64,000 nt of DNA from Sycobia sp. Sy_11 (taxonomy: Eukaryota; Arthropoda; Insecta; Hymenoptera; Epichrysomallidae). The notes beneath the pieces were generated by a model. That model made no database searches. It was given only the letters and a program-made list of their open reading frames with translations, and was not told where the DNA came from. Positions 1 to 64,000 of this stretch are shown here, piece after piece. Position 1 is the first letter of the stretch; each line of letters begins with the position of its first letter. The translations under genes and the position numbers were made by a program. The stretch lies in NCBI GenBank assembly GCA_018907035.1, contig JACCIC010000001.1:1651501-1715500 (forward strand), in the 5' to 3' direction.

Positions 1-585
1 AAAATCGCAGGGTGATATGTCCGGTGAATAGAGTGGTTGCGGTAACGTTGCGATGACTTTAGACGCCAAAAACTGAGACACTGAACGCACTGTGACAGGG
101 AGCAGCATTATCGTGATGCAAACCCAAGTCTTCGCGATCTTTGGACGCACTCTGCCCACCCTTTTTCGTAATTTTTCGAGTACATTGCGGTCTAAATGGC
201 ACAAAGTCTTTGTGAGCAACTCTTTTGCTGTCGAAGAAGCAAATGAACATGGTTTTCAATTTGGACTTGCTCATTCTCGCCTACTTTGATTTTGAAGCTC
301 CAGGGGACAGCTACTGTTGGCTTTGTCGTTTTGTTTCGGGATTATATTGAAAGAATCAACTTTCATAACCAGTAATAACTCGATCGAGAAGACTAGGATC
401 ACTTTTAACCTGCTCGAGACAATCTTAAGTGATGTTCATTCGGTGGGCTTTTTGTTCATCGAGGTTCTTCGGTACCATCTTCGTGCACAACTTTTTCATG
501 GTGAAATCTTCGGTTAAAATCTTTCTAACTGTTTCCTGATTAATATTCAATTCGTCAGCCACCATTGGAATGGTTAGTCGCCAAT
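1..585 (-). pseudogene. Decayed mariner transposase, irritans-like, cut by window edge
   Basis: Read on the minus strand, this gives mariner transposase blocks in order: a helix-turn-helix end (MADELNINQETV, about 540-575), MVPKNLDEQKA, the first catalytic region, MSKSKLKTMFICFFDS (about 230-275), LHHDN (about 110-125) and, after a frame change near 70, LYSPDISPCDF at the window edge. The first catalytic Asp is lost (ITGYES where ITGDES is usual) and is followed by a stop. At least two frame changes and several stops are present, so it is a dead copy. The element continues past base 1. The subfamily call rests on remembered family motifs, not on an alignment. Confidence 0.85.
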
Positions 586-892
586 AGATGTATCTCGATA
601 AACAATAATCGACATCTGATTTCTATCTATTATATGTTTACCCGTATTAACCATTTGACACTGGACAGTTAGTGTAGTGGTATCCAGATAGAAATTGATT
701 GGACACTTAGAGCAGACTCAAATCAGGTACATGCAAAGAACCTCTATGGGAAAATAATGAGGCGCTAATCAGAAATTGTCTATGTTACGTGGGCAAGATA
801 ACATTACTGAGGTACATATGTTATATGCATTCTGTACATGCCATATATGAGCGGCCGGTAGATCAGGAGTTAGTTTATCAAGCGTGATAGCT
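586..892. other. Intergenic, no feature seen
   Basis: I see no coding potential, known repeat or recognisable signal here between the mariner fragment and the SINE. Confidence 0.5.
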
Positions 893-1022
893 GAGGTCTA
901 CGATGGTTCGATCGTTAGAGCAAAGGACTAGTAAATTGGTGATCCAAGTTCGAATCTTGGTTTCGGCTGATTGATACAAGTATCGCTGTAATAATTTACA
1001 TGTGCTTTGTTTACAAACACAT
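893..1022 (+). repeat. tRNA-derived SINE, copy S1
   Basis: The 5' part is tRNA-like: a GAGGYCTACGATGG start, an A-box-like stretch at 904-920 with GTTCGATCGTTAGAG, and a B-box-like AGTTCGAATCTTGG at 948-961. After it comes GGCTGATTGATACAAG, then a non-tRNA tail. The same head occurs at 6190-6318 (minus), 15473-15568 (plus) and, without its middle, at 26716-26760 (minus). S1 and S2 also share about 50 bp of tail (AATAATTTA, then CTTTGTTTA and AACACAT), so this is an interspersed family and not a tRNA gene. A second short block, AAGCGACG..AAATAACATA at about 1065-1090, recurs at 16315-16336. Confidence 0.75.
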
Positions 1023-1469
1023 CGTAGACCTTCGTCGCTGATTAGCAACGGCATTTGGAAACATAAATAAAGCGACGTTAAATAACATAAAAAAAGCGTG
1101 ACAGCTGATTATTAAGAAGTTTAATTTATCTTCATTAAGAATATAAAGTGATGGTCTTACAAGGATATAGAGATTTATAGTTTGTATATCAAAAAATAGT
1201 AAGATTAGAATATTAATTATAAAAGAAGTAAAAATTAAAAACATAACAAGTAAATACAGTACAATTGTCTTGGGCAACATTTTATATCATTTGAAATTTA
1301 ACAATATATTATGTCTGTATACAGTATACCAAACAATTTTTTTTTGAAAATTTCTATGAAATTTCTAGAATTTATTTCCGTATGGTTTGCGAACAAAGTT
1401 ATAGATTATTATATTATTTTAATTGAAATCCATGCAGATCTATACAGCAAATCTATTTCATAAATATTA
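1023..1469. other. AT-rich intergenic, with one short repeat block
   Basis: Contains the AAATAACATAAAAAA block (1065-1090) shared with 16315-16340 near SINE copy S3. No gene is seen. Confidence 0.5.
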
Positions 1470-1502
1470 TCAGGTATCTGAATAAGTCTTTCCCGTTTTT
1501 TT
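1470..1502 (+). repeat. Mariner left inverted terminal repeat
   Basis: Matches the reverse complement of 2729-2762 over about 33 bp, with differences confined to the outer 10 bases and the T-run length. Outer TA is at 1468-1469. Confidence 0.9.
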
Positions 1503-1546
1503 TTCAAATTTTGAGCCTTTATTGTGAAAAAATGGTTACAAATGAA

Positions 1547-2596
1547 TTATTGAAAGTATTGGCCATCGCTAGCTACAACTTTTTCCCATCTTTCTGGTAA
1601 CATACGAATCCCGTTGCGAAAAAATTCGACCGGTTTGGCCTCTATCCAGTCATCCACCCATTTTTTGGCTTCCTCGTAGGAATGGAAGTGCTGGTCAGCC
1701 AGGCCATGCGTCATCGATCTGAAGAGATGGTAATCAGACGGAGCAACGTCTGGACTATATGGCGGGTGGGGTAGGACTTCCCATTTGAGCGTTTCTAAGT
1801 GTGTTTTCACCGGCGGTGCAACATGTGGGCGAGCATTGTCATATTGCAAAATAACTTTGTCGTGCCTGTCGGAGTATTGTGGCCGTTTTTCTCGCAGTGC
1901 GCGGCTGAAACGCATCAATTGTCGTCGATAGACCTCGCCTGTGATCCTTTCATTCGGTTTCAGAAGCTCATAGTAACCACACCTAGCTGGTCCCACCATA
2001 TACAGAGCATGAGCTTGGCGCCATGAATATTTGGCTTGGCCGTCGATGATGATGCATGGCCGGGTAGTCCCCATGATTTTCTTCGCTTCGGATTATCGTA
2101 ACGTATCCACTTTTCATCGCCAGTCACGATACGATGCAGAAAAAAAAAAAACCTTTCTTTTATGTCGCTGAAGCAGCTGTTCGCAAGTGAAAAAACGCCG
2201 TTCGACGTCTCTCAGCTTCAATTCGTACGGCACCCAATTTCCTTGCTTTTGGATCATTCCCATGGCTTTCAAACGCTTGGAAATGGTTGTTCGGTCAACT
2301 CCCAATGCTTCAGCAAGTTCTTCTTGCGTTTGACAAGAATCTTCATCAAGCAAAGTCGCCAATTCTCGATCTTCAAAGATTTGCGGCCGCCCGGAACGCT
2401 CCTTGTCTTCCACTTCGAAATCACCGCTTTTGAAGCGTCGAAACCATCCGCGAACACTTGAATCATCGACACAACCTTCTCCATAAGCCTCCTGAAGCAA
2501 TCGATGCGTCTCGGCAGCAGATTTGTTCAAATTGAACCAATAAAGTGAAACTTCCCGCAAATGACGTCGACTCGGCTCAAATTTCGACATTTTCAC
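1547..2596 (-). pseudogene. Mariner transposase (mauritiana type) with two frameshifts
   Basis: It starts at an ATG at 2596 (MKMSKFEPSRRHLREV). The N-terminal half holds the paired helix-turn-helix region (SAAETHRLL; LAEALGVDRTTISKRLKAMG; IQKQGNWVPYEL) and runs to about 2145. There a run of 12 T on the coding strand shifts the frame just before the TGDEKW block that carries the first catalytic Asp. A second shift lies near 1985, before YYELLKPNE. From there the frame is open to the stop at 1547, including LQYDNARPH (second Asp; family members usually have LQHDN), SPDVAPSDYHLF (third Asp) and the ending ERWEKVVASDGQYFQ. All three catalytic Asp codons survive; only frame is lost. The ORF beginning at 2074 is out of frame for its first 30 or so residues and is not a real start. 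Confidence 0.92.
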
Positions 2597-2728
2597 GATA
2601 TCAAAAATTTATGATGCGAAAAAATTTTAACTAATGTGTTAGTATGGAATTGTTGACATATGAATAAGCTTTGATTATGACATATGTAACCATTGAATAC
2701 TCGCACAGTATTAGTGGCGCCATCTCTT

Positions 2729-2762
2729 ACAAAAAACGGGAAAGACTTATTCACACTCCTAA
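2729..2762 (-). repeat. Mariner right inverted terminal repeat
   Basis: Partner of 1470-1502; followed by TA at 2763-2764. Confidence 0.9.
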
Positions 2763-3382
2763 TAAATATTGTTTTTTTTGATTATTACAACATTAGTTTT
2801 GTCAAAAACTGCTCTCAAAAACTTTTTGCGCTACAGTAAATTTTATAACATTACTATGAATAAATTTTTCAAGCGCAAAATTTATCAGCGCAAAACTTTT
2901 TGCGCTGAAGTAAATTTTAATATATTTCTATGAAACAATTTTTTAAAATTAATGTAAATGGCATGGAGAAGTGCAAATTATGGACTGATTTTTTAAATCC
3001 ATTAAATTGGATAAAAAATTAAAAATCAATATAATAATTTGAAACATTGTACAGTCATACTATCCACAGCCACAAATTAAATTTTTCTCATCAAATTTTA
3101 AAACCCTTTATTTTTAACAAAATCTTGGAACAGGTGGAAAGATTTGATGTTTTCGAATATGAAATCACAATTATGTAGCAGCTTAAAGTTATTTGAAAGG
3201 ATTCCTTAATGCGAAATATAAAGACCTCTTCTTTGTTCATATAGATTTTGCTTATGATTGTATATTTTATCTTGGAGTAGATATCTGCAGGTATCTACTT
3301 CATTATGTATTCTCCACACTTATCTTAATAGAATCTAAAATAATTATATTTCAATTATTCATTGCTTTTTTATTTGATATTA
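2763..3382. other. AT-rich intergenic; short direct repeats
   Basis: Holds two or three near-identical stretches around GCGCAAAA..TTTTTGCGCT (about 2825-2930), which look like a small local duplication. No gene is seen. Confidence 0.5.
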
Positions 3383-4463
3383 TTAGGTCTACAAGTAAGT
3401 TTTCAGCATTTGTTAAGATATAGTGTCACCAGTTGGTTTCGCGCAGAAATGTCAGATCTCATGTGTTATATTTGTTGGTTGTGTATCTGTCAATAACTGT
3501 ACAGCATAATAAATTGAGCATTTTTTTCGGTATCGTTTATTTTATCGAACACAACCAGGACAAGTTTCCAGCCAAATAAACGTCATTTAAGGGAAGCGCT
3601 TCTTCTATTCTTTAATATGAGAAAAAGTGCGGCTGAAGCCTATCGTTCGTTTTTGGAAACTTATAAGGCGGAATGTATTAGTGAATCGATGTGCCGCGAA
3701 TGGTTCAAATGGTTCAAAAATGGTGATTTGGAAGTTGAAAACAAAGGTCACTCCGCAAGGCCGAAAAGTTTTGTAATCGAGCATTAGACACTTTTCTGGA
3801 TGACGATCCGTGTCAAATTCAAGAACTCACTGCATCATTGGACGGCACGGAGCAAGCCATTTTCTTACGCCTAGAAACATTGAGATTCATTCCAAAGGGT
3901 GGAAACTGGGTACCGTACCAATTGAAGCAGTGAGACGTCAAACAGCGATTTTGCCTAATCGACGCCCAAACGAAATATTCACGTAAAAAGGGTGTCGTAT
4001 ACTAGGAATTGCTTATTCGTTTGAAGCGAGTATTACAGGAAAAACAGCTAGAATATCAGTCTAAGTACGAGTACGAGTCCGTAATTTTTCATCACGATAA
4101 CGCTCGGCTACATGTTGTGGCTTCGGTCAAAAACTATTTGGTGAATAGTGGATGTGAAATTCTGCTTCATCCGTCTTACAGTCAAGACGTGGCACCATCT
4201 GACTGCAACTTATTTTGATTAATGCTAAACGTTTTTACGGGAATACGCTTCAGTTTAACAGGGGGAATCAAGAATTGGTTTAATACGTTCGCGGTCTCGT
4301 AAGACGAGAAATTTTTTTATTTGGAATTCATAAATTGCCAGAAAGATGGGAAAAAGTTGTAGCTTCCGATGGACGTTACTTTGAATAAAGGATATGTAAC
4401 CATGTTTTCATAATAAAATCTCACATTTTGGAAAAAAAAATTGAAACTTACTTGCACATCCAA
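3383..4463 (+). mobile_element. Decayed mariner element M3 with ITRs and TA duplication
   Basis: Left end TTAGGTCTACAAGTAAGTTT and right end (reverse complement) TTGGATGTGCAAGTAAGTTT are inverted repeats flanked by TA (3381-3382, 4464-4465). The plus strand encodes transposase remnants: KSAAEAYRSFLETYKAE, CREWFKWFKNGDLEVE, LEALLDEDPCQ-like remains, GGNWVPYQLK, HHDNARLHV (about 4090), QDVAPSDCNLF (about 4190) and ERWEKVVASDGRYFE before a TAA near 4385. Many stops and shifts are present. Compared with the sister copy at 16348-17540 it lacks about 125 bp that include the first catalytic Asp region; the break lies at about 3950 within a TTTTGCCTAATCGAC context. Confidence 0.9.
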
Positions 4464-5510
4464 TATTTTCAAGTAATATATAATACAATATACATTATAA
4501 TTAATTATTTTTTACTTTAACACCACAAATTAGTTGTGAAAATAAAAGAGTAAGATACATATTGCTAACCTGCCATTGCTTTCAAGTTATAGATAATGTA
4601 GAGAACATAATGTTATGTGTAATTTATAATTAAAAATTATTCAAAGTTTAATTGTAATTTCTTGAATTTATTATTATTGCCAATTTGGTTATTTCCGAGA
4701 TTGATATTATATATTTTGAAATTGCAATTTTTATCAAGGACATTTTTAAGTTGAATATATATGTGTTCGTGTCTATTTTCAGATGAAAGTTATCTAATTT
4801 CTTTCCATTTAATGTTATTACTAGAGTCATATGATTACTATCGTAGTCTATAGTTTTTAGCCTATTAAGTTATCGCTATTTAATTATTTGTAAACAAATA
4901 TCTATTGTTTCCACAGATATCGAGAAACGAATTTCCGCTACGATGAGATGGAAGTTTGGAATTGAAAAATTTGCTTTTCTAATGTGCCGATATCACTTGC
5001 TAATAAGTAATCATTTTCTATTTTATTAAGTGGCAGTAGATTGAAAAGTTCTGAAAATTCTTAGTGAAAATCAGTTTGGTGTCCAGCGATTGCATGAGCT
5101 GCTATTGTAAATGGATTTTCGTGATTATTAATGTTTACAATAGTAGTTTCAAAACTTATGATCTAGGCATTTTTTTATCATAAATAATTATTAATTTTAT
5201 AGATTTTTTAGCTGTATGCCCATTTTAAGTTCCATTGGCATGGCTTTGATGTATAATAGAATATTTTGAAGAAAACTTTATATATTGTTTATATATTATT
5301 TTCAATACATGTTTTGTTTGCGATATATGTAGGATGGCCAGGGCCTCTTTATTGGTTAACGTGCACGTATTTAATCATTTTTAATTCCTGATTAGTGAAT
5401 TTATATGAATAGCGTTTACTTTTATGTAATTGAAGGAAACTGATTGCGATTATTAATATTATTTCTATTATTAGTATTATGAATGCTGTTAATTATATTT
5501 CTAATGAAAG
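4464..5510. other. AT-rich intergenic, no gene seen
   Basis: Only short chance ORFs with poor codon content. No splice-linked exons or repeats were recognised. Confidence 0.5.
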
Positions 5511-5915
5511 AGACCGGAAAAACCAAGACCGAAGAAAGCACGCAAGTTCTATTAAATGTCTATTAAGGTTTGGTCACTGTCTTCTTTGATTCCCGTGGCG
5601 CAGTGTATCAGGATGTTTATCAGGATTTTACGACACAAGGTCGTACGGTCAATTAGGAGTACTAACTTGAAGTTATACGCCGTTTGCGAGAATGGATACG
5701 CAAAAAACGTCTGGAACTTTGGAAAAACAATTCTTGGCTTTTACATCACGATAATACACCTGTTAATTCATCGTTCCTTGTAAGAGATTATTTAGTAAAA
5801 ATTAATACCACAGTCATGCCTTAGCCTCCATGTTCACCAGATTTGGCACCCAGTGATTTTTTTCTTTTTCTGAAACTGAAAAGACTCATGAAAGTGCATG
5901 CTTATTATGTGAACA
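5511..5915 (+). pseudogene. Mariner transposase C-terminal fragment
   Basis: In shifting frames the plus strand reads RPEKPRPKKAR, TVFFDSRGAVYQD, TTQGRTVN, LREWIRKKRLELWKNNSW, LLHHDNTPVN (second catalytic Asp) and CSPDLAPSDFFLFLKLKR (third). The N-terminal DNA-binding half and the extreme C-terminus are absent, and stops interrupt the rest. It is a different mariner lineage from the mauritiana copy, because it has HHDN and APSDFFLF blocks. Confidence 0.85.
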
Positions 5916-6189
5916 CACCTCGTATATTAATGTAGTGAATGGATAGAGTAGTAGAGTATAGGATTCCTCGAACTTTTTAAAAATCAATTAGTACCTTAGC
6001 ATGACAAAAGACATTTTGAATCAAAGAAATATTTTCATTAATAAAGTTGATACTTTGTTACGATAATTACTAGTTGTTTTTAGCCTATTAATAATATTTA
6101 ATAAAAGTATGCAAAGAAAGTGTCGAATTAGTTAATGAACAACTTTCGTTGATGGAAATATTTTTTTATTCTATTCTATTAGATTTATA

Positions 6190-6318
6190 ATGTGTTTCTA
6201 AACAAAGTATATTAAATTATTACAGCGGTGCTCGTGTCAATCGGCCGAGACCGGAATTTGAACACGGATCACCAAGTTACTAGTCCTTTTCTCTAGAGAT
6301 TGAGCCATCGTAGGCCTC
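6190..6318 (-). repeat. tRNA-derived SINE, copy S2
   Basis: Reads on the minus strand GAGGCCTACGATGGCTCAAT, then TAGAGAAAAGGACTAGTAAC, a B-box-like TGTTCAAATTCCGG, GGCCGATTGACACGAGCACC and a tail shared with copy S1 to AAACACAT. It lies about 310 bp downstream of RNase T2-like gene A. Confidence 0.75.
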
Positions 6319-6627
6319 AATTTCCGTCTTAGTGATAATTTTATGTTCTTGTATTTTATTTTTAATATTACGAAAAGTAAATCTGTAATTTAAAAAAAAT
6401 TTTGTAATAGAATTAATTGAACAGCTTTCATATTGTCTTGATATATTTGTGGATGCTTTCTCTTTATATAGTCAACTGTATATTCGATTAAAAAATTTGA
6501 AGTTGTAAATAATTTTAAGATCAGAGAAGAATCATATCGCTCCGTGTATATAAGAGAAAAGCAGAGGTTAATGTTATTTTGTGTCACTGTCTATTAAAAT
6601 AATGTTTTGATTTTTATATATATACTA
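6319..6627. other. 3' flank of gene A, nothing further seen
   Basis: AT-rich. A possible polyadenylation signal for gene A could lie here, but several equivalent AATAAA-like hexamers exist and none can be chosen. Confidence 0.4.
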
Positions 6628-7514
6628 TTAAATTCTTGGAAATTCAGGATAAAAGATATCTTTGTTTGGATCACAAGCAAACATATTACGTCTCTGTTGC
6701 CGTGGAAAGCAGTTTACTAAATCATTATTGTCATTGAAGCATATCCCAACTTCCAAAAGGTATTGTGTCTCAGAATTCTAAAATAAAATATGTAAATCAA
6801 ATTGGAGTTGATGTTATCATTTTTTTAGTAATGCTAAATTTATTATACCGGAGGAGAAAAACAATTTATATGAAATCGTTTTCCTAAAATATGTCCAATA
6901 GTGTCGACAATATAATCATATGTGTGACTATGGCCTGGTTGAATACCATACTTGGGAAGTGTATCTCCAATATTTTGGCGAGAGAATAAGTGCAGAGCTG
7001 TACTGAAATAATAATAGTCCTGCGCCACAATACACGACCCAGTTGTATTGAATTCTTGTGCCCAAACTTCTTCATCTGCTACGTTTGGTTTTATACTTGG
7101 CCATATTAATCGTAAGACTTCTTTCATTTGTCCGTACATAATCATTCCTGTGTAAACTGATTTCTCTCCATAAATATTTGTACAATCGTCCATCTGCTGA
7201 CCAAATTCGTTAAAAGCCAAAAATTTATTTATGATCCAATCATCGTGATATTCCGTCCAATGGCCTGCTACATATTGCAAAAAATCAGCGTCGTTGGTGT
7301 TAATGTCTCGTTCATGTTGCGCAAAAAATGATGTGACGGGTGATTGTTGATATAAAGCTACTTGATGCCACTCATAGGATGTCCTGAAATACTCATACAA
7401 TATTGTGAACAGCATTGTTAATAAGTACAAGATACCATAGCATATTTTTATACATTACCCTGGAACTGAATGGCAGAAAGATATGAGGGACAATCCTATA
7501 AGATATTTTAACAT
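6628..7514 (-). CDS. Secreted RNase T2-like protein, catalytically dead (gene A)
   Basis: Three exons, minus strand: 7459-7514, 6849-7383 and 6628-6777, with GT-AG introns. Together they give 246 aa. The start MLKYLIGLSLISFCHSVPG is a signal peptide. The fold is RNase T2: the CAS I position reads WIINKFLAF (residues 68-76) where active enzymes have WTIHGLWP. LIWPSI follows, then CAS II reads WAQEFNTTGSC (126-136) where active enzymes have WxHEWxKHGTC. Then come YYFSTALHLF, a YGIQPG block, RFHINC, LLEVGICF, NCFP and a C-terminal ACDPN..FYPEFP that matches the T2 ending. Six mature cysteines fit T2 disulfides. All three catalytic histidine positions are changed (to N, Q and T); the CAS II Glu remains. 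The sequence N-T-T over the old Lys-His site is a possible N-glycosylation sequon. The frame is intact, so it is read as a pseudoenzyme, not a pseudogene. No cleaving activity is expected. Confidence 0.9.
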
Positions 7515-8400
7515 TTTAGAATAAATATCTTTTGATGCTCAATGATCTTAGCGTTACTTGCAAATATTAACGTTCCACCACTGCAATTGTTATTTCTTTT
7601 ACATTTAATAATGATATTCTCGACTATTATAATATGATTATAATATATATGTAAGAAGATTTAATTTAGTTCTTCTAATAAATAAAATGTATAGTTCGAA
7701 TACGTAGACGAATGAATTATTATTATCATGTATTTGCCAACAACCTATTTTTCAATATATTTAAATTAATTTTCATATCATGTCAATATGTATCAGGTGG
7801 AACGATATAATCTTCTGTGTATCAGGTGGCTTCAATGAATTTGGTAATAACAAGTGGAGGATATTATGTGAGGCCAATTCATATTTTTTCAAATAGAACT
7901 CTTTAAATAGATTTGAAAATTCATTATACAATTGAGCATTATTTGCAAATCAATTGGGATAGAAAATAAAGTACATTTTGGCTTTAAAAAATATTTAATA
8001 AAAAAAATTTTAATTATTACAATATTGAATGAGCACCGACTCATAGAAAAGCGGGAAAAAGAAAACCTTTCAACCCCCTGCTAATTAGTGTTATTTAAGA
8101 ATTATCTTGTCTCATAATAATTATTCTTTTTTTCTTAATTTATCTACAATAATAAGAATAGTGCGTTTAATTTTTTAATTTGAAGCGAACTCATATTTAT
8201 TAATTTTATCTAAAAACAGTCGACATAAGCACAATTAAAGAACTCAAATTGAATTTATATTTCTAAACTAGCATCCTTCATATCGATTTTGCTCGAGATA
8301 ATAATTTAACCAGTTTATTAAACTGTTATTAAATAATATCTAAGTAAAATTACTCAAAATGTGTAAATCTACATAGCTATAGATAATTTTATCATACGAT
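7515..8400. other. Upstream flank of gene A, duplicated at genes B and C
   Basis: Homologous to 14956-15472 plus 17541-17830 (gene B flank) and, for the proximal part, to 40471-40900 (gene C flank). Shared landmarks include GGTGGCTTCAAT near 7828 and GCACCGACTCATAG near 8033, against GAATCATAGG near 17560. The promoter must lie here, but I cannot place a TATA box or initiator with confidence. Confidence 0.7.
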
Positions 8401-9430
8401 AATAGAAATCGAATTCAATCAAACAAGTGAATAATCAAAGGAAAGTTAGATTTTTGTTTCAAACCTTGATAGTTCTGGTGCTGAGTAACTTCCTATTTAC
8501 AATATAATATGTTCCTGTGTTTTAGACTGATCTTATGTATATTTACTCGCAAAATGCAAATCTAAGGGTTTTTTGTTAAACAGGGTAGAAAACTTTTTAA
8601 ATGACAATCATTTAAACATTAGAAAACATTCAATATTTTATGCAGGACAAGTTTTTTCTAAAAATATTTTTAATTTTCGGAAGAAACGCTTCTAAGATTT
8701 GTCCGTCAAAAATGTATGCTGACTATTAACGATTTAGTACAGATCCAATTTTGTCACTCACCGAAGATCGACTTTGCAGTGTACTCCGTATTATAACTCA
8801 CATAAGATTCCGCTTCTCTGTACCAAAACCTTTATTTAATTTATCCTAGAGAGGAACTGATGATTATTATCTCCCAGCTCTACGTCTATATCTGAGACGT
8901 CTCTACGAGTATGGCGTTGACGAGATGTCTCCAATGGAGATTACAGCGAGCTGGCTACCTAAAGTGTCTTTTAAGATAATTAGCAAAGAAGCTAGGATGA
9001 TCGAGCTGGCTATATAAACCATGCAGAACCTCCTCCCTTATTATCATTAGGTAGTAATGGAATAATGAAAATCATAATAAGAAAAAGAATAGAAAAGGAA
9101 AATAGAAAATAAGAATCGATAAATGCAGTAGCCAGGAAACAAATAATGTTCACGATAATTTGCATGAAAAGAGAAAAGGACAGGAAACAGAAATAGTGAA
9201 AGTGTATGCGAGGAGTGTAGGCAATTACATCAAACAGGGCGAGCAAGCAATGTAAAGCGAAATGAAAAATGTGAAATGGGATATAAAAAGTGCTTAAGAA
9301 TAATATAAAGAAATGAGCAAGAAACAGAAGCAAAGTCAAGAAGAAAGGTAATAAGAAGTATAGGAGAATTAGCATAGAAAACAGAGAGACATAGCTGAGG
9401 GAACATGCAAAAGGTTCATGTTTATGGTTG
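8401..9430. other. Intergenic, no feature seen
   Basis: Long minus-strand reading frames around 9010-9600 are translations of A/G-rich low-complexity DNA and are not supported as a gene. Confidence 0.5.
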
Positions 9431-9431
9431 A

Positions 9432-9486
<55 letters not shown>
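9431..9486. repeat. (AG)n microsatellite
   Basis: About 27 uninterrupted AG units. Confidence 0.98.
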
Positions 9487-10303
9487 CATACACATAACTT
9501 CCACATGAGAGGTCGTATGCAGCTGAGTTATACAAACAAGAGGCGTAATGTACAAAATAAAATAAATGCAAAGCCAAGTATACACGGTGCGGCCCAGCAA
9601 CAGTTACTATGACAGCGAAAGCAGCAAACTCACACTTACTCGTATCTCTGACTCCAGAATAAGTAGCACACGAGACATGAGGAAACAACCAAAAGCAAAT
9701 GAACGAGGACTGAGCTCACGGTAATGAACGCTGAGTCGCCAAAGAAGTCAGGGAGAGCTGAAAAATACAGAAGAATAAGTATCGTGTAGAAAGAGAAGCT
9801 TTGTATAGAATTCAAGCAACAGGCGGTCATTCACATTATAGTATATACATATACTGCCCTTGCTAATTTCAATTTGGTATGTGGTTAGCGAATAGATTGC
9901 ACAACATTAGCCACGGATAATGTCAGTCCTGTTCGTACCTTGACGGTACAGACACCGTTGATTGGTAGATTTCGGAAAGAAGAATGATTATTGGCTGGTT
10001 AACTCGGGAAGAAGAAGGGGAAGACAAAGAAGACTTTAATAAAAATTGATAGATAGTCATGCATGCACGTGTGTAGAACTTCTATTTTTTCTTATCTTTT
10101 TCTCACGCGTTTTCCTGGTTTACGATTCTGAAGCGGCCAAACTAGTAGAGAAGATGTACGATAATTTTAGCCTTAGAAGAGGACGACATAGCGGACGATA
10201 GCAAGAAGAGTAGCTGACATTACGAGCAGGTGATTGGATTTCTTCACCATCATAGTTGTACCGGTAGGTGTTTGTAGGCGCCTTACATACTATTAAACAA
10301 TAA
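9487..10303. other. Intergenic of moderate GC, no gene seen
   Basis: Purine-rich and somewhat GC-richer than its surroundings; no supported ORF. Confidence 0.4.
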
Positions 10304-10638
10304 TGTAACACGGAAACGGGAAATGGCGGGATTGGCGGAAGTGGCTACGCGGCCAATACGGACAAGTCACCAAATTGTTATTGCAGGGGATTGTTAGGTA
10401 AGCAGATAGCCACATGGGAGGGATGAGAAGCCATGTCAGGAAGAAGAGGTCTTATTGTGGCTTATTGAATAAAATTGAACCTTAAGATACAGTGAAACCC
10501 TCTCTTTTTTACCTCCCCGCCACCATTCCTTTCATCCTGAATCTCTGCCTTGGAACGAGAGCAGTGATTCAACGAAAAGATGAGACTAGTTTCAATGAAG
10601 TTATGCACGGCGAATAGGTGCGAATCTGTAACGTGACA
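10304..10638 (+). mobile_element. Candidate LTR of a Ty3/gypsy-like retrotransposon
   Basis: Bounded by TGTAAC at the 5' end and GTGACA at the 3' end, with an AATAAA at 10468-10473. Two bases further on lies a tRNA-Lys-type primer-binding site. Length is 335 bp. The 5' boundary is inferred from the TG start only; no second LTR was found in the window and no target duplication can be shown. What follows the primer site is only about 80 bp of purine-rich leader-like DNA, so the element is truncated. Confidence 0.6.
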
Positions 10639-10640
10639 AA

Positions 10641-10656
10641 TGGCGCCCAACGTTGG
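10641..10656 (+). other. Primer-binding site matching tRNA-Lys(CUU) 3' end
   Basis: TGGCGCCCAACGTTGG. Its first 13 bases equal the complement of the usual metazoan tRNA-Lys(CUU) 3' terminus (TGGCGCCCAACGT), placed 2 bp after the candidate LTR end, as in gypsy-type elements. Confidence 0.65.
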
Positions 10657-11690
10657 ATTTTAACTCAGACGTGAATAAGGAGATGGGGAGACAAAAGGAG
10701 GGGCATAAATCGAAGCGTATATTATATGTAATTGAAAATGCGATTTATAATTTCAGAAGATACAATAAGAGATGATGTGTTGAGGATAAGAGGATAGAAC
10801 ACTGACCATTCTAGGAGTAATGAGAGAAAAAAGGAATGATATTTAATTTAAAATATAAACCAGTAACGTGTATCGTAAATTTTGGAAGTTTTAATGTTTC
10901 CTGTCCTCTCTTTCTTTTTTATCGTTCTTTCTTTCTTCCGTTTTTTTTCTATATATGGTGAAATCGTAGCCAACACTGTTCCAGGAGCTTCCTCGTTAAC
11001 ATGATCATCGAAATTATTGCCTGTGTCTATATTTCATCTTGAACATATAGGCCTGCACTCAGTTACATACCAATATTTTATCGAATTACCAAACTTATCT
11101 TACCAAATTTTTATTATGATTCACATTCTATATTATTCATTGTGATTTTTCAAATGGATAATGAAAAAATTCAAATGGATATTGATAATACTATTTAATA
11201 CATAAACCTCAATATCGGTAAATGATAATGGCTGTTTGATTTTTGTATATTCTCAGGCGCAAGACAGAAAATATTCTAAAAATTTTACGTCATGGACTTT
11301 ATTAACTACAAAAGTAGCTACCTATATCAATAAAGTTTTATATCCTAAGTTTTTTAATTGTTCTTGAAATAATCGTATGACTCTTTTGTTAACATTTGGC
11401 TCATTATTTTCTACAGCTAAAATACCATTTATAGATAAATTATGGAAATCTAATGCCATCAATAAGTACTTTAAGGTAATACTGCCATCCTCTTTCACTA
11501 TCAAATAAGTTATTAAATGTTAATTACAACTTTTATTTTATGAACAGGACCAATCATTCACTCTAATCTCTAAGTCCTTCTTATACTTTATGTTACTGGT
11601 TTCATCATATCGAGCATCAAGTGTATTAAGCTTCTGTAATTCACTTTAAAAAGCATTTTCTTAAAAAAGGCCTAATGCTTTTCTGTAATG
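10657..11690. other. AT-rich intergenic, no gene seen
   Basis: Only chance ORFs, such as 11322-11504. Nothing further was recognised. Confidence 0.5.
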
Positions 11691-11835
11691 CACTCTGTCA
11701 AAGAATAATATAACAAATAAATATGACAAAAATTATTGAAATGAAAATAAGATTCTGGAAAATTTATTAGGTGATTCGTGAGATGTCCATCGTGCTCCAG
11801 GTTCCCCGAAAACGCGTGCTACAACAGGATTAGTA

Positions 11836-12029
11836 AAGCACGCGTTTTGGAGTACACTTTACTCACGTTTCTGTTATAGAAAACGTACTTTTTATTGCTT
11901 CAGCGAACATAGATTCCAGATTGTTGCAATCCTGAAAATTATTATAAATGAACTTACACGTATTGTAGAACAAAATGGAAAAAGAATTTTACGAGGATAA
12001 ATTACAACTGATGGGAAAAACTGCAGTTG
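11836..12029 (+). repeat. Internal direct repeat, unit 1
   Basis: Begins AAGCACGCGTTTTGGAGT and ends AAAACTGCAGTTG; about 90% alike with unit 2. It contains TCACGTTTCTGTTATAG and CAGATTGTTGCAATCCTG. Confidence 0.9.
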
Positions 12030-12221
12030 AAGCACGCGTTTTCGAGTGCACTGTACTCACGTTTCTGTTATAGGGAACGTACTTTTCAATGCTTCAGCGG
12101 ACATACATTCCAGATTGTTGCAATCCTGAAAATTAATAAATGAACTTATATGTATTGTAGAGCAAGATGGAAAAAAAATTTTACGAGGATAAATGACAAC
12201 TGATGGGTAAAACTGTAGTTG
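12030..12221 (+). repeat. Internal direct repeat, unit 2
   Basis: Begins AAGCACGCGTTTTCGAGT and ends AAAACTGTAGTTG; directly abuts unit 1. Confidence 0.9.
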
Positions 12222-12370
12222 TATCACGCGCTTTCGGGGAACCTGGAACGCGATGGATATCTCGCGTGGTGTACTGTCATCGAATCAGCTAATAAATTTT
12301 CCAGGATCTTATTGTCATTTGAATAATTTTTGTCATATTGATCTGTTATACGATTCTCTGACAGAATGTG

Positions 12371-13676
12371 ATACGAGTGTACATAATTTTTGTAATTTTG
12401 CAAGCACTTTTAAATGATTTTATCGCATGCATTATACCAGTATACAAATATCTAATTATTATAAATTAAACAGTCGTGTATATAATTGTAATAATTTATA
12501 ACTTTTTCTGGAAAAAAATTCTGTAAAATTGAAAGAAATAAATTATATGTATATAGATATATCACTACCATACTTCTATACAACAACTTTCCTTCACCGT
12601 TATTGTATTTTAGTATTTTTGATTTATTTGTAATGAAAAATCTATAACAATTAGAAAAAGGTTTTTACAAATAATTTTTGGAGCTTTAGAACATTAATAT
12701 TATACATCAAATTGGCTGAATTAATACTGAAATAGTGAAAAGCATTAAAAACTTTATATATAAATGATAGAATACATGATAGTATATGAAACAATAGAGA
12801 GTTTATTAAAAATGATTTTAAACAAAATTTGGAGATCTACCGAAAATAATTTTTTTACATTCCATATGTTTTTGCTTTAAAACTACAATTATATGAGAAA
12901 AATTACAAATTAAAAAGTACTTGTATCATGTATCATCTGAGCAGCGGGGTAGATCCCTGACGTATCGATTGTAACTTGGGATGATTATAGTAGCTGAAAA
13001 CGCTTACTATTAATTGCGTTTTTCTCGATAATTATTAGCTTTAAAGGAAAAAATCGATAGAATATAAAAAATTTGTTTAATAGGATCTACAACTTTTGTT
13101 TGAACATGTTGTTTCTAAACTCAAAATTATGTTATAAAGCCTGGTTTTTATCAATTTTTGAACATTTTTACAAAGTTTGGATGCCTGGCGTTGCCACATC
13201 CAGATTAATTGACGCAGCGAACGATCACTACGCTTTAAAGAACATTGAAACAAAACATTTAAACTAATTTTCGGCCGAGGATAAATATATGACATAAAAA
13301 GGTCTCTAGCTCCCGGACTAAATAGACCAATTTAGATACTCCGACAGTAGTAGTAAAATTCTTAGATCATGCAGATAGAAATTTCCACGTACTTCAGAAT
13401 GTCAAGCACTGCAATCGAATATTCACAAGAAAAAAATAAATACTTAATATAATGTACTATTCCGTATTTCGACAATATCTATTTTATTGTTATATAGATG
13501 TATAATGTGTGTGTAATATATCGCTAGCGATACCATTAGCTTGGACTGGAATGGTACCCATTGTACCTATTTCTTGACTACTCTCCTCTTTTTATGGTTG
13601 TTATATTTATTTATCTACAGTATATTTATATATAGTTTATAGTTTTACTAGTTGCATTTCGGTTATAAAATTACTA
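12371..13676. other. AT-rich intergenic and 3' flank of gene B
   Basis: No gene or known repeat was recognised. Confidence 0.5.
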
Positions 13677-14955
13677 TTACATTCTTGGAAATTCAGGATA
13701 AAAGACCTCTAGGTTCGGATCACAAGCAAAGATAGTACGTTTCTGTTGTCGTGGAAAACAGTTTACTATATCATTGTCTCGATTAAAGCATATCCCAACT
13801 TCCAAAAGGTATTGACCCTCATAATTCTAAAATAAGTCATGTACAGCAAATTAAAGTCTATTTCAAATGTTTTAGAAATAGTTATTGCTACTGCATTTTA
13901 TTTACCCAAGGAGTTAGACAATTTATGTGAAATCGTTTTCCTAATATATGTCCAATAGTGTCCACAATATGGTTATATGTATAACTATGGCCTGGATGAA
14001 TACCATACTTGGGAAGTGTATCTCCAATATTTTGTCGAGAGAACAATTGCAGAGCTGTACCGAAATAATAATGCTCCCTCAAAGCAATGCATGATCCGGT
14101 GGTATTGAACTCTTGCGCCCAAACTTCTTCATCCGTTACATTTAGTTTTACGCTTGGCCATATCATCCGCAAAATTTTTTTGTGACGTGGATGAATCTTC
14201 GTTCCTGTATAAATCGGTTTAGTGCCATATTTATCTGTACAATCATCAATATGCTGACCATCTGCGTCAAAAGCGTAAAATTTATTTATAATCCAATCAT
14301 TTTGATATTTCGTCCAATGACCTGCTACATATTGCAAAAAATCAGTGTCGCTGGTGTTCACATCTCTTTTCTGTTGCGCGAAAAATGAAGTCACGGGCGA
14401 TTGTTGATATAAGGCTACTTGATGCCACTCATACGATATTCTGAAATATACTTACTCATTGTTTATTATATATGTATATATAATTTAAATACAGTAAATG
14501 CTAATACACCTATCTTCGATATTATAACTCTAATTTAAACTGTATTTACTCGATTACAATAACTCATTAAAACGAACAGAAACTTTTTAAAATTTTAAAA
14601 TTCTGTTGATAGAGTATACTTTATAACTGACAACAATTTAATTTTAATAATAACATACAATAGAATAATTTTATTTTAATTTCAAATTAGAATTAGATAA
14701 ATATAGAAAATTATGATAAACACAGCAGTAACGTTTACTTCCTAGGCATGATTTTTATAGGATCTCATGTCAACTTTTTCTAAAAATCAGACCTACTTCA
14801 AATAATTAAATAACTTATACATGATAAATATTAATTATTAGTTAGTTAGGAAGAAGTGGAATTATTAATCGATGGAAAATGCGATAGAATATACTTTACC
14901 CTGGAACTGAATGGCAGAAAGATATGAGAGACAATCCTATAAGATATGTTAACAT
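13677..14955 (-). CDS. Secreted RNase T2-like protein, catalytically dead (gene B)
   Basis: Exons on the minus strand are 14900-14955, 13906-14440 and 13677-13826: the same three lengths (56, 535 and 150 nt) and splice phases as gene A. They encode 246 aa. The signal peptide is MLTYLIGLSLISFCHSVPG. The CAS I position reads WIINKFYAF; CAS II reads WAQEFNTTGSC. The same six mature cysteines and the N-T-T sequon are kept, and the C-terminus is CDPNLEVFYPEFPRM. There is no frameshift or stop. It is very close to gene A throughout, including introns and upstream flank, so it is a recent duplicate. The start ATG is the only one placed before a signal peptide, and it aligns with genes A and C. Confidence 0.9.
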
Positions 14956-15472
14956 CTTTGAATAAATATCTTTTGATGCTCAATAAATTTAATGTAGCTA
15001 CCAGCTATTAATGTTCGACAACTAGAATTAGTAATTTTTTTATATTAAATAATTATATTGTCGATTATAATAAATGTTACCTACAAGATTTGATGTATTA
15101 GTTATCGCAGCAAAATAAATGTATATTTCATATACATAAAGCAATGAAACGAAATAAAGGTATGTTCATGTAGAAGATAACCTGTATTAACACACTTTTC
15201 GAATAGGTGATCTAATTTCACATTAAAGTAATTTTAAATGTAAATATTTATTAGGCGGAATGATATAATTTACTGTCTATGAGGTGGCTTCAATGTATTT
15301 TCTAATAACCAATTAGGGTATTATTATCAAGTTGATTTGTATGTTTTAAGCTAGAACTTTTTCAATAAATTTAAAAAACTTATCATACAATTTAACACTA
15401 TTTTAAAATAAACTTGGATTAAAATAAAACTATAATTTGTGTTTACAAAATATTTAATAAATTATTTTTGTC
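14956..15472. other. Upstream flank of gene B, first part
   Basis: Homologous to 7515-8020 beside gene A. The homology breaks at about 15471, where SINE copy S3 starts, and resumes at 17541. Confidence 0.75.
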
Positions 15473-15568
15473 GAGGCCTACGATGACTCAATCGCTAAAG
15501 CGAAAGACTAGTAACTTGGATATTCGAGTTTAAATTTCGGTCTCGGCCGATTGACACAAGCACCGCTA
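15473..15568 (+). repeat. tRNA-derived SINE, copy S3
   Basis: GAGGCCTACGATGACTCAAT, then CGCTAAAGCGAAAGACTAGT, a degenerate B-box-like GAGTTTAAATTTCGG and CGGCCGATTGACACAAGCAC. The shared AAAGCGACG..AAATAACATA block is found downstream at 16313-16336, about 740 bp away, against about 45 bp after S1. Confidence 0.75.
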
Positions 15569-15574
15569 TTTTGC

Positions 15575-15820
15575 GGACTTATAATCAGATAGGTCGCATT
15601 CTAGCTTTTCGAAAATATTGAGAAGTTCAAAATGAGGTGACGTATTCGGCTTGCCACCTCGGGCTTTTCGACCGTCAGGCTACGCAAGAGTTTGGGCTGC
15701 GATCTGTGTGTGGGGCTTATCGCTCGAAATTTGACCCCGAGTCGAGGGTAATGTAATTTATAAAAGACGCTGTATGAGAACGCGCTAAATTATTGTTTTC
15801 TGGTCTCTGATCAGGTCAAA
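15575..15820 (+). repeat. Unclassified interspersed repeat, about 240 bp, plus-strand copy
   Basis: Matches the reverse complement of 42365-42600. Shared blocks: ATTCTAGCTTT, TTGAGAAGTTC, TTCGGCTTGCCACCTC, GAGTTTGGGCT, GGCTTATCGCTCGAAA, TTTATAAAAG and a GGTCTCTG/GATCTCTG end. The TATAAAA inside, followed about 40 bp later by the shared end, would fit a promoter of an LTR or similar element, but neither boundary shows a clear TG...CA with target duplication. Confidence 0.75.
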
Positions 15821-16347
15821 TTTGTTATTAAAAAATTTATTCAAGTTACTAGTTTTGTTTTATTTAAATAAATTCAAAGTCTCAGCTTCATTGTTTGTTA
15901 TAAATATATTTAAAATGATGTCAAAATTAAATGCATTGAAATGTTGCGAGCGGTTTATATAATTACACCTAATTATTAACGTGTATAGTTATTAATTAAT
16001 TTATTAACTATTTTATTAATTATTCATTTGTTCATCGCTATGGAAATATTTCACTTATAAATAGCAAAAAGAAAAAGATCGTAAAAACATCTCCATAGCA
16101 ACCAAGGCGAATTAAACTGTTTGACAACGCTTGAGCGAGGCACTCTTTCTGATTAGCCTCCGAAATATCAAGGTGTTAATACTTGTAATTTATTATTTGT
16201 GTTTGATTTTTAAAATATTAAAAAAGTTATTACTTATTGTTGAACAATTTATTTACAATCCCAATACAATATTAGTTTATTATGGAATAACCGGTATTTG
16301 AAAGATTAATTAAAGCGACGATAAATAACATAAAAAATAACTTACTT
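15821..16347. other. Intergenic inserted between gene B flank halves
   Basis: Absent at the matching place beside gene A. No gene is seen. Confidence 0.5.
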
Positions 16348-17540
16348 TTGGGTGTACATGCAATTTTTTAGCGTTTGTCTAAAGATGGCGTCACCGGTAG
16401 ATTCCGGGCAGAAATTTCAGCCCTCCTGTGTTATATTTGTAGTTTCCGTATCTCAAGAACTTTGCAGTTTTGTACTTGAGTATTTCTTTCAGTGTTGTTT
16501 ATTTTATCGAGCAAAATCGTGGCAAGTTTGCAACTAAATAAACGTCATTTGCGGGAAGCACTGCTTCTATTCTTGGAAATGAGGAAAAGTGCGGCCTATT
16601 GTTTCCGTCCCGAAAGTTGTGGGTGGAATGTTCTTGTAAATTGACGTGCTGCGAGTGGTTCAAGCGGTTCAAAAATTGTAATTTTGAAGTTGAAGACAAA
16701 AATCGCTTCGGAAAACCAAAAATTTTGTAATCGAGTAATTAGACGCTTTTCTGGATGAGGATCCGTGTCACATTCAAGAACTTACTGCATCATTGGGCGT
16801 CATGGAACAACCCATTTCCTTGCGCCTAGAAACATTGGGATTCATTTCAAAGGTTGGAAACTGGATACCATACCAATTGAAGCCGAGAAACGTCGAACAG
16901 CGATTTTGCATGTTCAAAATGTTGCTGTAGCGGTATAAAAATAAATCATTTTTACATCGTATTGTCATTGGTCATAAAAAATGGATTTATTATGATAAAC
17001 CTAAACGCAGAAATCGTATATAATGTCCGGTGACCTGCCTAATCGACATCAAAACGAAATATTCACGTAAAAAACGGTGTTGTATACTAGAATTTACTTA
17101 TTCATTTGAAGAGAGCATTACAGAAAACATGGCCAGAATATGAAACCAGGCACGAGTCCGTAATTTTCATCACGATAACGCTCGGCCACATGTTGCGGCT
17201 TCGATAAAAACTATTTGGTGAATAGTGGATGAGAAATTCTGCTTTATCCGCCTTACAGTCAAGACTTGACACCATCTGACTGCAATTTATTTCGATCAAT
17301 GCAAATGTTTTTACGGGAATACGCTTCAGTTCAGCAGAGGAAATCAAAAACTGGTTTGATACGTTCTGGGACTCGAAAGGGGAGAAATCTTTTTAGTCCG
17401 CAATTCATAGAGTGAAAGAAAGATGGGAAAAACTTATAGCTTCTGATGAACGATATTTTGAATTAAGGATTGGTAACCATGTTTTCATAATAAAACCTCG
17501 CGTTGAGGAAAAATCACTGGTAACTTACTTTTACACCCAA
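16348..17540 (+). mobile_element. Decayed mariner element M5, sister of M3
   Basis: Left end TTGGGTGTACATG and right end (reverse complement) TTGGGTGTAAAAGTAAG. TA follows the right end (17541-17542), but TT precedes the left. The plus strand holds the same transposase remnants as M3: the CGTCATTTGCGGGAAGC start, WFKRFKNCNFEVEDK, PCHIQELTASLGVMEQ, GNWIPYQLKPR, HRIVIGHKKWIYYDKPKRRN (first catalytic region, Asp lost), HHDNARPHVAAS, DLTPSDCNLF and ERWEKLIASDERYFE. Many stops and shifts are present. It keeps the 125 bp that M3 lacks. The right end abuts duplicated gene-B flank exactly. Confidence 0.9.
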
Positions 17541-18320
17541 TACAATATAGAAAGAATACCGAATCATAGGAGAGCCGGTAAAAGAAAACCTTCTAACAAT
17601 GAGTTTTATTTCAGAATTACTTTGTCTTATTTATTTTTTAAACAATTTTTCTTTTTCAAAGATGTGTTCCATTTTTACCATTACGTGCAAGAATAAGAAT
17701 GGAACATTTGGTTTTTGGACTTGAACCGAACTTAAATTTTGTATATCTTTTAAGCTAGCATCATCCATCTCAGATTCATCCGAGATAATTATGTAATCAA
17801 ATACTATGTACATAGTAAATTATTTTTTAAAAAATCAATACATTTTAATAAATCTATGATATTTCAAATTGAAAAACATTTCCTTATCGTATTTTTATTT
17901 TATGATAATAAAAGTAATTGCATTTCTGAATTTTCAGTCCTTGAATGTTTCAACAACTGTCTACGTGAAAAACTGTCTGATCATAAATCAATTCTTACGT
18001 ATTAAGCGGTTTGACCCAGTGCCTTATTAATGATAAAGATAACAAATTTTTTTAGCAAATTACAATCGTTTGAATTGGAAATGTACATAATATGGAATTA
18101 TAGAAGTATGTGGAATCAGTGATTTTGCACGTTGTTCTGTACTTGTGATAATAGTAGTTTTAATAACGTTAATACTACTATGTACAAATCTGTGATTTTT
18201 TAATTCAAACTTCTCAGGTTTATCGATTCGGACAAATGTTTTTATTTTTAAGACGGTAGTATTGTCAGAGTTATCTGTTGAAAATTTCACGCAATTATTT
18301 TCATTTGTCATATAGTTACG
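17541..18320. other. Upstream flank of gene B, resumed (to about 17830), then intergenic
   Basis: 17541-17830 aligns to 8023-8300 beside gene A (ACCGAATCATAGG, AAAGAAAACCTT, AGCTAGCATC, GAGATAAT). Beyond it nothing is recognised. Confidence 0.65.
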
Positions 18321-19275
18321 CTTGTGTTTTATGAACTAAGAAAAGTAGTCGCTTCGTTTTTTATAATATCTGAAATTATTCAATATAGAAGTGGCATTAA
18401 ACTTCGTGCGCCAAAGGAAATATCGGCTGCCGAAATGTTCAGAATGTTACAGAAGACCTTTAGTAGGAAGTCAATGTCAAGAGCAAGTGTTTTTGATTGC
18501 CACACATTGTTCAAAAAAGGTCGTAAACGCGTTAAAGACGAACCACATCAAAGGCGACCACGAACATGATGGGCTACGCTTCGACCAAATCACAGAATTG
18601 ATTCTGTAAAATCGTCGATTGACTACTAGGGCGCTTGCTGATATTGTTTGAATTTCAAATGGGTTAGTCAAAACCATTTTGAAATACGTTTTGTGCCTGA
18701 AAAGAGTGACATCTCGATTGGTGCCACAAATACTTCATTTTTTGGAAAAACAGCGTCGTATGGAAGCCTGTGAAACGATGCTTCCGGATTATCAGAACAA
18801 AATGGAACGTATAATAACTGGAGATGAGATTTGGGAATACGCTTACGATCCAGAAACGACCGATCAATCGAGCGAACACCGTGTCAAAGGAGAACGGAGA
18901 CCGAAAAAATCACGCCAAAATCGCTCAAAAATCAAGGTTATGCTCACTGTTTTCTTCGGTTATTTTGGTGTGGTGCAATATGAATTCCTTTTAACCGGGC
19001 AAAAAAATCCATCCAATATCGTTTTACAACCACCGCATTCGCCTGATTTAACACCATGTGACATTTAGTTGTTCAGCAAACTGAAAAGGTCACTTCGGGG
19101 ATACGAGTTTGATTCGCTTGAAGAAAGAAAGCCGAATTGAAGAAGAAACTGATGACTATTTCGGAATACGAGTATAAAAAATGATTTGAAAATTGGAAAA
19201 AATGTTGGCATAGTTGCATTGCATCCGGGGAGGATTATTTTAAGAGGGATGAATTAGATTTAGAAGAATAAATAA
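18321..19275 (+). pseudogene. Decayed mariner transposase with internal deletion
   Basis: The plus strand reads ISAAEMFRMLQKTFSRKSMS, SVFDCHTLFKKGRKRVKDEP, a second HTH part (LTTRALADIV), CEQRRMEACETMLPD-like remains, IITGDEIWEYAYDPET (first Asp kept), SKIKVMLTVFFGYFGVV and FLLTGQ. It then jumps to QPPHSPDLTPCD (third Asp). The stretch with the second Asp (HHDNAPAH in relatives) is missing at about 19005. The C-terminal block DWKKCW..ASGGDYF..ELDLEE is recognisable to about 19272. Stops and shifts are many. This is yet another mariner lineage. Confidence 0.88.
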
Positions 19276-21139
19276 AGATTTCAAAAATTATAAATAAAGT
19301 CTTATTCATATTTGTACACAGTAGTATAATATCATAGAATTATTATTGCAATCTGGTACTATTGCATGCATTAAAAGGATTAAGAATTCTAAATGGATGA
19401 ATACGAACTCCTATTTTGAGGTATCTTCATCTGGATTTATTTATTCTGGAATTAAATAATTAAAATAATATAGAAAATAACATAATAATAATAAATTTTC
19501 AATATCTTAAAAATAAAGAAAATAAAATATATTCATCGATAATTTTCACAAGAATAATAATTAAATTTTTCTTCAAATTTCTTGTATGATGATAATTGTC
19601 CAATGCAAAAAACAAATTATCTAAATTCTTCGACGACGATATTTAAAAAAGATAGCACACAAAGTTTTACTTAAAAATGAATTGTTTAAAAATGAAGTTG
19701 TTTGGCTAGGTTTCATACTTCTACTTCTATATTATGTTACAAAACTCTAGATACGTGTAATCTAAAATATGTGTTTGCCACCTGCTGGCAGTTGCACATA
19801 ACTCCACTAATTTTCAGTAGTGCTACCGGCAGTATTCTCACTTAGCTACTGTTATATGTTTTATTCCGAAATATTACCTTACTACTCGTACGTGAAATAG
19901 AGCATCAAAAATTTTTTTTATGATTTAGGAACAATTGAAAAATATACAATACCGTATGTTTTTACACAATACCAGAAGGATCTTCTGTAATAACATCATT
20001 ACAATTGATTAATTAGTTTTTATCATACAAACAAATCCTCTCATTATAATATTGGTATAGAAGTATTAAGAGATTCATTATAAGGACATGGTTCCAAGAA
20101 GTTCATTAATGTTGTTTTACATAAAAAAGTTTATAAAAAGGTAAAGATTTAGTAAAAAGTTTTCACGTAAACAATGGTCCGGAACGAATGGAAAAAAATG
20201 ACTCTCGATTATTGTCGTGAGATGTAATAAAAAAACAGGAATAATTAACATCGCCAACAAAACGAACACTTATAAAGCTAAAATATTGGTAACGTAGTAT
20301 TTGTTTCTTTTTTTTGACGTCATTTGGCTTATAAAAATTAAAAAATGTTGAGCTATTTTTTTGTTTAACAATTATTTTTATTTATATTTAATGAATGTCT
20401 CTTTATGGATAAGCCATTATGAATTCGAATTAAACATTCAGTATAAATTATAAAATTATCCATTTGTAGATCTGGTTTGAAATTTTAAAGCAGAAAGAAG
20501 AAAATAGAAAATTTGTACAGAAAAAAAAATACAATAAAAAATATTTTAAGAGGATTGTTAAAATTACACTTCGCAGACGATTTTATTTTAAATTTACCAG
20601 GCTTTTAAATATATTCTCTTAGAATATAATAATTGTCATAATAATATAAAATTATATTAAAAAGAATATAATATTCCTCGGAGTGTAGAAAACAGCATTA
20701 AGTTACGTCTTCAAGTTGACTCCAAAAAATGAAGATCAGGCCGATTCCGACAAACGTTAGAAAATTTTGTAATACAACATACAATAATCAATCTGCTCAT
20801 TTTGCAATATTTGCGTTCTGAACATAAATAATTACTTAACCCTTACCAAATGTTTGCTTTTTGACTAGATGCTAATAGTAGCTATCAGCCAGCTCTAGAA
20901 ATAAGTTGCCCGCAGAAGCTGAATCCAGCGCTATTTATATAGGCAATTATATCCGTGATATTTATGGGTAGATTTAAACATATAGATCATTTCTTTGCAA
21001 TATATGACTTTTTTTATTATTAATTTAAATCTTATTAAGCCAATTTAAATATTATTAGCCAAAAAAAAATTATTTCAATACATAATTTTAAATACAGTAA
21101 TATTGCAAAGTTTTATGAATTCCAGTGTACATTTACATG
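19276..21139. other. AT-rich intergenic
   Basis: No gene is seen. A GAAGATCAGGCCGATTCCGA plus CAAACGTTAG motif at 20731-20760 resembles the hairpin at 60630-60663. Confidence 0.5.
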
Positions 21140-23280
21140 CTTTTTCATTTGGCATCGTTTTCTAATAAATTGCACGACTCCGCAAGAAGTTTGGGAAAAA
21201 CTTCGTCAACGTTTTGGAGTTTCCAGTGTTGAGGCAAAGCCAATCGCATGGTAGGAATTTTACCATTTTAAATTAAAAGAGGGAGAAAGTTTACCGCAGC
21301 AATTTGAAGATTTAGAGTGCATCTGTAGCAAGATAATAGACGCAGGTGACAAGCTATTGGATACAGCAGTGCAATTAAAAATTTTAAATAGTTTACCGCC
21401 AAAATTTTCACCTTTCCGCATGGTTGGGACTGTACTTCCTAAGCAGATAAACAAACCAGAAAAATGATGAGCAGATTGTTTCGGGAGGAAAAGCGTCTTT
21501 GTGAAACGGAAGACAACGCCTCATCACTAGCTCTTCAAATTCAGGTAGTCACAGATTCCGAAAAATGGTCTCTAGCTATATGGGAAGAAATGGAAGCGCT
21601 TCGTGAAAATGAAATGTGGAGTATTGTTCGACTGTCGAAAGTTAAGAAAGCAATAGGTTGTAAATAGGTATTCACCATTAAAACGAACTCTAGTGATAAC
21701 ACCGAGAGATATAAAACATGACTGGTAGTAAAAGGATTTTCTCGACGAGAAGGTATTTATTACTTAGAAACTTTTGCATCAGTCGTACACTATGAATGTC
21801 TGAGGGTTCTGTTATCAATTGCGGCAAAAGAGGATTACGAGATAATTAAACTTGATGAAAAAGCGGCAGTTTTACGGCGAACTAAAAGAAGAAATTTATT
21901 GACAACAGCCCGAAGGATTCACAATTAAGAAGAATAAGGACTTCGTATGTAAACTTCGGAAAAGTCTATACGGCTTATAGCAGTCTCCGAGATGTTAAAA
22001 TAAGAAGTTTGTTGAATTTTTGCAGAAATTCAATTTTAAAAATATAGAAAGTGAAAAGTGTGTATTACTCGGTTTTGTGAATAATTATCGAGTGTTTTTA
22101 GCGTTGTATGTGGACAATGGCTTAGTGTTCTGTAAAAATCAAGCTGCTATCGACAGTGTAATTAATTATTTAAAAACTAATTTTCAAATAACTAGTGACG
22201 ATGCGAATGAATTTGTTGGTATGGAGATCAAGCGTGATCGGCAAAATCGTTTACTTTTCATTAATCAACAAAAATATATTGATAAAATTATTTTTAAATT
22301 TCATATGAACAATGCACATGCCGAATGTGTTCCTGCGTAGCCAGGTTTATCTTTAAATAAAGAAATGAATGGGCAGAAGATAAATGATTTTATCCCTTAT
22401 CGCGAAGCAGTCGGCTCGTTTGTCTTTGCTGCTACAGTGAGTTGACCCGACATAGAATATGAGGTAAATTACGCGAGTCAATTTATGAATACGTTTGGAC
22501 AAATGTATTGGCAAGCAGTTAAGAGAATTATTAGGTATTTGATCGGTACGCGTGACTTTTCAATTATACTCGGAAATAGTGGGACCTCACAAATTTGAGG
22601 GTACACATACGCCGATTACGCCGGCTGCATAGACACTTGTAGATCGCGAAACGATTTTGTTTTTTTGTTAAATGGTGGACCAATAAGCTGGTTTAGCTAA
22701 AGTATAGTATCTTTGTCCACCGCGGAAGCCGAATATATTGTGTTAACTCATGGCGCGAAAGAAGCTATTTGGTTACGTCAAATTTTAAATGATTTAGATG
22801 TATAATGTAAATCAGTTCCACTCTTTGTTGATAACCAGTCAGCCATCAGCTTCACAAATATTTCGGAATATCATAAGAGATCTAAGCATATCGACGTAAG
22901 CATTTTAATTTCTTCACGATTATAAATCGTGAAGAAATTAAAATTAATTACGTTCAATCGAAACAGCAGCTAGCCGATCTCTTTACAAAGCCATTAGCTA
23001 AACAACGATTTTGCATTTTACGCGAGCAATTGAATATTCGATAATAGTAAAATTAAGTGGGAGTATTAAATATACAGTCGCATGTTTTGTATAATATTTG
23101 TATTTGTATAAATGCGGGTGATTCTTTGCTAATTGTTCTAGATCTGTCTGAGCAGCGATCGAGTAGTGCTCTTATATGACCGCGTCGTTAAGTTCTTACT
23201 CATATCCATCACTGTGTTTTTACTTTAATAAACATTATTTTACATATGTCGTAATAGTTATTTATTCAACTATTATTTCA
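21140..23280 (+). mobile_element. Decayed, internally deleted Ty1/copia retrotransposon
   Basis: 21170-21440 encodes a copia Gag part (PQEVWEKLRQRFGVSS; GESLPQQFEDLE; LKILNSLPPKF) and continues to LSRLFREEKRLCETED-like sequence at about 21530. It joins directly to reverse transcriptase (EKWSLAIWEEMEALRENEMW). The rest of Gag, protease and integrase are missing, a large internal deletion near 21540. The RT continues with VVKGFSRREG, ETFASVV, ALYVDNGLVFC (about 22105; the canonical YVDD is YVDN here) and EFVGMEIKRD. RNase H remnants AEAEYIVLT-like, KHIDV and KQQLADLFTKPLAKQRF run to about 23040. Stops and shifts occur throughout. A 3' LTR candidate follows. Confidence 0.9.
23064..23280 (+). repeat. 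Candidate 3' LTR of the copia element
   Basis: Begins directly after a purine-rich tract AATTAAGTGGGAG (23051-23063, polypurine-tract-like) with TATTAAATATACAG, one base from the usual TGTTAAATA copia start. It carries AATAAA at 23227 and ends ...TATTTCA. No 5' LTR was found. Confidence 0.6.
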
Positions 23281-23399
23281 CTATATATAGTTAAATAATT
23301 ATTATATCTGCAACAATATCAACAAAGTTTTCCACTCAAGAGTGATTGATACAGCTACAGTTGTTATATCATTTTGTCCCCGTGATTTTTTTTAAAACT

Positions 23400-24240
23400 T
23401 TTGGAAATCATTGAACGTCAAACCGCATTTGGCGATTACAGCTTCAATAGACTCTTTCATAGGTAAAAGAAGTAATTCTATATTTTTAATTTTGACATCT
23501 GTAATTTTTGATTTTGAACTGTATTAAGGTTCGTCTTTCTTTTTTTGGGGATGTTTTCAATTCCTTGTTCTCATGTTTTGAGTGGATATATTTTTTGCAT
23601 TTTTGTTTTGTAACGAAGATTTCGCTTTCGAGCTCTGCAGTATGAAAATCTCCGTAGATATTTCAGAAAATGTAGACGAGGAAGAGGGTCTTTTAGCAGT
23701 TACCTTATTTATTACTTGATTTATATTACTCGTATTAATTTGAGTTTCTTCTACTATATTCACAGAATCTATAGTAGTCTGCAGTTGAGACGAGGGCAGA
23801 ATTTCTGAGGCCTTTGAGCACATTTTAGCTGTATGGCCGCTTTGTTTACATACGAAGGAGCAAATATTCAGTGTTAAACCAATAATTCGCGTTGTCGTAA
23901 TTGATTTGAAGAGATTCAGGAATTTTGTTTACATCCTCTAATTTTACGTATATTTGACGTCTATAAAAAATAATGCGTGTTTGACATTGTTCGCCCGGGT
24001 TTATTAAGCCCCGCTCTCAAGTTATTAATTTATGATGCAGGGACAATGTCAATTTTTTTAATGCCTCTAAAATTACTTCATTGGGTACTTCCTTCCTTCT
24101 TTTTTAGCTTAATCCTGAGTCTCTTGATTTTTTTCAGTACTTCATCCCTTTCTACCTTTCCTCTCACTTGTTTTTCGATTAGCAATTGGACCCGGTTTAA
24201 GCATGTTGGCATCGTCGTAAACACAGAGTTGAGTCTGATG
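23400..24240 (-). pseudogene. Non-LTR retrotransposon ORF1 (gag-like) fragment
   Basis: On the minus strand the order is VQLLIEKQVRGKVERDEVLK (about 24190), NLRAGLINPGEQCQTRI (about 24000), FYRRQIYVKLEDVNKIPESL and then a zinc-knuckle-like CKQSGHTAKMC at about 23818-23850. A Ser-rich, Pro-rich tail of about 90 codons follows, open from 23823 to 23557. This layout fits the ORF1 protein of insect I/Jockey-type elements. The first knuckle Cys spacing is CSFVC, one residue longer than usual. Stops and shifts occur upstream. No ORF2 endonuclease or RT is adjacent. Confidence 0.7.
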
Positions 24241-24970
24241 GCCAAAGTGTAGCGTCAGCGCTACTTATTCCCACAATCAATTATAGTTATTATCAAGCCA
24301 GTGGTAGTTACAGCAGATTTTTCCTTCCATCACGCAAAACATACGGCTTTAAGTATTATAATCCTATTCTTTCCACTCTCATTAAATTGCCGCATGTGCG
24401 CCACAAATGATACATACATTTCGTCACAGTGAGTTTCCTCGATCGATTGTTTTCGTTTCTTATATACCTTATATAAAATCATTTAAAAAATCCAAAAAAA
24501 ATGTAAAAAATTACTCATCCCAATAGTGATCAGGTGTTAATTTCACACACGCTATTCTGAATATATTTTTTAGAGAATATTTTCTTAGTTATTATTTTAC
24601 GCCCACATGTACTCAAAACTTTATATTTTTAGTTGTTGCAGAAGACTTTTTCTTTCAATTATGACAAATGCACGCAGTATTATAATATTACTTGCCCTAT
24701 GGTAACGTACGTGACTCGTTGACATTAAAATGACTGATGTTGATTTTATTTGACTGGTTATTCCGATTTTCTATGGAATTACTCTGATCAAATTTTTAAA
24801 TTCATTTATTTGAGTACTGTTTAAATACAATAACTATTAATAAAATAACTACTAATAAAATCATATTATTTTGCAAAGTCAAATATGTATAAAAAAGTAA
24901 TTATTATTTCATTGAATTTTTCAAGCACTTTTTACAATCTTATTTATATTATAATTTTTATAATATCCAT
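24241..24970. other. Start of duplicated segment, copy 1
   Basis: Parallels 34340-34600 (GCGCTACTTATT; GTTGTTGCAGAAGA; ATTATAATATTACTTG..CCTATGGTAA). It then joins what corresponds to about 35725 in copy 2, so it lacks about 1 kb that in copy 2 holds the signal-peptide exon. Confidence 0.65.
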
Positions 24971-25025
24971 GTCGGTCTAGTGCTGAAGGAGTACAAAGAT
25001 AAAAGGATAGATTTTCGTTTATTCA
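24971..25025 (+). pseudogene. Decayed exon 2 of the 100-aa secreted protein gene (duplicate)
   Basis: GGTCTAGTGCTGAAGGAGTA then CAAAGATAA match exon 2 of the gene at 35083-36225 (GATCTAGTGCTGAAGGAGTA). The acceptor AG is lost (TTTATAATATCCATG against TACTTTTTAGGATGTCC), the donor is gone, exon 1 is absent, and exons 3 and 4 are not recognisable. Confidence 0.75.
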
Positions 25026-25410
25026 GTATTTATTTTCTATATTTTATTTCATTTTTGTGTCGTTACAGTTAATCTTAAAATAATGTTTTTTCAAGATGGT
25101 AGTGCTCTACATCAGAAAGAGTTCATAGAAAAAGGATTTTTATTGTAAATATTAAAATAATTTTTTTTATTAACACCATCTTGCCATTATCAGTACTTAA
25201 CATTATTTATTTTAGAAATAAGAATAAAAAAACATCAAATGTCCGAAGTTCATTTTACACTATAATAGACCAACCAGTAAAATTAAATTTTTTTAGTATT
25301 TTAGTATATTTAAAAATAGATTTAAAAAAAAAAATTAATAACAAGAAGAATGTCACTACACCGGAAAACCAATTTTTATCAATCCATGAAAAATATATTT
25401 AATATGTTTA
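25026..25410. other. Duplicated AT-rich segment, copy 1
   Basis: Aligns loosely with 36060-36630 of copy 2 (ACATTATTTATTTTA; CCGGAAAACCAATTTTTA against CTGGAGAACTAATTTTTA). No gene is seen. Confidence 0.55.
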
Positions 25411-25735
25411 AAAAATAAATACGCATTTTTTATATATTCAAATCGCACTTAGTTTTTTTATTTTTTTATTAAAACTGTATTGTAACTCTTTTAATTTTGT
25501 CTTTTGTACACATATTTTATACTAATTTTTTTTCAATTTTAATTATTTTCATCATGTTGAAAATATATCGTAGAATCCTGTAATATGGTTTGGTCTACTT
25601 TTATTCTTCACATATTATAGATTTATATGTTAGTTGATATTTACTTAAAACCTGTAATTTTATTCTCCATTTTTAACAAATTTTGAACATCTGAACTAAA
25701 ATGTCCATTGCATTTTAAATAACTAGGTAAATGCT
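25411..25735 (+). repeat. Long inverted repeat, left arm (copy 1)
   Basis: Pairs with the reverse complement of 27780-28091. Shared blocks include AATTTTGTC.TTTGTAC, CACATTTTATACTAATTT, TTTCAATTTTAATTATTT, TTGTAATTTTATTC and TCTGAACTAAAA. Divergence is roughly a quarter of positions by eye. Confidence 0.8.
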
Positions 25736-26540
25736 TTACATGAATATGTAAGGTATTATCCAACATGTATTATCTATTATATTAATATATCTTGTACTGT
25801 ATGATGTAACGTAATAAAATATCCATGTTCAAAATGAAGCTCGGAACATGCCTGTGAACCATCAAGGTCTCGCGTGTCGACCGCGAAAATAAAATTCATA
25901 AAATTATATTTTATAATTCTCGAATATTATTCCCATGGAATTAAGTAGACGAGAACAGCGGGCGTCAAATTTCAGCGAAAATTATCGGCCCGAGGCGTTA
26001 AGTATAAACATAGAGTATGCATGACCGTCGGAGTTGGACCTACGAAACACAAGAGCAAAACAAAGAGGAGAAGAACTTCAGCCGCGACGTAAACAAGAGG
26101 CGTCGAGTTCGAATTTGAAGAGTCATGGGTTGACCGTTCGTCACCGCTGTGGTCGCAATAACTTCAGGTAGATTGGGGTCGGCATAGTGGAAGAGGCGGT
26201 GAGGACACGAGCCGCTGAAAAAGCGTTAGGTTCGGCAGATCACGCGAGTTCGTTCCTTTTGCGCTCAACCGCCTGATTGACCAGACTTATCGATAAGGAA
26301 CCTTTCCTGCCGTAGACCGGAATTCGTCGTAGAAAAATGGTGAGTACGACGACTGCCATCTAATTAATATGGGCTTTATTAGGTGACGTACGGGGTCTGT
26401 AGGAGAGTTGTACTGTCTGTAACATCCAAGTTAGTGGAGTAGGTTGTTTAAGCCGATCAGTGCTGGAGATGGACGCGGAATTTACAGTATTTCGCGTTAC
26501 GCTTGTTTAGGTTGCATCGGTTGTTGGATGGATAGCGGGC

Positions 26541-26692
26541 GCGGATACCTATAATCCGGCTACCGTCCCGTTATCCTGAAAGAGAACGGGAGAGGCCACC
26601 TATAACCAGCTATCGTACTGTTCACCCGATGGAGAACGGGAGCGGCTATCTATACTTTCACTATCCTCCCGTTCTCCTGAAAGAGAGGATAG
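26541..26692. repeat. Tandem repeat, three units of about 50 bp
   Basis: Each unit reads roughly GCGGCTACCTATAA, then TATC, then a foldback of CCCGTT and AACGGG separated by about 12 bp. The third unit has changed AACGGG to AGGATAG. Confidence 0.85.
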
Positions 26693-26696
26693 TGAA

Positions 26697-26760
26697 TTTT
26701 TTTTTTTTTTTTTTTGACACAGCGGTGCTTTTGTCAATCGGCCGAGACATCGTAGGCCTC
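26697..26760 (-). repeat. tRNA-derived SINE copy S4 with poly(A) tail, lacking its A and B boxes
   Basis: On the minus strand: GAGGCCTACGAT, directly GTCTCGGCCGATTGAC, AAAAGCACCGCTGTGTC and a run of 19 A (T19 at 26697-26715). Compared with S1 to S3, about 60 bp spanning both promoter boxes are missing. It sits inside the tandem-repeat part of the LTR-like insertion. Confidence 0.8.
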
Positions 26761-27180
26761 AGCAGCTACCCAAAAGCGGCTACCTAAATACAGGAGAAGC
26801 AAGTGACGCAAGCGTTCGATACCAGAACAATGCTATACATCGTATTTGCGGGACTGCGGGACAGGCATGCTGCCCAGGCAGTTTCCTGGCGCTAGGGGCT
26901 GATGTGGTTCGGTCAATCGTTCATTTCGGATGAGTCTCCACGGTCGTGAGCGGGTATCCTGGATACCACTCGCAGGAGACTTCAATCTAAATCCCACTTT
27001 CAACTAGTGTTAAATAAACCTCATACCTACAGAAAGCGTCTGGCGCCTTAGTATTTAAGGTAAAGAATTTATATCGTCAGCAGTCTCAAATCTTACAGCG
27101 AGTTACTATCCCTGACTGGCCAGGCCGAATCAGGAATACTGTTACAATGTATTATATGTAATAAAACAAGATTGAATTTT

Positions 27181-27702
27181 GGAACCGATTATTTTTTTGT
27201 AGAAATTATTTATGAAAAGGATTTCTTTATTCCAACATGCCTCGATATAAACAGTTTATGTTATTAAACGCATTGTTCTATACTGTTTACAGTTCTATCA
27301 GTACATAATATATCAGGAATGAATAATGATCTTATTTAATCCTTGCAAAAGGAGGAAATTCGAAATTCAATCATAATTTTATACATCGAATAGGTTGCAG
27401 ATGCATATACTATAACCATGCTCCATCGTAAATATATATAACAATTATTTATTAGTTTGCTCACTCTATTTGGAATTTATTTGTTCAGTTTTGACAAGTG
27501 CGCTTAAGCTTGTAATAATATATTTTAATTATTATAATTGTGCACATTGTTTATGCATGTATTGACATTACATAACATCTGTAGACAATATAGGAAAACA
27601 AGTTTAATAAAGTATCGAGAGAGAATAGAATTAAGTAATTCTTCTTATAATTTTTTTTAGTAATTCTTATATAATTTTTTCTGTAAAAAAATAATCGGTT
27701 CC
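27181..27702. mobile_element. Candidate 522-bp MITE with GGAACCGATTATTTTTTT termini
   Basis: The left terminus 27181-27205 and the right terminus 27678-27702 (reverse complement) share 18 identical outer bases, then 5 of the next 7. No ORF. The left end is also present in copy 2 at 37041; the right end there was lost in a deletion. No clear target duplication is seen. Confidence 0.6.
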
Positions 27703-27779
27703 TAGATAGATCGGTTCCCAAGATTCATATTTTTTTTTATTAAATATAATAAATAGATTATAATTACACAATTATGGAC

Positions 27780-28091
27780 GGCATTTATACAGTTCTTTTA
27801 GATTTGATGTACGTTTTAGTTCAGACTTTAAATTTTTTTTTAAAAATTAAGAATAAAATTACAAATTTAAAGTATATATCAATATAAATTTTAAGTATAT
27901 GAAGAAAAAATTATAAAAAACTATATTTCAGAGTAGTACAATATATTTTTGAAATGATGGAAATAATTAAAATGGAAAAAATTAGTATAAAACGTGCGTA
28001 CAAAGGACAAAATTGAACAATAGCTGTTAAATACAGTTTTAATAAAAAATAAAGGAAATTAAGCGCCATTTGAATATCAAAAATACGTATT
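27780..28091 (-). repeat. Long inverted repeat, right arm (copy 1)
   Basis: Inverted partner of 25411-25735; also aligns directly to 37443-37630 in copy 2. The spacer between arms is about 0.7 kb if the LTR-like insertion is taken out. Confidence 0.8.
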
Positions 28092-28152
28092 CCTTTTTTC
28101 TATTTCTGTGGTAACACTCTTCTTTTAAATTTGACTTTTTAAAAATTGTGAT

Positions 28153-28347
28153 ATTACGTGAGCGCATTAAAATTAAGATTTATTGATATATAAACTAACT
28201 TTATCAAATATTAAGATTACTTATAATGGTATTTAATAAACTAGATTTAATATAAGAAATCAAAATAAGATTTAAATAATTTTACGTAAGCACATTAAAG
28301 TTTATTGACATATAAACTGGATTTATTAAATATTCATGTTTCTTACA
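28153..28347 (+). repeat. Spaced direct repeat, about 70 bp, two units
   Basis: Units 28153-28223 and 28280-28347 share TTACGTRAGCRCATTAAA, TTTATTGAYATATAAACT and TTATYAAATATT. No coding content. Confidence 0.75.
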
Positions 28348-29283
28348 CTCGTAAATTTTTCTATTACTACTTGCTATAACAAAATTAATTACATGTAACA
28401 AAAGTATTTTTTTAACTTTAAGTTTTAGTTCAGTTATCATCTCCTACTATTATATAAATATATAGATTTGGCGTCTTGTCACTATTTTACGCAATAAATA
28501 TTGAACGAATTGTTTTCTCGAAACATAAATTCTCTGTTTGGATGATAACTAGAATAAATTTATGTTAAAAATGATCGTACTGAATTGAATAATATACTCT
28601 TCTACTATTTTTAATAGGCTTATTAACTTCTACAAGACTTCTTTAGCGAAAATGATCTGTGTTCGGTAGGCGAGAATACAATGTTGGCATAGTATATACT
28701 ATACTAGCATACTGTGTCTCGACATTGCCCAAGATATATACGTGATCGATAATTTTTCATAATATTTTTTATAAAAAGTCCAAACTGATAAGCTTTTAAC
28801 GCTATGAGTTTACATTATTTTACCATATTCAACAGTTTTGTATTCTTTTTATTTCATTGTACGAAAAAAAAACTTATTTTGTTATGCACTAGTTATTATT
28901 AATCCTACATATAACTGACTATGTAATAACTGTCCTTGAACATATGTATGGTAATACCTGTTTTATATTAAATAAGATTTATTATGTAATTATATGTATA
29001 ATGTAAAATTATATTGATTTAAATTAATAAGATGAAATTTATATTATAATTATAAAGGAATTTATATATATTTCATTGAGGCAAATGTTTTATTATTGTG
29101 AAATTATAATTAAATTGTTAAATTATTATTAAAACGTATCATATTTATTCAAATTTTTGTTAAAAATTGTAAGGACAAAGCGAGTGACAAATAAAGATTT
29201 AAAAAATTTAAGTAAAATAGTTTGACTTGATAATATTTAAAAAAGTAAAGTTTATTAGAATAAAATTTGAGTAAGTTTTTTGG
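28348..29283. other. AT-rich intergenic, no gene seen
   Basis: Nothing recognised. Confidence 0.5.
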
Positions 29284-29289
29284 TAACTT

Positions 29290-29440
29290 ACGTGCGAAGC
29301 CGCAGGGTTGCTTCGCAATCGTTATGTCGTACGACTAGGTAGATGCAAATCTACCTGTGACCGTTATAGACCTCGTGGAATTTAATTCCTTATAAAGGTC
29401 GCCTACGCACGATGACTGTAACTCGTCGTGGTCGTTAGAC
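29290..29440 (+). ncRNA. Possible structured RNA or foldback cluster (unassigned)
   Basis: Moderate-GC island in about 80% AT DNA with five potential hairpins. GCGAAGC/GCTTCGC is at 29294-29316. AGGTAGAT/ATCTACCT at 29337-29356 is a perfect 8-bp stem closed by GCAA, a GNRA tetraloop. GACCT/AGGTC at 29369-29400 contains GGAAT/ATTCC. CACGATGA/TCGTCGTG (one G-T) is at 29408-29430. GTGCG (29292) could also pair with CGCAC (29406) to close the whole, as an alternative to the first hairpin. I do not recognise the family, and the strand is a guess. It may instead be a DNA foldback element. Confidence 0.35.
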
Positions 29441-31179
29441 AACAATGAGTGCACTAACATATATTGAATATTTTTTTTAATAAATGAAATGCAGTAATTT
29501 TAGGATTATATAATTTTATCTGAAAATTAAAAAAAATGAAAGAAAAAGCAAATGAAATTTTAAAGCTCGTATCAACTGTTAAAAAAAGAAGTTTTATATT
29601 TTTAAATCATATATAAATAAATGAAATTAAATATTTTAAAACCATCTGTTTTAAAAAACAGAAGAAATTTAAATTGATTATTAACAGAAGGATTAAATTG
29701 AGATTTAATTTAAAAGATGATCAAACATCTTCATTTGGCATTCGTTGTGTCAATAGAGACAATAATAAACAACGATCAGATATTACTTCGCCAGCTGGAA
29801 AGAGAGCTGCTGGCAGATTGAAATTAGCCTTCGAGCGCGAGCCTCATTTTTACTATTGTCATGTATTACTAATTAAATTGAGTTCAAAAGTAACTTTCCT
29901 TAGTATTTATTTATACACCTTAACTCCTATGCAGAACAATACCAAAAAGGAATTTGAAAACATTTTTCCTGAAAAATTTTTTTCTACCGATCTTTTTGAA
30001 ATCGGCTTTTAATAGATAACAATTTTAAATTATTCAGGTTATGTATTATGAATCTTCGAAATCTTACAATTATGATTAATACAGAAATTTATATTTTTTT
30101 ATTCAAAAAATGTTTTAAAGAAGTAATTCATATATAATATCTAAGAATTTAATAATAGCATCTTGAGAAGGATCATAACAATTTTATGTGCTCGAATTGT
30201 CGATGTTGAAATAAAAAACTATTATTTCTGTAATTTTTGTTTTATGCACTTCATTGGATCTTAACATATTAATTTATAAAATATAAATTATGACTATTAA
30301 CCGATACTTTGTTAACTATAAAAATAAACGCATATACATTTAAATTTAAATGACAATATACTCGAAACTGTGGATACATTCTTGAATCGTGTAAAAGATT
30401 TGTTTACAATTTCAATTCATTTTCCAACTTTATTTTTTTCTAAATTTCAAATTCGATGTTGAAAAAAGCAAAAAAAAATTTTACATAAATATAAAATTCT
30501 TGCAAAAATTTTAAAATTTTAGAAAAATCGCAGTATAAAAAAATTTCAGAGATTTGATATTATATTAATCGAATAATTACATATCATCGACTTAAAAAAA
30601 TGCACTAAAAAGTATGAAATAATTCACAAAATCTGTAAAAATGAATAATCAGTGTAAAAAATAGACCAATATTCTAAATAAAAATTATTATAAATAAATT
30701 GTAATTTTATAAAATTGCGCTATGAAATAACACAATTTATATCAAACTATTAAAATTATTGTAAAATTATCGATTTCCAGATTATATTGATTACTTATTA
30801 ATTACTTTTAATAAATAATCTAAATCGAGTTTAAGACTTCCACAAATCTCTTTACAAAGTCGACCATTACAGAAAAATTCACTTTCGTTTGAAAAAATTT
30901 TATTTTAATTGGTCCAACAGTTTACAAAGTTATCGCTAAGCAAATATAAAAAAAATAAAAAAGAATGTGTCGATTTGAGTACGTCTGCATTTTTCGAAAT
31001 CGGTAAAAATAGTAAATAAACTAAAAATGTGTTACTGTGATCAAATTAAAACACGTATTTCCAATTTAAATAATTTCCTTTCTGAAAGTTACAAGTATTG
31101 TGTATGCCATTTATATCAACTTTCACGATGTCAAAATATTCATTAGTGTTTGAGAGGTGATAAAAGTGAATATGTCAAT
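29441..31179. other. AT-rich intergenic, no gene seen
   Basis: A less AT-rich patch at 29720-29880 translates without stops, but no ATG start or splice context supports a gene. Confidence 0.45.
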
Positions 31180-31580
31180 TTTTACTATGTCTGCATTTAT
31201 TGAACAACGAAGTTACATAAATTTTGTATTTTGGAAGCGAATTTCGACTGCGGAAACTTTGAGGATGTTGCGAAAAGCCTTTGAGGACCAGACTCTATTA
31301 TCAAAAAATGTAAGTGTTGGTAACGTATAGGGTAACGTGGTAACGTGTATGTCAAGTGTTACAAAAAATATTGGCCGCGAGAATTTTAAGAAGAATATGG
31401 TGTCAAATCGGTCAAAAACATCGCATAGTGATGATTACGTCAAGAAGCTCAAAGAACTTGTGCTACAAAATTATCAATTGATAATTAGAGACCTTGCTTA
31501 TTCTGTGGGAATTTCATTTGAATCAGCTCAAACCCTTGTGACCGGTGTTTTAGATGTCAGACGAATCAGTTAAATCCAAG
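31180..31580 (+). pseudogene. Mariner transposase N-terminal fragment
   Basis: The plus strand reads MSAFIEQRSYINFVFWKR, ISTAETLRMLRKAFEDQTL, then after shifts DDYVKKLKELVLQNYQLIIR and DLAYSVGISFESAQTLVT. That is the two helix-turn-helix parts of the mariner DNA-binding domain. The catalytic domain is missing. Confidence 0.8.
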
Positions 31581-32018
31581 ACTTTCGTCGCACTTGGGTT
31601 TTAGATTAATGCCAAGATTTTCGGGTACTTGGCCTAAATAATCTAGATTATTATCTTGTTAAACTTTAAAAAATCTAAAATGCCACTAAAACTAAACGCT
31701 ATTTTAACAACAAACGAAACGTAATTTAATACAAAAATAATTTGAATAAAATATTAGTGAATATTAAAGCACGTAGAAAGAATTCGATTTATATAAATCG
31801 AACACGTTTTAATTTTAATATTATGGCTTATGGATCTAATCTCCTACCCCATTTGTCCTCTGCTCGCTCTCGAGCCTTCAGCTTTTTTTTTATTTTTTCC
31901 ACCATCATATTTAGGCGGCTCGAGATTACGTACATATGATGACGCGTCGTTGCTAATGCAACTAGTTACTACTCACTACGTTTTACGCTCAATGCAACAA
32001 CCTCTAATGTAGTGAAGA
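31581..32018. other. Intergenic; 20-bp palindrome near 31780
   Basis: TTCGATTTATATAAATCGAA is a perfect palindrome. Nothing else is recognised. Confidence 0.5.
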
Positions 32019-32720
32019 TTAAACGACGCAAAAAGTTTGTCTGGTGATATTGAATATGGACTCATGGTACGTTCCCCGAAGCGGATTTTTGAGTTTCGGA
32101 AAGAGGAAAAAGTCAGAGGGAGCCAAATCTGGAAAATACGGTAGCTGAGCGATGACTTTCATTTTGTGTTTGGCCAAAAAATCAGACACAATCATGCTGG
32201 AATGTGCCGGCGCATTATCGTGGTGAAAAAAACCTTGAATTGTCTGCCCACAAATTCGGTCGTTCACGACGAAGTGCTTCAGGTAGACACCTCAAAACGG
32301 TCAAGTAGTACTCTTTATGGACCGTTTGACCTCCTGAAATAAATTCATGGTGAACCACCCTATAGTGATCGAAAAAACCGATGAGCATCACCTTGATTTT
32401 CGCTGGATAGGCGACTTGCATGGAGCAAGTTTTCTACGACTTCACGACCTTCACTGAAAGCTTTGTGTCACTCAAATACTTGCATTCCCGATAAAGTAGA
32501 CTTGCCAAAACACTTCTGCAAGATTTTCAACGATTCCTCAGCCGTAATTCCATTGGAAACACAAAATTTCAAGCAAACTAGTTGACCAACTTTTTCTCTC
32601 ATTGTCAATGTCGCCAGATAAACTATTTGCGTAGTAAAAAAACAGATGACAAACACAAACAAATGGAGATATGGTGCTAAAATTTCAGCGGACATCAAGG
32701 AAGGTTGTACCAATGTAGGA
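32019..32720 (-). pseudogene. Mariner transposase with internal deletion
   Basis: Minus strand: REKVGQLVCLKFCVSNGITA, EESLKILQKCFGKSTLSGMQ, VFE then a stop and HKAFSEGREVVENLL. A deletion follows, then KIKVMLIGFFDHYRVVHHEF, GGQTVHKEYYLTVLRCLPEA, FFHHDNAPAHSS (second Asp) and FPDLAPSDFFLFPKLKNPLR (third Asp). The first Asp region is missing. At least two frame changes are present. Confidence 0.85.
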
Positions 32721-34189
32721 AAAAAAATTTTACCGATTCAGTTTACGTGCGGAGTTTAAATGAAACAGTCCGGGTCCAATTTGATCATATGGTATATTAA
32801 TTCGACTTCTTTTAGTCCAAACATGATGAGAATGTTAACGTAAGTGATGAAATTGTTTTGTTAGTACATTTAATTGGCTAATTAAGACAATAAGAAATTC
32901 ACAATGTGAAGACGTTGTTCTATGATTTGCAGCGTATGAGAAATAAAACATGATATTAAAATAACTGAATGACGAAAATTAAAAATGTTCTTGAAGAATT
33001 TGAGCAAAGGTTATAAACGAAAAAACTTTCCAATGGTCTCAAATTAAAATGTTTAGAATCTATCGATGATTCAAAAATTTGATTTTCTTTATATAGTACG
33101 TTAAGCAATATTAACTTATTGAATTTGTTCAGCATTAAGATTTCAGGAACTCCACAGTGTTACTCCTCTTAATGATGTGGAAGATCATGGTATTAAATAT
33201 ATGAATTTATAAATTATCCTTGCCAGTTCATTATTGGATTGTTCTTTTATGTTCTTATGGCAGGGTCGATTATTTAGTAATAAAATAATTGCTAGTATAA
33301 TTAAATTTATTAGAACAAAATAAGTACAAGGATACAAATTAATATAAATGCTTATTATACATCAAGGTGTTAGGACGTGGTCAACTAACGATCTCACTCG
33401 CACAATGCTCACACACGAATGTATTCACACGCACTCAGTACATCCGAAACTTACATGTTTACACATGCAACGCACATCTAGTCTCGACGCGTACGGCCCT
33501 GCAGGTTGGCGCATGCAATGAGCAATAGGTTTGCACTTGCATCAGTGCAGCGCTTAACATTACCATCTTTATACCTGGACCTTAATTATACTCTCCGACA
33601 TACAATTTATATACAGGTAGTATATACACACCTGGACTACATCAACAGTTCTTCACAGGTATTTATAAAGTGCATTAGATATTACAGTAGCTTAACTTCG
33701 AAATCGTTATAATATCATGATTGTCTATTATAAACAATCGTATCAGTTTATTTATTTTTATCCTGAGATATTTCTTATTCGCTTTGCTCATAAGGTTAGT
33801 GAAATAGCATCCGTACCAGTAACCAAGTATATTATTGTATAAGCTGTATTGTGCAAACTTCATGTAGATATAAGCAGGAAGAAAAGCGACACTTTAGTCA
33901 TTGCTTTTCACATAATAAAGTACGTAATTTAGGCCGGGATATGATAAAATAAACATTCAAAAGAATGGACAATGATCCACTTAATGTATATTGTATAGGC
34001 AAACGTGCTGTATAAATAAACAGAGGTGATACGGTCAACTGTAGTATTTATTTTTTTGAATTGATGAAAACTCGCCTCGTACTAGACTAACAATCTAAAG
34101 GTAACCTAATCGCTGCGTGTGCAGAAAATGTTGCTGCTACAACCCCTACTAGCTCCCCACGTTCGATCGGTAAGCGTCAATCTCTTCCT
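32721..34189. other. Intergenic, moderately GC patch at 33370-33660
   Basis: A TGTTAGG...CATCAACA interval (33368-33646) looks faintly LTR-like, but nothing supports it further. No gene is seen. Confidence 0.4.
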
Positions 34190-35082
34190 GGTTTCCACGC
34201 TTAGTCTCGTTCCAATCCACGGAATAGTCTCTTGGATCTTTTTGAGTACTACGTCCCTCTATACTCCTCCCTATTTCTGGCTCCCCCATGGCCAATCAAT
34301 CACAGTTCAATTATATTGGCGTTGCAAGGGAAGTATATCACTTATCTATCATGGGGTAGAATGAACGGCCAGAGCGTAGCAGCACCGCTACTTATTTTCG
34401 CGATCAAACAAGTACCCGTATTGCCATCTCTTTCAATTGACAGCTTTGTGGCCGTTATTATTACGCCCGTCGTTGTTGCAGAAGATTTTTCCTTCCATCA
34501 CGCAAACGCACGCTTTTGCGTATTATAATCTTACTTGTCCTATGGTAAGACACATTTCCCGTTGAGATTAACGTGATCAATGTTTATATAGTTTGATGGA
34601 TTATTCGGGTTCTCCCGTCCCTTTCCCTATTATTTCTTTTCGGATCAGTTGATTGAATCAATTGATTTATTTTTATCATGATATATTTCTCATTCTCTTC
34701 GTTTGGAAGATTAATAAATTAACATCCATACTTTTTTCGAAGCATATTATTGCGCATCAGTTACACATAAAAAAAAAGAAAAAATTTCAGAAAATTCGAG
34801 TTTTAGTTGTTAAAGTCGAACCTATAAATCTTTTATTATTTCTTTATATGCATTTAAAAATATTTTTCAATACAAAATATATTTTAATAGGAATTTTTTG
34901 AAAAACGTGAGTTTGCATGCGCAATTAAAGATTAACAGTTATTGTATGTAACTGACTGGATTTATATATAAAACATAAGTCTCTTTATTTCCAGAAAACA
35001 AAATTTTTAAAAACTGAGCATACGCATTTTGAGTGGTCTTTAATTTTATTCCATAGTATTAAATAAAAAAAAAAAAACAAAA
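34190..35082. other. Duplicated segment, copy 2, upstream part
   Basis: 34190-34600 parallels 24090-24730 of copy 1, probably including a trace of the same non-LTR ORF1. It serves as the upstream region of the small secreted-protein gene; no promoter element could be fixed. Confidence 0.55.
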
Positions 35083-36225
35083 ATGTTTCGTCTTCACACT
35101 ACAATTACATTTTTCATATTAATATTTTCATCTATATTATCCACCGTAATAAGTGTGTGCTACTGCCCATTTAGTGTAAGTATTATTTTTCAATAGTATA
35201 TTTAATTTAACAATACATGAAATCCATGGTATTCTTTAATTAAACTTTTAATCATTAGTCTATAATCACAGGTTCTTTAATTTTTTCACCTTTCATCTAA
35301 TTATCCATATATAATAATTACAAATCTAAGTTTTATATGTAAACATTGATAACTTATATGTAAAGCATTAATAAATTATATAGTATATGTGTGAAAATAG
35401 ACAAATTTTTAACTTATTCTAGGTTAAGGGTAGTCGTAATTCCTTGAGAAACGTAAATCACATGTTAGGTATTTCATTATTTTATCAATGGTTTTTTCCA
35501 ATTTTAATCTATGAAACATTAACTAATTAAAATTTTTTAAAGAGTAATGCGGAATATTAAAAATCATCAATTTACTTATTTCATTTAATTTACTTTCCTT
35601 AACTTAAATTCACTTAGACTTGAATGGTAAGGTGACACCCAGTCGGTTAATAATTATTTAAATTATTTCTCAATAACTTAGACCTTAATTGTATTGAATA
35701 GGTCTAGACAGGTTTTTAAACTAATTTAGTCGAGTACTATATATTAAATAATAAAATAATCTACGAATAAAATTATAGTTATTCTTTTCATTATATTTTT
35801 CAAGGGATTTTTACAATTTTATTTGTATTATACTTTTTAGGATGTCCAAGCCGATCTAGTGCTGAAGGAGTACAAAGATAACATTTTCCAGGTTAGATTT
35901 GTGCCTATGCAGTATCTATTTTCCATATTTTATCAAATTTTTATATAGGTTAGCTAAACTTGAAATAATTTATTTTTAGAACGGCATTAAGCTTAATAAT
36001 TATACTCAATCTTGCAGCAGCAACAATTTTGCAGTGAATTCATTCCGGTGTAGAGTAAGATATTGTCAATAATGAACATTATTTATTTTAAAAATAATAA
36101 TAAAACAATCCTATAAGCCTATAACTTTTAATGAATTTCAGATGATTTATTGGTATCTACTAAATAACAACGAGCAGAAGTTGAGAGATGGTAAACTAGC
36201 ACTTCTTAATTGCTTTACAGCATAA
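35083..36225 (+). CDS. Small secreted cysteine-containing protein, 100 aa, four exons
   Basis: Exons: 35083-35175, 35841-35891, 35980-36054 and 36142-36225, all in phase 0, with donors GTAAGT, GTTAGA and GTAAGA and acceptors TTTTTAG, TTTTTAG and TTTCAG. Exon 1 encodes a hydrophobic signal peptide (MFRLHTTITFFILIFSSILS) ending near VCYCPFS. The mature part of about 76 aa has five cysteines (two in CYC, then QSC, FRC, LNC), a charged LVLKEYKDN stretch and the ending LALLNCFTA. I recognise no family. Support comes from consistent splice phases, the signal peptide and the decayed duplicate near 24970. It could be a toxin-like, antimicrobial or binding peptide, but nothing in the sequence says which. 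No transcript evidence is available. Confidence 0.6.
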
Positions 36226-36631
36226 TCATAATTATAGTTGAATTTAATGACAAATAGAAAAAATTGTATGGACAAATAATTATGTCTAAAACTACATCTG
36301 TATAACTTTTGGCAACGTCTTTATATTTTAGATTATTTTGAAAATTTTTGTCGACGGAATTTTAGCGCCACTAATGACAAATTATTGTCTCAGATCTTTA
36401 AAATTCGAAATGGATAATAAAATATAACAGTATAGAATTTTTAACAATTCTTATTTCTATTTAAAAATAAGAATCAAACTACCCATTTTACACTTTAACA
36501 GTCCAGCCGATAAAAGTAAATTTTTTATTGCTTTAATATATTTAAAAATATATGTTTAAAAAATTATATTACTAACATAATACTGGAGAACTAATTTTTA
36601 GCAATACATGAAACATCGAATTATATGTTTA
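36226..36631. other. 3' flank of the small secreted gene, AT-rich
   Basis: Aligned loosely with 25190-25410. No further feature. Confidence 0.5.
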
Positions 36632-36941
36632 AAAAATAAATACATATTTTTTTCTATTCAAATGGATCTTAGTTTGCTTCATTTTATATTAAAACTGCAT
36701 GTATTTCAATTTTGTCCTTTGTACGCACATTTTATACTAATTTTTTTCAATTTTAATTATTTCCACCATGTCAAACATAGATCGTACGATCCTGAAATAT
36801 AGTTTTGTCTAGTTTTATTCTTCACATATCAAAGATTTATATTTTTAGTGATATTTATTTAAAATTTGTAATTTTATTTAAAAAAATTTTGAATATCTGA
36901 ACTAAAACTTCCATCGCATTGTAAATAACTATGTAAATGCC
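36632..36941 (+). repeat. Long inverted repeat, left arm (copy 2)
   Basis: Direct homolog of 25411-25735 and inverted partner of 37443-37630 (CAATTTTGTCCTTTGTA; GCACATTTTNTACTAATTTT; CCTGAAATATAGTTTTG). Confidence 0.8.
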
Positions 36942-37020
36942 TTATCTGTATATATAAGATATTGTACTAAATGTATTAACTATTCTATTAATATATTTTG
37001 TACTATATCTATTATATGTA

Positions 37021-37442
37021 ATAAAACAAGATTGAATTTTGGAACCGATGATTTTTTTGTAGAAAAAAATATTTATGAAAAGGATTTCTTTATTCAAGCC
37101 TGTCTCGATATAAACTGTTTATGTTATTAAACTTCTTTTCCTGTACTGTTTACAGTTGACAGTTACAGAATAATAATTTATCAGTAATGAATAATGATTT
37201 TATCGATACCTTGCAAAAGGAGGAAATTCGAAATTCAATCATAAATTTTTACGTGGAATAGGTTGCAGATGCATATTATAACCATGTTCCATCGTAAATT
37301 ATCTATTTGGAATTTCTTTATTCAGAATTTATTTGACAAATATGCATAGGTTTGTAATAATATATTTTAATGATTATAATTGTGCACATTTTTCATACAT
37401 GTATTTATATTACAAACAACTGTAAAAGTATAGGAAAAGAAG
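37021..37442. other. Spacer of the inverted-repeat element, copy 2
   Basis: Aligns to 27155-27600, including the GGAACCGAT.ATTTTTTTGTAG left end of the 522-bp MITE at 37041. It then jumps to what is about 27896 in copy 1, a deletion of about 295 bp. Confidence 0.7.
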
Positions 37443-37630
37443 ATATAAAAAACTATATTTCAGGGTAGTACAACACATGCTTAACATAGTGTAAATAATT
37501 AAAATGGAAAAAATTAGTAGAAAATGTGCATACAAAGGACAAAATTGAAATATAGCTCTTAAATACAATTTTAGTAAAAAATGAAGGAAACCAAGGGCCA
37601 ATTGAATATGAAAAATACGTATTTATTTTC
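37443..37630 (-). repeat. Long inverted repeat, truncated right arm (copy 2)
   Basis: Homolog of 27900-28091 and inverted partner of 36632-36830. Confidence 0.8.
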
Positions 37631-37670
37631 TTAATACATTAAATAGATTTTTTATGTATTGATCCCTTTA

Positions 37671-37708
37671 ATAATGTATGATTAATATTTCATTTAATCA
37701 TACATTAT
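37671..37708. repeat. Perfect 15-bp hairpin
   Basis: ATAATGTATGATTAA and TTAATCATACATTAT with an 8-nt spacer. Confidence 0.8.
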
Positions 37709-38088
37709 GTATAGCTGCGATATTTGTCATGAATATGTTACAATCCTCAACACTGGAGGTTGACGAGCTATGAGACACGTTGATGATATTTTTATCGCAA
37801 TAAGGGAACTATTTCTGGCCATTTTGACAGATACAACACAGTACTGATGACTTTTCGGTTAGGTACTTGTTATACTGATAAACTACAAATATTTTTTTTT
37901 TCCTTTTCTTATTCTAACACCTACAAAAATTTTTTTGATTTAAAGAATCTGTTCTTAACAATTACAAAAAAAGAAATGAGTTCGTACTTACGTCGGGGGA
38001 ATGTGTGTTCGGGTATGATTAATAAAAGCTCTAGGAATTACCTTAATTATTACTTAATATATTTATTTAATACTAATGGCATAAAAAA

Positions 38089-38109
38089 CCTCCACTCGGT
38101 GAGTGGAGG
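38089..38109. repeat. 9-bp GC-rich hairpin with 3-nt loop
   Basis: CCTCCACTC, GGT, GAGTGGAGG, flanked by A-runs and by GGC / GCC further out. Confidence 0.8.
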
Positions 38110-38119
38110 AAAAAGCCCA

Positions 38120-38971
38120 AATAAACATTAAACAATGTTCAAATCAGAAGCTTAAAGTCTATTAGTAACGTCAAACAATCAACACGCGTGTACTCGAGTA
38201 CTGCTAGATCTTGAGCGCTCTTACCACGTAATTCCATACAACATACGGAGTACTCCTACGTAAAGGTTGAGTGGCCGTCAGCACCAGCACTCACGTTGCT
38301 CGCAGAGGAACCTTCGGGGAAGAGATGCTCCGCGTTTACCTCCTACTTTGCGCTGCGGCCCCGACGTCTCGGGCACGGTTTTCTCCTAACCGCAACGGCA
38401 GCCAACGGGCATAAATGCTACCGGGAGCACTCTCGGATATTCGTGTCGAACGAATATCCACAAGAGCAATGTCCCTCGTCCCGCTGATGCGCCAATCTAC
38501 ACACTAAAAACTCCTACACACAATCTACACGCAATCCACACATATAAAACGCAAAGTCACGTACAACACATTCCAAAACACTCTACACGCGGATATAAAT
38601 TATAAACTAAAATATACACTTAGAAAACTACAACGACTACCAACGAGGAGCGAAATCTAATCGAATGATTCGGCTGAAGGTCGAAAGCGAAGTGCCAGTT
38701 TTTGTTTATACTTGACATTTCGGAAAAGCGACGCGACGAGGGAGGGGAGAAATCCATCTGGGCTTCAGACAGGGTTCATCCTCAGGAAACCTCTCTCTCA
38801 CACTATAAAGCAATTTTAAACAGAGCGTCCCTTTACGGAAAAGTCGGGGATTGCACATGCCCAACATCGGGGCGGCCGTTCACAGTACAAAAGATTTATA
38901 CCGGTTATATTGGTAAAATTGTACGCTCTACCGTCCAAAACTATTAATGAGCCAATAGATTCATTGAAGTA

Positions 38972-38974
<3 letters not shown>
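38120..38974. other. GC-rich island, function unknown
   Basis: 38200-38900 is clearly GC-richer than its surroundings, with many CpG (for example near 38330-38400). ORFs here are short and unsupported. It could be a promoter region or an old mobile element. Confidence 0.4.

Positions 38975-39027
<53 letters not shown>
38975..39027. repeat. (AG)n microsatellite
   Basis: About 25 AG units, followed by more AG-rich DNA to 39075. Confidence 0.97.
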
Positions 39028-39030
<3 letters not shown>

Positions 39031-39226
39031 GACAGCGAAAAAGCGAGACAGGTAGAGAGAGCGAGAGGAGAGGGGCAACGAGCCTGCCTGATCCCTTGCA
39101 GATGCATGCTCGTTGTCGATGCGCTGCAGCTGTTCGCGTAGCCTGAACAGAATCCTTTTTTATCTTTTTGTATTGAAACCAACCGCTGCACATTAATGTA
39201 AATGTTAAAAATATTCTGTTATAAAT

Positions 39227-40470
39227 TTACAATAAATTGTTTGGCAATGCAGGATACAATATTTCTTTTTTTGGGTCACAAGCATAAATACTAGATTCTG
39301 GTTGTTGTGGAAAGCAGTTTACTAGTTCATAATTTTGATTAAGACATATTTCAGCTTCTAAAAGGTATTGTTTCTCAGTATCCTAAAATAAGATATTTCA
39401 AGTAAATAAGAGTGGAACGTTTTAAATTTAAGAATTAATTATTGCTTTTGTATTATACCTCAGGTGTTAGACATCTTATGTGAAATCGTTTTTTTAAGGT
39501 AAATGCAATAGAATTGACGATATGATCATATGTGTAACTACGACCTGGATGAATATCGTGATGGGAAAGTATAGTTCCTATATTACGGGCATTTAACACT
39601 TGTTGAGCTAGATCGAAATAATAAAAGCTCAATGGGGTAATGCAAAAACCGCTTGTGTTGAATTCTTTGATCCAAAGTTGTTCATCTCCTACATTTAGTT
39701 TTACACTGGGCCACAATTTTTTTAATTCCTCATGTTGTTTTACATTCAACCAAAATCTATTAAAATATGGTGGTTTTCCATTACTCTTTGTACAATTGTC
39801 AATATGCTGACCATCTATATTAAAAGCCCAAAATTTATTTATTATCCAACGTTCATGGTATTTTCTCCAATGGTCTGCTACATATTGCAAAAAATCAGTG
39901 TCGCTGGTATTCACGTCTCGTTGCTGTTCAGCGAAAAATGAAGTTACGGCCGAACGTTCAAATAATGATGCTTGATACCAGTACATTGATATTCTGAAAC
40001 GTAGTTATTCATTGATTAGCCCAATAAATATATTTCTGTATTCGTTTTCATTTCAAAGAAGATTAAATTAAATGTTGCAGTATACTTCAAATGTCTCAGT
40101 ATTTATTATATTTCATTGCAGGTACAAATATAAATATATTAATAATATCAGTAGGAAGCTAGTATTTAAAGAAAATAGAATAATTTTATTTTAATAAAAT
40201 CACGTCAACATCGAAAATAGTTGTAAAAATAATAGTTGTAAATTTTGTATTCGAACCATGAGTTTTTAATAGCATAAGGTATCAAACTTTTTAAAAAGTA
40301 AGACTTAAATATACTAAATGACTGATATTTGATAAATATCGCAATATTAGGTAACTATAAAGAGGTCGAATTATATATCGGTACGAAATGTCATAGAATA
40401 TTTTAATACTTTACCCTGGCACCGAATAGCAGTAGGATATAAGAGAGAATATTATAAAATATTTCAACAT
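39227..40470 (-). CDS. Secreted RNase T2-like protein, catalytically dead (gene C)
   Basis: Exons on the minus strand are 40415-40470, 39459-39993 and 39227-39382 (56, 535 and 156 nt), coding for 248 aa. The signal peptide is MLKYFIIFSLISYCYSVPG. The CAS I position reads WIINKFWAF; CAS II reads WIKEFNTSGFC, so the histidines are N, K and S here. The Glu and the sequon (now N-T-S) are kept, as are the six mature cysteines, the KLWPS block, HDIHPG, RFHIRC and CDPKKEILYP. It is clearly the most diverged of the three paralogs but keeps frame, splice sites and phases. Loss of the histidines therefore predates all three copies. About 25 kb separates it from gene B. Confidence 0.9.
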
Positions 40471-41759
40471 TTTTGAAGAAATATCTGTTACTGTTGAATG
40501 AGTTTAATTTGGATTGAAGGTATTCAAGCCGTACCACCAGAAATTTACTATTTCTTTTACAAAATAATTATATTCTCAAACGTTATAATGTTGATATAGT
40601 AAATATGATGATATTAGTTCACGTAACAAATTAAATATGAATTTCGTATCTATACATAGGTTGATCGAAACAGATATTGTCAAGTAGATAAAAGATAAAC
40701 TACATAATACATTTAAGATAAATTGAATATAATTTTATATTTAAATATGTATAAGAAGAAGAATATAATCACCAGTCTATAAGCTGGCTTTAATATATGG
40801 TATCGTCTTAAAGAAAAACATTTTTATGTGGCAGTTTTTATTTTTTTAAATTCTAACTCTTTAAATATACTTTGAAAATTCGTCATACACTTGAACATAT
40901 ATTAAAGACTGGCCTAGTCATATATCCACTTATATTCCTCTTCGTATATAGATATTTAACATTGTGATTTTTAAATTATTAATTGCAATATCAAAAAATT
41001 TTCAGTCAATTTCAAATATGGAAGTTATTGGTCATCATTGACTTCTTTACTCGAATTGCAAAGACTGTTTTTTTCCAAACCTTTAGAAAGAAAAGTAAAA
41101 TCAAATATGATATCTGATAGATATAGAATCTAGAAAGACTTATCTAAGAAAAAAGTAATCAGAAAAATAGCATTGATTATATGAATTTCTATCTGTAATG
41201 AAAGGAAATAGCAATAAATGTAAAAGTAGTTAAGTTATTCAAAAATACTGTTTAAGATGGTAACAGGTTCTTAGATTAGTTAATTAGATTAGATAACAAT
41301 AATAATAATATTAATAATATTCATATTAATAATATTAATATAGCATTTAGAAGGACTTTAGCGACCTTATACTTTAGTATATTATATTCAGAGCTTCAAA
41401 GGTTAATAATTTATTAACTTTTTGATATTAGTACTTTTTTATCTGCTATATTGATGACGTATTTCGACATGGAAAAAATTATTAAAAAAATTAATAAACT
41501 ATTTCATATCTAAAAAATATATTTATTTAGTCAAAAACAATAATATAGATAGATATAAAGAAATATGGCAGTAAGACGAGAGCATGCCATTGATCACCTG
41601 ATAATAGTACATTATGCTACAAATGCCCAAGTGTGCGAACAAAAGTGTGGGAAAACCCCATATGCATATGTCGCGTATACTTTTTTTTTCAAACGCGTAA
41701 ACAAAACTTGACAACATTTCTGATTAATTATGCGGTATGAAATTATTTTACAATGTCAA
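40471..41759. other. Upstream flank of gene C, then AT-rich intergenic
   Basis: 40471-40900 retains similarity to the flanks of A and B (GCTGGCTTTAATATATG; ACTCTTTAAATATACTTTGA then AAATTC). Beyond that nothing is seen. Confidence 0.6.
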
Positions 41760-41910
41760 GTCTTTTCTCGTAGTGTTGAGAAGGAGAGCCGACCCGTGTT
41801 AAATGACGAACTTACTGCATTGCTGAAAGTCACAGGCTAAGCCATTTCCAAGCAGCTAAAATTAATAGAAGTCACTCAGAACTTAGAAAATTGATTGCCG
41901 CACAACTGAC
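41760..41910 (+). pseudogene. Short mariner transposase fragment
   Basis: The plus strand reads RRESRPVLNDELTALLKVTG, stop, AISKQLKLIEVTQNLEN, stop, LPHN. That matches the second helix-turn-helix of mauritiana-type transposases (DEELTALLDE..; AISKRLKAMG; GNWVPYEL). Only this piece remains. Confidence 0.55.
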
Positions 41911-42364
41911 GCTAGCCGTGCCTTGGACCCTTTTGCGCATCCTGCGCCTCCGTTGTCTCGATGATAGCGGTCTTTACCACACTCGCTCGCTATATAGCCC
42001 AGCGTAATACAAATGATAAAAAAAATAAGAAAATCAGAAAAAAATGAAAAAATTCGAACATATACCTAAAATTTGAGCAAAATACTTGATTCTTTTTACA
42101 AATTATTGTTGATGGTATAAGCATGAAAATTGGATATCGCTTTTTGATCCATCTAATTCATAAAGATTTTCTTTTTTAATCCCAAAGTAGAAAAAACAAG
42201 ATTTAAAAGATTTATTTTTACGTATTACTTAGGAAAAAACAACATGTAATGAATAATATGCTGGGATATCTGAAGTTGAGAAATTGATAAAAACAATAAG
42301 TATTAATTAAAATAAGTATTAATTAAAAATTAAATTTAATAAATCAAAATATAATAAAAACAAT

Positions 42365-42600
42365 AACCTTCGCTAAGCAGAGATCGGAAAAGAATGAATA
42401 CCCGAACGCTCATAGAGTGCTTTTATAAAATCTACTCCCCTCTGCGAATGGTCAATTTTCGAGCGATAAGCCTCACTCGCCGAACGAAGCCCAAACTCTC
42501 GCGCAGCTTGATGGTCGGAGAGTCGGAGGTGGCAAGCCGAACACGTCATCTGATTTCGAACTTCTCAACATTTTTTCAAAGCTAGAATATAAGTTGGTAA
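42365..42600 (-). repeat. Unclassified interspersed repeat, about 240 bp, minus-strand copy
   Basis: Reverse-complement match of 15575-15820; the TTTATAAAAGC is at about 42422-42432. At its end a short inverted copy (42603-42634) forms a hairpin with 42558-42585. Confidence 0.75.
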
Positions 42601-43874
42601 AATAGCTTTTTTAAGGAAAATATTGAGAAGCTCCCATCACAGAAAGGATCATTACTTTTAAGAAGCGTAACCTGTTAACCTCTTTCGAAAACCTCAAGAT
42701 TTTCATAGAAAGTATTTCTTCACCTTAGGTGTGATTCTGTATAGAAGCTATTTTAAGAGAAAATCTTCAGTTTTTCCATCTCGGCACGGATCAAGCATGT
42801 ACCTTATTTACACACATGGTTTGGCCTATGAAGAAAGTTATATTAGGTAGTTGACTACCAATATGTCAGATTTTCAAAAAAATATAATGGCGAATCCAAA
42901 ATAGCAGACATAAATTAAAAATATTGTTCCTGGTAGTCATGAGAGGATTGCGGACCACGAGCATACTTCGGCGGATAGGCGTTTCAGCGCATAAAGGAAA
43001 AAAAAAGGATGCGTAGACCCTGTGCGTGCAATGTATTAGGGACATTGTAGCCACATTTTGTGAGGGCAATATTTAAAGGATGTTGTCGCCGCAGTTTTAT
43101 ATTTGTTTGTTTGGCACTTTCTCCTCTCCAACGGCTGGCTACAGCTGATAATAGGAGTTGGACGCGGGGCGAAGGGAAAGCCACGAATTCTCTTCGCGGA
43201 CGCCTGGTCACGAAACGCGCTGTCCCGATGGCTGTCTACAAGACGTAGAGCGAATGCGGCGTGGCGCGGTCTTGCTCGTGAATGCCGGGTCATTAGAAAA
43301 AAGGGGCGTTTTATAGGTTTATTAGTTGACGACGGTATTTAAAATAAGATATACATATATTTCTATTAGATTGTATAAACGCTGTTCCTGGCATAGATTT
43401 TTTCCTCGAGCGGTTTTCCCTGCGTCACGGGTGAAAATCTGGGCGAATGCGGGAACAGTAGAGGCAATTAATGTACAGACTGTCCACGGCTATAGAGTCC
43501 GCACGTGGAGGAAAGAGGGCCCTTGGCCGCGCGGTTATGACACCCTCGCCGCGGCCGGCGCGGGTTTGGACCGAGACGCAATAAAACAGCTGCGCGACAA
43601 ATGTTTGGTTCGCAAAGGGATGTGCAATTTAGAAAGCTCGAAGCCCTATTGGTTAAATATATTTTTTAATATGCCGATATTCGTAGATCACAAGGACTCG
43701 GGGAAGAGGAAGTTTCGAGCTGCTCGACAGCCATCTACGCTAAACACCGGACTCTTGGCGGCAGTCTTAATTTTGTCTCGAGGTCGTACACTTCGAGATA
43801 ACTGTAGAGCATTTTTTTTAAATATATTCGTCATTCCTAAAACTTGCTTGTTTTTCTTTGTTTTTTCCTGCTAA
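42601..43874. other. GC-rich island at 43060-43830; no supported gene
   Basis: CpG-rich stretches around 43140-43280 and 43490-43620. The longest frame (43326-43874) would give 182 aa but has no recognisable domain, mixed composition and a non-ATG opening, so I do not call it. A promoter or first exon of a non-coding transcript is possible. Confidence 0.4.
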
Positions 43875-45559
43875 CTGATACTATTTTACTTGCGTTTAAC
43901 TTGGCAATTATTCTAGGATTTATTCCTTTTAAATTCATCTTTTATTATTATTCAATAAAGATATTGTAAATATTGAAACCATTATTATCGTCATAACTCC
44001 GGTCGCGATTTCGCTCAGGAGAGCGACTACAAATATTAATAATAAAACTTTTTTAAAGTACGATCTTATCGAGGATCTTACTCTAAATATAATTTTAAGA
44101 AGTGAAGTATTGAAATTTAATTTTTAAGTTGTTTGAAATAGGATAGTAATTAGGCGGAAAGATATTGTGAACAAAGTCATAAATGTAAACACTTGCGAAG
44201 TACCGAAGATTCTGACGTTACAAGAAATTTGATTGCTAAAAGAGAAAAAATTTAAAGTATTAAAGTTACATTATGTTACATACTGACTGTTATAAAATTG
44301 TTATAAAATATTATAGTATTCGAAAGAAACTCATTTGTGTAAATACTCTATTAACAAAGCAGAGTAGAATAATGGATAAGTGTATCAATGTTGTATTTAT
44401 CCAAGAAATTTTACAAGCAGGATTATGACATTATACAAGAATTTGCTTAAAATATAAATTATCTCACAATTTGTAATTTAACGTTTTTCGGTATTTAAAT
44501 TGGATATTATTTGTGGTAAAATTGGATATAATTGCCAACCACGAAGTGTCTAATGATCGTATATCCGCAAATACACAGTCATCTATAATAATTTATGTCA
44601 ACAAATTTTCTTATTGTAAAAGTGTTATCGGTTGTAAACATGTAATTTTAATTGATCAAAAGCTAAGAAACTACTTGAAATATCCTTTCTTCAAATACTA
44701 AAATTCTTACGATACTTCGAATTCAATGCTATAAGTTGAGATTTTTATTCAATTAAATTATCTGACTAATTTAATGAGAGATAAGTATAATAATTTCTAT
44801 GGAAGATTACACAACATCTTCAGAATGGCTTATTTTGGGATAATCGCAACTACCCTGTTCAAACTGGAAGGAATTCATTACCCCTCTTAATAACTCATAA
44901 TGATGGAATATATTTTTATATTAAATCTTTAGCCTAATAATATTATGTTTAACAGTAGAAGTATGAAATAATATAAGACATGTAGTTTATCGAATTAAAA
45001 ATTTCTAACTTCTGGTCTGAATGTAAGGAACTGAAATTTACTACTTAATCTAAGTATTTTGGGGAAAAATTGTAAGCGACCTTTTTTATTTACAATAATA
45101 TCGTACTTTAAGAATTTTTTTCTATTGATTTGTTTAATTCTTGTCTGCGATTTCGAAATCGCCACTTTTTATTGTAAACGTGACTACATATTCGTTATCA
45201 GCGATCCGAAAATTAAATAAATTAAATAAATTAAAAAAATTAAATAAATTAAATAAATAAATAATATAATTTGAAAAACAATGATAGGTAGAACTGAAAT
45301 ATGACAAAATATTGGGATTCGTGCCGTAACAGCAAGCAAACCATCATTTTGTTGTTCTTTATTAAGTATTATGAAGGAAAATTTTTTTAAATCGTGTTTT
45401 TTTCAACTTTGTCAACCTTGACAATAAAAATAAAATTGTTACGGATTAGATTGATTAACAAGCGGATCCTGCAAGCTTATACTGGCAACAACAATTTTCA
45501 ATATGAATCAATTGTTTTGTTTAAAAAAAAAAAATCAGGTATCTATTCCAGTTTTTTCA
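43875..45559. other. AT-rich intergenic
   Basis: An (AAATT)n-like AT-rich tract at 45211-45264. No gene is seen. Confidence 0.5.
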
Positions 45560-45860
45560 TTTTTCGCGATTTTCGGACCGTTGTGCGCCACGGTACCATC
45601 GGTCCGTGTAGAATTCGTCTAGTGTGAGCCAGGGCTTCTAGCCTGCTGGCTAAGCACGGTTCGCGGTCCAGGAATGGCCGAGCTTTCGTGTCCAACTCCT
45701 GTTGGCCGGTCGCCCGCACGATGGCTTCTTTTCATACGCCCCGGAGCCCATCAAAGTAGCATTGCCATTCGTCGAGGGCGTCTACTGCATCTCGCTCCCG
45801 GCTGCTGCCGTCTTCGCGTAGCGATTCGCGCAGTGATTCTCGGCCGATGTGAAAACGTTC
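45560..45860. other. GC-rich island with nested hairpins
   Basis: GGACCG (45575) pairs with CGGTCC (45600). AGCCAG pairs with CTGGCT around 45630-45655. It is abruptly GC-rich against AT-rich flanks. No ORF is recognised; it could be a captured sequence, an old element or a structured RNA. Confidence 0.4.
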
Positions 45861-46623
45861 TCTATTATTATTACTGATTATTTCCTTCTCACGCAGACAT
45901 TGTCCGATGGCCCAGCAGATTTCATTTGAGCAAATTCAGATTGTCCGCATAATCGTGTAAGGTGATGTAGTTTTGCACATGCGTTTAAAAAGAAGGCTTA
46001 GGTATTTAACATGAAAAATGGAGAAGTTGAAATCTTATGTTCATTTATTCGAATTTTGATCTTTTTTGTCCTTACTCTAAAAATTTTACTAATAATATTC
46101 TCGACATAAAGTTTATTTATGTTATCATTGCGGAAAATTTATGATTGACTTATTTCTAACTATTTTACTTATATTAGTTTATATATATTTAAAAAATTAT
46201 AAGTTTAAAGATTATCTTTCCTTTATAGATTTATAAAAATTCTATATATTTATGCAATTAGAAATTTTTAAAGCTAGAATGAAAATGATAATTATCATTC
46301 GAGAAATAGAGGAGGAAGTAGCTAATAAAAATAGTCTCAATTTATTAAAATAGCCATTTATTAAAATTTTGTAAGCTTAGAATCATTTTTACTATACAAA
46401 ATGGATTCTAAAAAAATATTACGATTTAAATTTATATGTATGATTATATAAGCGTTATCGCTATACAATTTTCAAGTTTTTTATTTTCTTTATTGAAGAA
46501 TATCAAATAGATTAGATGAAATGGATTAGACGAAATGGCTTAAATCTGACCACATATGTATAATTGCACCTATTTCTTGTCAATATGTATCTATATCTCG
46601 ATTTTAATCCCTTTGGAGCTTTC

Positions 46624-46625
<2 letters not shown>

Positions 46626-46655
<30 letters not shown>
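46626..46655. repeat. (TA)n microsatellite
   Basis: 15 TA units. Confidence 0.97.
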
Positions 46656-46659
<4 letters not shown>

Positions 46660-47310
46660 TAGCGCGTTACCTCGATTATGGATATTCACTCATCAAATAA
46701 TAAGTACGACCCATCGACTGTGCAAAAGGCTAATTTTTCACGAACTAATAATGATTCGATTATATATGGTATTTAATAAATAATATGTAAAGGGGCCAGA
46801 GGTGGATAAGAAATACGATACCTCTTTTTTTGTTTTAAATGCGAATATGCATTCGTTTTTTACATAATTTCTTGATTAGATTTCGTTCATTACAAATTCA
46901 TACAGACGTATTCAAATATTTTGATTTATTGAAAAAGGCATTGCAGATCCCTTTAAATCAGACACAAAAAGTGTTGGCTTTAGTTAGGAACGAATATTAG
47001 CATAGAAGACTTTAGTAATAAATCAAATTCATAAGTAGATAAAAACCAGCCTATGCTTCATATTTTACACTGGGAAAAAACATTCATTGCAATGTATATC
47101 TGATTTTAAATTTCAAATCATACATTATATGATCCAGATATATTGGTTGTAATTGAACTCGATGAGTACATGTTATTGAATGTGTATAGCAAACAGTTCA
47201 TTTTAAATTACTAACAACGTAGCTCTAATTTAAAATACTAAAATATGTATATGTATTTAAATTAATTTGTCATATTTTCTTTCAGTGTAGAATTCGATGT
47301 ATCCAATCAA

Positions 47311-47316
47311 AATACA

Positions 47317-47371
<55 letters not shown>
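47311..47371. repeat. Compound (ATAC)n(TA)n microsatellite
   Basis: About 8 units of ATAC/TACA, then 13 or so TA. Confidence 0.97.
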
Positions 47372-47822
47372 CAAACTGTCGTCTATATAATTATTGTACT
47401 AACATTTCACATATATACAGTAAACTTCAATAATATCGATTATTATATGAATTTTCCAATTACATTCTCTTTCACATATCGACTAATCATTTGTTCATTT
47501 CTATCCACTGCGTGCGCATAAATATACAATTAACATGTTGATGCACGAAAAAGCATTGTTTTAAATAATACCAAGTCACATAGTATTTCACCAGTAATTC
47601 CTATAAGTTACAAACGCGATGGAGCTAATTATGCAGTGCATTAAAAGATAATCTTATATTGACACCGTGCAATGCCTTATGACCTATGCAAAAAAATTTC
47701 TAGCAATGCAATTATTTTAATTGCAGCACAACAAAGAAAGTGATATAAGAATATAATAATAAAATTAAAGACGTAATGAATTTTACGAGTCCTCGGAAAA
47801 ATCAGCGATTTAATTAAATACA

Positions 47823-47840
47823 TATCTATCTATCTATCTA

Positions 47841-47906
<66 letters not shown>
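47823..47906. repeat. Compound (TATC)n(TA)n microsatellite
   Basis: Five TATC units, then about 31 TA units, the longest TA tract in the window. Confidence 0.97.
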
Positions 47907-47909
<3 letters not shown>

Positions 47910-50559
47910 CCACGTGCATAACTTCGATTTTGAGGTTCTTATTGTATCGCAGTTTATAAGCAGATCAATTATCGCAACTTGAGCATGAGAATAGAATAAT
48001 TTTTTTTTTCGGAATCTACCTAAACTATGTACAACATGTTGAAGACTATGTCGTAATTTCACATATTTATATATACAATTGTTTTCAATATTACGAATAA
48101 TATTTAGAAAATATAGAAGGACTCAACAAATAAACAAGCAATAATTTTTATTCAATTCCTTTTTTTATTCAATTCTGTACGCATAATGACTTATCAACTA
48201 TATTCATACGAATACTCAATTAATCATTTGAAAAGTGAATTGACCCACACATATATTCTTTCATTATGTTGTAATTATATGTATTATGAATAGCACTAAC
48301 AAAGAGAGCTTATGCTTAAATATTTATGGATATCACAGCTGTTGCAAGATATCTTCTTAATTGTAATTTAACAAATATTTAGTCAATTTTTATAAGTTTA
48401 TAATATATTCTACGATGATGTTCTACGAGTTTCATTTATTAATGAATATTATAATAATTATTAATCGACTACGAATGAATTGTATTCAATATGTAAAATA
48501 CAAACGTTATAGAGTTAAGAATTAATTATCTTAATGCAGTGACAATTTCTTATTGAATCATGCTTTTTTGCCGTGAATTTTAAAATGAAAATCTTTATTA
48601 CATTTAAGCATATGTTTTTCAAAATGATTTCTAAAAAATTTCTAAAAACAATTTCAGAATTTTTTTTTTCAACAATCGAGAAAAATCTAAGCAACAAAAG
48701 ATTTTTTTATAATTTCAATTTCATTTAAAAGTGGTTACAATTACTATTTGTAGTTGCTTTCGTAATTATTTATTTAACAAAACTGGAATCTGATAAAGTA
48801 ATTAAATGCATAAGAATACGGTTTTGGTCTAATGTATAAATTTATCGTTGAAGGATTTAATTTAACCGCGACGTAAAATTAAAACTGTTGCATCAAATAT
48901 ATTCCTGAACACTTTCGTTTTTCGTTAAAAAGAAAATTTATAACTTTGTACACTTTATACACAAATCCGGAATGGGCAAGATTCTTTAATTGGTCTTTGG
49001 CTTTATCTGGGTGACACACAATAATATTCAATGTTACATGCAGTCTGGACTGCGCGATAAGTCCGCGGCAAATTCTTTTATGTCAACATTGATTTGAGAA
49101 CACAATAATGTTGCGGAGAATGTTGCGCAGCGTAAAGTTTAATCAGAAGGCAATAAAAGCTTCGCTATGTCTGAAACGGCACGATAATACGTTAATAGGA
49201 GCTAATTATAATCTAACTGTTTATGCAGATGCCGTCCAGAATCGTTTCTCTCTTTCTTTCCTATTTCCTAGTATAACTTCTTATCGTAGAAATTATTATT
49301 AATGAAAAGACAGATATTCTGATGTTCTTTTTTTCAACTTTCAATATGTAAAAAAAATTCAGTTGAGACCCTTTAAGGACTCGCTTTCTTGTTTTCGAAC
49401 ATTAAAATAGGAGAAATCGTGGCTGCATTTTAATTACAATTATGACACAGAATAAGTTGCACGATAAACGCATGTGCAGCGATAATATAGGGGCAATAAC
49501 CGATAAAACGCATTATTCTCGAATAGATCTTTCATTCTGTCTGTCACAGTCTTCCGGAACTATGGCAGTATATAGCCAACTCTGTGATATATGCCAATTC
49601 GTCGATGTTTTGACTCCTCTTAGGACTTTTTTATTTAGAACTACGTGTTCATGAGCGACGTTAAATTCTCTAATGCTCTTAATCATTCTTCTTATATACA
49701 ACGCTTTTTCCAGCGGTGTTTTTAGTAACTGCGATACACCATCAGCTTTTCTTGTTGCTTCCAAAATATCTAATTATTTATCAAATTGTTGATTTACATC
49801 TTAGCATTTTTCATTTTGAGCATCGAAAATTTGACCTACATTTCTTTGACCTCTTGTTTCTGTCAAATCAAGTCCATTTCAACAATGCATCTGTATATTA
49901 AGAAAAATCATAAATATAGCATTTTTATGGATTATGAATGTTATAATAAATAAAATATGAAAAAGTTAGAAAATTCATATTTGCTTTCCGGACTAAGTTG
50001 AAAAAGACTCTTACAGTACTTCAAATGATAATATTTTTATATTTGCTTATTATATTATATCAATGCGTCCAAAAAAGAATAGCACGATTCGTTTTACGAC
50101 TAAAAGTAACCAACTTCACGATCAGCGGCGCAAAGTCGCAAAATATATATTTGCGTTTACTAAATTCACGTACTACTGAAATAATATTAATTGCCGAAAT
50201 TAATTAGATTAATTTGCACATTGTTTGCTTATTTCCAGAACTATGGGCAGAAATATCCACCCGGGAGCCTAGAATCATACTCTTTATTGTCAAGCTCTTA
50301 TTTTTGATGAATGTTAAATAATACAGTAAACTTTTGTTAAACAATGCTTCTTTATTTCTCGCGAGATACTGCTTTCTCAATATCCTAATAATGAAATAGT
50401 TAATTTACATTATAAAAAACTTATGCTATTAATAATAATAAAACCCAAGATAATAAATTAATAGAAAGACGGGCTGTTAAACTCTAAATCCAATTTGTAG
50501 CTCAAATATTTATTCTAACTTTGAAAAATATAGATAGTATAATAATAAAATTATAAACA

Positions 50560-50566
50560 ACTCACC
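50560..50566 (-). other. Consensus 5' splice site just after the ABCG stop codon
   Basis: On the minus strand, CAG then GTGAGT, with the exon-side G at 50566. It lies 17-18 nt after the TAA at 50584-50586. If used, the 3' UTR would contain an intron; the spacing is below the roughly 50 nt that normally triggers nonsense-mediated decay. Confidence 0.5.
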
Positions 50567-50583
50567 TGATTGACAAATTCCAT

Positions 50584-52407
50584 TTACTCGACCATAGATA
50601 ATTTTCTCTTGAGTGTAAAGTAAACGATCAATCGGAGAACGACAAAGTAACCAGCTAATATAGCGATATTCTCCCAATAATTTACATCAAGCATATCCAT
50701 CTCAATTAGTATAGTTTTCGGCATGCGATAGTGACAATATGTTAAAGTCTCTCCTGAAGGACATTCTAGATTTCCTCTATTGAAGCCATACACTGAGACG
50801 ACTAATGCTTCAAATGCATACCTAAGGTAGCTTGTGTACGTTATATAATACATGATGCGCGACATATGGTTGAATAAGACAAGGAAGCCGCAGAAGAGCA
50901 AACAGGTACACGTAGCTATAGCCGCCAAAAATGTACCATTGATAGGATCCAGCAATGTACCTAATACTAAACCAAAACCCTCAGCGACGAATCCCACTAA
51001 TATCAATGTTAGAACAAACATGAAATATCTGCTGGCATCGAAAGGTTGACTGCTAAGGAAGTAAGATATTAACGAAAAACAGCAAATGAATACAATGTGA
51101 ACAGGCAGATTTGATATTATAAATGCCGCATAGTACGTTCTGAGCTTGTACCAATTATTCAATCGTTCCTTCCTTAGAATTGGCATCTCCGATGGAAATT
51201 TTAAAACTGCCGGCATTATGCTTGTGTAGCAAATATAGACCGCGTTAATCGTCAAAAAACCAAGATTATTGATAGACTTTCTTCCATCCGAGCCGGAGTT
51301 AACATACATGAGACCGAGTATTATTCCTACTAGAATGTGAAGCGCCAACTTTAAATGTGTAACTGTCCAATCTCTAAAGAGTAGAATACATGACCGTTTA
51401 AGAAGGACACAAAATCTTGATAACTCTGAAGGGGGTGCTATCAGTACCTTAGTTTTGCCTTCTGTACTGTACTTGAGAGTGCTATTAGTGTGGTAAAGAA
51501 TTTTTGAAGATTTCGTCTCTGGATGGACGGCTTTCCAGCTAAAATCTTTGGCAGCTTCGACCAAACGGTCACTAAAGTTACCGTACTCCTTGCAGATAAC
51601 CTCAACCATGAAGTCCGCAGGATTGTGATACTTTGGACAACATATCCCGATTTTATTCAGGTAATTAACAGTATTTTTAGGATGACCTTGATAAACACAT
51701 AGTCCCTCAGCTAAAAAGTAAATCTGATCAAACAATTCGTAGATAGTTGCACTTGGCTGATGAATTGTACACACAATTGTTCTGCCATGTCTGGCAAGGT
51801 TCTGCAACATTGATAAGCATTGAAATGATGATAACGAATCCAATCCAGTTGTTGGTTCATCTAAGAACATTACTGGAGGATTGTCTACGAGTTCGAGCGC
51901 GATGCTAAGTCGTTTTCTCTGACCACCACTCAAACGGTCACATCGTGTCTCCTTCGTTTTCATCAATTCCAAAGTATCCAATACATCATCGATTAACATT
52001 TGTTTTGCTTTCCTGCTCAAACTATTACCGATCTTTAATTCAGTGGCCATATTCATAATCTCATGGACTGTGAAGAGTGGGTACAGCATGTCGTCTTGCT
52101 GTATATAGCACAATTCTCTTCTAAATTGACTCCAAGAACTAGTGCCTTGACTTGAACTGAACTTGAAAGTACCATTAACACCGTTTCTTTCCATGCCAGT
52201 CAAAATATTTAATAACGATGATTTTCCTGCTCCGGATGGCCCCATAATGGCCGTAAACTGATTAGACTTGAAGCATCCATCGACTCCTTTGAGAATAGTT
52301 TTTTTTTGTTTGAAAAAGCCTGTAGATACTGTATAGCTGATATTAATAAATTCAATGTCCACCGAGTCGGTTTTGGGAAGATTCAGTTGTACTGTTCGTC
52401 GATCCAT
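50584..52407 (-). CDS. ABCG half-transporter, ABCG1/ABCG4-like
   Basis: ATP-binding cassette half-transporter of subfamily G, 607 aa from the ATG at 52407. The nucleotide-binding domain comes first, with Walker A GPSGAGKS (56-63), Q-loop QQDD (103-106), signature LSGGQRKR (159-166), Walker B VMFLDEP (179-185) and H-loop CTIHQPS (His 216). Then come a cytosolic linker and about six membrane segments in residues 345-600, with the NPADF motif before them. All catalytic residues are intact, so an active pump working as a dimer is expected. The sequence resembles animal ABCG1/4, which move sterols or lipids; the substrate here is unknown. The frame is open 5' of the ATG to a TAA near 52440, and TTTAAAGTAG at about 52437-52446 could be a splice acceptor, so a short upstream coding exon is possible. 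The whole cassette and membrane domain lie in one exon. No frameshift or stop. Confidence 0.93.
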   Translation of the reverse strand: MDRRTVQLNLPKTDSVDIEFINISYTVSTGFFKQKKTILKGVDGCFKSNQFTAIMGPSGAGKSSLLNILTGMERNGVNGTFKFSSSQGTSSWSQFRRELCYIQQDDMLYPLFTVHEIMNMATELKIGNSLSRKAKQMLIDDVLDTLELMKTKETRCDRLSGGQRKRLSIALELVDNPPVMFLDEPTTGLDSLSSFQCLSMLQNLARHGRTIVCTIHQPSATIYELFDQIYFLAEGLCVYQGHPKNTVNYLNKIGICCPKYHNPADFMVEVICKEYGNFSDRLVEAAKDFSWKAVHPETKSSKILYHTNSTLKYSTEGKTKVLIAPPSELSRFCVLLKRSCILLFRDWTVTHLKLALHILVGIILGLMYVNSGSDGRKSINNLGFLTINAVYICYTSIMPAVLKFPSEMPILRKERLNNWYKLRTYYAAFIISNLPVHIVFICCFSLISYFLSSQPFDASRYFMFVLTLILVGFVAEGFGLVLGTLLDPINGTFLAAIATCTCLLFCGFLVLFNHMSRIMYYITYTSYLRYAFEALVVSVYGFNRGNLECPSGETLTYCHYRMPKTILIEMDMLDVNYWENIAILAGYFVVLRLIVYFTLKRKLSMVE

Positions 52408-54621
52408 ATTGATTGCGTCTGGCAAATCTTGGCTGATCCTACTTTAAAGAGAAATTCGTATTACCGAGTCTCGTTACGACGTAAATAATAAAAATGAACT
52501 TATGTACATCAGATTAGAGTTGACTACATCGCCTTGTTCTACCTTCCACAGAACTATGTTTCGATAGATTGGTCGCTAGACTCGAACTAATATAAATTGT
52601 GCGAGAATATCGACTATTACATAGAAATCATCAAAGAAGAGGGGGTATTCATATATCACTTAAATTTATCAAACGAATGTTTTAATTAATTTTTTTGTTG
52701 TTCGCATGAAAAGTGTTACACAAGCTATGTCGTGGAGGTCACAAGAAAATGCTGGGTATGCTTTTTGCTTACATTATCTACTCCGACATTTCTTACACTT
52801 GTCTCATTATTCCAGTTTTTCTTTGATATTTGAAGTTGGGTGCTAATGTATAATTACTAGTTTCACCTGTAAAAAGAAATTGATATTTTCATTAAGAAAT
52901 TGGAGATGGAAACATAGTATATAGGGTAAATCGATTTATTCAATGGAAATATGAAAGATTTTTTTTATTTATAGTATTTATTAATTAAATACAATAAAAT
53001 TTCCTTTGGATGCGAATTACATTTAATTTTTATGATCAATCATTTTTACTAAAGAACTTTAATAACTTTTATCTTAAGCATCGTTTTCACCGTATTGTTC
53101 TTTTCTTTTTTAATGATGACAATAAAATTTTTATAAGTATAAAACAACAAAAACTTCATGAATAAAAAAATATTCATGCTTTACAGTTATTCCATATTAT
53201 CAAATTTAAAAAAATTATACATATTATGACAATTTGTATTAATATATAATAAAATTAGTTATTATTATTATTATTACTTTTCAAAATTTTGAATATAAGT
53301 GTTGACTATCTAAGACGAGATTTTTTTGAAATTTTGAAACATCGATTACATCAGTTTCGTAAAACTTTAAATTTTAAACATTCGATTGCTACCGTTGTTA
53401 AAATGTAAATATTTAAAACTAACGTTTTTTGTATGTATATTTTACTACAAATTATCGATAAGCATTCTAAATGAAATTATTCATAAAAAAGAAATTACTC
53501 ATATAAAATAAAACAAGGAAATATACACAATTGAAATATAATTTAATATGTGATAAGTATGGAACATATTTATGAAATCCGTAATGCACATGAAGCTCTA
53601 ATAAGTTTATGGAGTGATGGGATAAAAGACAGAAACAACAAACAATATCACATATCGTATTGTATTAATAACAGTTACAGTAAGATCCAATTATTTTGAG
53701 ATAAGTTATTAATTAATTAACCCTCAAATTGGTGACATAATAGAAACTGAAAAATATATAATATTGGATTTTTATTGCTGAATATCATCAGGACCGTCTT
53801 TATAAATTTTATAACTTTGACTCTAGGCCTGTTAAAGTGTAAAATCTTATTATAAAAAAGGATTTCTCGTAATTCCTAATAGGTATGCGGATTTCTATCA
53901 AATCTCATGTATATTGATTTTAATAAAATATCTAATCATAAAATCAATAAATTTTTAAATGAAAAAACAAGCAATGAAAAAAGCGGTTTCAAGCCATAGG
54001 CGAATAGGAAGTTAGAATTTTTTTATCGAGTATAATATTCTAATTTTAATCAACTGCAGAGGATAGTTATACAATAATATTACAAAAGTGGAAGGTATTC
54101 ATGTCCTTTATCTGCACGACAAATGAAAATAATTCGCAAGTACGGTGACTTTGTTCCATTTACTGATAATTACATTTAACAACATAGTAAAACACTGTAA
54201 AATAGCCGCTTCCGGGTTCAAAAGTATATTAAAAGCACTATTGAAAAGAATAGATGGTTAACTGACAGTGATGGTCGGTGGCTTTTAATGACAATCACGA
54301 TAGATTACCAATTATCTACTGTATTAAACATCATTATTTGTATTAGTACAAAAATTTTATTTTAATTATATAATCGACAAAAACGATTGTTCTGGACTGA
54401 GGCGAGTACTTCTAAATTTCGAAGCCTTAGCAGGAATCTGTATACATAAGACGTTACTGTATGCATAATAGTAAAAAAAATTTATAAATAATCTTATAAT
54501 TGTATTGCAAGCTAAAAATAACTAAATTTGATTAGATTAGAACTTTTATAAAATTTTTTTTTAAAATTATAAACTGCCGATCTAGTGTAGATTTAGAAAC
54601 TAAATACAAGTTCATACAAAT

Positions 54622-54623
54622 AA

Positions 54624-54656
<33 letters not shown>
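54622..54656. repeat. (ATT)n microsatellite
   Basis: About 11 ATT units. Confidence 0.95.
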
Positions 54657-54658
<2 letters not shown>

Positions 54659-56010
54659 TATAAATTCTCGAGCATTGTACTTAGTTTCGCACGTCGTAAT
54701 ACTTTTTTACGTCCATAGTATTTATTTATATTTATTGCTAATTCATCGTATTTTTGAAAACATATATGGAGTCTGTGTGAGTGTGTATCCGCGCACACAT
54801 GTAAATACTTCTACGTGCGTGTATAGGCAGGGATGCTCTATAATTAATCGAACAATATTTTTCATAGGTACGTTATCCAGCTGAAAGTAAAGTTCTTATG
54901 TCTGGTTAAAAGAAGATCTAGTCTGTTAAAATATTAATTAAATAAATACATAAAAAAATAAATAATAATGAAAAATTTTAACTTACAATGTTGAATTTTG
55001 AAAACTTTTTACTGATTTCAAATTCTTTTAATTGTAGACTTCAAGCGTTATATTCTATAATAATTTTCTCTTGATTTATATTATATTTTATTATATTTAT
55101 ATATGATATATATTATAAAAACATATTTTTCTGAAGAATGATTTTTAGACTTATTCAATAAATATATCTCATTGTTGCATAATATTACATTAAAATTCAA
55201 GTTCTATATATTAATTATTGAACAGTCGTTCATTCGAACTGATGACTTAACTAGAACGGACAATAAAGGAAATAAGAAAAAAGAAATAGATACTGAATTA
55301 CAAGAATCAAGAATAGATATCTATTTTTATATCCTTTAAGTGAATTACATCAGTAACTATTAAAAAAAATCTACATGTGCAATGATCGGACAATTGGTTT
55401 CTATTGCAATAATGCTGGCGCATACATAGTATATAATAATAAGTTTCGTTTCTTTTGCTTTTCAGTTTACAAGATATTTGTCGAAGAACAACTTAAATAG
55501 TGTATACATGTATCAGGAAGTAGGAAAATATGGCTCAATGCGACTGAATTGTTTGATTGTTCGATAAATTGTTTCTTATTATCTAGACATATAATAAAGT
55601 GTCTTGTTTTTAAGATATATCATTATATTATTATATTGACTGATTTCAAAATTGTTATTATAAATATTCAAGTTATTTATCTACTTGTTTATATATTTAA
55701 ATAGTATTTTTATTTTTTTACTTACGTTTATTGTTTCTCTAAAATAACAACGATAATTCTAGATTTAAACTTAGAAATAAATAAGCTTTCAATTCAAGTT
55801 ATTAATAATTGATTCACTTCAAGCGAAAATTATTATATTTAAAGTGTTTAAAAATAAAATATCTCACGTAGCGAGGAAAATTTCTCCTTAGTAGTTACGT
55901 TGAAAAATTCACAATTTTATATTATATTTAAAAAAGAGCTCTTTTTACGGATTAATCATTTACAATACCTTATACACCGACTCATTGATTGAAGATTTAA
56001 AGACGTGATG

Positions 56011-56019
<9 letters not shown>

Positions 56020-56059
<40 letters not shown>
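56020..56059. repeat. (AG)n microsatellite
   Basis: About 20 AG units. Confidence 0.97.
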
Positions 56060-56062
<3 letters not shown>

Positions 56063-56785
56063 GTTATGTAAGTCTAGGGATAAGCGGGGTTTTCGTAGCT
56101 GATAGAGGTTCGGTTAGTGATCTAACTTTTATAAGAGTATTTAGGTGCGCTTATTCTGAAAATTAAGACTGCTTTACTGAATTTTTTCTTTTTTAAGCTA
56201 TGAACAAGTTAATTATTGAACTTGACGTAGGCACGAGTCTTCACGTAAAAATCGCATATTAAAGTCGTGGTTTTACTGCATCTTTTAACAAAAATAAGCT
56301 CGGTTTGGCGAAATGCAAAATTTTTTTTCTTCAAAAATTTAAATATATAAATATTACTAATTCAGCGGTTTGCATAATTATACACGGTCCAAGCTATTAT
56401 TTTGTAGTTTGTAATCTACTAAGCATTTTTACACTTTAAACATCTCATTTTGAATCTGTAGCAATAATATATATCGAGTGCATGCCATAATATGTGCATA
56501 AAATCGTATAAACTATAAGTTTAGATACTTTAAATGTTGAAAATGATTAAAAAAAAGTTTTTATTTCATCATAGTTACTTTGGACCCTTAAATTTCTAAA
56601 TAAAATTTAAAAAACTAGATTTGCGCTTAGATTTGCAATGGAAAGAAGATTAACAGGAAATCTATATCGACTGCCGATAGAAAAATCTCTCTTTGCTCTA
56701 ATAAAAATGTGCTTACTATCCATACCAGTGTGTTTCTGGATCTTTAAACGATAGATCAATCATCTCCTCATTGTTTGAGCACTGA

Positions 56786-56787
<2 letters not shown>

Positions 56788-56831
<44 letters not shown>
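56788..56831. repeat. (AT)n microsatellite
   Basis: About 22 AT units. Confidence 0.97.
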
Positions 56832-56835
<4 letters not shown>

Positions 56836-59296
56836 GTATTTATTTATTATTTTATTTGATAGATGTTCATATTTCTATATATCGATGTTTTCATGAAAGT
56901 ACATTATAGATATTAATTGCTTATAACAGATTTATGTAAGCTTAAAATTTAACTTTTGGGAAAAAGCTATCGTCACACATTTATAGTAATCATTAGATTT
57001 TTTGAAATTCAAAAAAAAAAACATTAGAGAAGCGCGTAAGTCCAGCATTAGTCAAGTTCCAAGTTTTTTTATTATTCAGACGGTTGCTTTTTGCTCACAT
57101 GTCGTTTTTCAATTAGTACCCAGTTTTTAGTGAATCTTTACTGTTTGATGAGTTCTTGAATTATTTTAAATATTTTTGAAATAAAGAGTCACAATAAACA
57201 AACCAGAAGAATCGATGTTTTTTATATCTTCATATTGAATTCTAAGCTCTCTATGAAATTTCTTTTGAATGTATTTGAACTTTCTCACATAAAAAAATGT
57301 TCGCAATGAAACACGAAATAAACCGATGTACCTTTTTTTTTATTTTCAGATCAAGGGAATCGTATATAGCTAGGAACAAACGAAAACTAATTTTTGGATC
57401 ATTTTTCCAATTTAAAGAGGTAAAACGCAAAGTTCATATCATTTTCTGCTAATATTATGCCAACGATTCAATAAATTACTGCTTTTCAGCTGTAAAATGA
57501 GATCTTGAAAGTCTCAAAATTCGTAGGACAGCCGAAGTTAGAAGATAAGTAATGAGCGCGGCTCGACCCGATGCGTAACTATACAAGATATGCACAGCAA
57601 ATTATCTCGAATTCCAATAAAATTTAAAAATTATTCGTTAAATTTCTTAATAAGTATATAGTAATGTATGCTAATATTCACTCTAACGTCTTGAAATAAA
57701 TAGTTGTAGAATTCTAGCAAATGGTAAAATGCTTTTTCTTCAGAATGATATCTTATATGTTAGATTATCTTCAACAAAAGAGTACCATTGAAAAAAAATA
57801 GGCGCACACCAGCCAAAAATTGTAACTGTTTTTGCACTTTGTAATTTTTTATAATACTTTTGTAAACTTTATAAATTTTCCAAAAACAGCTAAAAAGCGA
57901 ATCCTTACTGATTAAATTGTTAATTACTAAATTTCCTGATTCCTTTTGTAAAATTCATTTGACAGATTGGAATTTGACGTGAATTTAGCGGAGCCGTAAA
58001 CCTCGATATTTGCAACGAGACCAAACGTGATAGCTGGCTCCTTTGTAGACTAACTCGTGTATAAAGTCGAATGTAAAATAATTAGACTAGAGGTTCGTGT
58101 AAATTGAAAAGACACTTATTATTATATTTAATTAGTTTTTCTACTAAGTTCATCCCGTGTAGCTAAAAAATATGGTTTAAAAGCGAACATTCTACACTTT
58201 CTATAGATTTATTTATGGTGATAAGAACGTTATGTAAATTACTGGAAAAATACATGACATCAGTCATAAATATCTTCTAAAGGAAAATTATAGATCGTGA
58301 AAAAGAAGTAATCTAAGTTGCTAATTTAACTGGTGAGAAAAAGCATTTTGAAAATAATAGTATATATATTGCATTAAATATGCGGTTTATATCTATATAA
58401 GGCAAGTCATGCTTCTTTGAAAAAGATTTATTTAACTATTTTATATAGAATTTAAAGATCTAAATGAAAATCTAAGTACTCGAGCGTACAACTTTTAAAC
58501 TTTTGATTGACAATTTTCAATGCAAGACAATTCTGATTATTAAAAGAAGTAAATTAATTCTGTTTATTAGAATTTGAAGTACTTTTGTGATTTACAGTTG
58601 AATCAGATAGTTATTCAAAATAAACGTAGTATTTATAAAGATTGGAAAAAATCAGTTGGCATTGAAAATAAATTAGAAAGGTTGTTACATTAATTTTTAT
58701 ATGTTATTCAAGTAAATATTAAAAAATAAAAAACAAGAAATTTTATTATTATAGCATCTGTTTACCTCAGGAGTCCTGCTTGAATTATCACTTTTTTTTT
58801 AGATACAATGCTATTATCGATTGATTATTCTTAATAATTATTCTTTCTAATATACAATTTGAAATGTTTAATGTGTATAAATTCAATTTCACAGCTATTG
58901 ATTGATAAAGTTATGGATTATATGACTTCAACTGGATAAACGTAACTCAAAATTGTTTGAAATAATTATCAAATTACTTTTTTATATTATTGAATTTTAA
59001 TTGCAAATTAACAAATAAAATTTATCATTATATTTTTGCATATTACACTGAAGTACTAAATCAGGTATAAAAAATAGAAAACTTGATTTTATCTAGGAAA
59101 TCTATTATCTGCATAATGTTATCATTTATAAAAAGCATATTTATATTTAAGTTCATTAAGAAATTCAGTTACAAAATTCTACACAAGCAAATAACAAAAA
59201 TAAAATTATTTGAAGTACATCGGTGTAATTTTAAAAACGAAAAATTGCCAGTTGATATCGTTACAAATATAATTTGCTTCATATTAATTTTGTTCA

Positions 59297-59324
59297 AAAA
59301 TAAATAAATAAATAAATAAATAAA
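59297..59324. repeat. (AAAT)n microsatellite
   Basis: Seven tetranucleotide units. Confidence 0.95.
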
Positions 59325-60629
59325 ACCCCAATCTATTCTGTCGTACAAATTTTTTATCGAGCATCTTTTCGCTATTTAGTATCTTACATATATCTTAGAT
59401 TATTTAGAACGACTAAAGTACACGAAATAATCTGGAACTGTTCGGTATGTAAATGAAAATTATAAACTGTCGAGCTTTGTGCTTAGTTTCACGGACTTTT
59501 CTCCGGCATTTATTATCTTCAATGCATTATAGACTTATTAAATTTATCCAATAATTTATTTTTCTATATATTATTGACGTGCAATTTTCTGTATTAATCA
59601 ATGTTGATGATGAAAAAACCAAATACTAGTTTACTCCCTTAATACTGTTCTCTTATTTTTTTTTAGAAATTGTGTATAATTATGTTATGTGTTAACTCCT
59701 ACACACTGGTACTTTTATTTTCTTCTTCTTTGAACTCGTCTATTCACTTGGAAAACTTATAATTAATAGCAGCGAAGAGATCGAGATAATACTACATGTT
59801 TAATATCAACTCTCGTAATTAATATTCCAGCATATTATAACATCCGTGACTTCTTGACAACTGCCGTATAATTCCCGAGTCACGGCTTCTCTGGCAAATA
59901 AAACGTCAAACTAATTATTAATAAAGACGCGCAATAAATAAAGTTTTTCCTCTGTTTTTTTCTCTCTCATTCTTCGAGACTGAGTTTAATATGTACGCGA
60001 AACAAAGCACACGTCAAGATAAGCTTACAGCATCAATGATGAGAATGAGAAAACAAATCAGTCCGTGGAAGTAATTGCTTCACTCCCGTTCAAAAGTACG
60101 AGTCTTAATTTCTACAGCTGGTATCGGTTATATCACTTAAGATTGGCAATTATAATGGAAATTAAAATAGAACAAATGTTGGTTCCACTGATCAAAAAAG
60201 GTAAATGTCTAAATGCTTCATTGCGAGCTAGATCCCTTAAAATTCGGCTCTAATATTAGATGCTCAGATGAATCATTATTTTCATATAATTAGTAACTTA
60301 TTGATGATATCTCTAACAAAACTTCGATGTACAATTGTTCACTGGTCCTATATATTCTCCTCGATACGTCCACGAATAGCAATTTGCGAAAGATTCGAAT
60401 AAAATCATTGAATAAAAGATTTGAAAAAAAAATTTTTCAATAAAAATGTAAAAAAGTACAATTTTTAAGTACAATATAAGGCTCAGATCGATCTCTTTAT
60501 TTATATTTTTCGGAAGAAGGTACTAATAGCCTCGACCATAACGTTAATCGAAGATTGTAAAAAAAAATGATCACTCAAACTTTATTCTGCATTTTTATTC
60601 TACACTAAACTCAGCTAAACAGTTTAGTT

Positions 60630-60663
60630 CCGAAGGATGAACCGTAGCGGTTCGAAACGTCGG
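60630..60663 (+). other. Two-stem hairpin with GAAACG core
   Basis: Outer CCGA / TCGG and inner AACCG-TAG-CGGTT stems, joined by AGGATG on one side and CGAAACG on the other. It resembles the CTGAAGA-stem-CGAAACG hairpins seen repeatedly in animal genomes and, loosely, a hammerhead-ribozyme core. No reverse transcriptase lies next to it. Confidence 0.45.
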
Positions 60664-61283
60664 ACAGCAAAGGTGAATCTAAATTTAAGGTGGTGGGGGC
60701 AGATCGGTTGTTCTTTATTAACATAGAATATTGTTTTTATTATTTTTATTTTATTTATTATTTTATTTTTAGTTTTATTTTATTATTAATTTTATTTTTA
60801 TTTTTGTTTTTAATTTTTAATACAATTTATTGTGGTAATAACTTTTATTTCAGATTCTTCGGGGGTGAATATAAACAAGGGCAGTCTGACTGTCATTATT
60901 TTAGCTAATATATTCTATTATAAAGACTGTAATACCGATAAAAATATTTGTTAACTTAATTCGGAACAGTTCACATAAGTACAATTTTTAATTCTCATTC
61001 TATTCTCATTATGTTTTGTTTAACATTTAAACGCAACAAGAGCTCTGTTACTTTAACGAAATTATCTTTGATATCTTACAATTAATAAAACAATCTGAGA
61101 ACTATATAGTTGAAAAGATGAAAGATGTATCTTGCCAATGTTGTATAGAGTTTTAAGCTAGTGCTTGATAAAAAGATATTTACATGCATTAGCCATATTT
61201 TTCGCCTGAAGCTTGAAAATAACGATACCATCAGATACCTGTTTTTAATGAGACCCCATTCAAAATGAAAACTGTGCGGAAAG
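60664..61283. other. Intergenic, T/A-rich with a TTTTA-rich tract at 60731-60820
   Basis: No gene is seen. Confidence 0.5.
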
Positions 61284-61358
61284 GTTTGAAATTGAATTTT
61301 GCTACAAATAATATCTAAACGTGGGTCTGTGCGAAAATTCAAACAGGATCGTCGGGCA

Positions 61359-61487
61359 ACCATGAAGACTTTTCACCGCGACTCTTACAGCGAAGATGTC
61401 ACAATGATTAGTATAATCACAGTAAGTGGTATAGTTTTCATTGTCGCAATGAGTGGACATCTCAACAAAAAGCCCTCGAGGCAATAA
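61359..61487 (+). CDS. Possible small membrane ORF (low support)
   Basis: An ATG at 61362 opens 41 codons, MKTFHRDSYSEDV then a hydrophobic MISIITVSGIVFIVAM segment and a basic tail GHLNKKPSRQ. The frame is open further upstream to 61299. It could be a last exon with a single membrane span or a chance ORF; no splice-linked partner was found. Confidence 0.2.
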   Translation, partial: TMKTFHRDSYSEDVTMISIITVSGIVFIVAMSGHLNKKPSRQ

Positions 61488-61604
61488 ATTAACTTTACAA
61501 CTTTCCTGTGGCGTTGTCGACCAAACTAAAAATACATATTCAATGCGAAAGTTATGAAGATATATTGCGGCTGTTGGTCATCTGTAGCCGATTGTGAACT
61601 CGGT

Positions 61605-61618
61605 GATATATATATATA

Positions 61619-61665
<47 letters not shown>

Positions 61666-61666
61666 A
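61605..61666. repeat. (TA)n microsatellite, one interruption
   Basis: About 30 TA units with a TTTATA break at 61621. Confidence 0.97.
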
Positions 61667-64000
61667 TAAAATAATAATAAATTTATTCATGATATTGACT
61701 AAGATAAAATTTGTATGAATCCTGAGTAATTTTAATTGTACGAATTCTCGTGCATTACCATTTACAGTTTCATTCATGCATTACCATTTAAACGCAATTC
61801 ATGCACCAATAGGTAGGTTGGCTTCGTGTGGCATATAATGCCAGACCGTACAGGACAGCCGAGAAGGACGCGCGCACGACGCACATCTATGCAAGTCTTT
61901 TTCTCATCGAGGAAAACGTCGATAATACATCAAATTTTCTATTTCCATTATCATAATAAATAAATGCACGATTTTAGGTATTATTTATTGTATTAAGGAT
62001 ATGTTATGCTTCGCGTGCCAAGAGAGCACGGATAGAACTCCCTCGAACACGCTCAGCGAAAATTTACGTATCTTTAATTGGTAATTCCAATACCAGAGCA
62101 ACGAGTCACGGCGGGAGCGTCCCAACAATTTTCGTTATTTACGAGCATCGGAGACTCGATAACTCCATTATTATGTGGCTTTTTCGCGATAAAAGTGCCG
62201 CACCGCAACAGGATCCATTGTTTTCCGTTCGCAAGCTTTGCCCGATGAAAAGATTTTTGCCCAATGCGCGTCTCTGCCCGCGTAATTTTGCAAACGATTC
62301 TGCGCGTCGCCGGTTAAAAATCCAAAGCGGGAAGCCGGTTTGTAAGAAAAAAGCCAACAAATAATAAACATGCTTAACTATATTCACTCCTGTAACGTTT
62401 TCAATCATGTAGATTAGATCACATATCTATTAAGATGTTCGCGCAAGCTTTTGTATATACATGAAAAACAAAAATTATTTTGTATCATAATTCATCCATT
62501 TTACCAATAAATTACTCTTTGCAGTTTTATTCTGTTATTTCCGGCTTAACTGGTTTTTCTTCTCTCATCGACCGTGAAAGCTCGTTATAAGCAATGCAAT
62601 CATGCGCTTACAACGCGACAATGCGCACATACCATATGCTTTTCTCGTAGGTGTCGTTATTTTCATTACAGATGCCACACTCTGACCGTACACTTTTACC
62701 GCAATCTGGCGTGGTTATTCAACTTTTTCCGCGCTTACCGCTGTCGGATTCGCGCGCGCATTATATGAAAGTTTGAATCGAACGTTATTACTCTTTAGAA
62801 TGTATCGGTTTGTGTTTGAAAAGCTCATGTGTGTATGTACATGCCGTATTAGTAAACGGAAGATTAAACAGAGTAACCAATCGTCTATTGCAATTATTGT
62901 AAACTAAATAATTATTGTAATACCTTTTATGAAATCTGTAAATTGACAATCAACTCACGGTATTGGCAATAAAAAAAAAACACAGTATCAGTTTTACATT
63001 CAAAAAACTGTTATGTACCAGGATAAGCGCGTCAATATCAATATGGTACATTGTGGAAATTGTGAAAGTTTATAAGTAGTCGTTGGATGAACGTGTAGAA
63101 GACTTATAAAGAACCTAATAGATCGTATGCTAATACATGCTTGTTGATGAAGATACACACGCGATAGATATTAATCCCGAGCAGATATATTGCGTAATTC
63201 GAACATGTAAATAAAAAATAAAACTGCGCGTTTTCAAAAATCATCCGTACAGCGAGTTCTTATCCGATATTCAATTAACTATTTTAAATATCTTTAGAAT
63301 TAGAGAATAAGTTATTCTCTTACGGACTGCAGATTTACTTTTCTAAGCTCTCAGGTGCGCGTCGTCTGACTCGTTGCGCACGTTACTACTTGCACGCGCG
63401 AGCTTTATCTGTACGAATCGTTATGCATAATTTGTCTGTTTGGCCATGCTATTTACTACTTGCACTTGTCGACTTTATATACAGATATTTTATATATAAG
63501 TGTAACATATACTTTATATTCATAAGGGTAAGAGTAACGGACATATAGAAATAACGAGAAAAATTGCGATCACTCCTAATAACTCGCTAATATTTGTTTT
63601 TACTTAATTTTAATTTTTTAGGTCGATATGATTTATTAGCTATTTAAAATTTATGTTTTTATACACTTTCATGTGCATTCAGTTTATTGGCATCAATAAT
63701 GTGTTGTTTCAAAATATAAAATTTTATAATTCATAAGTATAATAATTATATAGTATAATATTATATAGTATAAATATAATATAAATAAGTTTAATAATTA
63801 TAAGTCGCTCGAAGCCTAAATAATAAGTTAACAAAAATAATACAAAAAAAAGGTTTGTTTATTTATTCAAAGAAAACTTCATTGGATAGCGGGACCGTTA
63901 GAAAGTATTGTACTCGTATACTAGTCTCTATGTAAAAGTTTTTTTGAAAAAGAGCGACAATAAATTTATTCGCGTTTGCTTTATGAATTCATCTAGAACT
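61667..64000. other. Intergenic with a mid-GC stretch at 62000-62350
   Basis: 62000-62350 and 62560-62770 are less AT-rich than average; no ORF with a recognised domain or splice partners. Could be regulatory DNA of a gene beyond the window. Confidence 0.45.

Follow-up and report, generated by a model that had tools for sequence, protein, structure and literature searches.

Putatively secreted RNase T2-fold proteins lacking the catalytic histidines, probable pseudoenzymes of the wasp Sycobia sp. Sy_11

Three paralogous genes (A, B and C) are located on the minus strand of the DNA stretch analyzed in this study (64,000 nucleotides; referred to below as the window). A preliminary description of this region placed their products, on the layout of the family, among the RNases T2, and stated that every catalytic histidine had been lost in all three, despite intact reading frames. 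This raises the question of whether the encoded proteins have retained any role and, if so, which.

The three genes are cleanly spliced to encode proteins of 246, 246 and 248 aa, respectively. They share one exon plan (56, 535 and 150-156 nt), with GT-AG introns throughout, in phase 2 and then phase 0, and with a second exon of 535 nt in each case, which agrees with the initial account of three intact paralogs. The exons, all on the minus strand, encode (i) a hydrophobic N-terminus (exon 1; A, 7459..7514; B, 14900..14955; C, 40415..40470), (ii) the bulk of the T2 domain (exon 2; A, 6849..7383; B, 13906..14440, the exon used for structure modeling; C, 39459..39993) and (iii) the C-terminal remainder (exon 3; A, 6628..6777; B, 13677..13826; C, 39227..39382). 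The hydrophobic N-terminal stretch, as judged by eye and with a hydropathy script, is signal-peptide-like, and from it we infer that the proteins are putatively secreted. A simple script detected an upstream hydrophobic exon in 35 of 74 family copies, compared with 11 of 74 in a reversed control. The six mature cysteines described earlier (positions 86, 136, 193, 210, 220 and 232) are all in register past the N-terminal stretch.

The assignment to the T2 family was upheld by a comparison with the Pfam profile PF00445 (Ribonuclease_T2; curated cut-off 26 bits), which gave scores of 72.1, 76.1 and 69.7 bits for A, B and C, with E values (8e-20, 5e-21 and 5e-19, respectively) far beyond chance. 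In an alignment with RNase MC1, the columns of all six cysteines, which we take to be paired in disulfide bonds, are invariant. The predicted structure of exon 2 of gene B (the model spans this exon only) has the T2 fold, and, as it rests on an alignment of T2 proteins, it is not independent of the family assignment. When the input was restricted to A, B and C, no usable model was obtained (pLDDT 36.7). The first well-modeled strand of the exon 2 model comprises residues 53-61. Comparison by eye with other family members (e.g. the copy L005) suggests that the true first strand is formed by residues ~25-37, and, given this doubt, the N-terminal part of the model was left out of our conclusions. 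No F1/T1-type RNase fold appeared among the structural matches listed, which does not amount to an exclusion of that fold. Searches of a protein database with B (E≤0.001) or with A, B and C together (E≤1) revealed no relative among the matches listed, a negative result limited by the content of this database, which includes eukaryotes but may contain no ant or wasp proteins; the addition of MC1 to the query yielded 58 matches (plant, fungal and other) among those listed. A scan of IMG/VR found no relative, and there was no match in Rfam at gathering scores.

Inspection of the former active site revealed that both of its conserved motifs have been replaced. The place of CAS I is occupied by WIINKF[L/Y/W]AF, i.e. 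WIINKFLAF in A (7212..7238; residues 68-76), WIINKFYAF in B (14269..14295) and WIINKFWAF in C (39822..39848), while that of CAS II is occupied by [A/I][Q/K]EFNT[T/S]G[S/F]C, i.e. WAQEFNTTGSC in A (7032..7064; residues 126-136) and B (14089..14121) and WIKEFNTSGFC in C (39642..39674). In the alignment with RNase MC1, for which we assumed the catalytic roles of the aligned residues, the three catalytic histidines correspond to N71, Q/K128 and T/S133, the catalytic lysine corresponds to T132, and the glutamate (Glu129) is retained. Thus, the histidine of the CAS I of active enzymes (IHGLWP) is absent, N71 being present in A, B, C and three further copies (L049-L051), and their CAS II (HEWxKHG) is not matched at positions 128, 132 and 133 of A, B and C. 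The loss of every catalytic histidine is therefore confirmed, and extends to the lysine. The new CAS II contains a sequon (N131), completed by the very residue that stands in for the last catalytic histidine. It is missing from one of six related copies (L050, EFITSG) and, as it adjoins a cysteine, it may possibly be unused. An exact search for the INKFxAF pattern at the DNA level gave 52 matches, compared with 71 in a reversed control, and the only known T2 places hit were A, B and C.

Three other contigs carry the copies L049-L051, which group with A, B and C in one clade. These relatives share the replaced motifs, so that on the tree a single ancestral loss explains the state of A, B and C, which consequently do not represent three independent retentions. 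The preliminary description had argued for a retained role from the survival of three copies with intact frames, and the present analysis supports such a role. A sister clade (L030 and L031) has HGLWP, with EFNVHG as its CAS II, and looks like an intermediate on the way toward a non-enzyme.

These genes belong to a large family. In the genome (621 Mb), the exon places assigned to RNase T2 number approximately 270 or more (a size taken from 273 scored places only); they lie on 56 contigs, mostly in arrays. An intact W..HG[L/F]WP motif was found in 92 of the 273 places, and all three histidines are present in 6 of the 74 copies read, the CAS II histidine being replaced by F, Y, L, I, T or other residues. 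An altered active site is thus common in this family. The cluster containing A, B and C extends beyond the window, with nine copies listed on contig C1 (1482324-1691492), two of which are damaged: one (1572340) has a stop within the match, and the other (1628648/1628905) is split into two pieces, one with a stop.

Pairwise dN/dS values among A, B and C are 0.285, 0.462 and 0.436 (omega=1 rejected in all three pairs), and omega over the six clade copies is 0.447; all are well below 1, and the near-neutral outcome was not seen. The constraint on the replaced motifs is strong: over the six copies, omega is 0.170 in the former CAS I, compared with 0.467 for the rest (p 4e-4), and 0.28 in the former CAS II. 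Between these motifs lies a fast-evolving stretch (residues 88-106; A, 7122..7178; B, 14179..14235; C, 39732..39788), which was chosen after viewing the alignment. Its omega values (1.67 and, over six copies, 1.15) are not significantly greater than 1 (LRT 3.7 and 0.7, respectively), and therefore relaxed constraint fits this stretch as well.

Several explanations may be considered for this combination of features. The first assumes altered catalysis, in which other histidines (9-12 per protein) and the retained Glu129 would carry RNA cleavage or another reaction, and the constraint on the replaced motifs is compatible with it. Nevertheless, no histidine position survives in CAS I or CAS II, the catalytic lysine has also been lost and even the glutamate is absent from one of the six clade copies (L051, AYNTSG), which makes this explanation improbable. 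We attach equally little probability to the view that the dead copies are regulators, binding the substrate or partners of active T2 paralogs or pairing with them: copies with all three histidines do occur in the same genome, but no sign of pairing was found, and the canonical-like L001 and L002 are located on another contig (C98) than the cluster. CalsepRRP, the bindweed RNase-related protein (1jy5), is an inactive, storage-type protein, and the T2 fold might likewise serve here as a stable amino-acid store in a secreted bulk protein. This is again unlikely, to a similar degree, as a mere store would not need the tighter constraint at the former active site, and the copies have diverged (44-75% identity) instead of remaining alike. 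Finally, decay of duplicates whose function is already gone and which are simply still unbroken, although in line with the two damaged neighbors on C1 and with stops in 38 of 150 listed Pfam rows (partly due to matches overrunning the exon end), was rejected as highly improbable in view of purifying selection (omega 0.24-0.46 across tests, omega=1 rejected), splice sites, intron phases and the length of exon 2 conserved at a dS of 0.50-0.77 between copies, and mostly stop-free family matches (147 of 150 listed rows of the search with B).

On the basis of the T2 profile, the modeled fold of exon 2, the loss of the histidines and lysine, the six cysteines, the intact frames, the constraint, the clade and the wider family, it is very probable that A, B and C are pseudoenzymes, with a T2 fold that does not cleave RNA. 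The best overall reading, which we consider probable, is that they are secreted and kept for binding; the retained non-enzymatic role proposed earlier is in keeping with the strong T2 profile and with dN/dS well below 1. The former catalytic cleft would now serve as a fixed surface with a binding or structural task, which might carry an N-glycan at N131, and the fast stretch would determine the partner of each copy. That the proteins bind with a specificity set by this loop has a little less than an even chance. In the likeliest setting, local duplication would multiply secreted binding or effector-type proteins in conflict with changing partners. An effector or venom-type use of A, B and C is possible, but doubtful. 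With similar reserve, it may be proposed that an insect lineage has made the T2 fold a repertoire of hundreds of putatively secreted proteins, often with degenerate active sites, as a counterpart of the RALPH effectors, in which the center of the A/B/C clade was rebuilt as a fixed non-catalytic surface with a possible CAS II N-glycan, and the neighboring loop diversifies for changing partners. The presence of canonical, attenuated and triple-histidine-less copies under purifying selection makes a path from enzyme to non-enzyme traceable within one genome, and opens the non-catalytic action of T2 proteins to direct testing. Should the proteins prove to be effectors or recognition factors, insects would possess a large fold family of the effector type.

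No report of a comparable T2 expansion was recognized among the papers listed in searches of the open-licence PMC literature. A, B and C differ from canonical animal RNases T2 (human RNASET2, Drosophila RNase X25) in the lost histidines and lysine, the fast stretch and the many copies. CalsepRRP is a single plant protein, in contrast to the large insect family described here. The S-RNases of plants share the T2 fold with A, B and C, but are active enzymes with catalytic histidines, which A, B and C lack. The HVa/HVb variable region of S-RNases lies between CAS I and CAS II (PMC9762611), the place also occupied by the variable stretch of A, B and C. Powdery mildew has RALPH effectors, described as multiplied, secreted, catalytically inactive RNase-like proteins (PMC7857584); the likeness is functional at most and does not imply family membership, as they have an F1/T1-type fungal fold and belong to another kingdom. 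RALPH effectors are expressed in haustoria and act in a plant; the genome considered here is marked as that of an insect by its arrays of odorant receptors (7tm_6, a family known from insects). Flatworm T2 copies without the CAS I histidine are, like A, B and C, natural paralogs with a predicted loss of activity (PMC4136927), but they come from another phylum and carry single substitutions, as opposed to the rebuilt, fixed motif set of A, B and C. Ambrosio 2014 (PMC4136927) reports a single RNase T2 gene in most insects, to which a housekeeping role is ascribed, and eight in Nasonia. The Nasonia chromosome 3 array (seven copies: six full-length and a pseudogene) resembles the present case in that its T2 genes are in tandem and their CAS II histidine has been substituted (H to Y; PMC4136927); it differs in that the CAS II substitution is the only one described in these seven copies, whereas here approximately 270 places include a clade without any catalytic histidine.

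A, B and C, three paralogs on the minus strand, are complete genes once spliced at GT-AG sites. They share a common plan, in which exon 1 (56 nt), encoding a hydrophobic N-terminus, is followed by an exon 2 of 535 nt and an exon 3 of 150-156 nt, with intron phases 2 and then 0, so that the three intact paralogs of the preliminary description indeed splice cleanly. Protein identity is 76% for A and B, 52% for C and A, and 56% for C and B. Membership of the RNase T2 family, also proposed there, was confirmed with the Pfam profile Ribonuclease_T2 (PF00445), against which the spliced proteins score 72.1 (A), 76.1 (B) and 69.7 bits (C), the cut-off being 26. No further match was detected in the window by tblastn at E<=1. 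Beyond exons 2 and 3, DNA similarity is confined to one block per pair (approximately 520-770 bp, 66-71% identity), consisting of exon 1 and its upstream flank, and to two short matches of approximately 95 bp among the A/B/C comparisons, which argues for duplication of the genes one by one, as small units.

Alignment with RNase MC1 revealed that the conserved active-site motif CAS I (TIHGLWP in that enzyme) is IINKF[L/Y/W]A in A, B and C, and that CAS II (HEWTKHGTC) is [Q/K]EFNT[T/S]G[S/F]C. The glutamate of the active site is kept; the three histidines, as previously claimed, and also the lysine are absent, all being positions that we take to be catalytic in RNase T2/MC1.

The genome holding the window (621 Mb, 472 contigs) contains a large T2 family. 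The PF00445 search of the contigs gave at least 150 scored matches, all above the cut-off (the list does not include A, B and C), and exon 2 of gene B gave at least 150, with E<=8.1e-17 among the matches listed. Of the latter, 147 of the 150 listed are stop-free inside the match; by our own count, 38 of the 150 listed Pfam matches contain stops, some because the match extends beyond the exon end. Merging of both lists defined at least 273 T2 places (a lower bound, with one broken copy counted twice) on at least 56 contigs; at least 227 of these places have a neighbour within 50 kb. Six further places outside the 273 bear an intact CAS I pattern. The T2 cluster of the window continues beyond it, with nine copies, two of them damaged, in approximately 210 kb (C1:1482324-1691492, among the matches listed).

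The sequence read for the family (298 kb in 48 loci, plus three exons and the window) yielded 75 distinct T2 ORFs, of which 74 were counted, one being a duplicate cut at a locus end. All three histidines are kept in six of the 74, the first CAS II histidine in seven, and all three are lost in four, i.e. A, B, C and, from another clade, L047:4940-5575; the sample, which takes in 70 of the 150 listed Pfam places (the 28 highest-ranked plus those of dense arrays), is therefore biased towards intact motifs. The loss in L047:4940-5575 (SAAKY) is independent; together with L047:991-1626 and locus L046, this copy forms a second clade, in which S or N replaces the histidine of CAS I. The codon pattern W..HG[L/F]WP has 98 matches genome-wide versus none in the reversed control. 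It marks 92 of the 273 places (89 of the 150 listed Pfam places versus 16 of the 150 listed matches to B), its absence not proving a lost histidine, because any motif change breaks the pattern.

Three relatives picked by their likeness to B, on contigs C113, C459 and C69 (53, 46 and 44% identity to B), carry WI[I/V]N[K/R]F in CAS I and no histidines in CAS II (EFNTTGSC, EFITSGSC and AYNTSGSC, respectively). In an 80-row tree, obtained by a quick method, they form one clade with A, B and C (SH-aLRT 100), here termed the dead clade. The earlier argument from intact frames in three copies after catalytic loss holds for the frames, but the three belong to one clade sharing the loss. Several residues, among them N71, F73, T132 and H60-W61, are fixed in all six copies and rare elsewhere. 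The last lost CAS II histidine has been replaced by T (A, B) or S (C), and either residue completes an N-x-[S/T] sequon, a potential glycosylation site, at N131; one of the three further copies lacks this sequon. Beside the dead clade are five copies (support 94), at loci L030 and L031 of contig C60, which keep HGLWP and have E[F/Y]NVHG in CAS II, and which look like a possible intermediate towards it. The minimum number of state changes on the tree is three for the CAS I histidine, four for the first and two for the last CAS II histidine. The pattern W-I-[I/V]-N-[K/R]-F has 40 matches genome-wide versus 27 in the reversed control, nine of the 40 being within the 273 T2 places (C1 four, C113 three, C69 and C459 one each).

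The comparison of dN/dS across the three copies, proposed in the preliminary description, indicated purifying selection, with pairwise ML omega values of 0.285 (A-B), 0.462 (A-C) and 0.436 (B-C), omega=1 being rejected in all three pairs. Over the six clade copies omega is 0.447 overall, 0.170 in CAS I, 0.275 in CAS II and 0.201 in residues 33-61; when the analysis is limited to A, B and C, neither CAS segment is significantly below the rest (p 0.14 and 0.21). For 16 disjoint family pairs the median is 0.28, with omega significantly below 1 in 13 and above 1 in none (one pair is saturated). The most variable part of A, B and C is the stretch between CAS I and CAS II, chosen post hoc after inspection of the alignment (scan permutation p 0.0002 for sites at which all three differ, 0.016 for A-B). 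Its omega is 1.67 for the three copies and 1.15 for six, neither significantly above 1.

The window also contains an ORF in two overlapping pieces (1547-2608, minus strand) for what is presumably a mariner-like transposase; the ORFs L038:3249-4274 and L042:7360-8211, within T2 arrays on C232 and C248, encode a near-identical protein. The window has only one more long coding ORF, a 619-aa frame (50584-52443, minus strand) whose product, an ABCG-type half transporter, combines an ABC transporter domain and an ABC2 membrane domain. A 349-aa open frame with no T2 match (L045:8503-9549, minus strand) is located near two T2 copies. Odorant receptors (7tm_6, an insect family) gave at least 135 matches in the genome, many of them arrayed, and identify it as that of an insect. 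In the region C113, about 1835335-1974704, one such array stops approximately 10 kb from the dead-clade copy C113:1974171.

A, B and C combine an altered active site with the T2 profile and a modelled T2 fold, purifying selection and clade-fixed replacements, within a large family. They are probably secreted, and the favoured reading is that they bind rather than cut; the variable stretch would set partner specificity, and an effector-type use may be envisaged. Altered catalysis, regulation of active T2 paralogs and a role as storage proteins are each less probable than such binding.

Our literature search recognised no report of such a family size, of a replaced and fixed active site, or of a graded series in one genome. 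A term search of the accessible text of a gall-wasp effector paper (PMC6855507) did not find the word "ribonuclease". According to the accessible parts of Ambrosio et al. 2014 (PMC4136927), insects, seven ants included, mostly have one T2 gene; Nasonia has eight, those on chromosome 3 carrying tyrosine in place of the CAS II histidine, and there are flatworm copies that lack the histidine of CAS I. Excerpts of other papers describe an expanded RNASET2 family in Cotesia vestalis (PMC6873472) and Ribonuclease Oy-like proteins in parasitoid venom (PMC7930282). Loss of activity in T2 paralogs thus has precedents, as do T2 duplications in insects. The variable stretch of A, B and C between the two motifs lies at the same place as the hypervariable regions of S-RNases (PMC9762611, in part).
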